From: Sinohyriopsis cumingii
Taxonomy: Eukaryota; Mollusca; Bivalvia; Unionida; Unionidae
Assembly: GCA_028554795.2 (NCBI GenBank)
Contig: CM068841.1
Span: forward strand, 25,539,308 to 25,603,307
Direction of reading: 5' to 3'
DNA length: 64,000 nt
Under the pieces are notes generated by a model, which was given only the letters and a program-made list of their open reading frames with translations, ran no database searches and had not been told where the DNA came from. A program made the translations under genes and the position numbers. Of the stretch, positions 1-64,000 are shown piece by piece (positions within the stretch are counted from its first letter, which is position 1; each line of letters starts with the position of its first letter).

Positions 1-2751
1 CAGTTAATCATCAATAACACGCATACATTTAAAATATCACAAACGACGGTATTATTAAATCAAGTAGCATAGTGTTTAGCCCCCTAGTTCTACAGGTCTA
101 CCAATTTAGGCTCCCCAAATTGATATAACATTCGAAACTGTCACATTTTTGACAAATACGAACCCAAATAACGTCTGTTCAAAGTTTTAATTTTCCCCTT
201 TTTATTTCTTATTTCGTGCTGTCTTTGTTTTTGAAAAAATACTTCATCTTTCTGATGCTACCAAAACGTCTCCAACTCTACCTTCTGCTTCACTCTGAAA
301 TCATCACACCAATGTAATGGCGGAAAATGAGTTAACCGTGGTACATTTGCCGAATAGATTTCTTGCAGAGACTATATGAAATCGCACGAAGTCAAACTGA
401 TGCCATCCTTGTCTTTAAGAATGCTTGCAAGATCAGCAGTAATAGTTATAATGTCACTTCAAGTATACCATATATACGCGGCCGGCACAGTCAAATACAT
501 CTTCTTCATGTTATTAGCCATTAAGATCTACATGGAAAGTACAATCAACTCTTACTCAATTGTTTGTTACATGTATTGTGATTGGTGGAACATGTAAATC
601 CCTTTCGGTCTGGTCCTAGAATATATAAACAAATGCACCAATATAATTTGTCATATGTTCCAAAGATCAATTGTAGAACTGTCAACCATCATTTTCAGTA
701 TGCTGTTCAACATATAGGTCTATATGCAATCCCGACATTTTCCAGAAATCAAATGGTGATGCAGGACAAGTGACTCATGATATAAGATACGCACACTGCA
801 AGTGGCACTATGCAGAAAAATACCGAAAGATTTGTAAACCTCAATTATATACACCTGAGATATCGTAGGCAACTGCTATACGTTTATAACAGCATATCTT
901 AACGCATATATTTACATTTCTATAACCAATATATCAGTTCTATCAGCCAAAAGACAGTTTTTGAAAATACTAGGGCACCGATTGGTTTATTTCTTTCGCT
1001 GTTTTGCTTGGAACGTCATTTACGGAGGATTCAAGTAAACGTATAAATAGAAACACGCAAACATTGATTAAAATACATGGAAAAGTAGTGCAAGATAATT
1101 TATTTCGAGTTTAACATGATGGCTATATTTATAGAATACATTATAAAGTAGTAAATGAGTTCTCAATTAGCTTTCAGAAATTGCATGATGATCTATATCG
1201 TGGCATATATGTTGGTTTCCTAGAATCAGGTAATTGCATATAAGTGTACATACACAATGCACCCTTTACTTCAGAGGTAGACAAAAGGAGAAAAGGTATG
1301 GCTAAAAGTAGCAGCAACTGTGTAAAACTTAAAACTGGCACTTATACAAAATAAGACACGGAAACATTGTGCAAAGACATATCCTGTCTCGCAATATTGA
1401 TTGTGTACATGCAACTAATGCGAATGGCGTTGAAACAAATAAATGCTCTTATTTTCTTATTCTAACACTTACTATCTAGCTTCTACATTCTCGTTTTTCA
1501 GGAGAACTCAAGGACCCCATTGGAGTTTTGAAATAGGTTGATATTTGTAGATTATTTCATCCTTTTTTATCAACGACTTTATGGGATTGGAATATAACAA
1601 AATAATTTATGTAATTACCTAAAAGTGGCAGCTTTTTATATTGTCTGACCTTTTCGCTCCAAGATGACATGTGGGTGAATGTGTGTTGATTAAAATGCAT
1701 AAATGATGAGATGATTTCCCACAAAATCGTTTTCAAAACGTTGTTCACACATAGTTGACATAAACTTTTACAAATGCTGAAACAATTATAGCTGTCTTCT
1801 ACACCCTTCTACACTCTTCTCTTCTATTACATGTTCGCCTTGCATTTTAAGAGAACAAGAAACTTTCCCTTTGTGACCAAGCTTAACTGTTCTTATTTAA
1901 GTTACTGGTAAGGTGATTTATTAAATCTTACTTTATCAAGAGGCTAACTGTGCATCGAAGGACCACTAACAGTAATCTGGCTATAAAAATTTGATAAACA
2001 ATACTAGATCTTAAAATAGTAACAGCTTTCAACTGCCGCCTCGTCTATGCATATTACCGCAATATCATTAAAATGTGCATACACCGATGAGCGACAAAAA
2101 CAGGTTATGTCGAAAACCCAGCTGAATGTAATATATGTCGAACTTCACGAAGAAATCGACCAAGTGTATTGACTGAATCATTTTGAAAGGGATTTTATTC
2201 AGTAACAAGTTAGTGATCTTTTGTTCAAGGCTTGCTTTTATTATGGTAAACACAGTTATACATCCTATCTATTCAATATCATTTTAAAGTGACCGTAAAG
2301 TCACTGCAGGATGATTGCCATTTTTTATCAAATCCATGTTCTGGTCAGTCGCTTCATTCTGAAAACTTTCGCTCGCTTGTAGATTTTGCACAAGTATATA
2401 TGTTAAAGCGTTACAGCTTTAAGGACTAGATATAGTCACTGTGACTTTCACGCTGAAACCGCAAATATAAATGTATGCTATAAACTTTCTACATCTTGTT
2501 AACTTCGAATGAACAATCTTGCAGATCTAAATTGGTAGCAAATGAATACAAACGTATATGCATGAAGCGTGTATCATTTCGATATGTTGAATCGACTGCT
2601 TTCTATTAAAGTTATATTCACCCTTAAAAATGGAATGACAAGGATGTTTTTGTAATAAGTGTTTGTTTATCTATACTAGCCTATTAGTTTTAGAGTTCTT
2701 CTATAATGAAAATCGTCGGGATATAAATGTATTTACTTTAATTTCTTTCAG
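1..2751. other. Host DNA, no gene recognised
   Basis: AT-rich sequence with short open frames only. None has a recognisable domain, and none is flanked by a convincing pair of splice sites. The last few hundred bases (about 2400-2751) resemble the stretch before 30164, for example the phrases around 2448 and 29863, so the duplication that made the two ISG12-like genes seems to extend upstream of their first coding exons. A 5' untranslated exon could lie here but I cannot place it. Confidence 0.5.
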
Positions 2752-3095
2752 AATGAAGACCGCAGTTTGTACATGGGTCCTCGTCGTACTTTTAATTTCT
2801 GCTAAACCCACTAATGGTAGGTTGTCTCCAGTGGCACTCAGACCCTTGCACACTCTGTATCTAACTATCTATGTATGACTACGTGCATTCATACAAGTAG
2901 ATTCGTTTGTATGTCTGTAATTATGTGTAGAACAAAGGAAGAATAATACAAATGATTACACTAAATAAAAAAACTCAAAGTATAAACTAATGTTTCATCG
3001 TTTGGGCATCATACAGCATGACATGTTTTCTAGTTCAGTTAATCAGAAGTCTATTTTCGGTAAAAGATCAAACTCATTCTTATTTATTGCTATCC

Positions 3096-3181
<86 letters not shown>

Positions 3182-4448
3182 TCGCGTTATTTGGCTACTC
3201 GTTTTCCGACTGTAGATTATTGCTCATCTGACACTGAGGGCAATCATGATATGGTCAGTATCGGGATAGGATCAGATATAACATATGTCTCTGACCTATA
3301 GACATCATCAGGTTCGAAAATGTTGAGCACGTAATCTTCCAATAGAAAATATATTCAAGGAGGTAACAGTGTATATCAGCATCATTCTTTATTTAATAAT
3401 TAAAATAATACCAAAAGTACTTGAAATATCTGTATATGTACCCAAGACAACAAAACTCTTTACTTCCAAGGGATATTAGGTGTCTGAACTGGGGTCCATA
3501 TAAATATTTTGCATCCAGGAGTTCAAAGCAGATATAATTACGCATGCTAGCCTTCCTTGTTTGTACTTCAAACCTCACATAATCAAAACTGGTAGGTAAT
3601 ATAGTATAATCTAGATAATGCCGATACTCCCACATTTAGAAACACACTCTTATTCTTCAAGAAGCAGGTCATAGGTGGATAGTATATGTATTATAGTTTC
3701 ATTCAGGAAATAAACATCTTCACGAATTGCTTTTTGATCAGTACGATGAAATAGTATTTGTGGAGATTATCAAAATAATAATATTAATCTCAATTAATAT
3801 TAATATTAATCTTCTTTCCTAATGTACGGTTTAGAAAACAAAAATCATCATTATTTTGATACATTAGACCGTGACCAGAACAGCTGTTGGAGTGAGAAGA
3901 CACGATGGTTTCAAACCTCTCACAAGATTTATGCAATGAATGAAACTTTGTAGAGAAGCACACCGATTCAAGTCAAATAACTCAGGTAAAAATAATTAAC
4001 ATGCCCAAAATATTGTACAACTGAATTTCTGCATTTAACTTTAAGGCATATAATTACACTGATATTACCGATGTTTTCTAAAACAAGTATAAATGTTTTT
4101 GTATTTCCAGCATTTTGGGGAGAAATTATTGGAGCAGCTATAGCTGTTGTTGCTGCCCCTTTCGCTTTACCAATGATTAGTTTCACTGGCGCGGGTATTG
4201 CAGCAGGTTGAAAAGGTGCCTCAATGATGGGGTTGTATGGAGGTGCAGTTACTTCTGGCTCAGTAGTGACCATGGCGCAGTCCGTTGGGGCGGCACGGCT
4301 CGCATCCAAAAATATTGGAGCTGTTTCATCTGTGGGGGCAAACATTGGAAGATTTATTGAGAAAAAAATTGTGAGACGAGAAGAGCATTGTTGGAGACAC
4401 TTCAAAATACACACACTATCACAAACCCAAATTGGTGTCATATTGTAA
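2752..4448 (+). pseudogene. ISG12/IFI27-like secreted protein, copy 1, two exons, in-frame stop
   Basis: Exon 1 (2752-2816) follows a TTTCAG acceptor, starts translation at 2753 and encodes a signal peptide (MKTAVCTWVLVVLLISAK), ending at donor GTAGGT in phase 1. Exon 2 (4111-4448) follows TTTCCAG and keeps the frame. It encodes a hydrophobic Gly/Ala/Ser-rich domain with GAGIAAG, SGSVVTMAQSVGAARL and GANIGRFIEKK, the pattern of the interferon-inducible ISG12 (IFI6/IFI27) family. These are small membrane-active proteins that are expanded in bivalves and respond to virus or dsRNA. A TGA at 4209-4211, just after GAGIAAG, interrupts the domain; family members usually have serine there, and TCA to TGA is one substitution. 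The frame then stays open to TAA at 4446-4448. Either this is a recent pseudogene or it makes a short peptide. The intron is 1.29 kb and contains an AT microsatellite. Family call firm; activity doubtful. Confidence 0.75.
3099..3175. repeat. (TA)n microsatellite
   Basis: Uninterrupted TA dinucleotides of about 77 bp in the intron of ISG12-like copy 1. A similar (AT)n tract lies at the matching intron position of copy 2 (30559-30652). Confidence 0.95.
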
Positions 4449-5341
4449 CCGTGTCCCAACTAAGAAATCATTTACCTGGTGTTTATACTAGATCACATTC
4501 AAATTATTATATCTTCACTGGGCAACATTTATTGATCTGTTTCCACATTGATAGCTAGACAAGATAAGCAAATTATTGAATTTACATATTGAATGAAACA
4601 CATTTGAATAAAACACCTTTGACACACTGCATTGGTATATCTACATATCTAGTATTATTGTCTTAAGATTTATAAAACAAACTCGAATGAAAAAAGAATA
4701 AAACCGTGTTGCCACCTAATCATAATTCTCGAATAAAATGGATAAGCTTGCTCGGGATTTGTATTTTTTCTCTACGTAAATCATAACCATTTAAATTAAT
4801 ATAGCTTAAAGAATGAGACCTTTTACTCTAAAATAATACTCTTTTTAATAAATGTTTCTGGAGAACTTAACTGTAATAAACATACATAATACAAAATAAA
4901 AGTATTTGCAGTAGCAAACATTTTTGTTTCTGAACCTGTTTGAGTGAATAATGTTTTGCAAAGATTCATAATATATTTTGTTTTCTTTCATTTATCCATT
5001 TAGCACACATATTCCAACACATACAATATCGATATACATTTTTAGTAACTGACACATCTTGCACGCCGAAACTTTAAAAACAAATGGATTACATTATTAG
5101 ATTGGAAATCTATATTTCCCTCTTTCTCACCTCTCTCTCTCTCTCACGTTTTAGGCGTGGATGTCCTCACCGTTGCATAAAAAGGGGGATGTGTTCTGTA
5201 TCTTTTAGGAAGTACTTTCGCGTGGTTGAAGCAGGAATCCATAATTGTCATGGTACAAGTCTACAAACAATACAGACTGTAACTCCATCAAGACTGATTG
5301 TATGTTTCGTCCGAACTGGGCCAATTTAAAACTAATCAAAC
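4449..5341. other. Host DNA, no gene; left half of a duplicated segment
   Basis: No gene seen. From about 5140 to 5347 the sequence is the left half of a host segment that was split by Polinton 1 and continues at 23434. An uninterrupted, inverted copy of the whole segment lies at about 44760-45430. Confidence 0.6.
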
Positions 5342-5347
5342 CTCTGT
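5342..5347. repeat. Target-site duplication CTCTGT, left copy
   Basis: CTCTGT directly precedes the first base of the left inverted repeat and recurs at 23434-23439 directly after the right one. Six bases is the standard Polinton target duplication length. Confidence 0.93.
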
Positions 5348-5686
5348 AGTAGTTAAGTGGGATACCCTACGTACAATGGGAATTAGCATTACAGGGACCC
5401 CTGGGACACTCTACGTACAATGGAAATTTAACATGGCGAAAAATCGTGGGACACTCTACGTACAAGGGGAATTTAACATGGCGAAAAATCGTGGGTCACT
5501 CTACGTACAAGGGGAATTTAACATGGGGGAATAGAGTTTGGGTTTGTTTAGGGACAAGGGGAATTGAACATGGGATTTTTTTTTTTCTTTTTTAAATTTT
5601 TTTTAAATTTAAATTTAAATTTAGGCAATTGAAAGGCTATTTCTTTTCGAGAAATATGGCTGGCCCTGAAAAGGGCCTTTGGGTTT
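5348..5686 (+). repeat. Left terminal inverted repeat of Polinton 1
   Basis: It pairs with 23096-23433 in reverse complement with few differences. The outer 190 bp contain tandem copies of a roughly 45-55-bp unit that starts GGGACACTCTACGTACAA and ends AACATGGCGAAAAATCGT. Next come a poly-T/AAATTT tract and, at the inner edge, the histone-like stem-loop block. The repeat therefore includes the 3' end of the outermost gene on each side. Confidence 0.93.
5662..5677 (-). terminator. Histone-type 3' stem-loop, copy a (left inverted repeat)
   Basis: On the minus strand it reads GGCCCT-TTTC-AGGGCC, a 6-bp stem with a 4-nt loop. It is preceded by CCCAAA and followed by AGCCA and, at about 5638-5650, by CGAAAAGAAATAG. 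It lies 24 bp after the stop of the small minus-strand gene 5702-5935. Metazoan histone mRNAs end in the same arrangement (stem-loop bound by SLBP, cleavage about 5 nt later, purine-rich element bound by U7 snRNA). Confidence 0.75.
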
Positions 5687-5701
5687 ATGTTAATGTATTC
5701 A

Positions 5702-5935
5702 TTAACATAAAGGGTACCGCATTGGTCTTCTTCTTGTCCTTAGGCTACGTCTCACTGTTGGTCCGTAAATCAGCACTCTTTTCAGGCATCCTTGTCTTTC
5801 AACGTAGATCCTACGTATCCACAGGCTGGTGTTTGTCCTGTGGACAACGGTCCACTTGGATCGGACATACATGGGTATGTCCGTCCGGAACATCATGGAA
5901 GACACAAGCGTAGAAGATTGCACATCGGTCCACAT
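5702..5935 (-). CDS. Small conserved Polinton end protein, 77 aa, function unknown
   Basis: Starts MWTDVQSSTLVSSMMFRTD and is basic at the C terminus (KRVLIYGPTVRRSLRTRRR region). I do not recognise the family. It is supported as real in three ways. A TATA box (TATAAAT on the minus strand, 5981-5988) lies about 53 bp before the ATG. A histone-like stem-loop follows the stop. Polinton 2 has the same frame at 31992-32210 with many conservative and third-position changes (MWTNVESSTLISSMLFRTD), broken only by one TGA. It is the outermost gene on the left, reading outward toward the inverted repeat. Positively charged and small, it could be regulatory or nucleic-acid binding, but that is a guess. 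Confidence 0.65.
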   Translation of the reverse strand: MWTDVQSSTLVSSMMFRTDIPMYVRSKWTVVHRTNTSLWIRRIYVERQGCLKRVLIYGPTVRRSLRTRRRPMRYPLC

Positions 5936-5980
5936 CTTGAAGCGACGAGAACAAGTGAATCAATGCACTGAACTGCGCTT

Positions 5981-5988
5981 ATTTATAG
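5981..5988 (-). promoter_or_regulatory. TATA box for the small minus-strand end gene
   Basis: TATAAAT on the minus strand, about 53 bp upstream of the ATG at 5935. The counterpart in Polinton 2 (TTATTTATAATGG region, about 32256-32270) keeps the same motif and spacing. Confidence 0.6.
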
Positions 5989-6100
5989 GTAGAGGTAGGA
6001 TTGAAACGGATTGAGTTCATTCACCAATCCAAACACGCGTTACAAAATTCAGTCAGCCCGCATCCAATCCGAAGAGAGTAGTCTGTGACGTTAGTTGGAC

Positions 6101-6107
6101 TATATAG
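6101..6107 (+). promoter_or_regulatory. TATA box (TATATAG) for the gene at 6155
   Basis: TATATAG lies 54 bp before the ATG. A TGACGTTA half-match to a CRE/ATF site lies about 15 bp upstream; Polinton 2 has a full TGACGTCA palindrome at the matching place (32359-32366). Confidence 0.6.
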
Positions 6108-6154
6108 ATTCGCTAGCGCTTGTGTGCAGTCAATCTATGCGACAGTGATTCAAC

Positions 6155-6715
6155 ATGACGGAAACTCAGAAAACGATCCATTGGGGTGCACCAGCAGGGG
6201 AGACTGCCCAAGGGAACCCGGACTTACTTTCAGAAGAGGTACATTGGGATTTTGTGGATTTTCTTACCTCGCAAGAATTTGTTCCGGAACCTTCGTTACC
6301 TTCTTCATTACCGCAAGTTGAGAATTTTAGACAGAGACAGAAAGAAGAATTGGAGAAATTTATGCAACGACAAAAGGAAGCGGAACAAGCTTTTCTCCTA
6401 CAGCAACAGCAACAGCAACAAGAAGAGGTAAGAAAAAAACAACAGCAACAACAGCAAGAAGAAGTAGCAGCAAAGAAACAAGAGGGTGAAAATCAAACGG
6501 CTACGGTACTGTTGGACATTTTAGCGGAGTTAAGAAGTCTGAAACAAATGTATCAGACTTCTTTATCACGACCGAAGAGAATACGACCTTCCCGAGCTAA
6601 ACACGCCAACCCTGTGACTAAGCCTGTCGTACCACCCTTAGTGATTTCAACCCAATCATCAGAAGTAGACCTTGGCCGTGGCAAAGGCTTAAGGCAGTTA
6701 AAGTTGATTGGTTAA
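6155..6715 (+). CDS. Gln-rich coiled-coil accessory protein, 186 aa
   Basis: The family is not recognised. The N-terminal 60 residues are acidic (MTETQKTIHWGAPAGE, then EVHWDFVDFLTSQEFVPEP). Residues about 65-115 are a Gln/Glu/Lys-rich coiled coil with two poly-Gln runs. A helix (VLLDILAELRSLKQMYQTS) follows, then a basic Pro-rich tail ending GRGKGLRQLKLIG. It has its own TATA box, and the stop is followed 25 bp later by a histone-like stem-loop. A decayed homologue lies at 32430-33061 in Polinton 2 with the same N terminus, coiled coil and GRGKGLRQ tail. Possibly a transcription-related or scaffold protein; no function can be assigned. Confidence 0.7.
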   Translation: MTETQKTIHWGAPAGETAQGNPDLLSEEVHWDFVDFLTSQEFVPEPSLPSSLPQVENFRQRQKEELEKFMQRQKEAEQAFLLQQQQQQQEEVRKKQQQQQQEEVAAKKQEGENQTATVLLDILAELRSLKQMYQTSLSRPKRIRPSRAKHANPVTKPVVPPLVISTQSSEVDLGRGKGLRQLKLIG

Positions 6716-6740
6716 ACTCACCCCTACACCAAAATAAAAA

Positions 6741-6756
6741 GGCCCTTTTCAGGGCC
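6741..6756 (+). terminator. Histone-type 3' stem-loop, copy b
   Basis: AAAA-GGCCCT-TTTC-AGGGCC-ACCCA, followed by CTCGAAAAGAAATA at about 6768-6780. This is the closest of all copies to the metazoan histone mRNA 3' end, including the A-rich 5' flank, UUUC loop, ACCCA 3' flank and a purine-rich box about 14 nt after the stem. The block continues with CAATTTGCCAAT. A poly(A) signal AATAAA (6807-6812) follows 50 bp later, so two alternative 3' ends are possible. Confidence 0.8.
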
Positions 6757-7007
6757 ACCCACATTTCTCGAAAAGAAATACAATTTCAATTTGCCAATAA
6801 CTCAAAAATAAACCCCAACCATTTTACCCTTATAGTACGTGTCTGTGTATGAGTGCGTGAGTGTAGCTTGTTATTTTAAAATCAAAACTCAAAGACACTT
6901 ACCTTATATCATTCATGTATTCTTTTATCCATTTTTTTACAATCCAATTCACAATTCACCACAGAACACTTTAATTAAAAGTTCATTGACTTCTTCTTTC
7001 TCCTTGT

Positions 7008-7478
7008 TTAGTCTCTCTGTTTTTTGAATTTCTTCACCGTTTTTACCTCATTTTCTTCCCTTCTTCTTTTCTTCTCCTGTTTCTTTGCTTCTTTTAAATA
7101 GAATTGTCTTCTTTCTTCCTCTTCTTCCTCTGAAGAATCTCTCTCTTCTTTCGAAGAATCCCTCTCTTCTTCCGAAGAATCCTTCTTTTCTTCTGACTCC
7201 TCTTGTTTCTTTTTTGGGCAATCTGGAGACCAATGTCCTTTTTCTTTACAATAATAACAGGTATCTTGACTTTTGTCTTTTTTAGCCCCTGTTTTTTTTC
7301 TTTTTTGACGGTCTGGACACTCTGAAGACCAATGCACTTTCTTCTGACAGATATAGCAAGTATCCTGACTCTTATCTCGAAAGGAAGGAGAGTAGTCCGT
7401 CGGCTGGTCTGAAGAGAATTTTCTAATGACCCCTCGCAAAGCTCTGACGAAACGTTCCATCTGGGTAGTCTCTTCCAT
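7008..7478 (-). CDS. Double CCHC zinc-knuckle protein, 156 aa
   Basis: Two CX2CX4HX4C knuckles (Cys41-Cys44-His49-Cys54 and Cys74-Cys77-His82-Cys87 from the chosen start) are followed by an acidic Glu/Ser repeat (EERDSS repeated) and a basic C terminus. CCHC knuckles bind single-stranded nucleic acid, as in retroviral nucleocapsid. I chose the start at 7478 (MEETTQMERF) because a TATA box (TATATAAAAA on the minus strand, 7531-7540) lies about 60 bp upstream of it, which leaves the longer in-frame ATG at 7556 upstream of the promoter. The Polinton 2 homologue (33377-33788) also starts MEEPTQ. It is divergent from the polymerase gene, with about 135 bp between starts. The role in the element is unknown. 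Confidence 0.75.
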   Translation of the reverse strand: MEETTQMERFVRALRGVIRKFSSDQPTDYSPSFRDKSQDTCYICQKKVHWSSECPDRQKRKKTGAKKDKSQDTCYYCKEKGHWSPDCPKKKQEESEEKKDSSEEERDSSKEERDSSEEEEEERRQFYLKEAKKQEKKRRREENEVKTVKKFKKQRD

Positions 7479-7530
7479 CGTTGTGCTCGGTTTGAGAGTG
7501 AAATGAATAGTGAAAAGACAAGACACACCC

Positions 7531-7566
7531 TTTTTATATACGCGCTGGTTTGCCATGACTATAAAT
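7531..7566. promoter_or_regulatory. Divergent promoter: TATA boxes for zinc-knuckle gene (-) and polymerase (+)
   Basis: TATATAAAAA on the minus strand (7531-7540) faces 7478. TATAAAT on the plus strand (7560-7566) lies 54 bp before the polymerase ATG at 7614. Both are in the 135-bp gap between the two divergent genes. Confidence 0.65.
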
Positions 7567-7613
7567 TAGTCTATGGTGTTTGAACTTGAGTCATTTGACG
7601 TTTTGCACTCAAG

Positions 7614-10600
7614 ATGAAACGATCCTATTCATTCGAGAAGAAAGAAGAAGAAGAAGAAAGTAAGAGGCAGAAACGTGATCTATCGCCTCGTACCAGGGAT
7701 GAAATCTTGGTACAAATTCATGCCAGTGATTTTGAAGAGGACATGAGTGAACCAGAATCCGAACCCTCTAAACCAAGTTCGTCACCCTTAGTCAACCCTG
7801 AAAAATACTATTCCATTCGAGAGACGGAAAAGCGCTCCTCTAGAAAATTTAGAACCACGGCTTACACCTACACGGTGAAATTTAAAGATTTCAAGGCCGA
7901 CGTACCCTTAGAGAAAGCAGAAGGGTTTATCACCGAGATGTGGGATTCTTTGCTCACTGCACTCAAGCGACAATGTCAACCCAAAGAAGACGATCGCTTG
8001 ACACTATCCATAGATCACGACGGTTTGAAATCCCCTGTTTGGATCGAGTTTAGCAGACCCACAGAACTGACCCCTTCCAAAGTCATGGACAAGATTCAAC
8101 ACGTACAACAATCTAATGACGAGTTTGACATCACCGATGGTAAAGCCACACTGAAAATGGCTCACGTCTCTCTTCCTCAAGGGACAGGACGCAAAAAGAT
8201 GTTATTGGTGGACGACCTTCGCAACATCAAAACAAGTCTCGTCCGAATTAACAACCCTCAAGACCAGATGTGTTTAGCTCGAGCCATCGTGGTGGGACGA
8301 ACCTATGCCAACAAGAACGACACGGTAGAATGGAAAAGAACCTGGAACACTATTCAACGTTCCTATCGAGCCAAACAACGAAACGAAGCAGAACTCCTGT
8401 TACAACAAGCCGGACTGTCCAAAGACACACCCTGTGGCATTCCTGAGATGCAAAAATTGCAAGATGCCCCAGCTCCACGCTACACCTTGAAAGTGCACCC
8501 TCAAGAAATGCGCGGGCCTCTGTTGTTTCGAGGCCAAGATTTTAAGGACGGAAAATACATTCATGTCTATCATCACGATGACCATTTCGATACGATTACC
8601 AGTATCACTGGATTCCTGGGATACGGTTATTATTGTGAGAAATGTGATTATGGTTATAACAATCGAGAGCAACACAAGCATTGTGGATTGAAATGCCCAG
8701 GATGTTTGGCCTCTCCACCCTGTCTGAGCGAAGAACCAGTGCCTTGTTCGACTTGTCTGCGTACGTTTGTCAGCCCTGCCTGTTACCAGCAACATCTGAA
8801 GACGCAAGGTTCACAGCAGAAATGTGCTTGTCAACTCTTGAGATTGTGCCCTACCTGTGGACAAGGCATACTTACCAACAATGCCAAGGCACACGTATGT
8901 CGAGGAAAGAAAAAATGTCACATTTGTCACCACATCGTGGACTTGGAACACGAATGCTACGTGCAAAAATACCATCCCCCACCAGAGAAAGAGGATGGTC
9001 ACAAGAAGAAAGTCAATTTCATCTTTTTCGATTTCGAATGCATGCAAGAGACCAGCATTCACATTCCTAATTTCTGCGTGGCTCATCGAGCGTGCGAGAA
9101 GTGCATTCAAGAACCTATCTTCAGTCATTGCCCTCACTGCAGCAAGATTCCCGGAGGGCGTGAAAAAATCTTTCGGGGACCAAACACGTTAGCCGATTTT
9201 GCCCAATGGGTCTTAGACCCCATCGACAAGACGTGGAGCCAAGAGGACATCGAACGTTACGGAGATTGTCATCGTCATGCCACAGTGATGGCTCACAATT
9301 TCTCCGGATACGATGGACAGTTTCTTTTGAGGTACTATACGGAACATGGCACCGAACGTCCTAAAGTGATTTTGAACGGAGCCAAAATCATTTTCATGCA
9401 AGTGGGACAAGTACAGTTTAAAGATTCGATGAGTTACTTGGCCATGCCTTTGAGCCGAATGCCTAAAACGTTTGGAATGACAGAAATGGCTAAAGGGTAC
9501 TTTCCACACTTTTTCAATACGGAAGCCAATCAACATGCTGTTCTACCCCATTTGCCTGAGGCTCACTATTACGACCCCGACAACATGCGTACCGAACAAC
9601 GAGAAGCTTTCTACGCTTGGTACCAAGCTCACGCCTCGGACCCTTTCGACTTTCAGGAAGAAATGTTAAAGTATTGTCGTTCCGACGTGGACATTTTACG
9701 GCGTTGCTGTGGAAAATTTCGAGAACTGTTCATGGAACACGGAGGGGTCGATCCTTTGAAAGAAGCTTGCACCATTGCCAAAGCGTGTTCCTTAGTGTAC
9801 CGCCAACGATTCATGCCTGAAAACACCGTGGCTGTCATCAGTCCTCAAACGACCCACTATGTCAAGCGTCAATACTCGGTCAAAGCCCTACGTTGGTTAC
9901 ATTACTTGTGCGACAAGGAAGACAAATGGATTCAGCATGCCCGCAAAGGAGGAGGCGAAAAGACCATCGGAACGTATTCGGTCGATGGCTGGGACTTAGA
10001 AAACTCCAAGATCGTGTACGAGTTTAACGGTTGCTTATTTCACGGATGTCCCGTCTGCTACCCTGACCGTGACACTAAAAATCAGTTTTTACAACGGACC
10101 ATGGAAGACCTGTACCAGGACACTTGTCAGCGACGCCTAAAGCTAGAACAGCAAGGATACCAAGTGGTGGAAATGTGGGAACACGAATACGATCACCGTA
10201 TGAAAACCGATCCCGAGTTTAAACGCCTCGTGGAAAGTTACCAGTTCATGGACCCGCTGAACCCGAGGGATAGTTTGTACGGAGGAAGGACCAATGCCAC
10301 CTGTTTGTTGTACCAAGCCGACGAAGAGAAAGGAGAAGAAATCAAATACTTGGACGTGTGTTCGCTGTATCCCTACGTGTGCAAATATTGTCGCTTTCCT
10401 GTAGGGCACCCGCAATTGCTGACGGAACACATCGACCTGAAAAACATTCGACAATACGAAGGCTTGATCAAGTGTAAATTTTGCCTCCCACGAACCTATA
10501 CCATCCCGTCTTACCTCACCATTGTCAAGGCAAACTGTTGTTTCCCTTGTGCCGTACTTGTGCCGAAACGTGCAACCAGGACCAACCTTGCCATCACAGC

Positions 10601-11679
10601 CAGGAAGAACGGGCCTTGACGGGAACCTGGGTCAGCGTGGAATTGTTCAAAGCTCTGGACATGGGATACCAACTGTTAGAAGTGTACGAAATTTGCCACT
10701 TTCCCAAGACACAACAGTACCACAAGGGTGACCCTACTCAGAAAGGCATTTTCGCCGACTACGTGGATGCCTTTTTGAAACTGAAGCAAGAAGCCAGCGG
10801 CTATCCTTCCTGGTGTCACACTCCCGAAGACCAAATAAAATTCAAAGAGAAATACTACGAACAAGAAGGCATCTCTTTAGACCACATCGAAAAAAACGAA
10901 GGCAGGCGATCGTTTGCCAAAGTGATGTTAAATTGCTTGTGGGGTAAAATGGCACAACGACCGTGTTTACCCAAGACGGAATATTTGACAGAACCTTCCC
11001 GCTACTTTCAGATGATTCACGACAAAACCAAATACATGAAACACGTGACGTCGTTCGAGAGGATTTGATCTTGGTCAATTACGAAGAAGATCTGGACTTT
11101 GTACAAGACGACCCTTTTGGAAATGTCATCATTGCGGCTTACGTGACAGCTCATGCTCGCTTAAAATTGTACGAAGCTTTAGAACTGTTAGAAGAACGCG
11201 TCCTGTACTTTGACACGGACAGTTGCATTTACATCCATCACCCGAGTCAACAGCACCCTGACATCGAAGGAGACCGTTTAGGAGCCTGGACAGACGAGCA
11301 TCCCGACGACAAGATTCTAAGTTTCGTCAGTGGTGGTCCCAAAAATTACGGCTACGAATACCGGGACAAACAAGGAGAAGTGCACACGACGTGCAAAGTG
11401 AAAGGACTGACTCTGAATCATCGTACCAGTCGAGTGGTCAACTTTGGGGTATTGAAAGAAGCCTTGCAATCGGGAGAGGATGGAAACTTTAAAGTGACCA
11501 CCTATCAACCGAACAAGATTGTACGTTTACCCACTCACCACATCGTCAGTCGACCCTTGGAAAAAGTCTATCAAATTGTATACCAGAAGCGAGTGCGACT
11601 TCCCAATCACTTCACCTTACCGTACGGTCACGTCGGTATTGGTCTGTATATGAAAAGGAACCCTAGGCAAGATCGATAG
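7614..11679 (+). CDS. polB: Protein-primed DNA polymerase B (Polinton PolB), two frameshifts
   Basis: The replicative enzyme of the element. In order: a charged N terminus; a Cys/His-rich zinc region at residues about 340-455; the 3'-5' exonuclease with Exo I (FFDFECMQE, about 473), Exo II ([12 protein letters not shown], about 560) and Exo III (YCRSDVDIL, about 690); and the palm with motif A ([11 protein letters not shown], about 912), motif B ([13 protein letters not shown], near 10920) and motif C (YFDTDSCIY, near 11210). The full gene would be about 1,350 aa, normal for Polintons. Reading changes frame by one base near 10478 and again near 11046. Motifs A, B and C therefore fall in three different frames, and the copy as assembled cannot make a full polymerase. 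Partial relatives lie at 33922-36844 and 62342-63512. The start has a TATA box 54 bp upstream. Confidence 0.93.
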
Positions 11680-11706
11680 TTCATTGTTCATTGAAGTAAC
11701 TTACCA

Positions 11707-12107
11707 TGTCGTTGACGAAGAAGAAACCAGACTGGTTAGGAGTCAAATGTTGGACATCACCGAGACCAGGGTTTTGAGGCTTGGACACAAGAGGTGGCCT
11801 AGTATGCACGAGAGTTATTCAAGGAAAAAAGTTACTTTTCAACCTGTGTTAGTGACGGTGCCAGAAGAACCCGTCACCCAGGACAGGACTGTCGTGGACA
11901 GGCCTGAAAGACCCTTTCGGGAGGACACTTGTGTGACCTTACCCCTACTATAGAACTGGTTAGAACTTTACCCAAAACATGTTGTACAGACACTTGTGTT
12001 TATTCCACGTTGATGGTTATCATGTGCCTTTTATTCTTGTACTTAAGCCTTTGGCTTTTATGTATTTTTTGTCTTTCGTATTCATGTTTGAAAAAAACAT
12101 TCAATAA
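11707..12107 (+). other. Short reading frames after PolB, possible broken membrane protein
   Basis: An interval of about 400 bp between PolB and the ATPase. Three frames each hold a plausible piece: a Lys/Arg/Glu-rich stretch (11684-11953) and hydrophobic runs such as LLFLYLSLWLLCIFCL at about 12020-12080. One frame ends in TAA within CAATAAA at 12102-12108, a layout typical of compact viral genes. The pieces do not join in one frame, so I treat this as a possible disrupted small membrane-protein gene. The AATAAA at 12103-12108 is a likely 3' end for the polymerase transcript. Confidence 0.3.
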
Positions 12108-12123
12108 ACGTGTTCTGAAAAAG

Positions 12124-12130
12124 TATATAA
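12124..12130 (+). promoter_or_regulatory. TATA box for the ATPase gene
   Basis: TATATAA, 55 bp before the ATG at 12179 and directly after the poly(A) signal of the preceding transcript. Confidence 0.6.
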
Positions 12131-12178
12131 ACTCTTGTCTTGTTTGTTTTTCGTGTCACAAGTGACATTTCTCACACC

Positions 12179-12922
12179 ATGGCTACCTCTGCTGTCTCTG
12201 CTCCCTCTTTCTCTACTGTCAAAGTCATCGACGAACACTTAGATCGTGCCAGTTGGGAGGCTTTGTATCTTCGCCATCCTTTTAACATGCTCATTGCTGG
12301 ACCTAGCGGTTCAGGCAAAACCGAATTCGTCAAACGTTTGATCGAACATAAACATCATTTGATTGATCGATCCCCTCAACGAATCGTGTGGTGTTACAAA
12401 GAGTGGCAATCGGCGTACAGCCTCTTGCGAGAAAGTCAAGGCGATTCCATCGTGTTTGTGGAAGGCATTCCTAAAGAAGACGATGGCATCGTCTCTGACT
12501 CCCGTCTAACCCATTTGGTCATTTTCGACGACATGTTAGGAGAAGACGAAGAAGAAATTAAACTGTGGTTCACGCGCAAAGGGCATCACCGTAATGCCAG
12601 TGTCGTTTACATCACCCAAAATTTGTTTCAACAAAGTAAAGCCCATCGCACCATCAGTCTCAATGCGCATTACGTGGTCTTGTTTAAAAGCCCTCGAGAT
12701 AAATCGCAAGTGCAAGTCTTAGCCAAACAGTTAGGAACGCCTTGGTTGACTCAGGCGTACGACGATGCCACTCAAACTCCACACGCCTATTTACTCGTCG
12801 ATTTGAAACCTACGACTCCCGAGGATTTGCGATTTCGTACCCACTTGTTTCACCACTGGTGCCAAGACGGAGGGCCTGTCCTGTACACGTCTCCGTCCTC
12901 GACTTCATTTCACTCCCCATAA
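12179..12922 (+). CDS. Genome-packaging ATPase (A32/FtsK-HerA family), 247 aa
   Basis: Walker A (GPSGSGKTEFVKRLI, residues about 41-55) is followed by Walker B (LVIFDDMLGE, about 113-122) and an Asn/Gln-containing sensor region (VVYITQNLFQQ). This is the order of poxvirus A32-like packaging ATPases, which pump DNA into the capsid and are found in all Polintons with capsid genes. I chose the ATG at 12179 because it follows the TATA box and gives MATSAVSAPSF; an upstream alternative lies too close to the TATA. The frame is intact. It belongs with the capsid genes downstream. Polinton 2 lost this gene by deletion; a distant homologue of the other Polinton type is at 50451-51101. Confidence 0.92.
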   Translation: MATSAVSAPSFSTVKVIDEHLDRASWEALYLRHPFNMLIAGPSGSGKTEFVKRLIEHKHHLIDRSPQRIVWCYKEWQSAYSLLRESQGDSIVFVEGIPKEDDGIVSDSRLTHLVIFDDMLGEDEEEIKLWFTRKGHHRNASVVYITQNLFQQSKAHRTISLNAHYVVLFKSPRDKSQVQVLAKQLGTPWLTQAYDDATQTPHAYLLVDLKPTTPEDLRFRTHLFHHWCQDGGPVLYTSPSSTSFHSP

Positions 12923-12930
12923 AAAAAATC

Positions 12931-12937
12931 TATAAAA
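12931..12937 (+). promoter_or_regulatory. TATA box for the basic protein gene
   Basis: TATAAAA, 9 bp after the ATPase stop codon and 48 bp before the next ATG (12979). Confidence 0.55.
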
Positions 12938-12978
12938 ACCTCAGACCCTTTTTCGTCTGTCTCACTCTCAGTGCGAAC

Positions 12979-13899
12979 ATGACGTCCCTTCAGTTGCATC
13001 TTCCCGTCAAATTGATTCGTGCCTTGTATGGCATCAGTCGAGAAAAAGATCAACAAACTCGAGCTCATGTCTTAGAAGCTAGTCTCAAAGAAGTCTTACG
13101 ATGGTTCACGGTGACGGCACGTCAATTACTCCAAGGAATCATTCAGATTCCTCATCAAACCAATCGCTTTTTCGATCGAAACAAAGACGCTTTGGTCCAA
13201 CTGGCCGATCCCCGCATCGACACTCAAACCAAAAAACAAATCATTTTGAAACCTGGAGGGAGCGGTACTCTAGGAGGGGTCATCATTCGCTCACTCTTAA
13301 GATGGGATCCTAATGCCCCCAAAGTTATCCCCAAGACAAAAGTCCAACGAAGCCCCAAGAAGAAAAAGACCAGGTCCCCAAGGAGAACTTCTCCAGTGGC
13401 AGGACCCTCCTCTGACCAGACACCACCACCACCCCAGAAAAAGAAAAGAAGCCCCCAGAAAAAGAAAAGTCCACAGAAAACTAGTCGCAAGAGAGGCACT
13501 TCGGCCAGGACGCAACCTTACACTCGCAAACCACGACCTGCCACGGCGGTGACTGCGTCTCCGGCAACTTCACGTTTGTCCACTTCTCCGTTAATGACAC
13601 CCAGAACTGAAGAGTACTTGGAGACGTTGATCACACCAAGAACTTCTCCGTTGATGACCCCCAAAAGAACTTCCCCAGTGGCAGGACCCTCCAATTTAGT
13701 GGCAGTGGCTGCTGCTCACAAAGTACCTTCTCCCAAAATCAAAGTTCAAGAAAGATCGGGCATGTTACAAAGTTTGCTGGATTTGTCCAAGCAAGAACTG
13801 GCTCGATTTAGTCCGTTACGTACCCCTGCACGACGTGTCATGCCTGTCCTCAAACTAATACGACGTAAAGACAATCAGTGGCGACGCGTTCCAGTATAA
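12979..13899 (+). CDS. Basic Ser/Pro/Lys-rich protein, 306 aa, likely core or DNA-binding
   Basis: The family is not firmly recognised. The N-terminal 110 residues look globular (MTSLQLHLPVKLIRALYG, with ARQLLQGI and GGSGTLGGVIIRSLLR). The rest is low-complexity and strongly basic, with SPKKKK, SPQKKK, repeated RTSPVAGPS and TSPLMTP phrases, resembling histone-tail or adenovirus core proteins in composition. The start at 12979 lies 48 bp after a TATA box; longer in-frame starts lie inside the ATPase gene. It stands between ATPase and the pX-like gene, where other Polintons carry small virion proteins. A DNA-condensing core role is inferred from composition only. The gene is absent from Polinton 2, within its deletion. 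Confidence 0.65.
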   Translation: MTSLQLHLPVKLIRALYGISREKDQQTRAHVLEASLKEVLRWFTVTARQLLQGIIQIPHQTNRFFDRNKDALVQLADPRIDTQTKKQIILKPGGSGTLGGVIIRSLLRWDPNAPKVIPKTKVQRSPKKKKTRSPRRTSPVAGPSSDQTPPPPQKKKRSPQKKKSPQKTSRKRGTSARTQPYTRKPRPATAVTASPATSRLSTSPLMTPRTEEYLETLITPRTSPLMTPKRTSPVAGPSNLVAVAAAHKVPSPKIKVQERSGMLQSLLDLSKQELARFSPLRTPARRVMPVLKLIRRKDNQWRRVPV

Positions 13900-13901
13900 A
13901 A
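13895..13901 (+). promoter_or_regulatory. TATA box overlapping the preceding stop codon
   Basis: TATAAAA whose TAA is the stop codon of the basic protein gene (13897-13899). It lies 64 bp before the ATG at 13959. Confidence 0.55.
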
Positions 13902-13958
13902 AAGGCCTGTGACCAAGTCGGGTATCAGTGTTTTTTTGATGCTCCTGAAGACTCAAAG

Positions 13959-14344
13959 ATGTCACCCTCCAGAAAACCCCAAGGAAAGAAAAGGAAAGGA
14001 CTGCCACCACGTTTAGCCAAACATGGGGACATGTTATCTGTCCTGTCCAAAGCTTCTCCACCCCTACGAAAAAAACTCATTCAAACAGCCTCCAAAGAGG
14101 TCATCGATACCGTGTGCGAATGTTGTTTGAACGTTTTGAAAGGCACGTTCCTTTGTCCAAACACCAGAAACAATGCTTAGGCAAACATCGTCACGTTCTT
14201 CGCCAAATGGTTCAAAAGAAAATTCCCATTCGTCAAAAAAAGAAGATGTTAGTGCAACGTGGAGGTATTTTACCTCTCTTGTTAGGCCCCATACTGAAAG
14301 GAGTCTTGGGAACCATGTTGGGAGGACTGGTGGGAGCAAGATAA
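13959..14344 (+). CDS. pX/mu-like small core protein, one frameshift
   Basis: The N-terminal part (MSPSRKPQGKKRKGLPPRL, then MLSVLSKASPPLRKKLIQ and VIDTVCECCLNVLKG) matches a small basic protein that recurs in Polintons. At about 14148 the frame shifts by one base. The C-terminal part (VPLSKHQKQCLGKHRHVLRQ, then KKKMLVQRGGILPLL and GPILKGVLGTMLGGLVG) continues in the second frame to 14344. The basic stretch followed by GGILPLL and a Gly/Leu hydrophobic segment resembles the adenovirus pre-core protein X (mu), a DNA-condensing peptide; that parallel is from family knowledge and short. As assembled the gene is broken by a single one-base gap. Confidence 0.7.
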
Positions 14345-14392
14345 AAAGGCCTCGGAAGTTCCAAGATCTCAGAATCGACCCCTGACAACCCC

Positions 14393-15031
14393 ATGGAAGG
14401 ACGAAAACTAGCTTTAGTACCTTACAAACAATGGATGGAATACCATCGGTGGCAAGAACAACACACCCCGCATTTACCTCCCAATCCCCATTTGAGCGAG
14501 ATGTCCCAGTTACAACACGAATTGCAGTCCTTGATGGATCGCCAAGATTTGTCCGAAACAGAAAAATCGCAAAAGTACGGTCAACTCTTGCAACGACTGC
14601 AACTCTTTCACCAGAAAGCTTTAGACGAAACAGCTCTACCCACTCTGAAAGATTTTAAGACCTTGATGAAAAGTCCAGCACCATCACCAGTACCAGTACC
14701 AGTACCACCAGTACCCGTGACCAAGACAGAAAAAGGAGAAGAAGAGAAAGGGTTTCAAACTCCACCAGAAAAAGTACGGAAGTTAACAACACCACCTACC
14801 TCCAGAATTGGATGGATTAAAAAGATGATGGCCACCCCTTCTTCCTCACAAGAGAAAAAGAAAGTGAAGACAGAAGTGAAGACAGAAGTGAAACAAGAAC
14901 CGATATCTCCCGCTCAGACATCCTTCTCCTCTTCGACACCGATTGCTGGCCGCACACGCAAAGCATTGCAATCCAAGAAAATACCCCAAGAAAAAAAGAG
15001 TAGCATCCTCCAAGAGTGGGTGTCTTATTAA
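14393..15031 (+). CDS. Conserved Polinton protein of unknown function, 212 aa
   Basis: It starts MEGRKLALVPYKQWMEYHRW. Next is a helical segment with LQHELQSLMDRQDLSETEK and KYGQLLQRLQLFHQKAL (residues about 40-80), then a Pro/Val-rich spacer (PVPVPVPPVPV), a Lys/Glu-rich region with two KTEVKTEVKQEP-like repeats and a basic end. The K-x-LVP start followed by an LSE.EK...YGQLLQR helix recurs in proteins of other Polintons, always between pX-like and integrase genes, so I take it as a conserved structural or core protein. A weak TATA (GATAAAAA, about 14340-14347) lies 52 bp before the ATG and overlaps the stop of the previous gene. Intact frame. Confidence 0.65.
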   Translation: MEGRKLALVPYKQWMEYHRWQEQHTPHLPPNPHLSEMSQLQHELQSLMDRQDLSETEKSQKYGQLLQRLQLFHQKALDETALPTLKDFKTLMKSPAPSPVPVPVPPVPVTKTEKGEEEKGFQTPPEKVRKLTTPPTSRIGWIKKMMATPSSSQEKKKVKTEVKTEVKQEPISPAQTSFSSSTPIAGRTRKALQSKKIPQEKKSSILQEWVSY

Positions 15032-15054
15032 CACACCAACCAACACAAAAAAAA

Positions 15055-16164
15055 ATGGAAAAAGTCTTAGCCAGCATTTACTACGATCCCTCGCATCCTG
15101 CAGGTTACGCAGGAGTTCAAAAATTGTATCGTGCTGCCAAAACGCGACTGAAAAGTCTCCGTTTACCTCAAGTGCAACGATGGTTACAAGAACAAGCTAC
15201 CTACACTTTACACAAACCCATTCGACGCAAGTTTGCCAGAAGTCGCACCCGAGTGGAAGGCATCGATCATCAATGGCAAGCCGATTTAGCCGATGTCTCT
15301 CATTTGGCCAGCTACAATCGTGGCTACAAATATTTGTTTTGTGTCATCGACGTCTTTTCCAAATTTGCCTGGGTCGTGCCCTTGACTTCCAAATCGAGCA
15401 GCGAGTTAGTGCGAGCCCTGCAACGGGTGTTGAAACAAAGCGGTCGTCACCCTCTTCGATGGCAAACGGACAAAGGCACCGAATTTCTGAACCAAGCTTT
15501 CCAAAAAGAATTAAAGAAACGTGACATTCATTTTTTTACCACCGAGAATCCCGAAACCAAAGCCAGCATCGTGGAACGTTTTCAACGTACTTTGAAAGAA
15601 CGCATGTGGAAATAGTTTACGCATCACCACACTCTGAAGTACATCGACATCTTACCGCACCTGGTGCAAGCGTACAACCAATCTTACCATCGAAGCATCG
15701 GACGTGCCCCGCAAGACGTGACTCCCGACAACGAAGTGTTGGTGTTTGAGCGTCTGTTTGGTACGTCCCCGACGAGGGCTGTCCCCGAGAAAAGTGGAAT
15801 GTTGGCCGTAGGAGATTGGGTGCGCATTGGCGAAACCAAACGCACTTTCGACAAAGGTTACTTACCTAACTGGACGACCGAATTGTTTCGCGTCACTGGA
15901 CTAGTGCATGGCCGTCATCCTGCCGTCTATAAATTGGAAGACATGAACGGAGAAGTGCTCAAAGGAACGTTTTATTTGCCCGAGTTACAACGTGTCACCA
16001 AAAAAGAAGACGACGTGTACGACATCGAAAGCATTCTCGAACGCAGAACCCGTAAAGTGGGCAAACGACGTGTCAAAGAAGTCAAAGTACGTTGGAAAGG
16101 ATATCCACCCAGTTTTGATTCTTGGATCGACGCTTCGCAAGTCATCGACTATAAAAAGAAGTGA
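15055..16164 (+). CDS. int: Retrovirus-like integrase with chromodomain, internal amber stop
   Basis: The catalytic core is recognisable: first Asp in WQADLADV, second Asp in RWQTDKGTEF, Glu in KASIVERFQRTLKE, with 34 residues between the last two. An SH3-like segment (MLAVGDWVRIGE to LPELQRV) and a C-terminal chromodomain (YDIESILERR, VRWKGYPPSFDSWI) follow; chromodomains may steer integration to marked chromatin. A TAG at 15613-15615, right after the catalytic core (KERMWK), interrupts the frame. The same frame continues without other breaks to 16164, so one substitution separates this from a full-length enzyme. Start chosen at the ATG giving MEKVLASIYY. No HHCC finger is obvious. Integrase is lost from Polinton 2; a class B relative is at 51624-52574. 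Confidence 0.92.
16151..16158 (+). promoter_or_regulatory. TATA box at the 3' end of integrase
   Basis: TATAAAAA overlaps the last integrase codons. It is only 19 bp before the ATG at 16170, so it may serve the membrane protein and penton transcripts by a start downstream of that ATG. Confidence 0.4.
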
Positions 16165-16169
16165 CCATC

Positions 16170-16589
16170 ATGCCCTTTCACACAGTAGACGCAGCTTCGT
16201 CGACCACTCCTCCTTCACCTAGTTCTTCTGTGCAAGATTTACAAAAACAACCCTTGTGGGTGTGATGTGGAGAACGTGTGCCTAAAACGCAAATCGTCTT
16301 TTTCTGCCAAATCTTCGTGGTGTATTGTGTCATCGGGGCAGCCATCGCCAATTTGAGTTTGCAACAAGGAGACAAACAATTGTGGACCATTTTATTGAGC
16401 AGTTGCATCGGTTACCTGCTTCCTAATCCCTCCCTGAAATTCACCTCGAACGGGAACCCCGGGAACCTTGTGTCCAGTGCCAGTGCCAGTCACCACTTCA
16501 ACCACAACCAGAACCCCATTTTAGACGGAGACACGCCTCTGACGTCCAGTAATATCCCCTCGGACAGCCACAGAACTCTGGAATTATGA
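16170..16589 (+). CDS. Small two-segment membrane protein of Polintons, in-frame TGA
   Basis: A polar N terminus (MPFHTVDAASSTTPPSPSSS) runs to a TGA at 16263-16265. The same frame then continues with two hydrophobic segments (VFFCQIFVVYCVIGAAIANL and LWTILLSSCIGYLLPNPSL) and a polar tail. A protein with the LWxxLLSSCIGYLLPxPxL ending recurs in many Polintons next to the penton gene and is likely a virion or host-membrane protein. The end overlaps the penton start by 4 bp (ATGA), suggesting coupled expression. No ATG exists between the TGA and the hydrophobic part, so this copy probably lacks a functional product. Confidence 0.6.
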
Positions 16590-17515
16590 GTCACCAAAAC
16601 CAATTTTACTTAACCTTACCCAGTGACAGTTCCATGGAGGTGTTTCCCAAGAACACGTTGTGCTGTTACACGGCCAAATTACCTCAAGCCATCCAGTTAG
16701 ATCACGAAGCCCATTGGGAAGTGGCTTTAGTAGAAATGATTCACCCGACCCAAGTCCTCAATGTCCTTCCCAATCAAAATTTTATTGATGTGGAAGTTCA
16801 TGACGAGCAAATGCAACAGTGGATGGATAGCAATGTCAAATATGACAAGAAAACCCGTACACAAAATCAAAAGTACACCACCTATCACTTGTTCATTCCC
16901 CGAGGCTATTATTTTAGTGGTCAACATTTGGTCAGCACCATAACCTCCAGGTTTAATGTCGTGTTTCTGAAAGCTTTGGAGCATGTCAACAAAAGTGTCA
17001 CCATGGAGTACCACAAAACAGCTCGTCGCTTCTTGATGAAATTTGAACGGAGTAAAATCATGTCCATTTTATTTTGTCCTGAATTGTTTGACATGTTGGG
17101 CGGAGACATGGACATGAGAAAGACCATGATCAAGAAAAACGAATTACCCATCGTTTACGACAACGAGTCTTTTAGCAAGTTATTTCGTGCCCCGGTAGAA
17201 CTGAACCAAGGACTGAATTTGATGTTTGTGTACTCCGATGTGGTGGAGTATAACGTGGTGGGACACACCTCCGTACCGTTACTGCGTGTCATTCCTTTCA
17301 AAGTAGATTCTGCCACGGGCGCTGACGAGGAAGGTGGAAACACTTACCACGTCCACCGCGAATTTGTCCATCCTCACTATTTGCCTGTCAGCAAGTCGTA
17401 TTTGGACACGGTCAACATTGCTATAAAAGGAGATCTGGGACAAAATATTCCATTCACCAAAGGAAAAGTCACGGTGAAACTCCATTTTCGAAAACGGTTC
17501 TCTCACGACTCGTAA
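16586..17515 (+). CDS. Penton (minor capsid protein), 309 aa
   Basis: The start (MSHQNQFYLTLPSDSSMEVF, then NTLCCYTAKLPQAIQL and WEVALVEMIHP) is the signature of the Polinton minor capsid/penton family, a single jelly-roll protein that caps the five-fold vertices of the icosahedral shell. Intact and of normal family length. It overlaps the membrane protein gene by 4 bp and is followed 7 bp later by the pVI-like gene. A TATA box for the next gene lies inside its 3' end. The Polinton 2 remnant (36846-37331) starts in the middle of this gene because of a deletion. Confidence 0.88.
   Translation: MSHQNQFYLTLPSDSSMEVFPKNTLCCYTAKLPQAIQLDHEAHWEVALVEMIHPTQVLNVLPNQNFIDVEVHDEQMQQWMDSNVKYDKKTRTQNQKYTTYHLFIPRGYYFSGQHLVSTITSRFNVVFLKALEHVNKSVTMEYHKTARRFLMKFERSKIMSILFCPELFDMLGGDMDMRKTMIKKNELPIVYDNESFSKLFRAPVELNQGLNLMFVYSDVVEYNVVGHTSVPLLRVIPFKVDSATGADEEGGNTYHVHREFVHPHYLPVSKSYLDTVNIAIKGDLGQNIPFTKGKVTVKLHFRKRFSHDS
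17422..17429 (+). promoter_or_regulatory. TATA box inside the penton gene
   Basis: TATAAAAG about 100 bp before the ATG of the pVI-like gene. The same bases with the same neighbours (ATTGCTATAAAAGGAGATC) are kept in the decayed Polinton 2 at about 37241, where the surrounding coding sequence is broken. Confidence 0.5.
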
Positions 17516-17522
17516 GTAAGTC

Positions 17523-17939
17523 ATGTATCCAGTGTACCGAGGGGTTGCTCGACAGCGAGGACACGGCTTAGGAGATATGTTAAAATCGGCCTTTCGTTCG
17601 GTGGCCCCAGTGTTGAAACCGATGGTGACCCGCGGATTGCACGCCTTGAAAGATGCGGCACTGACGCAAGGCAAAGAATTTCTCCAAAATGTCATCATCG
17701 ACAAACAAGACCCTAAAGAAGCCTTCATGAGGGCAGGCAAAAATGTCTTGCTGCAAACGGGCAAAGACATTTTAGGCCAACGAGAAACACCTATAAATGC
17801 CCTGCACGCTACCGAGTCAGGCATTCAGCAAGGACAAGGCAGAAAGAGACGACGAAGAAAACACCCTTTCACCAGACTTCAAGCGAGAAAGGCCAAGAAA
17901 AGAAGAACCGTTCGAGACTTAGACGTTTTCGATTATTGA
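17523..17939 (+). CDS. pVI-like minor virion protein, 138 aa
   Basis: It begins MYPVYRGVARQRGHGLGDML followed by KSAFRSVAPVLKPMV, a Gly-rich amphipathic start typical of the small protein placed between penton and capsid genes in Polintons, which has been compared with adenovirus protein VI (membrane lytic, capsid interior). It ends in a strongly basic tail (GRKRRRRKHPF, ARKAKKRRTVRDLDVFDY). Intact frame; 7 bp after penton and 17 bp before the capsid ATG. Homologue with breaks at 37340-37780. The pVI comparison rests on position, size and composition and is tentative. Confidence 0.7.
   Translation: MYPVYRGVARQRGHGLGDMLKSAFRSVAPVLKPMVTRGLHALKDAALTQGKEFLQNVIIDKQDPKEAFMRAGKNVLLQTGKDILGQRETPINALHATESGIQQGQGRKRRRRKHPFTRLQARKAKKRRTVRDLDVFDY
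17792..17798 (+). promoter_or_regulatory. TATA box inside the pVI-like gene
   Basis: TATAAAT about 165 bp before the capsid protein ATG at 17957. Confidence 0.35.
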
Positions 17940-17956
17940 GAAAAAAGAGACAAAAA

Positions 17957-19270
17957 ATGATGCACCGAGAATCTTGCGCTTGTTCCAAGACGGAACTGGA
18001 TCTGTTTGCCATGCCCTCCACGATGATGACGATGCAAGAATCCCAGTGGGTGGAATTTCACCCCGTCTCCTCACTGACCGATTCCGCTCCCATCGAGTTT
18101 GAAATCAAAGGACAGCCCGAAGATTACATCGATCTGAATAGCAGTTACTTGTACCTGAAAGTCAAAATTCTAGATAAGACTGGAGGTGCTATAGACGATG
18201 AAGCAGTAGCTCCCGTCAACAATTTCATGCATTCCTTGTTCAGTGGAGTGGACTTGTACTTGAATAACAAACTGGTCAGTAGCAGCATGGATACTTACCC
18301 TTATCGTGCCTACCTGGAAAATCTCTTGACGTACGGAATAGATGCCAAGAACACTCATCTCAATGCCTGTGTGGTATGGGAAGCTGACGAACCTACCAAG
18401 TTTGAAATATTGGAAACTGATGAAAAGAAAGACAACAATGATGGATTTGTAGAACGAAGAAAGAGAATCACGGGAGCCGACACAAGTTTAGAACTGATGG
18501 ATCGTTTGCATTTGGACATGTGGTTGCAAGAAAAGTATTTGCTGAACGGGGTGGATGTCCGCCTGAGACTGAATCGTAGCAGTGCCGCTTTCCATTTGAT
18601 GGCTGATAGTGACGGTTACAAAACCAAAATCCTAGAAGCCAGACTCTACGTACGCCGTGTGGAAGTGTTACCTAAAGTGGGAAACGACATCAGTCAGACG
18701 TTGAGTAGAACGACCGCCAAGTATCCAATACGACGCGTGGAAGTGAAAACCTTCACCATTCCCAAGGGACAGCGATCCATGATCGAAGATCATCTGTTCC
18801 AAGGACAGTTACCCAAACGTTTGATCGTTGGTATCGTCGAGAATACAGCCTTCAACGGAGCTGCCGAAAAAAATCCTTTCTACTTTCAACACTTTGGCGT
18901 GTCCAAAATCGAAGTCAGTCGCGATGGCAAGACCTTGTGTACCCGACCTTCCGAACCTGACTTTACCAAGAAGAATTACTTGAGATCGTACTTGTCCCTG
19001 TACGAAGCCACCGGACAGTTAGGAACCAATACCAGTCACGGTATTACGTACGAGGATTATGCAGGAGGCTACGCTTTGTGGGCTTTCGATTTCACTCCAG
19101 ACCAAGGCAGCGACGAGGGACATTTCCACCCTATAAAATCCGGCCAGATTCGTGTGGAAATTCAGTTTAAAGACCGAGACCCTGATGAAACGGTGAACGT
19201 CATCCTGTATGCAGAATTCGATAATGCCATAGAAATCAACAGTTTGAGAGAAGTCATCCTAGATTACTAG
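17957..19270 (+). CDS. Major capsid protein (double jelly-roll), 437 aa
   Basis: MMHRESCACSKTELDLFAMP opens a protein with the usual Polinton capsid order: WVEFHPVSSLTDSAPIEFEI, EDYIDLNSSYLYLKVKI, APVNNFMHSLFSGVDLYLNN and DTYPYRAYLENLLTYG, then a second half ending NVILYAEFDNAIEINSLREV. This fold builds the icosahedral shell. The frame is intact. I chose 17957 because the Polinton 2 copy begins MMHKESCACF at the same place. A TATA-like box lies inside the preceding gene and another for the next gene lies at 19132 inside its own 3' end. It is the last core gene before AATAAA signals at 19379 and 19475. Confidence 0.93.
   Translation: MMHRESCACSKTELDLFAMPSTMMTMQESQWVEFHPVSSLTDSAPIEFEIKGQPEDYIDLNSSYLYLKVKILDKTGGAIDDEAVAPVNNFMHSLFSGVDLYLNNKLVSSSMDTYPYRAYLENLLTYGIDAKNTHLNACVVWEADEPTKFEILETDEKKDNNDGFVERRKRITGADTSLELMDRLHLDMWLQEKYLLNGVDVRLRLNRSSAAFHLMADSDGYKTKILEARLYVRRVEVLPKVGNDISQTLSRTTAKYPIRRVEVKTFTIPKGQRSMIEDHLFQGQLPKRLIVGIVENTAFNGAAEKNPFYFQHFGVSKIEVSRDGKTLCTRPSEPDFTKKNYLRSYLSLYEATGQLGTNTSHGITYEDYAGGYALWAFDFTPDQGSDEGHFHPIKSGQIRVEIQFKDRDPDETVNVILYAEFDNAIEINSLREVILDY
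19132..19138 (+). promoter_or_regulatory. TATA box inside the capsid gene
   Basis: TATAAAA about 144 bp before the ATG at 19276, the stub of the gene that precedes the protease in Polinton 2. Confidence 0.4.
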
Positions 19271-19275
19271 AAACC

Positions 19276-19362
19276 ATGGAAGACTGTTATCCCTCTTTAC
19301 CTAGTGGAGAAACTTTTAGTGTTGGATTATTGTTAAAAAATGTTAGAGTTCTTGTTGTTTAG
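19276..19362 (+). pseudogene. Stub of the post-capsid gene; protease region deleted
   Basis: MEDCYPSLPSGE matches the start of the gene at 39003 in Polinton 2 (MEDTYHPNGG). After a few codons the sequence jumps to the AT-rich trailer that in Polinton 2 follows the protease (TTGAATAAAAAATG). About 1 kb containing the Cys/His gene and the adenain-type protease is therefore missing from Polinton 1. Confidence 0.7.
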
Positions 19363-19502
19363 TGTTAAGTGATTTTTGAATAAAAAATGTGTTTTGAAAA
19401 AAATTGTTTGATGTTATATTGTTGGATTATTGTTAAAAATGTTAGAGTTGTTGTTTAGTGTTAAGTGATTTTTGAATAAAAAATGTTGTGTTTTGAAAAA
19501 AA
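19321..19502 (+). repeat. Two tandem 100-bp copies with AATAAA signals
   Basis: GTTGGATTATTGTTAAAAA begins at 19321 and again at 19421, each followed by GTTTAGTGTTAAGTGA and TTGAATAAAAAATG. The duplication sits at the deletion junction and doubles the poly(A) signal (19379-19384, 19475-19480) that ends the capsid gene block. Confidence 0.85.
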
Positions 19503-19607
19503 TGCCTTTGTCTTTTGTTTAGCTATAAGAATGTTGGATTGATGCTCTTTCATTTCTTACTATCCCTCTCATGACACTCACTAAACGTTGCGACTCAAAA
19601 ACCGTGT

Positions 19608-19646
19608 GGGGGATGTTTTCCTTCACGTCCGCGCTTTGACTTTAAG
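19608..19646 (+). promoter_or_regulatory. Right-arm promoter P1 (CACGTCCGCGC box plus TATA-like)
   Basis: GGGGGATGTTTTCCTTCACG followed by TCCGCGCTTTGACTTTAAG. The TATA-like TTTAAGAACC ends about 55 bp before the ATG at 19700. The same box occurs before 20560 and 22697 and, decayed, before three Polinton 2 genes. Confidence 0.7.
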
Positions 19647-19699
19647 AACCGGGTTGTTTCCAGTCTAACCATCCATTGTCGACTCATCCTCCTACGAAG

Positions 19700-20062
19700 A
19701 TGTGCTCCAAACTAGCTAAACTCAACGAAGCCTACGTGAATTTGCATAGGGTCAGACACAGTCTGATACCGAAGCCAGAAGAAATAGAGAATGTGAGAAT
19801 GTTAAAAATCACTGAAGACCTGATAGAAGAGCTCTTCAGAGAAGAAATGAACAGGGAAAAAGAAGAATGGACAGAGAAGTACAGACTTCAGAGACAGCAG
19901 CAACAACAACAACAACAAGAGCAGCAGCAACAGCAACCTGAACCTGACAGAGGCTTTGTCGATTGCCGTATCGACACCAAAGAGTTCTTCTTTTCTTTCA
20001 GAAGAAGCAGACCTATCGCCAGAAAGTCTATCCTCAGAGGACATCGCATTCTTAGAAACTAA
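19700..20062 (+). CDS. Right-arm accessory protein 1, Gln-rich coiled coil, 120 aa
   Basis: The N-terminal helix MCSKLAKLNEAYVNLHRVRH and IPKPEEIENVRML is followed by a Glu/Arg helix (LIEELFREEMNREKEEW), a poly-Gln run and a basic Ser/Arg tail. The family is not recognised. The N terminus resembles the next gene (SKLLELHVHLEYARRLLNEL), so the right-arm genes may be tandem paralogues. It has its own promoter (19608-19646) and a histone-like stem-loop 30 bp after the stop. The Polinton 2 homologue (40376-40735) keeps the sequence but has a stop at codon 10. Start chosen at the first ATG, shared with that homologue. Confidence 0.65.
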   Translation: MCSKLAKLNEAYVNLHRVRHSLIPKPEEIENVRMLKITEDLIEELFREEMNREKEEWTEKYRLQRQQQQQQQQEQQQQQPEPDRGFVDCRIDTKEFFFSFRRSRPIARKSILRGHRILRN

Positions 20063-20091
20063 AAAAAGAATGCCATAGCAAACAAAAAAAC

Positions 20092-20107
20092 AGCCCTTTT
20101 CAGGGCT
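20092..20107 (+). terminator. Histone-type 3' stem-loop, copy c
   Basis: AAAAAAAC-AGCCCT-TTTC-AGGGCT-ACCCCA, then CTAGAAAAGAAATA at about 20119-20132 and ATTTGCCAAT. The lowest base pair is A-T here instead of G-C in copies a, b and e, a compensatory change that keeps the stem. AATAAA follows at 20173-20178. Confidence 0.75.
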
Positions 20108-20413
20108 ACCCCAATACTCTAGAAAAGAAATAACGATCGATTTGCCAATGTGTGTAGGTAGAGTAGTGTGAAAATAAACACTAACTCTTTTTTAAAAAAT
20201 GTGAGGGTATGTGTTTGTGTGTTTGTGTTTGTAAGTGGTTAAGTAAGTTGGTATGGATAGTAGATTAAAATGATGTTTTTTTTGGTGTTTGAGGTGTATA
20301 TTTGGAGTCAGATTGGATTGCTTTGCGTATGTGGATAGTCTATTGAAGTGATTTATAAAAAATTTTAAAATAGTGATGGGTAGCATAAAAAAGTGAGTGA
20401 GTGTTTCTTTTAG

Positions 20414-20511
20414 GTCCGCGCGTTGTTGTTTTTGGTCATGATGTAGGTAACATCAATATGTTTTTTAGGGGTAATGTTTTCCTTCACGTCCGCGCTTTCA
20501 CTATAAATTGA
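20414..20511 (+). promoter_or_regulatory. Right-arm promoter P2, distal and proximal boxes
   Basis: A distal box (GGTCCGCGCGTTGT, 20413-20426, followed by GGTCATGATGTAGGTAA) lies about 65 bp before the proximal box (TTTTCCTTCACGTCCGCGC, from about 20476). TATAAATTGAAAC lies about 58 bp before the ATG at 20560. The same two-box layout recurs before 22697 and at 41001-41098. Confidence 0.7.
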
Positions 20512-20559
20512 AACTCGCTGGGCAGTCTAGCTACCCTTGTTGATTGATCAACACCAAAA

Positions 20560-20886
20560 ATGAACACGAGACTGTCTAAACTGTTGGAACTTCATGTGCA
20601 TCTGGAATATGCCAGGCGCCTGTTGAATGAACTGGCCGCGGAAGCCATTGTGGAGGAGGGAAGGATAAGAGAGGAGGAGGAAAGAAGAAAAAAAGAAGAG
20701 GAGGAGAGAAGATATAAAGAAGAAGAAGAAGAGGAAAGAAGATACAAAGAGGAGGAGAGAAGAAACAAAGAAGAGGAGGAGGAGAAGGAAAAGAAGAGAA
20801 GAAGAATAAATTTCAGAATCCCAGAGAGCGAAAATTGGGATTCTGAAGCGACATATCCTGCCTCTGCTCTCTCCCCCAAAAAGTAA
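20560..20886 (+). CDS. Right-arm accessory protein 2, Glu/Lys/Arg coiled coil, 108 aa
   Basis: The helical N terminus (MNTRLSKLLELHVHLEYARR, LLNELAAEAIVEEG) is followed by about 50 residues of nearly pure Glu/Lys/Arg coiled coil and an acidic-polar tail (FRIPESENWDSEATYPASAL). The family is unknown. Polinton 2 has the same N terminus at 41144 (SLELEIHLEYARRLLDDLA) and, in a downstream piece, the same tail. Both ends are thus kept while the low-complexity middle changes, a sign that the ends are what is selected. Own promoter; stem-loop 87 bp after the stop. Confidence 0.65.
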   Translation: MNTRLSKLLELHVHLEYARRLLNELAAEAIVEEGRIREEEERRKKEEEERRYKEEEEEERRYKEEERRNKEEEEEKEKKRRRINFRIPESENWDSEATYPASALSPKK

Positions 20887-20973
20887 AAAGTAACTGGGGG
20901 ATAAGATGTGTATGTGGCGCCAGGCCTGGAAGGTGCCACCATTAACCAGGTGTCCATGAAGTTCCAAAAAAAC

Positions 20974-20989
20974 AGCCCTTTTCAGGGCT
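20974..20989 (+). terminator. Histone-type 3' stem-loop, copy d
   Basis: AAAAAAC-AGCCCT-TTTC-AGGGCT-ACCCA, followed by CTAGAAAAGAAATAACC at about 20999-21015 and CAATTTGCCAAT. Same stem variant as copy c. Confidence 0.75.
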
Positions 20990-21129
20990 ACCCAATACTC
21001 TAGAAAAGAAATAACCATCAATTTGCCAATGTGTAGGTAGAGTAGTGTGAATATAAACACTAACTCTTTTCTAAGATAGTGTGAGGGTATGTGTTTGTGT
21101 GTTGGTGCTTGTAAGAGCTAAGGTATGTT

Positions 21130-22520
21130 TGTGGGAATAGTAGATTATGGGTTTCTTTATTGTTTCTTAGCGTAGGTGAAGAGTATAGTTAGGGTTCTGT
21201 AACCGCTCACGTACGATTGTGTGGATAGTAGATTATGGATTTTGTTTATTGTTTCTTAGCGTATGTGGAGAGTATAGTTTGGGTTTTGTAACCGCTCACG
21301 TACGATTGTGTGGATAGTAGATTATGGATTTGTTTATTGTTTCTTAGCGTATGTGAAGAGTATAGTTTGGGTTTTGTAACCGCTCACGTACGATTGTGAG
21401 GATAGTAGATTATGGATTTTGTTTATTGTTTCTTAGCGTATGTGTTTGTGTGTTTGTGTTTGTGTGTTTGTGTTTGTACCCGCTCAAGTACGATTGTGTG
21501 GATAGTAGATTATGGATTTGTTTATTGTTTCTTAGCGTATGTGGAGAGTATAGTTTGGGTTTTGTAAGCGCTCACGTACGATTGTGAGGATAGTAGATTA
21601 TGGATTTTGTTTATTGTTTCTTAGTGTATGTGTTTGTGTGTTTGTGTTTGTGTGTTTGTGTTTGTACCCGCTCACGTAAGATTGTGTGGATAGTAGATTA
21701 TGGATTTGTTTATTGTTTCTTAGCGTATGTGGAGAGTATAGTTTGGGTTTTGTAAGCGCTCACGTACGATTGTGAGGATAGTAGATTATGGATTTTGTTT
21801 ATTGTTTCTTAGCGTATGTGTTTGTGTGTTTGTGTTTGTGTGTTTGTGTTTGTGTGTTTGTGTTTGTACCCGCTCACGTACGATTGTGTGGATAGTAGAT
21901 TATGGATTTGTTTATTGTTTCTTAGCGTATGTGAAGAGTATAGTTTGGGTTTTGTAACCGCTCACGTACGATTGTGAGGATAGTAGATTATGGATTTTGT
22001 TTATTGTTTCTTAGCGTATGTGTTTGTGTGTTTGTGTTTGTGTGTTTGTGTTTGTACCCGCTCACGTACGATTGTGTGGATAGTAGATTATGGATTTGTT
22101 TATTGTTTCTTAGCGTATGTGGAGAGTATAGTTTGGGTTTTGTAACCGCTCACGTACGATTGTGAGGATAGTAGATTATGGATTTTGTTTATTGTTTCTT
22201 AGCGTATGTGTTTGTGTGTTTGTGTTTGTGTGTTTGTGTTTGTACCCGCTCACGTACGATTGTGTGGATAGTAGAATATGGATTTGTTTATTGTTTCTTA
22301 GCGTATGTGGAGAGTATAGTTTGGGTTTTGTAAGCGCTCACGTACGATTGTGAGGATAGTAGATTATGGATTTTGTTTATTGTTTCTTAGCGTATGTGTT
22401 TGTGTGTTTGTGTTTGTGTGTTTGTGTTTGTACCCGCTCACGTAAGATTGTGTGGATAGTAGATTATGGATTTGTTTATTGTTTCTTAGCGTATGTGGAG
22501 AGTATAGTTTGGGTTTTATT
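21130..22520 (+). repeat. Minisatellite with 188-bp higher-order unit
   Basis: About 15 head-to-tail units alternate between an 88-bp form (CGCTCACGTACGATTGTG, GGATAGTAGATTATGGATT, CTTAGCGTATGTGGAGAG) and a 100-bp form in which the end is replaced by GTGTTTGTGTGTTTGTG repeats. Together they form a 188-bp unit; units begin for example at 21396, 21584, 21772, 21974 and 22162 (one is 202 bp). Open frames within it are by-products of the period. Polinton 2 has a degenerate array at the same place (41825-42385) that shares GTGTGGATAGTA. Confidence 0.9.
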
Positions 22521-22537
22521 ATATGAAATGAAAAAGT

Positions 22538-22650
22538 AGGGGATGTTTTCCTTCACGTCCGCGCGTTGTTTGGCCATGATCTAGGTAAGATCATTTTTAC
22601 GTTTTAGGGGGATGTTTTTCCTTCACGTACGCGCTTTAAGTATAAGAACC
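22538..22650 (+). promoter_or_regulatory. Right-arm promoter P3, distal and proximal boxes
   Basis: GGGGATGTTTTCCTTCACG-TCCGCGCGTTGTTTGGCC (22538-22575) and, about 70 bp later, GGGGGATGTTTTTCCTTCAC-GTACGCGCTTTAAG with TATAAGAACC at about 22641, 56 bp before the ATG at 22697. Confidence 0.7.
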
Positions 22651-22696
22651 CACATTATTCGTCGTTCAAACCATTCTGCAAAGAATAAAAAAGAAG

Positions 22697-23086
22697 ATGG
22701 CTTCTAACCAAATGGACAAAATACAAACATTACAAGACGTTTTAGACAACTTAGGAATGATGGAGCAGATGTTGATAAGACTGGTTGAAGACCATTATTC
22801 CTATAGTCCCCATCGTGTAAAGATGGAAATTAATAACTTAAAAAAGGTAAAGGACAAGATTAGTGGTGTCATGAAAGAGATAAAGGAGGAGAAGGAGGAT
22901 GAAGAGGAAAGAATAAGAATAAGCAAATGGAACGAAAAGATTGAAAAAGAAGAAGAAAATGAGAAGAGGAAGAAAGAAGAGGAGGAAGAGAAGAAGAAAG
23001 AAGAGCAGGAGAAAAAAAAGAAAGAAAAGAAGAGAAAGAGTGTTGGAGATAAAATAAGAACTTGGTGGAGAAAAAGAAGAAACTAG
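22697..23086 (+). CDS. Right-arm accessory protein 3, charged coiled coil, 129 aa
   Basis: It begins MASNQMDKIQTLQDVLDNLG, MMEQMLIRLVEDHYSYSPHR, then about 75 residues rich in Glu and Lys and a basic end (KRKSVGDKIRTWWRKRR). The family is unknown. It has the same plan as the two preceding genes: a short leucine-rich helix, then a charged coiled coil. Own two-box promoter; the stop is 20 bp before stem-loop copy e in the right inverted repeat. Polinton 2 has at this place a different sequence (42487-42852), so this slot is either fast-evolving or exchanged. Confidence 0.65.
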   Translation: MASNQMDKIQTLQDVLDNLGMMEQMLIRLVEDHYSYSPHRVKMEINNLKKVKDKISGVMKEIKEEKEDEEERIRISKWNEKIEKEEENEKRKKEEEEEKKKEEQEKKKKEKKRKSVGDKIRTWWRKRRN

Positions 23087-23095
23087 AAGCAGAAG

Positions 23096-23433
23096 AAAAC
23101 CCAAAGGCCCTTTTCAGGGCCAGCCATATTTCTCGAAAAGAGATAGCCTTTCAATTGCCTAAATTTAAATTTAAATTTAAAAAAATTTAAAAAAAAAAAA
23201 AAAAATCCCATGTTCAATTCCCCTTGTCCCTAAACAAAACCAAACTCTATTCCCCCATGTTAAATTCCCTTTGTACGTAGAGTGACCCACGATTTTTCGC
23301 CATGTTAAATTCCCCTTGTACGTAGAGTGTCCCACGATTTTTCGCCATGTTAAATTTCCATTGTACGTAGAGTGTCCCAGGGGTCCCTGTAATGCTAATT
23401 CCCATTGTACGTAGGGTATCCCACTTAACTACT
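23096..23433 (-). repeat. Right terminal inverted repeat of Polinton 1
   Basis: Reverse complement of 5348-5686, ending CTTAACTACT and followed by CTCTGT (23434-23439). Confidence 0.93.
23106..23121 (+). terminator. Histone-type 3' stem-loop, copy e (right inverted repeat)
   Basis: CCAAA-GGCCCT-TTTC-AGGGCC-AGCCA, then CTCGAAAAGAGATAG at about 23132-23146 and CAATTGCC. It is the mirror partner of copy a, since both lie within the inverted repeats and serve the outermost outward-reading gene at each end. Confidence 0.75.
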
Positions 23434-23880
23434 CTCTGTGAACTGTCCAGTTTTAAAAGGGGCTATTATTGCAAGTTCTATTTTACAATCATTACATTAT
23501 TAAATAAAGTTTGCAGAATAACCTCGTTTGCTGGAGCTGTTGTTTTACAGGACGAATCTATTTGCCATGTTAGTCCAACCTTCATCCAACCTGTATCATC
23601 TTGTGCTAGATATTTAGATAGTTATATGCGTTTTTTTATTGAAAAGACAGAGTTTGACAAAATCACTTCACGAAATATGATATAGTTATACTCTTTCCGC
23701 AGGATCTTCTCTATTTCATTGACCTTTGAACGAACTATGTAGCCACCAGCATGCAAATTATAAGTAGCATTTTTATCGTGTTAAATTTAACCATTCGAAA
23801 CAATTTGTGACTTAAAAATGCAATATGAAAGCCGATTTTACAGGACTCCACAACTTGCGTGGCCTACATAAGATATAACA
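23434..23880. other. Right half of the host segment split by Polinton 1
   Basis: The first six bases are the target duplication. The rest matches, in reverse complement, about 44760-45215, where the segment is uninterrupted. No gene seen. Confidence 0.7.
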
Positions 23881-24179
23881 TTAAATATTTGATATGGCCT
23901 GTTCCATTGATAAACCGAGATTTCTAACCGCGCTTGTATTAAGATTTTATGAGTCTTCGTTTACCGACCAGAACATGTACTGTTGGTCCAACCCTCTCTG
24001 CTGCTGTCGCTGCTACTGAAGGTAAACTAGTGATAGTGGCCGGTAATTAGTCGACTGATTATTATTATTATAATGGACTCTATTTATTATAGTCCAGCAT
24101 GATACTGAAGGGGTAGAGCAGCGATTAGTAGACGTGTTGATGTAACAGGTGTCACACATAATGTTGCTGCTGACTGGTT

Positions 24180-24992
24180 AGCTTGACAGGCAATATGGCG
24201 AAATTAACTACCACCACCTAAAACATTTAGGTATGCACATTTTGATGTCTGCACTCCCAATGAGTTTCAACAGGCAGATATTTTGTTTTTACCACATGAT
24301 ACTATTAAAACTGGTAGATGTCAATCGCCCACATACAAATACTCGTTGAATGTCGTTTATGTTGCAAGTGGAGATATAGAAGTTGCATCTGTGTTTGAGC
24401 GAATTTATCAACGTGGCGTCCTGCGAAGGCCACAGTTGCTAGAGGTTGATCCTGGCAAAGAATTTCCAGGTGCGGTAACATCTCTGATGAAACAACATAG
24501 CGTTAAAATGAGACGAGGGCACGCCGCAATTCATCGCGATCAGGCAGTCGTTGAGCGATTTAATCGAACACTTGCTGAGCGATTGTTTTGGATATCAATA
24601 CTCGCAGGAAATACCCCTGAAAAAAATTTCAGAAAGACAGGAGATCTCGTGAATGGTTTGCAAGACGACCAAGTGTGATAGCTGCGTTAAATAATGAAAT
24701 TACTCGTGCAAAACCTATAAATGCAATCTCGAATTAACACATACCATTTTTGCGTCATGACTCTTTCTCAAAATAACCAGTACTAAGTAATGTGACTGTC
24801 AAATATTTATATGAGCCCTGGGAGCTTGAGAGAGGGGGTAAAAAAGACCGACTGACCCAGTCTGGAGTGGTACAATCCACGGGTTGACCTCCAATCTACA
24901 GACTAGATTTAATTACTCCTCAGCGTGGATTTGTACGTGAACAATTACAAGTTATTCCAGAAGATACACAATTACCACCGCCTTCACTTTTG
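24180..24992 (+). pseudogene. Class B Polinton integrase relic
   Basis: Pieces of one integrase in shifting frames: FQQADILFLPHDTIK (first Asp), LEVDPGKEFPGAVTSLMKQ (second Asp) and RDQAVVERFNRTLAERLF (catalytic Glu), then C-terminal fragments as far as YTQLPPPSL-like residues. Each matches the intact gene at 51624-52574 in the same order. It is broken by frameshifts and stops and is not functional. A helicase relic follows on the opposite strand, as in the 50-53 kb element. Confidence 0.8.
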
Positions 24993-25279
24993 TAAGGTTC
25001 ATTTCTGTGAAAGCAGGACACCAGCTCCTCGGCATCGATTACATTCAAAACAGGTCAGCAGCACATTTTCGCGTGTATGGCCGAGACTACTATTAATTAT
25101 CTTTACGGTAAACTGTCGAGGGTCATTCGGCGATTACTGCCACAACATTACTGTGTTGCAGTAAGCACAGTGATCTTTTTGTTGTTGTTTTAGTGTCATG
25201 ATAAACTTAACATCAAGATCGAAGTCGCGATTACTTTCTTTGTCACATCACTGATAACCAATTAATTTTGTTAACTTCA

Positions 25280-26260
25280 GGAATAATTCTTCGTAGCTGG
25301 GACAATCTTCTGACTTTTGACACTGCCAGATAAACTAGGTTCGACTATTAAATACGATCATCGACAATCCAAATATTGGTAGCGCTAATTGTCAGTTCTT
25401 GGGACGAATGAAACGCTATTGCATATCCTAAAGCCCACATGATGACCCAGCGTTTAATGCTTTCTCAACAGCTTCAATCGCAACTAAAATAATATCATTT
25501 AATAGAAGTTTGTGTTTCTCATTAATTCCAGGAATCGCAGCATCAATGTTTTGTTTAGTGTATCTGCTGGGCGATAACGTAATGGCACATGTAAATCTGA
25601 AAACGTTTCTTTATGTAACAGAAATAGTTGATGTTGAAGTGTATCACGAACTATATTTCTACTTGCAACTTTCAAATCAGTTTGTCTCAACATATTCCAA
25701 AAATCATTTATATGAGTTTCTGGAATCACTTTACGCATTATCTCACATTTAATTTTATATGTTTGTAGTCTGATTAACTTTGTAAACGCTTTCAGCGATT
25801 CGTCAATAGTTATATGGTCATCAAATATCTCGTCATAATAATCTAGGAATCTTTTCAGACATCCATGCGGAGATGATCCGACAAAAGGTTCTGGTTGACT
25901 ATGATCACCGCAGTATTTCGGGTCAACAACAAATCAAGAAACATTTTAATACACCCAGGGATACTGTGCATATTTCATCCCAGTTAATGATCTTAGGAAT
26001 ATATTTCTCGCCCATTCGTTGAGGAGTCCACTCATCTCCTTTCCATCGAAAGAAGCTGTGACAGGTATAAAATTGAACTCATCGCTCTTTAATCTCTCTG
26101 GCAAGCCGGTGCGTCGGAGTTAGAACTACCAAATCTAAACCCTTGAACAGATTTGTCGCACGTGTTGTTTAACCAGAATAGCCAGATCCATTGAGATAAA
26201 CGGTTTTATTTCTGGATACGGGATCATATCCCGATAGTGCTGATGATGGTTGTGACATTC
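25280..26260 (-). pseudogene. Class B SF1 (Pif1-like) helicase relic
   Basis: The minus strand holds fragments matching 52547-53293, for example IKCEIMRKVIPETHINDFWN, LHVPLRYRPADTLNK and a degraded DNA-end motif region. It extends further upstream than that copy to a nucleotide-binding loop (NGSGYSG followed by a stop where lysine is expected, then TTRATNLFKGLDLVVLTP). It therefore supplies the N-terminal part missing at 53.3 kb. Many stops and frameshifts. Confidence 0.65.
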
Positions 26261-26269
26261 GAATAACTA

Positions 26270-27660
26270 ATTATCTTTTATCTTTTGTTTTTCTCCATTC
26301 GCCCCATAATGCATCAACGCCGATCTGTAATTCATTTAGCCATCCTGCATTTTTTATTGATATAAAATGAATCTCAGGAAACTCTTACCGCGGTATCAAG
26401 AAATCTGTTTATCATCGATAATAAGTTTATCAAAGGATACGCTAGCATCGAAGATTTTAAATGAGTAATCTGTAATGAGTCACTAGCAATGTAACTCACA
26501 TTTGTGCCTAGTTTGGTTCCATCTGATAGGCTAATATTATTCCGACTTTTAAATGTGTCTCTCACTGTTGTATTAGCAATTATGAAATCAAGTTCATCGT
26601 CGTCGATGATTAATCTGGTGCAATGTGGTTAAGATTACATGAACCGCCTTGTATAAAGTTACCAACTATTTTGTTGTCAAGATCTTTTGCGAGTTTAGTT
26701 TCGTATTCTACAGCATCGGGATTGCATTAAAAAATCTCGTAGAGAACAGATCTCTCAACGCCAGGCATCCAAACCTGTTTCTGTGAATGATGCGATATTA
26801 TTGCTTCACTTACAGTTAAAGATATCAATGCTTTTGCTTCAAACATATATCGCAATAACACTTGGAGTCGAACCGCGTTCGCTAAAATGACGACCAAACC
26901 AAACAAAGACAATTGGATGAAGGAACAATGCAAATTCTAACGATTCAATACATGCAAATCCAGTCAAATAGAAATTTGGTAAAGATCCATTTATCTCAGA
27001 TGTCCGAACCGCTTAAAGCATTCAGCACTTTCTCCTATTCCACGAAAACTTCCAGGATAGCATGTAACCATATCAACGGAAGTAGCATCATAATAATCGT
27101 ATTTAGTATTCCAGGACCCGCTCTGTCCGTATTCGACACAACTGCGTTGTACATCATCAAGAAATTCCGATCTTGTCGGTTTCCATGAATTTTTCTCCTG
27201 CGCAAGTTAGCAGCAACTGACGGATCGGTAAAACAGTTACCGAGTAATCGTTTCAGCATCATCGGTATAGTTCAAAGCAAGATTTTTCATTTCGTCATGA
27301 AGAGATTCTGCACGATAAATATCTCCATAAAATGTCGCACAAACTAATCATACTAATCATGTTCGGAACTTTGAAACAACTACACGGATACAGGGGCGCT
27401 GTTATTGATATTTTTGATAAAATATAACATATCACCGTCATAAATTTAACAGTTCGATTTCGTGGAAATTTTACTTCCAACGTCCACGCATGCGTGTTAT
27501 GATCAACGAGCTCTATCGAATCTCCTTTTGATTTATATTTTGATTCGTGAAAAATCTCACCGGTTAGTGTCTTCAGTCTTATTGAAAATTGTAATTTCTT
27601 TTCCAACTCAGCAACGTCGTTGATCGAAGTTCAATTTTTTCTAACGTGCCGGTCCCACTC
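26270..27660 (-). pseudogene. Decayed coding region upstream of the helicase relic
   Basis: Several overlapping minus-strand fragments with protein-like composition (for example LKTLTGEIFHESKYKSKGDS, VKFPRNRTVKF, VDMVTCYPGSFRGIGESAEC, TKLGTNVSYIASDSLQ) lie in different frames. They read as one or two decayed genes of the same element. I cannot name the family; a capsid-type or replication protein is possible. Confidence 0.35.
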
Positions 27661-27977
27661 ATTTTTTTTTTTGCGTTTCAGATCCGTTAAATCTTTTCAC
27701 GTATCGCGTTTGTGAAAAATGTTCTATAACTCGCTCAGATACACAGTTCAAGGTCGAAATATTAATTGGTCGAAGATCATCGATTATCACCCAGCGGGTA
27801 TATCGGATAAATAAATGCCTTCAATGGATATGCTCATTGAGAATATGGTTTATTAATACCAGCCAATGTTCCTGGTTTAGAATTTTTACTTAACTTTACA
27901 ATATCTCCATCGCAATGTGATTCTCGAAAAGGGTCATATTTGTCACAAATAATCCAGGTGTCGTCTATAGGTACGAA

Positions 27978-28390
27978 AAATCTGAATCTGAATCAGAATA
28001 AAAATAAATATAATCTGAATCAAAATCAAAATGTTTAAACAGTGTTATCATCTGAATCAGAATCAGAATTTTAAAAAATGTTATAATCTGAATCAGAATC
28101 GGAATAAAAATAAATATTATAATAAAATCAGAATCAAAATTTTTAAAAAATGTTATAATCTGAATTGAAATTTTAATTTAAAAATGTTATAATCTGAATT
28201 AGAATCAGAATAAAAAAACTGCTGTGAATCAGAATAAAAATAAATATTATAACCTGAATCAGGATCAAAATAAAACTAAATCAGAATCAGAATAATAATA
28301 AATAATGTGAATCAGAATTTTTAAAAAAAATATTATAATCAGAATCAGAATAAACATTATAATCAGATTTAGATTGGAACCCTGATATAA
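27978..28390. repeat. AT-rich minisatellite (TCTGAATCAGAATCAGAAT units)
   Basis: Irregular tandem copies of ATCTGAATCAGAATCAGAAT with AAAAATAAATATTATA spacers, about 40 bp per unit, diverged. Non-coding. Confidence 0.85.
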
Positions 28391-30163
28391 TCAAGAGAGA
28401 GAAAATAATCAAAACGCGAACTATTATTTGATTGTTTACAATCCGTTACAACTTTCACTTTCACTGTCACAATCCAATTGTTTTACAATTAAATTGTCAG
28501 GTAATCTTTTCTTTCCTGGATAAATAATTAACAGTTTATGGGTATTTCTATGGCACAAATCAAAACCACGTGTTTAATATATCTTTGCAGACTTGTTAAA
28601 GTAGCAGTAGTGTAAAACTAACCGAAGGATAACCTTTACAGAATAAAGAACCCTGGTGTATTTGGCAAGGACATTTGCTTAGGTTACTTGTTGTTTATAG
28701 TGTACCAACAATCAACTAATGGGTTTGGCGTTGATACTAATACCTTATCATTTTTATTAATTCTACCGTTTTTCTCGCCAACGTTCCACATTCCATTTAT
28801 CAGCAATAAATATTGACTCAGTTTGGAGGATAGAAAAAGCATGATATTTGTCGATTACGTAAAGTCATTTTTATCACAGATGATTTGTTGGTAATTAGTA
28901 ATATTTCTAAATTTTCCGCGTTAGGATGGCTTTTGAGGATGAATATTCTTTCATTAAAGTGCAGAATTGATGTGACAATGGTGTCTATATAAATGTTTTC
29001 CTATTAAAAATATTTATTTGAGAAAAATCTTCCGAAATGTTGAGACATTAGGTCACTCTCCTACACTTTCACTTTTGTTTCATTTTTTTGCTCTTCATTT
29101 TATATTCGTACAAAGACTTTACCTGTGTAACCGTGCTTAGTTGTTAGTGGCAAAGGCATTAGTGAGGTGATTTTTACAGTTTCATACTTTGAAAATCAGA
29201 CCAAAAGCTATTAAATAAATTGTATGTTTCTACATTTTTAACAGTCCATTGAACAGCCACTTATGTTTCAGTAATATGGTTATACGCATCTGAGAGAAAC
29301 TACTCAATGTCAGCATACAATTTTCCCCATCCGTTATATCAATATTAGTGCAAAGTCAATATAATATATGATTTTGGAGCATGTATACACTGTTAAATAT
29401 TTTAGAGATGGGCGACAATAAGGCAATGCTAATCAATCAGCGGTATGTTATATTTGTCGAACTAAATGAGAACCATAGCTATGGTAAGTATGCAGTCAAT
29501 TTTGCACATTTTGAATTAGGGAACAAATATGGTTATTTTACGTGAAAAGCTAGCTTAATAATCGCAACAAAAATTATAAATCTTATCGATTCGATATAAT
29601 TTAACATGGCGTTTAAGTTCCAGTGCCATACGACTGTCCAAAAATTCCAAAACACATGAAACATGTGATTTCTGGCCATTTATTTCCCCATGACACTTTA
29701 CCAGCCGGACTTGTAAATTCAAGCAAACGATCGCTTTGAAATAAAGAAACAATTCTTTCAATCATTCTATTACAATGCTAATAATATTAAAGGGTTATGC
29801 ATGAAATGCTTCTAACTGTGCTAAAATGCGTCAGTTTAAAAGGAGGGATACCAGTACTATGACTTTGGCGTTGAAACTGCAGATCTAACATTTATCCATG
29901 CAATACCTAAATCCAACTGAAATTTCTAACTTAATCACAGTAAAGCTGATTCAGAGGATTATCCACCAGATTTTGTTGGTTGCATTCTCATGCAGATTAA
30001 TGTTCACAAATCTCGTCTGATACTTGTTAAAGTTCTTCTCAAACGTTGAACTCAACTGCAAACAAAATGTATTTTGCTTTTGATAGATAATTGTTTACCC
30101 ATAATAGCCCATTAGTTTGCGTTTAAAATTTATTGAAAATGTATTTTCTTATTTTTTGTTCAG
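28391..30163. other. Host DNA, no gene; flank of ISG12-like copy 2
   Basis: AT-rich, no supported coding region. Short phrases between 29000 and 30160 match 1850-2751, the flank of ISG12-like copy 1, so this is part of the duplicated unit. Confidence 0.5.
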
Positions 30164-30354
30164 AATGAAGACCACTGTTTGTATATTCCTCCTTTTTGTA
30201 CTTTCAATATCAGTCCAGGCGGCTAACGGTAAGTCGTCTCCAACGGCACCCAAGCCATTGCACCACTAGTAAACTATTTAACTTTATGTCTATATATGGA
30301 TGGATACATGCAAGTACCTAAGTATGAATGTCTATATGTGTGTATGTTTGTTTA

Positions 30355-30357
<3 letters not shown>

Positions 30358-30401
<44 letters not shown>
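30358..30401. repeat. (TC)n microsatellite
   Basis: About 44 bp of TC dinucleotides in the intron of ISG12-like copy 2. Confidence 0.95.
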
Positions 30402-30412
<11 letters not shown>

Positions 30413-30553
30413 TCTATCTTCAATTTAGAAACTAAAAATGATATTGTGGAACATTTTGCTGTAAATTCTCCATATTATTCCAACACGCACATAACAAAAG
30501 AAGAATAATCCATATAAGCGCAATACATAAAAATAATATAATTACAAGATATA

Positions 30554-30558
<5 letters not shown>

Positions 30559-30651
<93 letters not shown>

Positions 30652-30652
30652 A
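30559..30652. repeat. (AT)n microsatellite
   Basis: About 94 bp of AT dinucleotides, with a single interruption near 30637, at the intron position matching 3099-3175. Confidence 0.95.
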
Positions 30653-31497
30653 TTTGAATATCAAATAATTTGATTTGTTTGATCGAGATAATCAGCACTG
30701 TATTTTCAGTAAAATTGCAAGCGAATTTCTTTCTAGTTTGACCAGTTGATATGTTCAGAGATTGAGCTTCTTTCTAAAGTGCATTGTACATTAGAAAAGA
30801 AACTTCTGCTTAATTTTATTAAGCGTTGATGGTGTCAGTAATAATGGTGTGCTCGCTTTATTTCATTACTCCTTGGAAGCTAGTATGGCGGAACTCATCT
30901 AGCCTTATTCGTAGTCATGACATGATTAAGGTCGCTGCACTGGCGATAAAGAATCTAATGTGGTCAAATATAATATGATATTAGGATCTATCGTAATTAT
31001 CATGTTGAGAAAGGTCAATACGTTTCTACCAATACAAACTTTTAAGTTCCATAGGGTCAGCAATCATGATCATGTTTTTGCGTAACAATGAAAGTAAAAG
31101 CAACGTGATTGAATTATTTGTCGCACATCTTCTCCATGCCCTCCACACCCAACCACAACACCAAGGAATACAAATATGTCTAGACAAGTACTCATAACAG
31201 TTTCTTTGCAACCAGTATTTGAAAGCGGATATAAATATACATGCAAGCCGTACTCCTTTGCGCTTCGAGCTTCGCACAATCAAGAGACTCCAGTGAGTTG
31301 AGGACGGTGTAAAATATTATTGGTCTTGATACTGATAAATTTAAAAGCTCACCCTAAAATCTTCATGGATAATTACTTAGGTACATAGTTTCTGGAAATG
31401 TATATCTTAAAGAGTTGCGCTTGTTGTACCACAAGGTCAATATGATAAGAGTATTACTTACGGAGATTATTTTAAAGATTGGACGGCGTATGTTAAT

Positions 31498-31503
31498 CTT
31501 CTT
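31498..31503. repeat. Target-site duplication CTTCTT, left copy
   Basis: CTTCTT directly precedes the left repeat and recurs at 43542-43547. Confidence 0.92.
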
Positions 31504-31960
31504 AGTAGTATAGTGGGATAATATAGCCTCACGTAGACTTGAATGCTAAATTTGGAGTGTTGTACTATAGCCTCAAGGTTTTTTATAACACCCTGGGACA
31601 CTATAGCCTCAAGGGATTTGAATATGGGGAATATTGGGACTGTATATCGCCAAGACAAAGTGGGGTTGTTGTATAAAGACAATAGGAATGCAAAAGGTGA
31701 GGTGACGTCACGATGCTGAAGATTGGTAACAATGTTGCAAGGAGCTGACCTCAATCGGGACCAAAGAGCGGGAAAAAACCCTAGAATGTTTGGCGGGACA
31801 GAGACTTATTAAACATAAACATCATACAACATACAGACATAGACTGATGAAAATCAATTTATCACACACAAACAACTATACAACCGACTAAAAATGTTTT
31901 AGGCAAGAAATCAAATTCTTCCGAGGCATATGAGTGGCCCTGAAAAGGGTCTTTGGTTTA
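31504..31960 (+). repeat. Left terminal inverted repeat of Polinton 2
   Basis: It pairs with 43085-43541 with substitutions and small gaps. The outer part has tandem phrases with ACTATAGCCTCAAGG and GGGACACTATAGCC, a layout like Polinton 1 but a different unit. A TGACGTCA palindrome lies at 31703-31710 and the stem-loop block at the inner edge. Confidence 0.88.
31936..31951 (-). terminator. Histone-type 3' stem-loop, copy a', one mismatch
   Basis: On the minus strand GACCCT-TTTC-AGGGCC with CCAAA before and ACTCA after. The second pair is A-C instead of G-C, consistent with decay. It lies 41 bp after the end of the small gene 31992-32210. Confidence 0.65.
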
Positions 31961-31991
31961 CGTTAACATCATTCCGTTAACATAGAGGGCA

Positions 31992-32210
31992 TCACATAGG
32001 TCTTCTTTTCTTCCTCAAATTTATTCTGACTTCAAGTCCGTAGATAAGGACTCTCTTCAAACAGCCTTGTCTCTCCACATAAATTCTTCTTATTCAATCG
32101 CTCGTATCCGTGATCCTGATAATTGTCCATGATGATTTCACATACATGGGTACGTCCGTACGGAACAGCATCGACGATATGAGGGTAGATGATTCTACGT
32201 TTGTCCACAT
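31992..32210 (-). pseudogene. Small Polinton end protein, homologue of 5702-5935
   Basis: MWTNVESSTLISSMLFRTDV and RRIYVERQGCLKRVLIYG align with Polinton 1 without gaps over most of the length. A TGA at 32094-32096 (codon 39) is the only break, at a codon that is TGG in Polinton 1. The C terminus ends a few residues earlier. The otherwise protein-level conservation supports this as a real gene. Confidence 0.7.
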
Positions 32211-32358
32211 CTTGTGATGAGAACAGGTGAAGGGAATGAAATGAACTGCGGTTATTTATAATGGAAGAGCGGATCGAAACGGATTGAGTTTATTCACCAA
32301 TTCTAACACGCGTTACAAAATTCAGTCACAGTCCGGAGTCTCCGAAGAGAGCTGACTG

Positions 32359-32366
32359 TGACGTCA
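32359..32366. promoter_or_regulatory. TGACGTCA palindrome (CRE/ATF type)
   Basis: Full CRE palindrome about 64 bp upstream of the ATG at 32430. Polinton 1 has TGACGTTA at the same place. Two more full palindromes lie in the inverted repeats (31703-31710, 43335-43342). Confidence 0.5.
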
Positions 32367-32429
32367 CATTCCTTATTTAGGTGCGCTAGCGTCTGTTCGC
32401 CGTGAATCTATGCGACCAAGTTTTCAAAC

Positions 32430-33061
32430 ATGACGGAAACAAAGAAGACGATGAATTGGTGTGCACCGGCCGTAGAGACGAGAAGCGATGGTATATCAGC
32501 GGCTACCTAAGTTAACACAGTCTTACTTCCAGAACAGATCGTTTTTAATTGGGATTTAGTGGATTTTCTCTCTCCTTCGCAAGAATTTGTTCCAGTACCA
32601 GCACCTTCGCCACATTCTCCTTGTTTACCACACGTTGACTATTTTAAACAAAGACAGAAAGAAGAATTGGAGAAATTTTTACAGCAGCAGGAAGAAGCAG
32701 AACAAGGTTTTTTTCCTTCAGCATCAACATCAAGAAGAAGAGGCAAGAAGAAGGAAACAACAGGAAGAAGAAGCAGCAGGAGAGAAGAAACAAGGCAAGG
32801 TCTAATAGAGAAGGAGGACAGTGAAAGTCAAACGGTAACGGTACTCTCAGACATTTTGGCAGAGTTAAGGAGTCTGAAACAAATGTACGACCCAAGAGAA
32901 AAAGACCTTCCCGAGCCAAAAAAACTCACCCTGTTACTACGCATGCGATACCACCCCTAGTGATTTCTATCAAATCATCATCGACAGGAGCCAGTCCAGA
33001 CGACGGCCTTGGCCGTGGCAAAGGCTTAAGGCAGATAAAGTGGATTACGTCCCGTTCCTGA
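32430..33061 (+). pseudogene. Coiled-coil accessory gene, homologue of 6155-6715, broken
   Basis: It starts MTETKKTMNWCAPAVETR and soon meets a stop and frame changes. The rest (WDLVDFLSPSQEFVPVP, FKQRQKEELEKFLQQQEEAE, VLSDILAELRSLKQMYD, GRGKGLRQ) follows Polinton 1 in order. Confidence 0.75.
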
Positions 33062-33087
33062 GTTTTTGTAAAGAACAAATACCCAAC

Positions 33088-33103
33088 GGTCCTTTTCAGG
33101 GCC
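33088..33103 (+). terminator. Histone-type 3' stem-loop, copy b'
   Basis: GGTCCT-TTTC-AGGGCC-ACACA, with a G-U pair in RNA at position 3, then ATCGAAAAGAGATAG about 14 nt after the stem. Confidence 0.68.
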
Positions 33104-33376
33104 ACACAACTCTATCGAAAAGAGATAGCATTTATTTTGCAAAATCAATTAAAATTCGAAACCTCTTTTTTACACCTGTTGTACGTGTGTTAGTGAGTGC
33201 GTGAGTGTAGATCCATATTCTAAAAAATCAAAACCAAGAGACATTACGTTTTCTGTCTGGTCTATTCTGGTACAAATTTCACAATCCAAGTCACACCACA
33301 GCACTTTAAAACGTTTAAAGACTTCTTCTGTGTCTTTTTTCACTCTCTCTGTTTTTTTTTTTGAATTTCTTCACTT

Positions 33377-33788
33377 TTACAGGTTTTTCCTCCTCTTTTT
33401 CCTCACTTTCTCCTTGTCTTCTTTTCTTTTCTTTCTCTTTTTGGACGTCTCTGGGTTCTTCCTTTGGAGACGGTACCTCTTCATTATGTTCGGAACCCCT
33501 CGCTTCTTCTTGCTCCTGTTGTTTCTTAGAGCAGACTGAATATTAATGTCCTTTCCATTTACAATGATAACATGTAATTTGTCTTTTGTCTCTTCTGACA
33601 CCTGTTTTGCGTTTTTCACGGTATGAACATTCTGTAGCCCAATGTCCTACGTTTCGACAGATATAGCAAGTATCTTGACTTTTATCTCGAAAGCAGGGGG
33701 AGTAGTCCGTCGGCTTGTATGAAGAAAACGTTCGTATGACACCTCGCAACGCTCCTATCAGAAGTTCGATCTGTGTGGGCTCTTCCAT
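33377..33788 (-). pseudogene. Double zinc-knuckle gene, homologue of 7008-7478, broken
   Basis: It begins MEEPTQIELLIGALRGVIRT. The first knuckle (CYICRNVGHWATEC) is complete; the second starts (CYHCKWKGH) and is then interrupted by a frame change near 33545. The Lys/Glu-rich tail follows in another frame. Confidence 0.75.
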
Positions 33789-33921
33789 AGTTGTGGTCGG
33801 CTTGAGAGTGAAACGAATACTGGAAGGGAAGACACTAACCCATTAGATATACACTAGCTTGACATGCATATAAAGGAACCCATAACGTTTAAAATGTAGT
33901 CATTTCACTTTTTCAGTCAAG

Positions 33922-36844
33922 ATGAAACGATCGCATCATGTAGTGGAGAAAGGAGAAGAAAGTAAGAAGAAAGTAAGAGGCAGAAACATGATTTATCGCC
34001 TCGTACAGTAGCTAGTGATTTTGAAGTTGACATGAGTGAGCCAAAATCCAAGCCCTGAGAGTCTACACTTAACCAAAGTTCACCGCCATTAATAAACCCT
34101 GAAAAGTACTACCACATTCGAGATACGGTAAAGCTCTCTTCTAGAACATTTAGAACTACGGCTTACACGTACACGGTGAAATTTAAAAATTTCGATTCAG
34201 ACGTAGCGCTGGAGAAAGCAAAGGGTTCATCAGCGTGGTGTGGGATTCTGTGTTAAGCATACTGAAACGGCAATATCAAGCCAAATAAGATGATCGCTTG
34301 AAACTATCCATCCATCACGACAGTCTGAAGTCCCCTGTTTGGATCCACTTTAGTAGCCCAGCAGAATTATCACCTTCCAAAGTCATTGACAAGATTCAAC
34401 ACGTGCAACAATCCAACGACAAGTTTCACATCACCGATGGAAAAGCTAAACTGTTCACAACCCAAGTTTCTCTTCCCCAAGGGACAGGACGCAAAAAGGA
34501 GTAGAGGTGGACGAACTTCGCAGCTTCATGTGCAGCCTCGTTCAAATTAACAACCCGTACGACTAGATGTGTTTAACCCGTGCCATCATGGTGGGAGGAA
34601 CGTATGCCGACAAGAACGACACGGCAGAATAAGAAATAGCCTGGGAGAACATTCGACAATCGGACTGAGCCAAATAACGAAGTGAAGCAGAACTCCTGTT
34701 ACAGCAAGCGGATCTATCGAAAGACACACCCTGTGGCATTCCTGAAATGCAAAAATAGCAAGAAGTCCTGATTCCACGCTACACCTTGAGAGTGCACCCT
34801 CAAGAAGTGCGAGGACCTTTCTTGTTTCGAGTCAGAAACTTTAAGGATGGAGAATACATTCACGTCTATTATCACGATGAACATTTCGATGCCATTACCA
34901 GTATTAACGGGTTCCTACGATAAGGTTATTACTGTGAGACATGTGACTACGGCTATAACAATCGAAAGCAAAACCAGCATTTTGGATCGAAATTCTCAGG
35001 ATGTTTGGCATCTAAAAAGTGTTTTGAGGAAGGACAAGAACGAGTGCATTGATAAACTTGTCATCTCACTTTTGTCAGCCCTGCCTGTTACCAACAACAT
35101 CTAAAGACGCAAGGTCCACAGAAAAAAGTGCTTGTCAACTCCTTAGATTGTGTCCTTTTTTGGACAAGTCATACTTACCAACAATGCCAAGGCACACGTT
35201 TGTTCAGGAAAGAAACGATGTCACATTTGGCACCAAACCATAAACTTGGAACACGAATGCTACATTCACAAATACCATTCCAAACATCAAGAGGAAGACG
35301 ATGACCAGAAGAAAGGGAATTTCATCTTTATCGATTTCGAATCCATGCAAGAGACCGGCATTCATGTTCCTAATTTCTGTGTGGCTTATCGAGCGTGCGA
35401 GAAGTGCATCCAAGATCCTATCTTTAGTCATTGTCCTCACTGCAGCAATATTCCTGGAGAACGTGAAAAAATCTTTCGGGGACCGAACACGCTAGCTCAT
35501 TTCGCCCAATGGATCTTAGACCCCATCGACGAGACGTGGAGCCAGGAGGATATCGAAGGTTACGAGGATTGTCATCGCTATGCCACGGTGATGGCTCACA
35601 ATTTTATGGGATACGATTGACAATTTCTTCTCAGATACTATACGGTACAAAGTACCGAACGTACGAACGTACGAACGTACGAAAGTCACTTTGAACGAAG
35701 CCAAAATCATTTCCATGCAAGTGTGACAAGTGCAGTTTAAAGATTTGATGAGTTACTTGGCCATGCCATTGAGTCGAAGTCCTGAAACGTTTGGAATGCC
35801 AGAAATGGCCAATGGCTATTTTCGCACTTTTTCAATACCGTAGCCAATCAACATGCCGTTCTACCCCATTTGCCTGAGGCTCACTACTATGACCCCAACA
35901 ACATGCGTACCGAACAAAGTGAAGGTTTCTACGCTTGGTACTAGACTCACGCCTGGGACACCTTCGACTTTCAGGAAGATATGTTAAAGTATTGTCGTTC
36001 CGACGTGGACATTTAACGGCGTTTCTGTGGAAAATTTTCATAACTGTCCATGGAATACGGAGGGGCCGATCCTTTGAAAGAAGCCTGCACCATTGCCAAA
36101 GCGTGTTCTTTAGTTTACCGTCAACAATTCATGCTCAAAAACACCCTGGCGGTCATCAGCCCTTCAAGCGATTAACTTTTGTCAATACTCGGTCAAAACC
36201 TACGACGGCTACATTACTTGTGCGACAAGGAAGACAAATAGATCCAACATGTCCGCAACGGGGGAGGAGAAAAAACCATCGGATCATTTTCGGTTGATGG
36301 TTGGGACTAAGAAAACCCTCAAATCGTGTACGAGTTTAACGGATGCTTATTTCACGGATGTCCCCTCTGTTACCCTCAACGTGACACTAAAGATCAATTT
36401 TGATAACGGACCATGGAAGACTTGCACAAGAGCACTTCTCAGCGGCGTTTGAAATTATAACAGCAATGATACCAAGTGGTGGAAATGTGGGAACACGAGT
36501 ACGATTACCGTTTGAAAAACGATCCCGAGATTAAACGCATCGTGGAAAGTTACAAGCTGGTGGACACAGGAACCCACGGGATAGTTTATACGGAGGACGG
36601 ACGAATGCCACCTGTTTGCTGTACCACGCCGAGGAGGAAAAAGGAGAAGAAATCAAATACTTGGACGTGTGTTCGCTTTATCACTACGTGTGCAAATATT
36701 GTCGCTTTCCCACAGGACACTCGCAATTGCTGACGGAACACATCGACCAGGACAACATTCGACAATATGAAGGATTGATTAAATGCAAAGTCTTGCCTCC
36801 CACGAACTTGTACCATCCAGTTTTATCTCACCATAGCCAAGGAA
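33922..36844 (+). pseudogene. DNA polymerase B, N-terminal two thirds, heavily broken
   Basis: It aligns with 7614-10535 from MKRSHHV through the Cys-rich region (TFVQERNDVTFG frame), Exo I (FIDFESMQE, catalytic Glu changed to Ser), Exo II (AHNFMGYD) and motif A ([14 protein letters not shown]). It carries many stops and frameshifts. It ends at the deletion junction, so motifs B and C are absent. Confidence 0.85.
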
Positions 36845-36845
36845 A

Positions 36846-37331
36846 TCTGATGAAATTTGAAAAATAGGACAAAGTGATAGGTGTTAGATTTTGCCCTGAA
36901 TTGTATGACATTTTGGGTGAAAACCTCAATCTGGTCACGGATAAGACTACCAAAAAGATGACCATACTAACCATTGTCAACAACCTGGATATTGCAAAAT
37001 ATTTTCGTTACCCGGTAGAACTGAACCAAGGACTGAATTTAATCTTTATTTACTCCTATGTGGTGGAGTACAACGTTTTGGGACACACCTCCGTACCGTT
37101 ACTGCGTGTCATTCATTTCAAAGTGGATTCTGCCACGAACGCTGACGAGGAAGATGGATAAACCTAAAACGTTCAGCGTGAATCAGTAAATCCTCGTTAA
37201 CTGTCCGTCAGTAAGTCGTATTTTGACATTGTCAACATTGCTATAAAAGGAGATCTGGGACATAATATTTCATTCACCAAAGGGAAAGTCACGGTGAATT
37301 TCCATTTTGGAATAAAGATTCTCTAACAACT
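36846..37331 (+). pseudogene. Penton, C-terminal half, broken
   Basis: The sequence from LMKFEK onward matches Polinton 1 from about 17034 (VRFCPELYDILGENLNL, YPVELNQGLNLIFIYSYVVE, HTSVPLLRVIHFKVDSATNA), with stops after 37150. The N-terminal half was removed with the deleted block. Confidence 0.8.
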
Positions 37332-37339
37332 CGTAAGTC

Positions 37340-37780
37340 ATGTATCCAGTGTACGGAGGCGTCGCTCGACAGCGAGGACACTGTTTGGGAGATATGTAAA
37401 AATCGACCTTTCGTTCGGAGGCCCGGGTGTTGAAACCGATGATGACACGAAGATTGCTCGCCTTGAAAGATGCCGCATTGACGCACGGCAAAGAATTTCT
37501 CCAAAATGTCGTCATCGACAAACAAAACCATAAAGAAACTTTCTTGAGAGGACGCAAAAATGTCTTGCTTCAAACAAGCAAAGACATTTTGGGCTGACGA
37601 TAAACTACTCTGAATGCCCATGACGTTGCCGAGTCAGGCATTCCTGCTTCCCTGACACCAAAGCAAGGACAAGGTAGAAAGAGACGACGAAAACACCCCT
37701 TCAGAAGCCTTAATATTCATAAAGCTAGAAAGACTAAGAAAAGAAGAATCGTTCGAGGCTTAGACGTTTTTGATTATTAA
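37340..37780 (+). pseudogene. pVI-like gene, homologue of 17523-17939, broken
   Basis: MYPVYGGVARQRGHCLGDM is followed by a stop, then recognisable pieces to the basic tail and VRGLDVFDY before TAA at 37778-37780. Confidence 0.75.
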
Positions 37781-37796
37781 ATCATAGAGACAAAAA

Positions 37797-38997
37797 ATGA
37801 TGCACAAAGAGTCTTGCGCCTGTTTCAAGTCAGAACTGGATCTGTTTGTCATGCCACCCACTATGATGACGATGCAAGAATCCCAATGGGTAGAATTTCA
37901 TCCCGTCTCTTTTGTGACGGATTCCGCTCCCATCGAGTTTGAAATCAAAGGACAACCCGAAGATTACTTCAGTCTGAATAGCAGTTCCTTGTACCTGAAA
38001 GTGAAAATGAAAAAATGGACAACACCGATCCCGCAGACGTTGCTAGAGTAGCTCCCGTCAACAATTTCATGGATTCCTTGTTCAGCAAAGTGGATTTGTA
38101 CTTGAATAACAAACTGGTCAGCAGTAGTATGGATACTTACCCTTACCGAGCGTACCTGGAAAATCTCTTCATGTACGGAAAATATGCCAAGAACACTCAT
38201 CTGGATGCTTGCTTGGTATGGAAATCTGACACAGTAGGTGTGAACAAGTGTAGCGGCGGCGATCCTAACAATGTGCGCTTTAACGATCGTCGAAAGAAAA
38301 TCCTGCAAGGACGTAGTTTAGAACTGATGGATCGTTTGCATTTGGACATGTGGTTGCAAAAGAAGTATTTTCTGAAAGGCTTGGATGTCCGCCTGAGAAT
38401 AAATCGTAGCAGGGCCGCATTCCATTTGATGGCTAATGCCGCCGAGTATAAAACCACCACCAATTATCCAATACGACGCGTCGAAGTGAAAACTGTCATT
38501 ATTCCCGCTGGACCGCGTTCCATGATCGAAAATCATCTGTTCCAATGACAGTTACCCAAGCGTTTAATTCTTGGCATCGTCAGGAATTCAGCCTTCAATG
38601 GAGCCTACGTCGAAAATCCTTTTCAGTTTCAGCATTACAAAGCGTCCAAAATCGAAGTCAGTCGCGATGACAAAACCTTGTGTACCAGAACTTTCGAACC
38701 TAATTTCAAGCAGAAAAATTACTTCAGATCGTACTTTCCCAGACAGTTAGGAACCAACACCAGTCACGGTATTTTGTACAAGGATTATGCAGGAGGCTAC
38801 GCGTTTTGGGCTTTGATTTCACTCCAGACCAAGACAGCGACGAGGGATATTGCCATCCTATGAAATCCGGGAACAATCTTATGGAACTTCAGTTTGCACA
38901 CCCACCTCTAGACCACACGGTGAACGTCATCCTGTACGCCGAATTCGACAATACGATAGAAATCAACAGTTTGAGAGAAGTCATTCTAGGCTCTTAG
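37797..38997 (+). pseudogene. Major capsid protein, broken
   Basis: MMHKESCACFKSELDLF, WVEFHPVSFVTDSAPIEFEI, VNNFMDSLFSKVDLYLNN and the end VNVILYAEFDNTIEINSLRE follow Polinton 1 throughout. There is a frame change near 38030, a TGA at 38546-38548 and a frame change near 38800. Confidence 0.88.
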
Positions 38998-39002
38998 AAG
39001 CT

Positions 39003-39502
39003 ATGGAAGACACTTATCACCCTAATGGTGGATAATCTTTGGAAATGGAATCGGAGGATAAAGTGAAAGTAGAACCCAAATATAAAGACGAAAAGGACAT
39101 AGTGACGAGGTCCAGATGGCCAGAAAAAGAACAATATTTAGTCTCTTGTTTTGCAAAACACCTGGCGGATAAAATTACGGAATTGATCAAGAAAGATTGC
39201 TATGGATGTCAAAACGATCATCCCAGTAAAATTCAACACGAAAAGTGTCTGATGATGAGTCAAGAAGAAAGTTAGACAAGTATCTGGACGAAGCTTGGAG
39301 TCTCATCTCGGAAGAAGCCGTGTTGCATCAGTGGTATAAAGACTTGCGTGATCATTCCTCTCCTCCATTGATTGCTCTAGAGATCCATCACAACGAAGCT
39401 CTCTTAGCTCAGAGTGCGGAGACGAAGCGAAGAAACGGTTACTTGTCAGAAATGTTCAAGCAAAATGTTCGGATTGAATTAATGACTTGTCATTACCTGT
39501 GA
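39003..39502 (+). pseudogene. Post-capsid Cys/His gene of Polintons, broken
   Basis: MEDTYHPNGG, a TAA at codon 11, then LVSCFAKHLADKITELIKKD, CYGCQNDHPSKIQHEKCLMM, a frame change near 39265 and WSLISEEAVLHQWYKDLRDH to TGA at 39500-39502. A C-x2-C...H...H-x3-C cluster of this kind recurs in a Polinton protein next to the protease; a zinc-binding role is likely, function unknown. Only the first codons survive in Polinton 1. Confidence 0.6.
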
Positions 39503-39536
39503 AAAATAAAAATCAACAAGAAAAAACAACACAAAA

Positions 39537-39965
39537 ATGGATATCTGGGAACTTTATTACCATTTGAACCACATTTCGTACACTGCTTCTTGGAATCCTG
39601 TCGTGTGTGGTAAAGATGAACTTCCTCGTCGGAAACCTCAAGACAATCAAGCTTATGTCATCAACATGGACGACAGTCATCTCCCAGGAACCCACTGGGT
39701 AGCCGTTTACTTTCCTAAAGAAGGATGTGTGGAGTATTTTGATTCTCATGGATTGCCACCTTTGGAAGACGACATCATTGACTTTATGAAAAGAAATGTC
39801 CAGACGACACGATCTAATAATGTGAAATTACAAGGCACAGATTCCATGGTGTGGGGACAATATTGTGAGTATTTTCTTCATCAACGCAGTCTTGGATATT
39901 CTTTAGAAGATTTAGTGACTTATTTTGATCGTCACTCTTCTAGAAACAATGACAAAGTAGATTGA
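39537..39965 (+). CDS. Adenain-type cysteine protease (virion maturation), 142 aa
   Basis: The catalytic set of the adenovirus protease family is visible: His in LPGTHWVAVY (about residue 52), Asp in CVEYFDSHGLPP (about 72), Gln and Cys in WGQYCEYFLHQR (about 110-113). These enzymes cleave capsid and core proteins during virion maturation. The frame is open for 142 codons and holds the whole catalytic core. A TGA at 39963-39965 then precedes about 40 codons of matching frame (FCDHYGYILSLARK), so the C terminus is probably cut. It is the least decayed gene in an otherwise ruined element; Polinton 1 has lost it. Confidence 0.88.
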   Translation: MDIWELYYHLNHISYTASWNPVVCGKDELPRRKPQDNQAYVINMDDSHLPGTHWVAVYFPKEGCVEYFDSHGLPPLEDDIIDFMKRNVQTTRSNNVKLQGTDSMVWGQYCEYFLHQRSLGYSLEDLVTYFDRHSSRNNDKVD

Positions 39966-40283
39966 TGGTTTTGTGACCATTATGGCTATATTTTGTCTTT
40001 AGCTAGGAAATGTAGTGTAAATCAATGGCCCAATGACTTCCATCAGTGGATGTCTTGCTTCACTTCACAACTTTGTCAACCTTGTCAAAAATAGTTTCTT
40101 ATTTGAAAAAATTTCTTTATTTCTTTGAAAAAATGTTTTATGGTTAACTGATAATTGTTTGTTGCTTGAATAAAAAATGCTGTGTTTAGAAAAAACATGT
40201 CTGTCGTTTAGTTCCAACTTTTATCATGATACATGCTCTTTGACTTCTCTCTATCCCTCACCCTCAAATCAACAAAAAATCGT

Positions 40284-40325
40284 AGGGATGTTTAATATCG
40301 CGTCCGCGCTTGAACCATATAAAGT
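40284..40325 (+). promoter_or_regulatory. Right-arm promoter, Polinton 2 copy of P1
   Basis: GGGATGTTTAATATCGCGTC-CGCGCTTGAACC-ATATAAAG, 59 bp from TATA to the ATG at 40376, as in Polinton 1. Confidence 0.6.
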
Positions 40326-40375
40326 GGGGTAGTCTCCAGTCTGAGCATCTATTAATGACTCATCCTTCTATGAAG

Positions 40376-40735
40376 ATGTGTTCAAGTTTAGCTAAGCTGA
40401 ACTAATCTAAGGTGAATTTACATCGTGTCAGGCAAAGCCTGATACCGAAGCCTGAAGAGATAGAGAATGTCGGAATGTTAAAAGGGACCGAAGACCTGAT
40501 AGAAGAGCTTTTCAGAGAGGAAATCAAGAAAGAGAAAGAAGAATTGACGGAGAAGTACAGACTTCGGAAGCAGGTAAAGCAGCGAGAGCAGCAGCAACAA
40601 CAGCAGCATCATCAGGAACCAGACGGAGGATGTGTCGACTGCCGTGTAGACACAAAAAAAGTTCTCCTTCTCTTTCCGAAGAAGCAGGCCCTATCATGTG
40701 GGATAGCCTGTCGCAAGACGGGAACGCAATCTTAG
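40376..40735 (+). pseudogene. Right-arm accessory gene 1, stop at codon 10
   Basis: MCSSLAKLN then TAA (40403-40405). The same frame continues VNLHRVRQSLIPKPEEIENV, GMLKGTEDLIEELFREEI and a Gln-rich region, homologous to 19700-20062. Confidence 0.75.
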
Positions 40736-40773
40736 ACAATAAAAGATTGCCATAACTCCCTGTCCACAGAAAC

Positions 40774-40789
40774 AGCCCTTTTCAGGGCT
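40774..40789 (+). terminator. Histone-type 3' stem-loop, copy c'
   Basis: AC-AGCCCT-TTTC-AGGGCT-ACCCCA, then CTAGAAAAGAGATAC and CAATTGCCAAT. Stem fully kept although the gene before it is broken. Confidence 0.72.
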
Positions 40790-41000
40790 ACCCCAATACT
40801 CTAGAAAAGAGATACTAGTTCAATTGCCAATGGTATGTTAGTAAGTTAAAAAATAGACGTGTGTCTATAAGCACTTCGTTTGTTTGACTTAGACGTGTGC
40901 CTATAAGCACTTCGTTTCCGTAGCTTGTCAACATGTAGTCTGTATGTGCTTGTGTTTGTAGTTAGTGATTGTAAATAAAAAGTGAGTGATGGTTTCTATT

Positions 41001-41098
41001 AGGTTCGCGCGTTCCATGTGATTGATGGGAATGTGGGTCTTGTACGTTTTGGTATCGGGGGATGTTTTCTTTCACCTACGCACTTCACATAAATAAAG
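41001..41098 (+). promoter_or_regulatory. Right-arm promoter, Polinton 2 copy of P2
   Basis: A distal GGTTCGCGCGTT box and a proximal GGGGGATGTTTTCTTTCACC-TACGCACTTC box with ATAAATAAAG, upstream of the ATG at 41144. Confidence 0.55.
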
Positions 41099-41143
41099 GG
41101 AGCGATCGTCAGTCTGGCTACCCATTGCCAAAGAGAAAAGTAG

Positions 41144-41317
41144 ATGATTAGGATAAGCAAATCGCTTGAACTCGAAATACACCTGGAGTATGCCAGGCGC
41201 CTCTTGGATGACCTGGCAGTGGAGGCAATCCAGGAAACTTCCAAGCTTGAGGAAGAGGAGGAAAAGAAAAAGAAAGAAGAGGAGAAGGAAAAGAAAGAAA
41301 TTATCCGGCTCACTTGA
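41144..41317 (+). CDS. Right-arm accessory gene 2 homologue, 57 aa open part
   Basis: MIRISKSLELEIHLEYARRL, LDDLAVEAIQE, then Glu/Lys coiled coil and TGA. Homologous at the N terminus to 20560-20886. The matching C-terminal tail (IIPQSEDWESEASQPTSALP) appears in another frame at about 41525-41600 after some 200 bp of unrelated Arg/Gln-rich sequence, so the original gene was longer and is disrupted. Confidence 0.55.
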   Translation: MIRISKSLELEIHLEYARRLLDDLAVEAIQETSKLEEEEEKKKKEEEKEKKEIIRLT

Positions 41318-41690
41318 TGTTAACACAGATCTGTAAAGGTAAACCCATGGTGAGGACACCTCCACAGTCACTTGCAACACCACAGCCACAACCAGGACAG
41401 ACCCGTGGTCCCGCAGGTAGAGAACTAGGACCAAGAATTCGAGAGGCAAGAGCGGGAGCCTCAGCGTGAGCAGGAAGTAAGGAGGCAGCATCCACGTGTG
41501 CAGAACAGGGGAAGGAGGGAAATCTTCATTATCCCTCAAAGTGAAGACTGGGAGAGTGAAGCCAGTCAACCCACCTCTGCGCTCCCAACCACAATCATCA
41601 ATTAGGATGAGGACTGGAACAGACGATGCGTGTGTGGGACTAGACCTAGGAGGTACCGACATTAAGAGGTGCATCTGGAGTTCTAAAAAC

Positions 41691-41706
41691 AACCCTTTTC
41701 AGGGCT
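41691..41706 (+). terminator. Histone-type 3' stem-loop, copy d', one mismatch
   Basis: AACCCT-TTTC-AGGGCT-ACCCCA with the second pair lost (A against C), then CCAGAAAAGAGATTA and GTTGCCAAT. Confidence 0.65.
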
Positions 41707-41824
41707 ACCCCAATACTCCAGAAAAGAGATTACTCAAGTTGCCAATTTGTGTGAATGTGGATTAGTATGATTATAAATACTCACTCCTTTCCTGATGAGA
41801 TTGTGTGTGTGTTTATATGTATGA

Positions 41825-42385
41825 GCTCGCATGCGTTTGTGTGGATAGTAGAGTCTGTGTTTGTATGGGTGAGCGTTCGTTTGTATGAATATTATATTTA
41901 TATTTGATTTTGCTTTTTCTCCTTCCCGTGTGTGGATAGTATATTTGTTTTTTTTCCTCTTCCCGTGTGTGGATAGTATATTTGTGGTTTGTATTTTTCT
42001 CCTCTTCCCTCTGTGTGGTTAGTTTATTTGGGTTTGGTTTTTTTCCTTAACTTGTGTGGATGGTAGATATTAAGGTTATTGATAGTATATTTTAGGTTTG
42101 TTTTTCTCCTTCCCGTGTGTGGATTGCATATTTGTGTCTGTTTTTTCTTCTTCCTGTGTGTGGATAGTATATTTTGATTTTGTTTTTTCTCCTTCCCGTG
42201 TGTGGATAGTACATTTGGTTTTTTTTTCTTCTCCTTCCCAGGTGTAGATAGTATATTTGTGGTTTGTTTGTTCTCCTTCCCGTGTGTCGATAGTATGTTT
42301 GTGGTTTGTATTGTTCTGCATCCCTTGTATGGATAGTATATTTGGGGTTTGTTTTTCTCCTTCCCGTGTGTGGATAGTTGATAAT
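41825..42385 (+). repeat. Degenerate minisatellite, counterpart of 21130-22520
   Basis: Irregular copies of CTCCTTCCCGTGTGTGGATA with GTATATTTG and T-rich spacers, roughly 55-65 bp per unit, at the same place between accessory genes 2 and 3. It shares GTGTGGATAGTA with the Polinton 1 array. Confidence 0.8.
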
Positions 42386-42401
42386 ATGAGATGTGAGTTT
42401 A

Positions 42402-42440
42402 AGGGAGGTTTTCTTTCACGTCTGTGCTTGACAAATATAA
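42402..42440 (+). promoter_or_regulatory. Right-arm promoter, Polinton 2 copy of P3
   Basis: GGGAGGTTTTCTTTCACG-TCTGTGCTTGAC followed by AAATATAAATTC, about 50 bp before the ATG at 42487. Confidence 0.55.
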
Positions 42441-42486
42441 ATTCAAAGCGTTCGTCGTTTCGCCATTCAACATTGAATAAACGAAG

Positions 42487-42852
42487 ATGGCAATAGATTT
42501 GTTCAACAAATTGAAAGACAGATGGTAGTGGATGATGGATGCAGCCTATGTGGTGGAAAGACTTGAGAAGGAATGGAAGTATGGAAGTAGCCTGGACTTT
42601 GTGATCAGCCTAAAAGTATCCAGGAATCTGGTACAAGAGGAGGAAGTAGAAAAGTTAAGAAGATTAATTACACCAAAATATGTGAGAGTAGGAAGCTTGA
42701 AGAAGACACTTGATAATATCATCAAAGTCAGGTGCTTTTTAGGAGACATTGCATTGGACAGAGTGGTGATTTGTGAAGTGGGGGCTGGACCAACTAAAGA
42801 AAGGATGAGAAATGATGAGAAAAGTGCTGGAAGAAGAGGTGAAGAAGATTAA
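42487..42852 (+). pseudogene. Right-arm accessory gene 3 slot, stop at codon 14
   Basis: MAIDLFNKLKDRW then TAG (42526-42528). The same frame resumes MMDAAYVVERLEKEWKYGSS and KVSRNLVQEEEVEKLRRLIT to TAA at 42850-42852. It occupies the position of 22697-23086 but the sequence is not clearly homologous. Lys/Glu-rich DNA continues to the stem-loop at 43097. Confidence 0.5.
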
Positions 42853-43084
42853 ATAGGACTGGACTAAAGAAAGAAAGGACAAAGAAAACAGAAAAAAGAG
42901 GAGTTTGAAAGACTGAAAGAAATCTGGATCACGATACATGACAACTTAGATTGATGGGACATCCTGATTGGATTCCAGAGACGGAAAAGAAGAAGAAGAA
43001 AGGAATTATTAAGAAGGTGATGATATAGTGGAAAAAGTGGAGAAAATAGAAGAATAAGAATAAGAAGAAGAAGAAGAAGAAGAA

Positions 43085-43541
43085 AAAGAACCCAAAGGCC
43101 CTTTTTAGGGCCACTCATTTGCCTAGGAAAGATTTGCTTTCTTGCCTAAAAATATTTTCGTCGGTTCTATAGCTGTTTGTGTGTGATAAATTGATTTTCA
43201 TCAGTCTGTGTCTGTATGTCTTATGATGTATGTGCTAATAAGTCTCTGTCCCGCCAAACATTCTAGGGGTTTCCCGCTCTTTGGTCCCGATTGAGGTCAG
43301 CCCCTTGCAACACTGTTACCAATCTTCAGTATCGTGACGTCACCTCGCCCGTTCCATTCCTATTTTCCTTATACAACAACCCTCTTTCCCTTGACGCTAC
43401 ACAGTCCCAGTATTCCCCATGTTCAATTACCCTTGAGGCTATAGTGTCCCAGGGTGTGCAACAAAACCTAGAGGCTATAGTACAACCCTCCAACTTTGAC
43501 ATAGAAGTCTACGTGAGGCTATAGTATCCCACTATACTACT
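43085..43541 (-). repeat. Right terminal inverted repeat of Polinton 2
   Basis: Reverse complement of 31504-31960 with divergence. It contains TGACGTCA at 43335-43342 and is followed by CTTCTT (43542-43547). Confidence 0.88.
43097..43112 (+). terminator. Histone-type 3' stem-loop, copy e'
   Basis: CCCAAA-GGCCCT-TTTT-AGGGCC-ACTCA, then CTAGGAAAGATTTG. Stem complete, loop TTTT. Confidence 0.68.
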
Positions 43542-44585
43542 CTTCTTCCTTAATGGAAATTTAGGAAACAAACTTCTCTGACTTAATCCACCCTTTATTC
43601 CTCCACATATTATGCTCACCTCAGTTCTATATACATCATGCAAATTATAATAATTATCAGTCTCAGATTGATAATACTTTGTTTGGAATGACATTAGCTG
43701 ATCATCCATGATGAACTATTTGACTGTATCCGACCGAAACAGTAAGTCTGATGGAATGACAATTTTATCACCTATACTCTTAAATCGTTGACAAATTTAT
43801 GCGTAATACATATATTTTGGGGGAAACAACATGATATAAGTAAAATATCTTAATAAAGAAAAATAGTTGTCATGGCGACCATATTTTACCAATGCATTTT
43901 TACATTTAGCTGTTGGGCATATACAAAAATGTAGTTTTGATGTTTAATATTTGATATGTATTTTACAAAACCCTGCACGCATCACTATTTTTTTTCCTTC
44001 CAGCTTTTCTGTCGTACATGGTTGGAGCAGGGGTATCCGCTTATACGGCACGAGGGATTCATAATTTCGTCACTGATAGAGTCCGAATCGCGTGTGAATA
44101 TGTCACCGGCGGGAGCAAATATTGTTAATATTGTTGAGAAGAAATTGAGAGCAGAGTAGAACATCTGAGAAACTTTTTCGTTTCTCAGAACACTATTACC
44201 TAGGGGATAAAGAAACAAAACATTTTTTTTTCTTCATATTGCAGTCCTGACACAGCTAAATAATAAAATACTGGAAGAGTCATCAATTTCAACATTTTGT
44301 CAAGGTCAGGATGCATCTATATTATACTATATCACGTGCAAATTGTTTTAACTTCGGTAGGCAAACGTTGCAGTTCATTTGACACGTTGAGAGTTATCTC
44401 GGGCCAGTAAACTTTAGATATATCTTACTGAAGTAAACACATTTGAAACCCTCGCCCTACAGTGTTGTAGTCTATGCATATTTGGTATAAATATCCCGAG
44501 GTTTACAATACAAATATTCTATGATACAATAAGAATATAAAGAAACATTGCTTATTAATCTATCTAACCCCTTAATTCAGTACAA

Positions 44586-44673
44586 CGAATTTCCGCTAAA
44601 CCACATCCACCTTCATCATTATCATCATCATCATCATCATCGTCCTAATCATCGTCATCAACAACAACAGCAG
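44586..44673. repeat. (CAT)n/(CAA)n microsatellite
   Basis: Interrupted ATC/TCA trinucleotides with a short CAACAACAACAGCAGCA stretch; non-coding. Confidence 0.8.
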
Positions 44674-44759
44674 CAAGGCACAAATAACAAAATAGAACAT
44701 CATACTTGCTACTGATACCAACCTTACATTTCATCATAACTCCTGAAGGAAAGTGAGAC

Positions 44760-45430
44760 GAGTTTTAAGTTTTTATCATTTTTATCTCTCTAAACCCATG
44801 CGAGTCGTGAGCAGTCCTGGAAAATATGCTCTCATATTGCATTTTTAAGTTACAGATTGTTTCGAATAATGAAAGCAAAGAAGATGAAAATAACAATTTT
44901 TATGCTAATGGCTATACAGTTGTCTCCAAGGTCAATTAAGTATGGAACATCTAGCGGAAAGAGGATAACTATATGATGTTGCGGGACGTGATCGTTTCGA
45001 TCTCTGTCTTTTAAACAAAAAAACACATATAACTATCGACATATCTAGCACAAGATGATTAAGTTTTAGAAGAAGGTTTAACTACCATGGCAAATACATT
45101 TTTCTTTTAAAATGTCAGATCTAGTGTACGTTGTTTATCAGCAAACTTTATTTGATTACTGTAATGATTGTAAAATAGAACTAGCAATAATAGCTTTTTT
45201 AGAACTGGACAGATGAAAGAGGTTTGATTAGTTTTAAATTGGCTCAGATCGGTCGAAACATATAATCAGTCTTGATGGAGTTACAGTGTGTATTGTTTGT
45301 AGACTTGTACCATGGCAGTGAAGGACTCCGCATCACCCATGCAAAAGTACTTTCTAATAGATATAGAACACATCCTCCTTTTTACGGCGACATTCAGGAT
45401 ATCCACGTCAAAAATGCCACGTGTGTGTCA
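44760..45430 (-). repeat. Uninterrupted inverted copy of the Polinton 1 target segment
   Basis: The reverse complement aligns first with 5140-5347 and then continues directly into 23434-23880. At the junction it reads AATCAAACCTCTTTCATCTG, where the occupied site has CCTCTGT, the Polinton, and a second CTCTGT. This is a paralogous empty site, which confirms both element ends and the target duplication. The 162-codon open frame across 45272-45760 has no recognisable domain and largely coincides with this repeat. Confidence 0.85.
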
Positions 45431-47610
45431 GTTGCAGTTATATTGACATGTTCTACAATGTCTGAACAAAACAATCCTTTTGTTTATGCTCGCAATTGTT
45501 TGTATCGATATGTTCGTACACTATATTACATCCGTAATGTAATTTTTAAATATGCCAGTTGCTTCCGTTATGCTCGCATCTTTTCGTTCCGATATGTCTG
45601 CACGTTCCGTTATGTCCGAAACTCGTGTAACCCGGTTACACTAACGATTTTAATTGCAACGCATATGTCCACTTGTTTAACACGATGTGTTAAGGTAGCA
45701 AACGCTGTTCTAAGAGCCGAAAGTGTTGGTTCGAAGTGCATAAATACCAATATCCTCTAGACTCTATACAAATATATACTCCAATGTACTTAGATTTTCG
45801 GGTGAATTGTGTGAGGTTTGTTTGACAAAGTAGTTAAATTATAACATGTACTAATGTGCGAACATCCACAAATGCAAGGAGGCAACGGTTGTTTTCAAAG
45901 GAGTGGTTTCATTTTATTTCTAAATAGACACATGTTTTTATTTGTTTCGAGACAAAAACAAATATATTTGCTTTACAACGGGTGGTGGTAAGCCATACAC
46001 CGATATCGACCTTTATATGCTAAAATGTTTTACACTTAGTTATCTCGATCAGATGTGTGTTTTAGGCGTTTGCGACCATAAATCTGCTTTTATAAACATA
46101 GGGAATCAGATCTATTAGCGACCTGGATTCTGTTGAAATCTGAACATGTGCGTAATAAGCATGATATAAGTATTAAAAATTGAAGGATTCCAAACATGCC
46201 ACAACATGCGGACACATCGAAATGAATTGTTTCTAACATAAGTGAAGAAGCGAATATGTTGGAACAAAACGGTTGAAGACATAATATGTAAAATGGGACA
46301 TTAAGAATGACTCTATAACATAAAAATCAATATATTTAACGGTAAATATACTATGATGATCAGCACACTGTAGTTTATAAGCGTTTGCATGACTAGATAC
46401 GGTTTAAGATATAACAATGTAACATTTGGTAATGGACACAATTAAGATATAAAAAGTGAGTTATAGATTCAATGACATTTTCCGGACTGAAGTTAGTGTC
46501 ATCGTCATTGCTTTACTTTTAACTATTCTCTTCAATTGTTTGCCTTCCGTGCATGAATCTTGTTTCTTCTTCCTAATCCACTAACTTTTTTATTGTCGTA
46601 TCAGTTTTAAAATGCCTTCCCGTTCCCTATACGTTAGCAATCAGCGATACAAAACACTTTAACAAAGTATCTTGAATTCTCAAATGTGTAATTTTAGTTA
46701 CCTGAAAAGTGAGATGTAAGAGTAGAATAATATTAAACTGAATGCTTCTCAAGATTTTGAAAGCATCTTCCATACCATTTCACTATGTTGCTGAAAACCG
46801 TGCTGGGCGCGGGCCTTGAAGCAACTGCTCCATTGCCATGTTTACACAAATGCACTATCATAGACCAGGTTTACTCCTGTACTTTGTTGATTACAAAACG
46901 CTAAAGTCTAATAGAAGTGCGCTCAGATAATCAGTCAATCATACAATGTAACAAATAACATGAAATTGCTAATACATTAAGACAGTTGTAGATAAAACCA
47001 CTGTGGCAGCTACACCTTTTTAACGTATGACGAAGCAGACGCATCTAATACAATATCTGAATTCATTCTTTTCTTTGCCAAGGTTTAAAAGTCATGTAGT
47101 TAACGTATGTGATATTTCTTTTCAAGTCAAACAACTACATGTCACATGTCAGGCAAAACTGCAGTCATCCGTAACATGCCAGTGGATTAGGTTAGTATCG
47201 ATAAATAGTGTACGCTTTAATTTGCTTTCTGAAACTTTTCTCTTTTCAAAATTAATAATAAATATCTACATCATGTTTCAGATACTAAAAAATGCTGTTG
47301 GCGCTAGTTTTGATTCCTTATCGTTAAAATTACACCACAAATTGTAAAGCACACTTCCGGACTGTATAAAACATACCGAGACCTGACATTACTAACTTAA
47401 GTAGTTGATACGCCTTTTATATTAATAAACGACGTGGTGAGTATGATACAAACATCGGGTCTGCATTAAATACGCACAGAGATTTTGACACAGTCGAACG
47501 CTGACTGCCCAAAAGTAAATCGGCAGAAGGAGTGCATTGAGTATGCACACGATGATTGTTCAGAATGTATGCATATAAAGTTTTCTGCCAGTTTCAGTTT
47601 ATAGTGAATG
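45431..47610. other. Host DNA, no gene recognised
   Basis: AT-rich sequence with short frames only. An open frame ending at 47345 follows a CAG at 47281, but no partner exon or domain supports it. Confidence 0.5.
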
Positions 47611-47940
47611 TTCCGGTGGTCTAAGTGGTTAGAGCATCCGCCACGGATGCGAGAGGTACAAACCCCGGCCGAGTCATAATAAAGACTTTCTGAACTGGTA
47701 CTAGCAGCTCCCTCGCTAGGAGCTCAGCATTAAGAAGTTAGTGTTTGCACTGATCGGCATGGCGTCAGGATAATGTGACTGGGTGGGTGACATGATACTA
47801 CATGTCTGCTGTAAGATACCCCAGTGTTAGATATCATTATAAACTGCCACGCTGCATACATCGTAGCGATGTGACTGAAACATGTTTTCAAGCGATGTTA
47901 AAAATCCGAATCAAGCACACACATACACACGCTCCTTTTT
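47611..47940 (+). mobile_element. tRNA-derived SINE
   Basis: The 5' part is tRNA-like: A box TGGTCTAAGTGG (47617-47628) and B box GGTACAAACCC (47655-47665, one mismatch to the Pol III consensus), 26 bp apart. A roughly 200-bp body follows with GGATAATGTGACTGGGTGGG, which resembles a central domain shared by molluscan SINEs, and a CACACACATACACAC-rich end. Boundaries are approximate and no clear target duplication was found. Confidence 0.7.
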
Positions 47941-48764
47941 CATTTATTCTCTTTTAAACTAGAAGTATTTTAACAAAACGATCATGCCAAAAGGGTGTCT
48001 GTTATATGTGTACTAAGAAACGGCTTACCAAAATAAGGCCTTGTGCTAATAAATCATACTGTTTGCACTTACTGCAGGAGTGGTTGTATTTAATTACAAG
48101 AAACTTGAATCTTCAAATGTACGTCCCTGAACAGAGCAGCACAACATACTCCTCTCGAACTGAAAATAACATCAGCATAGGGATTTCGCTAGAAGACATA
48201 TTTTGATATATAGATGGCCTTAAGAGATGTATTGTATGTATGTAGGATATCCAATATAGCCTTCACGTGAGCCATGTTTAAATCATTTAATCAGTATACC
48301 GCCTGAATACATGATCACGCATGTATGTGGTAGTAACAAAAAGTTTTTTTAGTGATATTTTTAAGTTGGTACTGAATGAAAATTGTGCTGATATGACATT
48401 CGGTATTGCAGCCAAGGCAGCCGTCCACAAAATTGCTTTTATCACTATTATTCTTGAAATAAAAATCATGTTTAGATGTCTGAATGAAAATGGTGATGAA
48501 AACTTATCACCAATTATTCTGAACGGAAAGTCACAGCTACATTGGGTTTTCACCAGAAAACGTTTTTTGGCGGGTATCTTTCACCCCTAAATGTGCGCGA
48601 CATAGCTTTGCAATAACGAGTTAGTTTCGAGGTTCCACAATTCTACGCTTTTGATCATATGACGTGTTATATTTGTTATAATTTTGTGTTGATAACCATC
48701 TGGAATTATTATTCATCTTCTTTGGTTTTTTCTTCTTCCTTTTTTCCTTATTCTTCTTCTACAA

Positions 48765-48812
<48 letters not shown>

Positions 48813-50450
48813 GTACCTAAGTAATCACGGATATTAACTTTTGTGGAATTATGATTGATTACAAAAAATAAAGAACGCACACAAAATGAAAAAATTTGCA
48901 TGGAACATATTCATGTTTCCTTCCCCAAATATTGATATGCTAGATAAAGGGCATGCCCAGAATATTGTATCATGCTTCCAATGAAACGGCGATGTAACAC
49001 TTCCTGGAAAGATAACCCGAACCGAATTCTTTGTTCCTAACTGATAAGTCGTCGTCACGTATTGTGCAGAGATTAAATACATATTTTACAAATGATAGAT
49101 ATTTGATTTCAATAACCATGTTCCAATACTTATAGTATGACAACGACAAGAGTAAAGTTTCATCAGTAGGTTGTTCGCCCTTTTCTAGTCCAATATAAAC
49201 CAAATCACATAATTTTTCAATGTTGAACTAAACATCTGATCCCGGAATGTGAGACATAAAATGTTCGAGTCTAAGTAACAGAAAAGAGTGAAAGACAACA
49301 AGCTTTGTAAAATTTAACAAATAATTTATTTCCCACGACCACAAATTGAAAAATAGGAAAACGAACTTAGGATATTGCGATTTAAATCCGAAAAGAATCC
49401 AAGAATTAAAAAAGACAGGTCCTATCAATGAAACGTTCTAAGTGAATCCCATTTTAAATCGAGATGAAATTCAAGACGGAACTCGATGACGTCTATAATA
49501 GTCGGCGTTGTACTGATGTGTCAATGGTCTCTTCGCGAATCACAATACATAATATTCCAGTTTCTGAATTCCGTGTACATTCCAGTAAATATCTTTGTCG
49601 AAGAATTATCAGAGCACTTTTGCATTTCCAGTGAAAACAATCACTTGAAATTCAATATTTTAAAGAACATAAAAACTCAGCCCACACTGGACACAACATA
49701 AAACAACTTGGAGTCTCAAGTGTTTAAAGCACGACTGATATAATTCGTAACATAACATCAGTTATAAGACTAACTAAAACGCCCAATAGATTCCCGGATG
49801 GTGATCAAGAGTTTAACCTTCTGGAAATAATAGAAGTTTGTTATATGATAATTATCACATAGTCCAGGCATGACTTTGACTCAACGTAATGTTTCTTACT
49901 CTGAGAAGGATACAACATTTTTATAAAAGTTGTTTGCTAAAACTGTCACTGATTTTGAAACAAGGCTAGCAACTAGGTACAATGTTTCTATTATTAGTTA
50001 TTTACATCTAAAATAGAAAATTTAAAAAAAGTCAAACAGAACTGAACTTTATTCTGAACAAAATCAAATCGTGTAAACAATATTACATTATACTAGCAGG
50101 TAATGGAAAAAAAATTGTAAAACTAACAAAGAAACAATTAAATTACATAAACATAACAAAAAATCTGTATACATAAATAAGAACTCAAAGATGCATGATA
50201 TAGCAGCAGGGAAGTTGAACAGACCAGAGTTTCCAGCCAAAATAAAGCTTCCTACGAGAACTTTCTCCGTAGAAGCCTCGGATTTCATTTTTACGGCCTT
50301 CTACGGAAGCTAATTTTCATGCATTTCAGACCGGATGCATCGGGTGGTCGCGCCGTGTGTGTTAATAAATATAGCGTCCGAGACAGGAAAATAAATTATC
50401 GGGAATAAATTTTTGTGTTATATTTTTTGTTGCAACGCGGGGCTGCTTTT
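47941..50450. other. Host DNA, no gene; (TTA)n at 48767-48811
   Basis: AT-rich. A 45-bp TTA microsatellite lies at 48767-48811. The 89-codon frame at 48321-48590 has an AG before LVLNENCADM but no family match or second exon, so it is not called. Confidence 0.5.
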
Positions 50451-51101
50451 TTATGAATAAATTTGATCAAGACCAATTCGATACCGACTGCGTGGATCAT
50501 GAAGATTGATCGTGATGAAACCATGCGGCGTTGACTGAGCGCGGCTGAATAAATTTTTAAATTTATTTATATCCATGTCACCGTTGCACCAGGTCTGATG
50601 TATATTTCTCAACGTGTGTGTGTCTACGCCGTTGAACACAGATAAAATGTTGCAATTGTCCCTGATCACCTTTGGAATCTGCGTGTTTCTCTGTGTTACG
50701 TAAATAACATCGGTGTTCTTGTGTCTGCCACGCGAGAATATCCTAGCCGGGTTGGTCTGCTTGTCCAGCATAACGTCATCGAAAACAACAAGATTATTAG
50801 CATCGCCGTCCAAATTTTCCACGGATGGAGCTTCGTTGATGTCTGTGATGAATTCGATTGTGCCCTCATCGGCATTGTCGCTAAATTCCTTTAACACTTG
50901 ATAACAACGTTGATCATCGACGGATGGTGCAACCAAATACAACTTGTCCCATTTTAGCCATCTCATAATCAAATTCAATAACAATTGTGTCTTACCAGAT
51001 CCTGACGGGCCGATGATTATCATTCTAATCGAATTCGGTAATGCCGTATGATGTTTCACCTGCTCGCGTCGTTTCGTGGCTGAAAAATCAATTACATTCA
51101 T
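50451..51101 (-). CDS. Packaging ATPase (A32/FtsK type), class B, 216 aa
   Basis: MNVIDFSATKRREQVKHH, Walker A (IIIGPSGSGKTQLLLNLI, about residues 26-43), Walker B (NNLVVFDDVMLD, about 112-123), sensor (VIYVTQRNTQIPK) and a C terminus AQSTPHGFITINLHDPRSRY. Family role: DNA translocation into the capsid. The start at 51101 is chosen because the family begins shortly before an IDF motif; the frame is open further upstream but runs antisense through the next gene. It is divergent from the PLA2 gene with only 13 bp between the ATGs. Intact. Confidence 0.9.
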   Translation of the reverse strand: MNVIDFSATKRREQVKHHTALPNSIRMIIIGPSGSGKTQLLLNLIMRWLKWDKLYLVAPSVDDQRCYQVLKEFSDNADEGTIEFITDINEAPSVENLDGDANNLVVFDDVMLDKQTNPARIFSRGRHKNTDVIYVTQRNTQIPKVIRDNCNILSVFNGVDTHTLRNIHQTWCNGDMDINKFKNLFSRAQSTPHGFITINLHDPRSRYRIGLDQIYS

Positions 51102-51114
51102 GTTACTAGAATAC

Positions 51115-51621
51115 ATGGATCTATATTGTGTGAAGTGCCGCAAGCACACAGCTACGATAAATCCAACCGAAATCGTTACACGCAACAACAGGAACCCAAT
51201 CGCAGGAGAATGTGAAGTTTGCAAGACACGCAAGTTTAGATTTGTAAAAAAAAAAAATAGAACAGGAGGAGACATTGCCGCCTCCATGAAAAATCTACCT
51301 GGGTTGCCCTGGGCAAAATATCCCGGAGAGAAACATCTACCTGGATATAATTATTGCGGGCCCGGAACGAGACTCGATATCAGACTCGACGATAATAATC
51401 AACCATTTCAGGGTGAAGATCCGGTAAACGCAATCGATAAAGCTTGTTACTACCACGACCTCGCATATCGCAGCGGAGATTTACAACAAAGGCATCTCGC
51501 TGATATCAAGCTAATTCACGCATTAGACGCGATTCCTAATAAAAATTTCAAAGAGAAATTAGCAACCTGGTTGGTAAAAGGCGCGATGAAAGGCAAATTA
51601 GTATTCGGTGCTGGTAAATAG
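51115..51621 (+). CDS. Zinc-ribbon plus phospholipase A2-like protein, 168 aa
   Basis: The N-terminal zinc ribbon has two CxxC pairs (YCVKC and CEVC, residues about 4-7 and 34-37). After a Lys-rich linker comes a PLA2 core of the parvovirus VP1 kind: NYCGPGT calcium-binding loop (about 79-85) and DKACYYHDLAY with the His-Asp pair (about 107-117). In parvoviruses and adintoviruses such domains let virions breach membranes during entry. The role here is inferred from the family. The frame is intact and all key residues are present. It ends 2 bp before the integrase ATG. I chose 51115 because it places the ribbon at the start, as in related proteins. Confidence 0.85.
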   Translation: MDLYCVKCRKHTATINPTEIVTRNNRNPIAGECEVCKTRKFRFVKKKNRTGGDIAASMKNLPGLPWAKYPGEKHLPGYNYCGPGTRLDIRLDDNNQPFQGEDPVNAIDKACYYHDLAYRSGDLQQRHLADIKLIHALDAIPNKNFKEKLATWLVKGAMKGKLVFGAGK

Positions 51622-51623
51622 AT

Positions 51624-52574
51624 ATGGAGCAGATATATTATTCTCCGCGAGGATTTTGGCGAGGAAAATCAGCAATTGCCAAACTCGCTAAAGCCGCCAA
51701 AGTAAAATCATCCGTCGCTGAATCGTGGCTATCAAAACAGGCAATTTGGCAAATATATCTCCCTCCGCCTAAGAAAATACCGTACGCGAGTTTCACCGTC
51801 AGTGTCCCTAATGAGGTCCATCAGGCGGATCTTATGTTTCTTCCTCACGATACCTTCGACGGAGTCACATATAAATATGTTCTGACAATCGTTGATATCG
51901 CTAGCAGGTATAAAGAAGCAGAGCCATTATCGAATAAAACAGCGACGGAAATTGCTAAGGCGTTTAACGAAATTTATTCTCGATCCCCGTTGACATGGCC
52001 GAATCTTCTCCAGGTTGATCCAGGTCGAGAATTTCTTGGCGCGGTTACTGCATTGATGAAAAAAAATAACGTTAAAATCCGTCGCGGTATTGTAGGTGTT
52101 CATCGCAATCAAGCTATCGTTGAAAGATTCAATAAAACGCTCGCAGAACGATTATTTGGATACCAGTACGCGCGCGAGTTTATTCAGGATAATCGATCTC
52201 ACGATTGGGTATCAAGATTGCCTCAGGTAATTAACTCGTTACATAACGAAATAACTCGAACAATAGCAATGAAACCTGTAATTGCAATTACAAAATCGAA
52301 TATACCCCTAAAGCGAGGTTCCACAATTCAGCCTGTACTAGGTAGCGTCACAGTCAGATATTTATATAAGGAAGGCGAGGCCGAAGGAGGCAGAAAAAGA
52401 GCAACCGACGCAACCTGGAGCGTTACAACACATAAAATATCCGCCGTAACAAGATCATCTGGAAGACCAGCGATTTATATCCTAGATTCACTGGCGCCAC
52501 AACGCGGATTTACCAAGGAAGAATTGCAAATAGTCCCCGAAGATACTCAACTACCGCCAGCGTCACTGAGGTAG
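51624..52574 (+). CDS. Retrovirus-like integrase, class B, 316 aa, intact
   Basis: The N-terminal helical region (KLAKAAKVKSSVAESWLSKQ) is followed by a DDE core with first Asp in VHQADLMFLPHDT, second Asp in LLQVDPGREF and Glu in NQAIVERFNKTLAERLF, with 34 residues between the last two. The C terminus is an SH3-like fold (ATDATWSVTTHKISAV, LAPQRGFTKEELQIVPEDTQ). No chromodomain, unlike the class A integrase at 15055. The full frame is open. It overlaps the helicase gene tail-to-tail by 28 bp. A relic copy is at 24180-24992. Confidence 0.93.
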   Translation: MEQIYYSPRGFWRGKSAIAKLAKAAKVKSSVAESWLSKQAIWQIYLPPPKKIPYASFTVSVPNEVHQADLMFLPHDTFDGVTYKYVLTIVDIASRYKEAEPLSNKTATEIAKAFNEIYSRSPLTWPNLLQVDPGREFLGAVTALMKKNNVKIRRGIVGVHRNQAIVERFNKTLAERLFGYQYAREFIQDNRSHDWVSRLPQVINSLHNEITRTIAMKPVIAITKSNIPLKRGSTIQPVLGSVTVRYLYKEGEAEGGRKRATDATWSVTTHKISAVTRSSGRPAIYILDSLAPQRGFTKEELQIVPEDTQLPPASLR

Positions 52575-53293
52575 TTTACTCGAATTCGTCCTAGCTGGGA
52601 TAATTTTCTAACTCTCGACACGGCCAAATACACTAGATTTGACCAAGAAATTCTGTCATCGACGATCCAAACTTGGCCATCGACGGTCAATCCTTGCGAT
52701 GTATGTATCGTTGTTGCGTAGCCTAATTTCCACGGTGATTTTTCTGCATTTATCGCGTCATTAACAAGATTAATATCAACAAAGATAATATCATTTAGGA
52801 CCAAGTTTTTTTCCCTTCCACATGGCAGAGTAACGTTGATATTTTGTCGCCTAGTATTAGCGGGCCTGTAGCATAACGGTACCTGCAGCGTTGGAAATTT
52901 CTCACAATGTAGCTTGAATAACATTTCCTGAATAATATCACGAATAATTTTCCTACTAGCGACGATCAGATGATCGGGACGCCACAAATTTAGAAAATCG
53001 TTCATCGGAGTCTCGTCGATTATTTTCCTCATGACGTCACATTGAATCTTGTTTGGTTGTAATCGAATCAATTTTTTAAACTCGGTCAACAAAATATCTG
53101 TCGATCTATAATCAGCGTCGATTTCCTCGTAATAATCAACGAAGTTTCTGAGCCATTCTTGAGGCGATTCGCCATCGATAGGATTAGGTTGGCCGTGATC
53201 GCCGCACATTATTACAGCGGTATTTTTCCCTCCCAGCCAAGCTAATATCGATTTTAATATATCTAAATTTACCGTGCAAATCTCATCAGAAGT
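52547..53293 (-). CDS. SF1 Pif1/RecD-like helicase, C-terminal part only
   Basis: The frame begins within motif II (SDEICTVNLD, near 53290), continues with motif III (AVIMCGDHGQPNPI) and ends with motifs V and VI (GYATTIHTSQGLTVDG, NLVYLAVSRVRKL). These belong to Pif1-like DNA helicases, which in transposons and large DNA viruses act in replication. The Walker A half is missing: a TAG at 53294-53296 and unrelated DNA follow. The relic at 25280-26260 still has the matching N-terminal region. Truncated but with no internal break. Confidence 0.8.
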   Translation of the reverse strand, partial: TSDEICTVNLDILKSILAWLGGKNTAVIMCGDHGQPNPIDGESPQEWLRNFVDYYEEIDADYRSTDILLTEFKKLIRLQPNKIQCDVMRKIIDETPMNDFLNLWRPDHLIVASRKIIRDIIQEMLFKLHCEKFPTLQVPLCYRPANTRRQNINVTLPCGREKNLVLNDIIFVDINLVNDAINAEKSPWKLGYATTIHTSQGLTVDGQVWIVDDRISWSNLVYLAVSRVRKLSQLGRIRVNYLSDAGGS

Positions 53294-53350
53294 CTAATTT
53301 TTCAGTAATATGCGTGAAGTAGATGGGCAGAAAAGCATGTAAACAGTTTA

Positions 53351-53662
53351 TTATAACTCTGTAAAGATACCAAAACAGTTCAGGAGGCAGCGCGAAAAAG
53401 TGCAAGGCGTTGCCCTAACCTCCGGCCAATACGTCCCGTGGATTTGAAAAGAGTTGAGTTTGAGGATACTAGCTTCACTCTTAGTGCACTCTGACGGATG
53501 TGCCAAGTCATCGCGTATGTAGACGTTAACGAATTTATTCAAGGATCGGTCCAAAAGTGTATGGTGCGAATGCTCTGCCTTCCGAGCGGCTTGAAGTACT
53601 TGGTTTGGAGAGACGTCAGCATCATCTTGCTTCCTTTTTCTTAGAAGACCCCCTAACTTCAT
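53351..53662 (-). CDS. Orphan gene, 103 aa, stop codon next to AATAAA
   Basis: MKLGGLLRKRKQDDADVSPN, LLDRSLNKFVNVYIRDDLAH, EASILKLNSFQIHGTYWPEV and a Cys-containing end. The family is not recognised. The stop TAA is directly followed by TAAA so that AATAAA overlaps it (minus strand, about 53342-53349), a layout of compact viral genes. The base composition matches the class B fragment next to it (58 bp away), not the AT-rich host. It could be a further gene of that element or of another mobile element. Confidence 0.45.
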   Translation of the reverse strand: MKLGGLLRKRKQDDADVSPNQVLQAARKAEHSHHTLLDRSLNKFVNVYIRDDLAHPSECTKSEASILKLNSFQIHGTYWPEVRATPCTFSRCLLNCFGIFTEL

Positions 53663-53699
53663 CGGAGAGGATTCTATTAATCTCTTTTTTTTTCAGTTG

Positions 53700-55917
53700 A
53701 CATACGCAAACTTACTGTCGACTTTAAGTGAACCTAATACTTCATATTACCTGTATTGATTAAAAGGATATTTATGCACGCAGATCTGAATTGATCCTAC
53801 TCAGGAAATTTAAAATGAGGAAAAACTATTATTATCATTGCAATAATTCATGTTTCGACATCTAAAATGTAGGAGTATCGCAAAAATCGATTGAAGTACA
53901 ACATTCATTGTAATCATCTTCCATCATTACATAAGGAAACTAAAATCACAATTGTAGTTGGATTAGCAAATAAAGCAAAACTTATAGAGAATTTGGCTAT
54001 CCACCTTAGTTGGGTGAGAAATTACTAGGACGTTCACTGTAGACTGCGACATGATTTATAAAGAAATCCCTTATTTTTTTATTCAAAAAGTATTTTAAGA
54101 TATGTAGACATGGGAAGGGAAAAGAACATATATTTCAATAAATGGATAACTCAGTGGTTGAATTATCGGTGATCGTTGGACTTAACCATTATGCTTATGT
54201 TGCCTACAAATTATATATATGTGTTTACATATATTCCAATCCTCTGGCTGGTGGCATATATTTAAGTGAGTCAGTTATCTTGCAGTATAAGTTATTGTTT
54301 TGTGAGGCATACGGCATGTGGCAAATATAATGGGGGTAAGCTATCTTATTGTATGGATTATTCTGTATGGTTCTAATTTGAAGTGTATCTTTTGAAGTAT
54401 ACCAGGAAAGGTTTAATTCTATTGTTTGATGACTCGGATGTAAATCTGATCGGAAGCATTTTAAGTGCAAAAAGGAAGATTTTTCCTCAAAAGAACGAAG
54501 TAAAATGCATAAAATCCAGAGTATTTTCTCATTTTAAAAGCTGTTGGCCTCACGGAGCTTTCTTCTTGCGTGACATTCACCTAGATTACTGAGAACGGTG
54601 CTCTTCATGTAGAGAGGGTGACAATTTGCCTCAAGTGTGTAACACGCACGTTCATCACCTCCTACGGGGTAACCTTCGACCAGAGTGCATTCCTTATCAG
54701 TGTCCACTGACAGTGGACACATATCTTCTCAATGTATCGAACTCCACTCTGCAGAACATGCTATTTTCATGTGAATTCAGTTAGGGAACTTTAGAAAGTC
54801 CAGCCACAAAGAAATTTCTGGACGTTTCATAAGTATGTGGTTTCAAAGGAAGATGAACCTATAATTTTAGGATTTATGTTTGCATTATATATTTCTCAGT
54901 TTATACAGATTTACAAGACTTCTGACAGCTTTCCATTTTTACGTAAGAGTTCATGTTTATGCTTATTTGGATATGTTTACATTTTAAAATTGTTTAGGTT
55001 TATTTGCCTTTTTCCAGAACTCGAATTTTCCAGAAATCGAAACTATATCGCTCGCCGTTATACAGTATCCATCCATTCATCCATCCATCCATCCGTCCAT
55101 CCATCCATAACGTATGCGCATTTGTACATAAAAAATATATAAACACATGAGATATTTTCTTCTTTAGCCTGACCGTCAGCTGTCCCGCATGAAAGGTAGG
55201 TCTTTATTTACGAAAAACCTTATTACAAATTATAAACCCTACTTGGCTGAACACAGCACTGATGTCAATGTCGGTTTAGTTTAAAGAAGTCGGATCTGTT
55301 CTTACACATTTTACATCGTGAAAGTAAGCTGAGGCCTGTGCTTAACTGCATGTTTGTTCTTCTCTCAATCCTGTTTAATGTGTATAGGATATGTTTGTGT
55401 AAGCTTGTAAGCATTCCTACTCTTTTCTCCTATTTTAATCGTGTTTGTTTGTGTGTAAAGTGAATATATTTTACCTTCTTTTCACTTCGCCCAATTCACC
55501 GTTAGGGTTAATGAGAATGTAAGGGTGTAGTCGTGTTAAACCTATGGCTTTGTGTTAATTTCCGTTAGACCATATATCGCGCCAATATACTACTTGGCAA
55601 GGGCATCTTGTGGTCTCTTAGATTTCCAGTTCAAAAGGCAACAAAACTTATTTTACAAGTTGTTGGTTAGTTTCATCATATTATTCCAACAAAAAGCCCC
55701 TTATCTTCGTTTGATACGTTCCTTCAATCCCATCAAATTGAGAGTTTTTAGTAAATCAAATAATTCATACGAACTCATTATCTGAAACTATTATATAAAT
55801 ATCATGATAAAACAAAACAACATGTGGTATGTTCTGCAGATTAATTGTTTAATAAATAAAGCTTTCTGAGATACATTTTATAAGTATTAAAAGGATCGTG
55901 ACCATGTGTATGCAAAA
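53700..55917. other. Host DNA, no gene; CATC repeats at about 55068-55110
   Basis: AT-rich with short frames only. A 31-bp stretch at 55168-55198 lies between a CTTTAG and a GTAGGT and could be a microexon, but nothing else supports it. Confidence 0.45.
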
Positions 55918-55927
55918 TTAAACATAC

Positions 55928-56100
55928 CTGGGATACCTAAGGTGAAGGTAGTATTTCTTTCTTGTCTTACGTTCACTTGAATGCACCTTTATAAGGGTAG
56001 AAGCGATCTGCGGTGCATGTTTATCTTCAATATTTGATGACAATTTCGTAAACAAGGCGACGATCAGCTGTGCACGTTTATCTTCACTAGTCGATGACAT
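55928..56100 (-). CDS. Possible host first exon with two-fold internal repeat
   Basis: ATG at 56100, then MSSTSEDKRAQLIVALFTKL and SSNIEDKHAPQIASTLIKV, two similar 19-20-residue segments, followed by a basic end and a CAG/GTATGT donor at 55927. The family is not recognised. Coding status is inferred only from the repeat, the open frame and the donor. Confidence 0.3.
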
Positions 56101-56101
56101 A

Positions 56102-57115
56102 GTTTCATAAACAATGAAACGCGGCTTATGAAAGGAATAAAAACGGAACTTAAAACTAGTCCTTATTGACTATTAAGTTAGAGGTTATTTTTTATCAGGT
56201 GTTATTCAGGTTGATTTCCATTGATTTTCAGCAATTTAAAACTTTATTTTATGTAACCTTATACCAAGAAAAACATCAAAATAGACCACGTCTGTTTAAA
56301 TTGATGTAGATAATTTATTGAAAAACAGTAAAACGATGAAATGTGTGCATAACTTTAATGATATTTCTTTATACATGGTTTACATTGCAACCAGTGCTGG
56401 AACAAATAACTAATCACAATGATGTTTAACAACAGCTTGTTCATCCCATTTTACGTTAATAAGAAAATTGCACTCAGCGGTCCATGTTCCTTCAGTACCT
56501 ACAATATATATGTATTGATTAATTTGTGTATCTATATTATTTGTAATTTGTATTCATGAGTGTAAATTTTAGTAATTATCTGTAGTGAAATTTTCGTACG
56601 TGCATATGTTTCATAAACAAGGAAACGCGGCTTATGAAAGGAATAAAAACGGAACTTAAAACGAGTCCTTATTGACTATTAAGTTAGAGGTTATTTTTTA
56701 TCAGGTGTTATTCAGGTTGATTTCCATTGATTTTCAGCAATTTAAAACTTTATTTTATGTAACCTTATACCAAGAAAAACATCAAAATAGACCACGTCTG
56801 TTTAAATTGATGTAGATAATTTATTGAAAAACAGTAAAACGATGAAATGTGTGCATAACTTTAATGATATTTCTTTATACATGGTTTACATTGCAACCAG
56901 TACTGGAACAAATAACTAATCACAATGATGTTTAACAACAGCTTGTTCATCCCATTTTACGTTAATAAGAAAATTGCACCAGCGGTCCATGTTCCTTCAG
57001 TACCTACAATATATATATATCGATTGATTTGTGTATCTATATTATTTGTAATTTGTATTCATGAGTGTAAATTTTAGTCATTATCTGTAGTGAAATGTTC
57101 GTACGTGCATATGTT
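56102..57115. repeat. Tandem duplication, two 506-bp copies
   Basis: TTTCATAAACAAxGAAACGC starts at 56103 and 56609; the copies remain nearly identical for the whole length, ending GTACGTGCATATGTT. The duplication is recent. Confidence 0.93.
56410..56498 (-). CDS. Possible terminal coding exon of a host gene
   Basis: The minus strand reads an ATTGTAG acceptor, then TEGTWTAECNFLINVKWDEQ, AVVKHHCD and TAG. It looks like the last exon of a small secreted Cys-containing protein; the family is not recognised. The second duplicate (about 56917-57004) has the same exon with one base missing in its GCACTCAGC stretch, which shifts the frame. Confidence 0.35.
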
Positions 57116-57689
57116 ATATTGTAAGATACTACGAACGTAAAATTGCACAAGATCTATAAATAGATGCCTACGTACGTGTTTAGAGTTACTAATAATAAAA
57201 GTATTAGCAAATATGTTGACAAGTTTCGGGCCGATGCCTACTTGATAGGTCATCCAGGTGGGTTCTTAGAAAAATTAACTTATTTCCCATTGTATGGGTA
57301 ATGACGTTGGAGATTTTCAATTTTTCACGTAACAATACGGGGAAATATGCGTGTTTTACCTGTTACGCCTGTATATACGTATATGTTGTTTACAATTGTT
57401 TTATTCTTGTTTCTTGCTTTCTTGCTATAGCACCAATACTGCAAACTCCTTTTTATGCTGTATTTATATATTATTGGGATTACATGAAGAATGGAATTAA
57501 GAAAGGCAATCGGTAGACGCATAGCGTCTGGCTGACGTATAAATAAGGTAAAGATCTTCGATTACAGGAAACAAATCGCCTGATACCCGTGGGCAGAGGT
57601 CTCCGATTACCCTCTCGTTCCATGACGAATCTTGATTAGCTCTCGGTGGATAAAGCAATAAAACATTTTCCTGGTGACTTTAATTGAAA

Positions 57690-57960
57690 TAAAATGCCAT
57701 GAATGCCACCTAGCACACGTGAAACCGGTATCGGCAACCTCGATTCATCAAAATGACCTAGAACTCATCGGATTGCATACGTGGTAACACCTCAGCATCG
57801 TTTGTATTTTGACTCGTATGGACTTGCATCACCAGTTGAAGTTGTTAATTATTTTAACCAGGCACAGTAAATAACCGTTCTTTCATTCGACTATTCTAAT
57901 ACAAACTCATTTAATTGGACCCAACCCAACCATGGTCATCTTATTGTTGAAGCGTTGAGC
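57690..57960 (+). pseudogene. Adenain-type protease relic (class B or other Polinton)
   Basis: ETGIGNLDSS, a stop and HRIAYVV where the family has a Gly-Thr-His-Trp motif, then LYFDSYGLASPVEVVNYFN, the Asp-containing strand of adenovirus-type proteases. Later pieces (TNSFNWTQPNHGHLIVE) are too decayed to show the Cys. Confidence 0.6.
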
Positions 57961-60080
57961 AGGCTTCAGCGTTCACCATTCCCAAAAACACTTATTTATT
58001 TAATATAACAGATCAATTAATATTAGAACAAATATCTAATAACATTTACGGACGCTACCCACTTCGACGACATGACGCTGATGCAGATCTAAGCACATTT
58101 GCCACCAAAGCTGATTTGTCTGCGTTTACTAGTTGTTTTGTTGATGGCGTTGACCCATGTTAGATCGTGATTGTTGAAAACGACACCGGTAAACTGAAAA
58201 CGTGTAATGTTGACATTCAAAATATTATTATCTAATTGATAGTTGGGGTCTCAAAGAACATTGGCTGAGATCAGAGCGACCTATGTGTATGTTGTGTTTA
58301 TCAATGACTATGTTGATTCTAGCATATTGTAACAAGTCAATAAATAATCAATGAAATCGCCAGTGTTTCCGCACTATCAACCAATTGAATATATAATCCA
58401 AGTGAATGGCTTACTCGTTTTGTTTTTAAAAACATTTCTTCAGTGGCTGTGATAGTCCTAAACCTCACATTTTAAAGACCCTCGAATATACTTGTGTATC
58501 ATAACCGGTAGTAAAGGTACGTTAGATTCAGTGGGAATGCTAATGAAAGATATTGCTCTTGATTTTGTACCACTCATATCATATTTTGTGAATCTGAAGT
58601 TCTAAATTTGTTCACAGTTGCATTATCAGTATCATTAGTTATAAATGATAAGCGGCATCATTTACCAGTAATATCACGTATTAACAAACCGGACATAGAT
58701 GTTATGTTGTTTGTTTATAATTTGTACAAAGTTGCCTTATCAATATTATAAACATCTATAGTAGCCGAAGATGAAATTCAGTTCCAAGCACTCAACGTTT
58801 AGCCTGTGGGTACTAAACAGTCTTTGGTGTTTGCGTTAAGATTAGATTTTATTGTTATATATAAGTAGAGGAATTTAACCATGTTGATTTGGCTGAGGAG
58901 TTTATCGACGGAGTTGTGCATCAGCTGGCAGTGAATATTAACATTGATAACAAATTTTCACTACTTCTTGAGGAACAGCTACTTCCATGTGTTGTTACAG
59001 ACCCTAGCATGAACTGCCATATACATTTGCTAAGGGTCAAGTAGAAATTTCTTGTTGGAATGACACTGAGGTACGGGTCACCTTGGAATCATCGCACGTG
59101 CAATTAGAAACGTCTAAGCGTTTGACTGAAGCACCAGAATCAAAAGCACACTCAGTTGAGAGAATAAATATATCGACTGTTATTTAACAAGTAGGCACTT
59201 GTGGCACTTGTTCAGGGTAACAATTGCTAGGCAAAGACAATCGTTCAATGCAAAAGGTGCAGGCATAATCGGTGTTTTTCAACGAAAAAGGGGCCAAACC
59301 ACAAGACGCACAATCACCGCTTATTTAAATAATCCCGAGACAGAAGTTTTCTATAATTGTGAAATGGCTAGAAGTGTGTGTGCTTATCGTACCTGCCCGT
59401 GATGATAAGACCGGACAAGGTCAGTCTGTCGTAATAATAAAATTGTATTATTTATAGAAAAAAACTATGATGAACCCTTAATCTTTACAACGTGAAAATA
59501 ATAATCGAAGCGGATAAACAGCTAATTATAAAATTCAAACCTGAGTGTTTGGATGTAGATGCTATATGTTGTTTTGCTGCGGAAATGACTTTTGGTTTTC
59601 GTTTGACTGTAATCACAGCAACAACAACCATTGTAGGTGCATCAGTCAGAATTATTGTCGGGGCTAAATCGATACTAACAGGTGTCTCTGATGATGTATC
59701 AAATTCATTTCTATTCAATTTCATTCACAAGAACGTGTCTATTCAGAACAGTTTGCATCAGCACAGAAAGGTCTCAATACTATTAGTACACGATATTAAG
59801 TGGCAATCGAAGATAACAGAATCAGTGCGACTGAGTATGAAACAGTTCTGGTGGAAATGGATCATCACAGACAGTTAAAAGAACAAATAAGAAACAGTAA
59901 TGCGTAATATAAACATCCATGGATAATACTAATACCTGATTCGTGGATCGAAACAACAGCTATCGGAACAGTATGCAAACACATCCATAACAAGCACAGT
60001 AGTTGTAAACTGCCATTTGGCTCTTTTGTGGTCTCTTTGTGCACTGATTTACTTCGTAGATTCAACCCACAATGACGGGT
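57961..60080 (+). pseudogene. Decayed coding DNA, probably structural genes of the same relic
   Basis: Protein-like fragments in changing frames: DQLILEQISNNIYGRYPLRR at about 58010-58075, FAKGQVEISCWNDTEVRV with LESSHVQLETSKRL at about 59025-59130, RQRQSFNAKGAGIIGVFQRK at about 59220-59290 (like a pVI-type start) and a 128-codon frame at 59492-59878. The order after a protease fits a capsid-gene relic, but no single family call is safe. Confidence 0.35.
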
Positions 60081-62180
60081 CACATACGTGGATTATTAAT
60101 GATATTCATCATGGGTTATACATGGCTCACTGAGCGTCTAAAATGTCATGGGATAGATGCTATGACGTGTATCAGTGACCGAAAGAGGCCATAAAAGGCA
60201 AAACAGACACTTTGCCACTACTAATGTTATTCAAATGGTATTAAGGTGCAGATAACGTTTGCAAACTCCTCTGTTCCTGAATGAAAATCGCAGTACATGA
60301 TATGTAAACTTATTTTCTCATTCTCCTTTGATGGATAAAAGTCAAGTTGTAATCAAAATCTGCTTCTCTGGAAACAATACAAAAGAAAACAAAGTAAATA
60401 ATAAAAGGGATCTAAACATAACCCTTACTTGCAAAAATGTGCTTAATAGATGTAATGGGTCTCGCGTTGCATTTAATCTTCTGCAGATTAGTAAGATCAC
60501 TGTAGATCATCTTCATTGAGTTAAATAAACTGTGCTGACTTTTAGCAGACCGCGTCATCATAATCTAATACAATTTAAGGATAATCTTCAGAAAACACAG
60601 TCAACTAAGATCTTTTTAAAAATCTGCCGACATGGGCTTAATATGCAGAATTTGATAGTTGGCATGGTAAATTTATGCATAAATATATAAACCCACTGTC
60701 TCACTAGTCTAACAACCAGTTCTAATTAGACAAACTACCCATATGTTTCATCACTATAGTAGTTTGGGCACCTTTGTAGAAAAACAATTCTCCATCCAAC
60801 AAAATTAAATCTAGAAATATGGATGAAATAATGTCGATCTTTGAGTTCTCCGTTTTCAGTATGCTAATATGAATTGAGATAAAAATATTCCTTTTTGGTT
60901 AATAGTGTGGATAACAATCGTAATGTTGAATTTCAATGAATATTCTACCCTTTTGTCGGTAGGCCTCCAATCGCTAATAATTGATATTATGAGTAATTGT
61001 TTACTGATCAGCTTAAGTCAAGATACAGATACTAAACACAGTAGTTAGTACATCAAGGATTATTGATAGCCACAACATGAATAATAATCTACTAACCACG
61101 GATGGAAAAAACATAATCCTAACTAATATTGTTTACAAGTTACCTTGGCGGATTTCCGTCGCAATGCTTTTGTACATACTCATTCAAATGGCATGGTGTT
61201 AAGAATATATGATTTAATTATTTCTGATCTAATATATATTTATTTCAATTTAATTGTCAGTTTTAATTTTTTTATTATTCATTACATGATATTGTAATGT
61301 AAATTTATTCACTAAAGATAATTATTTTTTTAGAAAATAGTTTGACCTTGACTGTTAGTTTATAAACACCAGGTTTTGATCTAAATCCTGACCTTGTTTT
61401 AGAATTTGTAGCAATCTTCTTAAACAAGTTCCATTTTATTTTAAAATGATTGGTTATTTCCAAGGTCATGATGGGACTTTATCTATAAGATGTTAAAATT
61501 TTTAAAAATATTATTTGTTTGAGTAAAAATGATTGGTATTCGTCAGGGTCACACCGGCTAAACGTTATCTGTAACAATTATTTGCTTCCATAAACTTCCA
61601 GAAGATGATCACGTGACCTTTGTTTACGTTTTAGAAAGCCCATATAACCATGTTTTGTAGAATTAATCTCAGTAGAAGTTGGGCTGTTAAGCTGTTAGTT
61701 GTGTGTTGTGGTGTTGGGAGTTATTTCAAATTACTTGGTTTGGACTTATTTCAAATTACCTGGATTCAAAAGGATTAATTCTGTTATTTTTCTGGAAAAT
61801 ACGTGTGCTGATGTAATATTGTGGAACAAGGACATAATTTTATAAACATGTATTCAGCTATCAGAAACGGGAGTGATAATTCTTATTTATACAAGGAACT
61901 GTAGACCTCAACACCACAGATTGTATCATACGTCATCGTTTTCCATTTTGGAATCTTCGTCGGGATTCGAACGTTAAATCAGTAGAACATTTTGTTTATT
62001 AGGATTACTAAAATTTTATTCTTGGATTAATTTTGGATCTTTTTTGGATTTGATTCTATAAAACCGTAAGTTCATATTGTTGTTCTCAATTTTACAGAAA
62101 TTACTGAAATTTTAAAAGCTTGTGATTTTCATTCTTTATTGTGTTGCTGTTTATTCGAGCCTAAAAAAGTGACATAAGAA
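60081..62180. other. Host DNA; last part may be a retrotransposon LTR
   Basis: No gene to about 61500. From about 61540 to 62180 the sequence has LTR-like properties (a possible TATA in CCCATATAACC near 61640, and the primer-site-like sequence that follows), but I found no second LTR and no firm ends. Confidence 0.3.
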
Positions 62181-62367
62181 ATTGGGCGCTCATCCTAAGG
62201 ACACTTTTGAATATTGAACAGAATATTTCAGAAAACTTTGTTTTGTGAAAGTTAAATTCCCCATGTTTATGAAATCTTAGTGAAATCGGCAAGCTTTTTC
62301 TAAAATGTCGTCGAAAGTAGAAATCTTTCTTTCAAATCCTACAACACTCAAGACGAGATGTGTTTAG
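62181..62367 (+). mobile_element. Putative LTR retrotransposon leader and start of gag
   Basis: TTGGGCGCTCATCCTAAGG at about 62184-62202 resembles a tRNA-type primer binding site as found after the 5' LTR of Gypsy elements. About 100 bp later ATG at 62305 opens MSSKVEIFLSNPTTLKT, similar in style to Gypsy gag starts. It is cut by the polymerase fragment at about 62342. Confidence 0.35.
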
Positions 62368-63512
62368 CCCGTGCCATCGTGATGGGACGAACGTATGCCG
62401 ACAAGAACGACACGGCAGAATGGAAAAGATCCTGGAAAACTATTCAACAATCGGACCTAGCCAAACAACGAAGAGAAGAAGAACTCCTGTTACATCAAGC
62501 GGGAATATCCAAAGACTTATTCTGTGGCAGTCCTGAAATGCAAAAATTTCAAGACGTCTTGATTCCACGCCTGACCTTGAAATTGCATCCTTGGATGCTT
62601 TTTGAAATTGAAACAGGAAGCCATTGGCTATCCTTACTGGTATCACACTCCCGAAGACCAATATACATTTAAAGAGAAATACTGGAAGCAGGATGGCATC
62701 ACTTTAGACCACACCGAGGGAAACGAACAAAGGCGATCGCTTGCTAACGTTATGATGAACTGTTTGTGGGATAAAATGGCACAACGGCCGTGTTTACCCA
62801 AGACAGAGTATTTGACCAATCTTTCTCGCTACCTCAAAATGATTCATGACAAAACCAAATACATGAATCACGTAGACGTCCTTTGTGAGGACTTGATCCT
62901 ATTCAATTACGAAGAAGTCCTGGACTTTGGAGAAGCTGATGAATTTGGAAATGTCATCATTACGGCTTACGTGACAGCCCATGCTCGCTTAAAATTGTAC
63001 GAAGCGTTACACCAACTAGGAGATCGTGTGCTGTATTTTAACACGGACAGTTGTATCTACATCGATCGCCTGGGTCACCGGCAACCTGACATCGAAGAGA
63101 CCGTTTAGGAGCCTGGACGGACGAGCAGCCTAACGACAAGATTCAAGTTTTGCTAGTGACGGTCCTACAAATTATGACTACGAATACCGAGACAAACAAG
63201 GAGAAGGGAGAAGTGCACACGAAGTGTAAAGTGAAAGGATTGACTCTCAGTTATCGCACCAGTCAAGTGGTGAACTTTGGTGTGCTGAAAGACGCCTTGC
63301 AGTCTGGAAAGGATCGAAAGTTTAGAGTGACCACCTACGAACCGCACGAGATTGTACGTTTACCCACACACCAAATCATCAGTCGACCTTTGGAAAAAGT
63401 GCATCAAATCGTGTACCAGAAAGGAATGCGGCTTTCCAATCACGTCGCTTTACCGTACGGTCACGTCGGTATTAGTCAGCATATAAAAAGGGAAAACGTC
63501 CAAGACCGATAG
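62342..63512 (+). pseudogene. Third Polinton: DNA polymerase B with large internal deletion
   Basis: [20 protein letters not shown] to LTLKLHP matches 8265-8495 of Polinton 1. It then jumps, in another frame, to the equivalent of about 10765 (KLKQEAIGYPYWYHTPEDQY). Motif B (NVMMNCLWDKMAQRP) and motif C (YFNTDSCIYID, first Asp of the usual Asp-Thr-Asp changed to Asn) follow, then a frame change near 63100, and the C terminus to TAG at 63510. The exonuclease and palm motif A are gone. Confidence 0.85.
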
Positions 63513-63545
63513 TTCAATTGTAACTAACAAAACCAAGCGAATAAG

Positions 63546-63758
63546 ATGAATACTTTCAAACAGACCACACTATTCAAGTTCGGGGATTCTGAAGTGGAGT
63601 GCGATGCTCTACCTTGTGATTGCAGGGATGCCGTACGCTGTGATAAGAGCGATTCTGTACCGTATCATGGGAACTTTGATATGACTACTACTACTACTAC
63701 TGCAACTACACTTACCATGGAAAGTGATGATGTGCGTGTCACACCTGACGGTTGCTAA
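63546..63758 (+). CDS. Small Thr-rich protein after PolB, 70 aa
   Basis: MNTFKQTTLFKFGDSEVECD, ALPCDCRDAVRCDKSDS and a run of threonines. Intact, in the position where Polinton 1 has the small frames at 11707-12107, but no sequence match is visible. The family is unknown. Confidence 0.35.
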   Translation: MNTFKQTTLFKFGDSEVECDALPCDCRDAVRCDKSDSVPYHGNFDMTTTTTTATTLTMESDDVRVTPDGC

Positions 63759-64000
63759 AGCGATGACACTCGTTATCGCAGACTCTTTACTGGTTTTATT
63801 GTCGGCGTCACCAACCACGGGAAACCATTCAGCTACCACCCTAAGGATGTCAACCAAAAACGAGCAAACTCTTGCGGATTGCATCGTACTATCATCGAAA
63901 TGAACCTGTGAAAAATGAATATTTGTTCCATGTGCATTTGCCTGAATACTTCGACTTTGAAAGTAGATTTCAAACCTTCCGACGAAAGTGGCGCAAATAT
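63759..64000 (+). other. Window end, possible further coding DNA of the third Polinton
   Basis: Frames such as FTGFIVGVTNHGKPFSYHPK and LFHVHLPEYFDFESRFQTFR have protein-like composition but are cut by stops and the window edge. No family recognised. Confidence 0.3.

Follow-up and report, generated by a model that had tools for sequence, protein, structure and literature searches.

Histone-type 3′ stem-loops and downstream purine boxes follow accessory genes in a Polinton family of the bivalve Sinohyriopsis cumingii

Histone-type 3′ ends are regarded as a mark of replication-dependent histone genes. In metazoan histone mRNAs they comprise a hairpin with a TTTC or TTTT loop, an A-rich 5′ flank and an ACC-type 3′ flank, followed by a purine box 13–14 nt downstream, all of which we also observe in two Polintons of S. 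cumingii. In mouse, the box core AAAGAG is established to pair with CUCUUU of U7 (PMC7026596). Polintons (Mavericks) and adintovirus-like elements are in turn recognized by terminal inverted repeats, a family B DNA polymerase, an rve integrase and capsid genes; the elements described here share these hallmarks and differ in possessing histone-type 3′ ends. The literature that we searched yielded no description of such ends in Polintons or adintovirus-like elements. A first-pass annotation of this DNA had likewise known of no prior report, which holds with one qualification: six histone 3′UTR stem-loops are listed for a set of polinton-like viruses and virophages (PMC12220804). They are RNA elements of the kind described here, in a virus group related to Polintons, but are given as a bare count, with neither genes, context, function nor discussion in the section concerned.

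The DNA analyzed is a 64-kb stretch of the genome (hereinafter the window), which contains Polinton 1 and Polinton 2. Polinton 1 displays the hallmark terminal inverted repeats, PolB, rve integrase and capsid genes. A repeat search places its left and right terminal repeats at 5348..5686 and 23097..23433 (arms 96–98% complementary), and these hold hairpins a and e, respectively. Its core genes include the first open part of DNA polymerase B (7614..10619, + strand; DNA_pol_B_2, 7.3e-28), with no match in it or at its end to the Rfam Histone3 covariance model (RF00032; curated cut-off 34 bits), and the major capsid protein (MCP; 17957..19270, + strand), which is likewise without a hairpin, as is the zinc-knuckle gene used for comparison (7008..7556, − strand; zf-CCHC, 1.8e-10).

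The hairpins are instead found after five accessory genes, on the same strand as the gene. Gene A (5702..5935, − strand), an ORF for a basic protein of 77 aa with a 71% alike counterpart in Polinton 2 and further copies, is followed 24 nt past its stop by hairpin a (5662..5677, − strand; Histone3 35.5 bits) and, 13 nt on, by the box GAAAAGAAAT. Gene B (6155..6715, + strand; an ORF of 186 aa with 20 homologues) codes for a Q/E/K-rich protein with a basic motif close to its end; hairpin b (6741..6756, + strand; 41.2 bits) begins 25 nt past its stop, and the HDE-like purine box GAAAAGAAAT (6770..6779, + strand) lies 13 nt past the stem. The right side of the element carries gene C (19700..20062, + strand; an ORF of 120 aa linked by tblastn to Polinton 2 and the copies), hairpin c after 29 nt (20092..20107, + strand; 29.3 bits) and its box (20122–20131); gene D (20560..20886, + strand; an ORF of 108 aa, 31% alike in Polinton 2), hairpin d after 87 nt (20974..20989, + strand; 31.0 bits) and its box (21003–21012); and gene E (22697..23086, + strand; an ORF of 129 aa), hairpin e after 19 nt (23106..23121, + strand; 35.6 bits) and its box (23135–23144). 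Sequence comparison reveals a promoter-like box common to genes C, D and E at 19616..19634 (+ strand), with further such boxes at 20477, 22546 and 22616. By Pfam, none of the five accessory genes encodes a histone: genes A, C and D match no family, and genes B and E give only matches below the cut-off, none of them to a histone.

Polinton 2 consists of terminal inverted repeats (left, 31504..31959; right, 43089..43541; arms 87–92% complementary) plus polymerase and capsid pieces; the ATPase and integrase of Polinton 1 find no match in it, and those proteins that can be aligned between the two elements are about 31–85% alike, in pieces. It has five hairpins of its own: a′ (31936..31951, − strand; 26.0 bits), with one A–C mismatch and a decayed box; b′ (33088..33103, + strand; 30.5 bits; box 33117–33126); c′ (40774..40789, + strand; 27.0 bits; box 40804–40813); d′ (41691..41706, + strand; 19.8 bits, E 0.96; box 41721–41730), also with one A–C mismatch; and e′ (43097..43112, + strand; 36.4 bits), with an altered box from 43126. 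Counterparts of genes A, B, C and D precede a′, b′, c′ and d′, and tblastn (E up to 1e-3) found no counterpart of gene E before e′, so that nine of the ten hairpins bear out the earlier statement that each comes after the stop of a gene.

The first-pass annotation had proposed these ten hairpins from the letters alone, and the Histone3 scan of the window recovers every one of them on the strand claimed. Four exceed the cut-off (41.2, 36.4, 35.6 and 35.5 bits) and six fall below it (31.0, 30.5, 29.3, 27.0, 26.0 and 19.8 bits; whole-window E of 6e-5 to 0.96); across the 64 kb there is no further match at E up to 10. The G–U pair noted in b′ and the single TTTT loop, that of e′, are both present, and other details require amendment. 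The 6-bp stem is not perfect throughout: a′ and d′ have their A–C mismatch at the second pair. The purine box reads GAAAAG and stands 13–14 nt past the stem in eight of the ten, but is GGAAAG in e′ and lost in a′. The lowest pair does alternate between G–C (genes A, B and E) and A–T (genes C and D), as had been read for covariation; however, since the split runs by gene class, it may record one single event. The ten hairpins are also non-independent observations: a/e and a′/e′ lie within terminal inverted repeats, each pair thus being one sequence present twice, and c and d have a common 3′ flank.

A direct standard of comparison is offered by one host histone repeat unit of five genes. All five (H3, H4, H2B, H2A and H1) end in a Histone3 hairpin (35.0–39.4 bits), which begins 27–38 nt past the stop in this repeat, with GAAAAG 13–14 nt past the stem in each case. 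The purine box thus sits at the same set spacing in eight of the ten Polinton hairpins and in five of the five histone genes. The sequence CTAGAAAAGA is found in host H3, H4, H2B and H1, and also in three of the ten Polinton hairpin copies (c, d and c′). The architecture of replication-dependent histone mRNA 3′ ends, as originally proposed for the Polintons, is therefore corroborated by the host's own histone genes, which agree in the hairpin, the letters of the box and its spacing. The stop-to-hairpin distance is also like that of the host histones, except for gene D (~90 nt). Beyond this longer gap, the Polinton hairpins differ from histone mRNA ends in following viral accessory genes and, in the C and D classes, in starting with an A–U pair.

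The hairpin-plus-box module is part of a multicopy family. A Histone3 scan of the 2.9-Gb host genome listed 75 hits, all over the cut-off, these being the scored ones from 589472 first-look candidates; of the 14 control genomes, Lactococcus lactis alone gave a signal, and this was below the cut-off. Among the 68 hits fetched, tblastn found a gene of the Polinton 1 family adjoining the hairpin in 66, and the remaining two (L042 and L071) show ORFs that resemble those of the family, as assigned by eye. Our counts cover these 68 hits and 20 further stretches. When restricted to stops that had played no part in picking the loci, accessory genes have the hairpin in 73 of 77 cases (gene A 11/11, gene B 25/27, gene C 17/19 and gene D 20/20) and core or comparison genes in none of 41 (zinc-knuckle gene, integrase, minor capsid, the next ORF of the capsid block and MCP; among these, the zinc-knuckle gene 0/8 copies and MCP 0/17 copies), counts that are not independent given the common ancestry of the copies. 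Rfam recovers the hairpin of gene C, which was never selected for, at 14 of the 19 loci, always below the cut-off (E up to 0.027); the 68 kb of those loci contain no further Histone3 match at E up to 1.

Taken with the host comparison, the confinement of the signal to accessory genes among the copies studied makes it very probable, in our judgment, that 3′-end formation of the accessory transcripts relies on the SLBP/U7 histone pathway of the host, with the capsid–protease block following ordinary polyadenylation. Under this proposal, the hairpin after each accessory gene (A–E) would be bound by host SLBP, and the purine box 13–14 nt downstream by base pairing with host U7 snRNP; cleavage a few nt past the stem would yield a message lacking a poly(A) tail. 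The element would thereby produce two classes of mRNA, with the small accessory genes on the histone mRNA machinery and the structural genes off it, and the former would probably also be tied to the cell-cycle phase of histone mRNA. AATAAA occurs at 19379 and 19475 after MCP in Polinton 1 and between MCP and gene C in seven of the eight copies read.

The sequence conservation bears on the rival that the hairpin is a passenger, i.e., that it derives from a single capture of a host histone 3′ end, has spread by gene duplications and the terminal repeats, and is now unused, the transcripts being polyadenylated. We hold this to be improbable, although several observations are in keeping with it: the 3′ flank common to c and d and the terminal-repeat origin of a and e; a CAATTT(T)GCCA block downstream of the Polinton hairpins that resembles host H2A; and an AATAAA or ATTAAA between 30 nt upstream and ~300 nt downstream of the stop in 34 of the 109 accessory genes examined (gene A 7/19, gene B 18/44, gene C 6/19, gene D 0/20 and gene E 3/7), by which accessory transcripts could still be polyadenylated. 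Moreover, the box region is 55–79% identical between Polintons 1 and 2, not clearly above its surroundings. Against this, the hairpin is better kept than the surrounding sequence both between the two Polintons and within the gene classes of the copies, its loss at the stops counted above is rare, and it is retained at the E position even where, as in several copies, a different ORF occupies that place. Among family copies the mean pairwise identity is 0.94–0.98 for the stem-loop and 0.81–0.98 for the box, the lowest box value being that of gene A (0.81), which is not above its pre-hairpin sequence (0.85).

It is more doubtful still that another protein, viral or host, reads the hairpin for the stability or export of mRNAs that are polyadenylated in the ordinary way and not cleaved via U7. 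Such a reader might be entertained as our searches yielded no host U7: the Rfam U7 model gave no match in the host, with the controls likewise silent, and a U7 pattern search gave three hits, none of which has a clear 3′ stem, as compared with three and five in the reversed control. However, a U7-type box kept at histone spacing, with letters common to the host histone genes, speaks for U7. That one of the accessory proteins might be a viral SLBP was considered and set aside for lack of a supporting Pfam match. Finally, the hairpins might act as DNA, as palindromes within the terminal repeats or internally that serve replication, packaging or recombination. This would suit a and e inside the terminal inverted repeats, but is rejected as scarcely credible because b, c and d are internal copies, each hairpin follows the orientation of the upstream gene and keeps a set distance to the stop, and both the A-rich/ACC flanks and the non-palindromic box are like those of host histone genes.

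Use of the SLBP/U7 pathway being the preferred reading, the sequences suggest, as the first-pass annotation had also proposed, that Polinton accessory messages are cut rather than poly(A)-tailed, possibly with a link to DNA replication and presumably to the benefit of the element. With rather less than even confidence, we further posit that the accessory genes are early, with histone-type, non-polyadenylated messages stable in S phase and two promoter types, that the capsid genes are late and polyadenylated, and that the host histone machinery serves as a sensor by which viral expression is coupled to DNA replication; to our knowledge, such a strategy is known in no animal DNA virus. If the proposal is correct, this Polinton family would join the histone genes as a second natural user of SLBP/U7 processing, offering a handle on the timing of Polinton expression, and poly(A)-selected RNA data would miss the accessory genes.

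Relatives were also sought elsewhere. Among viral contigs, scans with MCP, an MCP alignment and the polymerase gave no relative, and two hairpin patterns had no match. Among genome contigs, the MCP alignment found four Polinton contigs in bacterial MAGs, with MCPs 27–45% identical; none of the four has a Histone3 match, though one of them (L009) stops 1.3 kb past its MCP and the other three may lack the terminal genes. The MCP of Polinton 1 has 1006 homologues, and the animals named among the best 120 of these are bivalves. One copy of the family in the host genome also shows a weak Pfam match to the adenovirus protease.

The covariance model for the histone mRNA 3′ stem-loop (Histone3, Rfam RF00032) recovers all ten hairpins that the first-pass annotation had described as histone-type, on the strands claimed for them. 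Four exceed the curated cut-off, at 41.2, 36.4, 35.6 and 35.5 bits, and the other six fall short of it, at 31.0 to 19.8 bits; the model has no further match in the whole window up to an E-value of 10. The 6-bp stem attributed to all of them does not hold for a′ and d′ of Polinton 2 (P2), where the second stem pair is an A-C mismatch. The outer hairpins of each element are one sequence present twice, because they lie inside the terminal inverted repeats (5348–5686 and 23097–23433 in Polinton 1 (P1); 31504–31959 and 43089–43541 in P2). P1 codes for a polymerase, an rve integrase, a packaging-type ATPase, capsid proteins and small accessory ORFs, with the stops of accessory genes A, B, C, D and E lying 24, 25, 29, 87 and 19 nt, respectively, from their hairpins. 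P2 is a broken relative of P1, 31–85% identical in alignable pieces, in which counterparts of A, B, C and D precede a′, b′, c′ and d′. Thus, the proposed placement of hairpins after gene stops at matching positions stands for the five in P1 and for a′–d′, and is not borne out for e′, before which a counterpart of gene E was looked for and not found. Nothing matching the P1 stretch between the polymerase and minor capsid genes was found in P2; its matches to these two nearly abut at 36841–36847, as after an internal deletion.

The histone genes of the host itself provide the closest comparison. Searching with Pfam histone families, with scores obtained for 150 of 662 candidates, uncovered histone genes in tandem repeats of roughly 8.3 kb; one unit (L096) encodes H3, H4, H2B, H2A and H1. 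All five genes end in a Histone3 hairpin (35.0–39.4 bits), located 28, 27, 34, 35 and 38 nt past their respective stops, and all five carry GAAAAG 13 or 14 nt beyond the stem, as do 8 of the 10 Polinton hairpins at 13–14 nt. Moreover, CTAGAAAAGA occurs in host H3, H4, H2B and H1 and is identical in Polinton hairpins c, d and c′. The Polinton gene ends hence share hairpin, GAAAAG and box spacing with host histone mRNA 3′ ends, which bears out the histone-type architecture originally claimed. In mouse, the box core AAAGAG pairs with CUCUUU of U7 (PMC7026596), while in the bivalve Lucina pectinata the palindrome is reported on all histone mRNAs and nearby purine elements only on some (PMC6210712). 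Downstream of the purine box lies CAATTT(T)GCCA, a third conserved element common to Polinton gene ends A–E and host H2A, and this similarity may reflect capture from a histone gene. We know of no such element described for histone mRNAs.

The division between gene classes emerges from stops that played no part in selecting the loci: as loci were chosen via one hairpin, only the other stops were counted. Across 88 scanned loci, we required at least five pairs, at most one departure from the pattern and proximity to a stop, and counted a gene only where its alignment came within 8% of the gene end. Hairpins follow 73 of 77 such accessory stops (A 11/11, B 25/27, C 17/19, D 20/20), and none of 41 core-gene stops (zinc knuckle 0/8, integrase 0/1, minor capsid 0/2, next capsid-block ORF 0/13, major capsid protein (MCP) 0/17), although the copies share ancestry and these counts are not independent events. 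Three of the four accessory misses retain a 4-pair remnant, one of the 8 zinc-knuckle stops shows a weaker candidate that departs twice from the pattern, and E stops were excluded since 7/7 were selected hits. Under a looser rule, hairpin c is present in 18 of the 20 stretches chosen for testing it; Rfam detects it in 14 of 19 loci among these, always below the cut-off, with no other Histone3 match up to an E-value of 1 in those 19.

AATAAA or ATTAAA lies near 7/8 zinc-knuckle stops and near accessory stops at variable frequency (A 7/19, B 18/44, C 6/19, D 0/20, E 3/7), and within 300 nt of the MCP stop in 0/17 cases, because the capsid block runs on. In the eight copies read, a second ORF closely follows MCP, with an adenovirus protease-like ORF, whole or partial, after it in six (Pfam Peptidase_C5, E-value 0.02, below cut-off, in the one copy tested), and AATAAA occurs between MCP and gene C in seven (19379 and 19475 in P1). 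The gene classes therefore divide clearly by the hairpin and not by AATAAA.

A genome-wide search of the 2.9-Gb host assembly scored 75 of 589472 first-look Histone3 candidates, and all 75 listed hits exceed the cut-off. Among the 68 examined, tblastn assigns a P1-family gene beside the hairpin in 66, and the remaining two (L042 and L071) have family-like ORFs as judged by eye; the strongest listed Histone3 sites of the genome are therefore Polinton gene ends, scoring up to 45.6 bits against 35.0–39.4 bits for the five host histone hairpins. No Histone3 match was found in four other Polinton contigs, which may not all extend to the terminal genes: one of them, L009, already ends 1.3 kb beyond MCP. 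Polinton sequence in contigs of bacterial MAGs (L009–L012; endosymbionts of Escarpia and Bathymodiolus, Breoghania, Rickettsiaceae) is probably contamination with animal DNA. The window also holds remnants of other Polintons (50451–52574 and 62343–62591) without Histone3 matches, comprising a Pox_A32-like ATPase (24% like that of P1) and an rve integrase, just 24–29% like those of P1, and a polymerase piece at 72%.

Within classes (A 19, B 43, C 19, D 20 and E 7 sequences, selected ones included), mean pairwise identity is 0.94–0.98 for the stem-loop and 0.81–0.98 for the box. The intervening stretch (+21 to +28) falls below these two in B, C, D and E, and the class A box is no better kept than the sequence before the hairpin. 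Between P1 and P2, identity falls from 81–96% in the 26-nt hairpin core to 55–79% in the box region and 35–73% at 75–170 nt downstream. At the 5′ side, a 19-nt box, TTTTCCTTCACGTCCGCGC (≤4 mismatches), lies 71–91 nt upstream of the ATG in 39 of 41 starts of C, D and E copies and at 0/113 starts of other genes (19616, 20477, 22546 and 22616 on the plus strand in P1; weaker copies at 41065 and 42409 in P2), and appears to be a promoter class common to these three genes. A and B diverge from a single intergenic region of about 220 bp (5935–6155) without this box, and the 3′ module is therefore common to two promoter types. A TATA-like sequence lies on the A side of that region.

The simplest account of these sequence features is that host SLBP and U7 snRNP would process the accessory transcripts into non-polyadenylated mRNAs. 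By analogy with histone mRNA regulation in other animals (PMC5011920), we infer that these transcripts may be linked to S phase. An Rfam search for U7 gave no match in the host genome and none in the controls either, and a pattern search gave 3 hits versus 3 and 5 in a reversed control, none with a clear 3′ stem. The first-pass annotation knew of no report of this in Polintons or adintoviruses; PMC12220804 (section 16) lists six histone 3′UTR stem-loops for a collection of polinton-like viruses and virophages, without discussing them there, and nothing further turned up among the listed results of searches of the open-licence literature. With this listing as the sole relevant report found, we regard the Polinton module as a familiar signal in a new context. 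In the gene B homologue P0133, the sequence continues beyond its usual end into WPISGPPTSLEKRY, consistent with translation of the hairpin and purine box, and the module may thus exist in another species. Between D and E, 21161–22540 is a repeated array carrying recurring short ORFs and minus-strand AATAAA at about 90–110-nt steps. In some copies (L004, L008, L071 and L072, near 900–1500), the E position is occupied by a different ORF followed by the same hairpin, which is an exchange of accessory cassettes.
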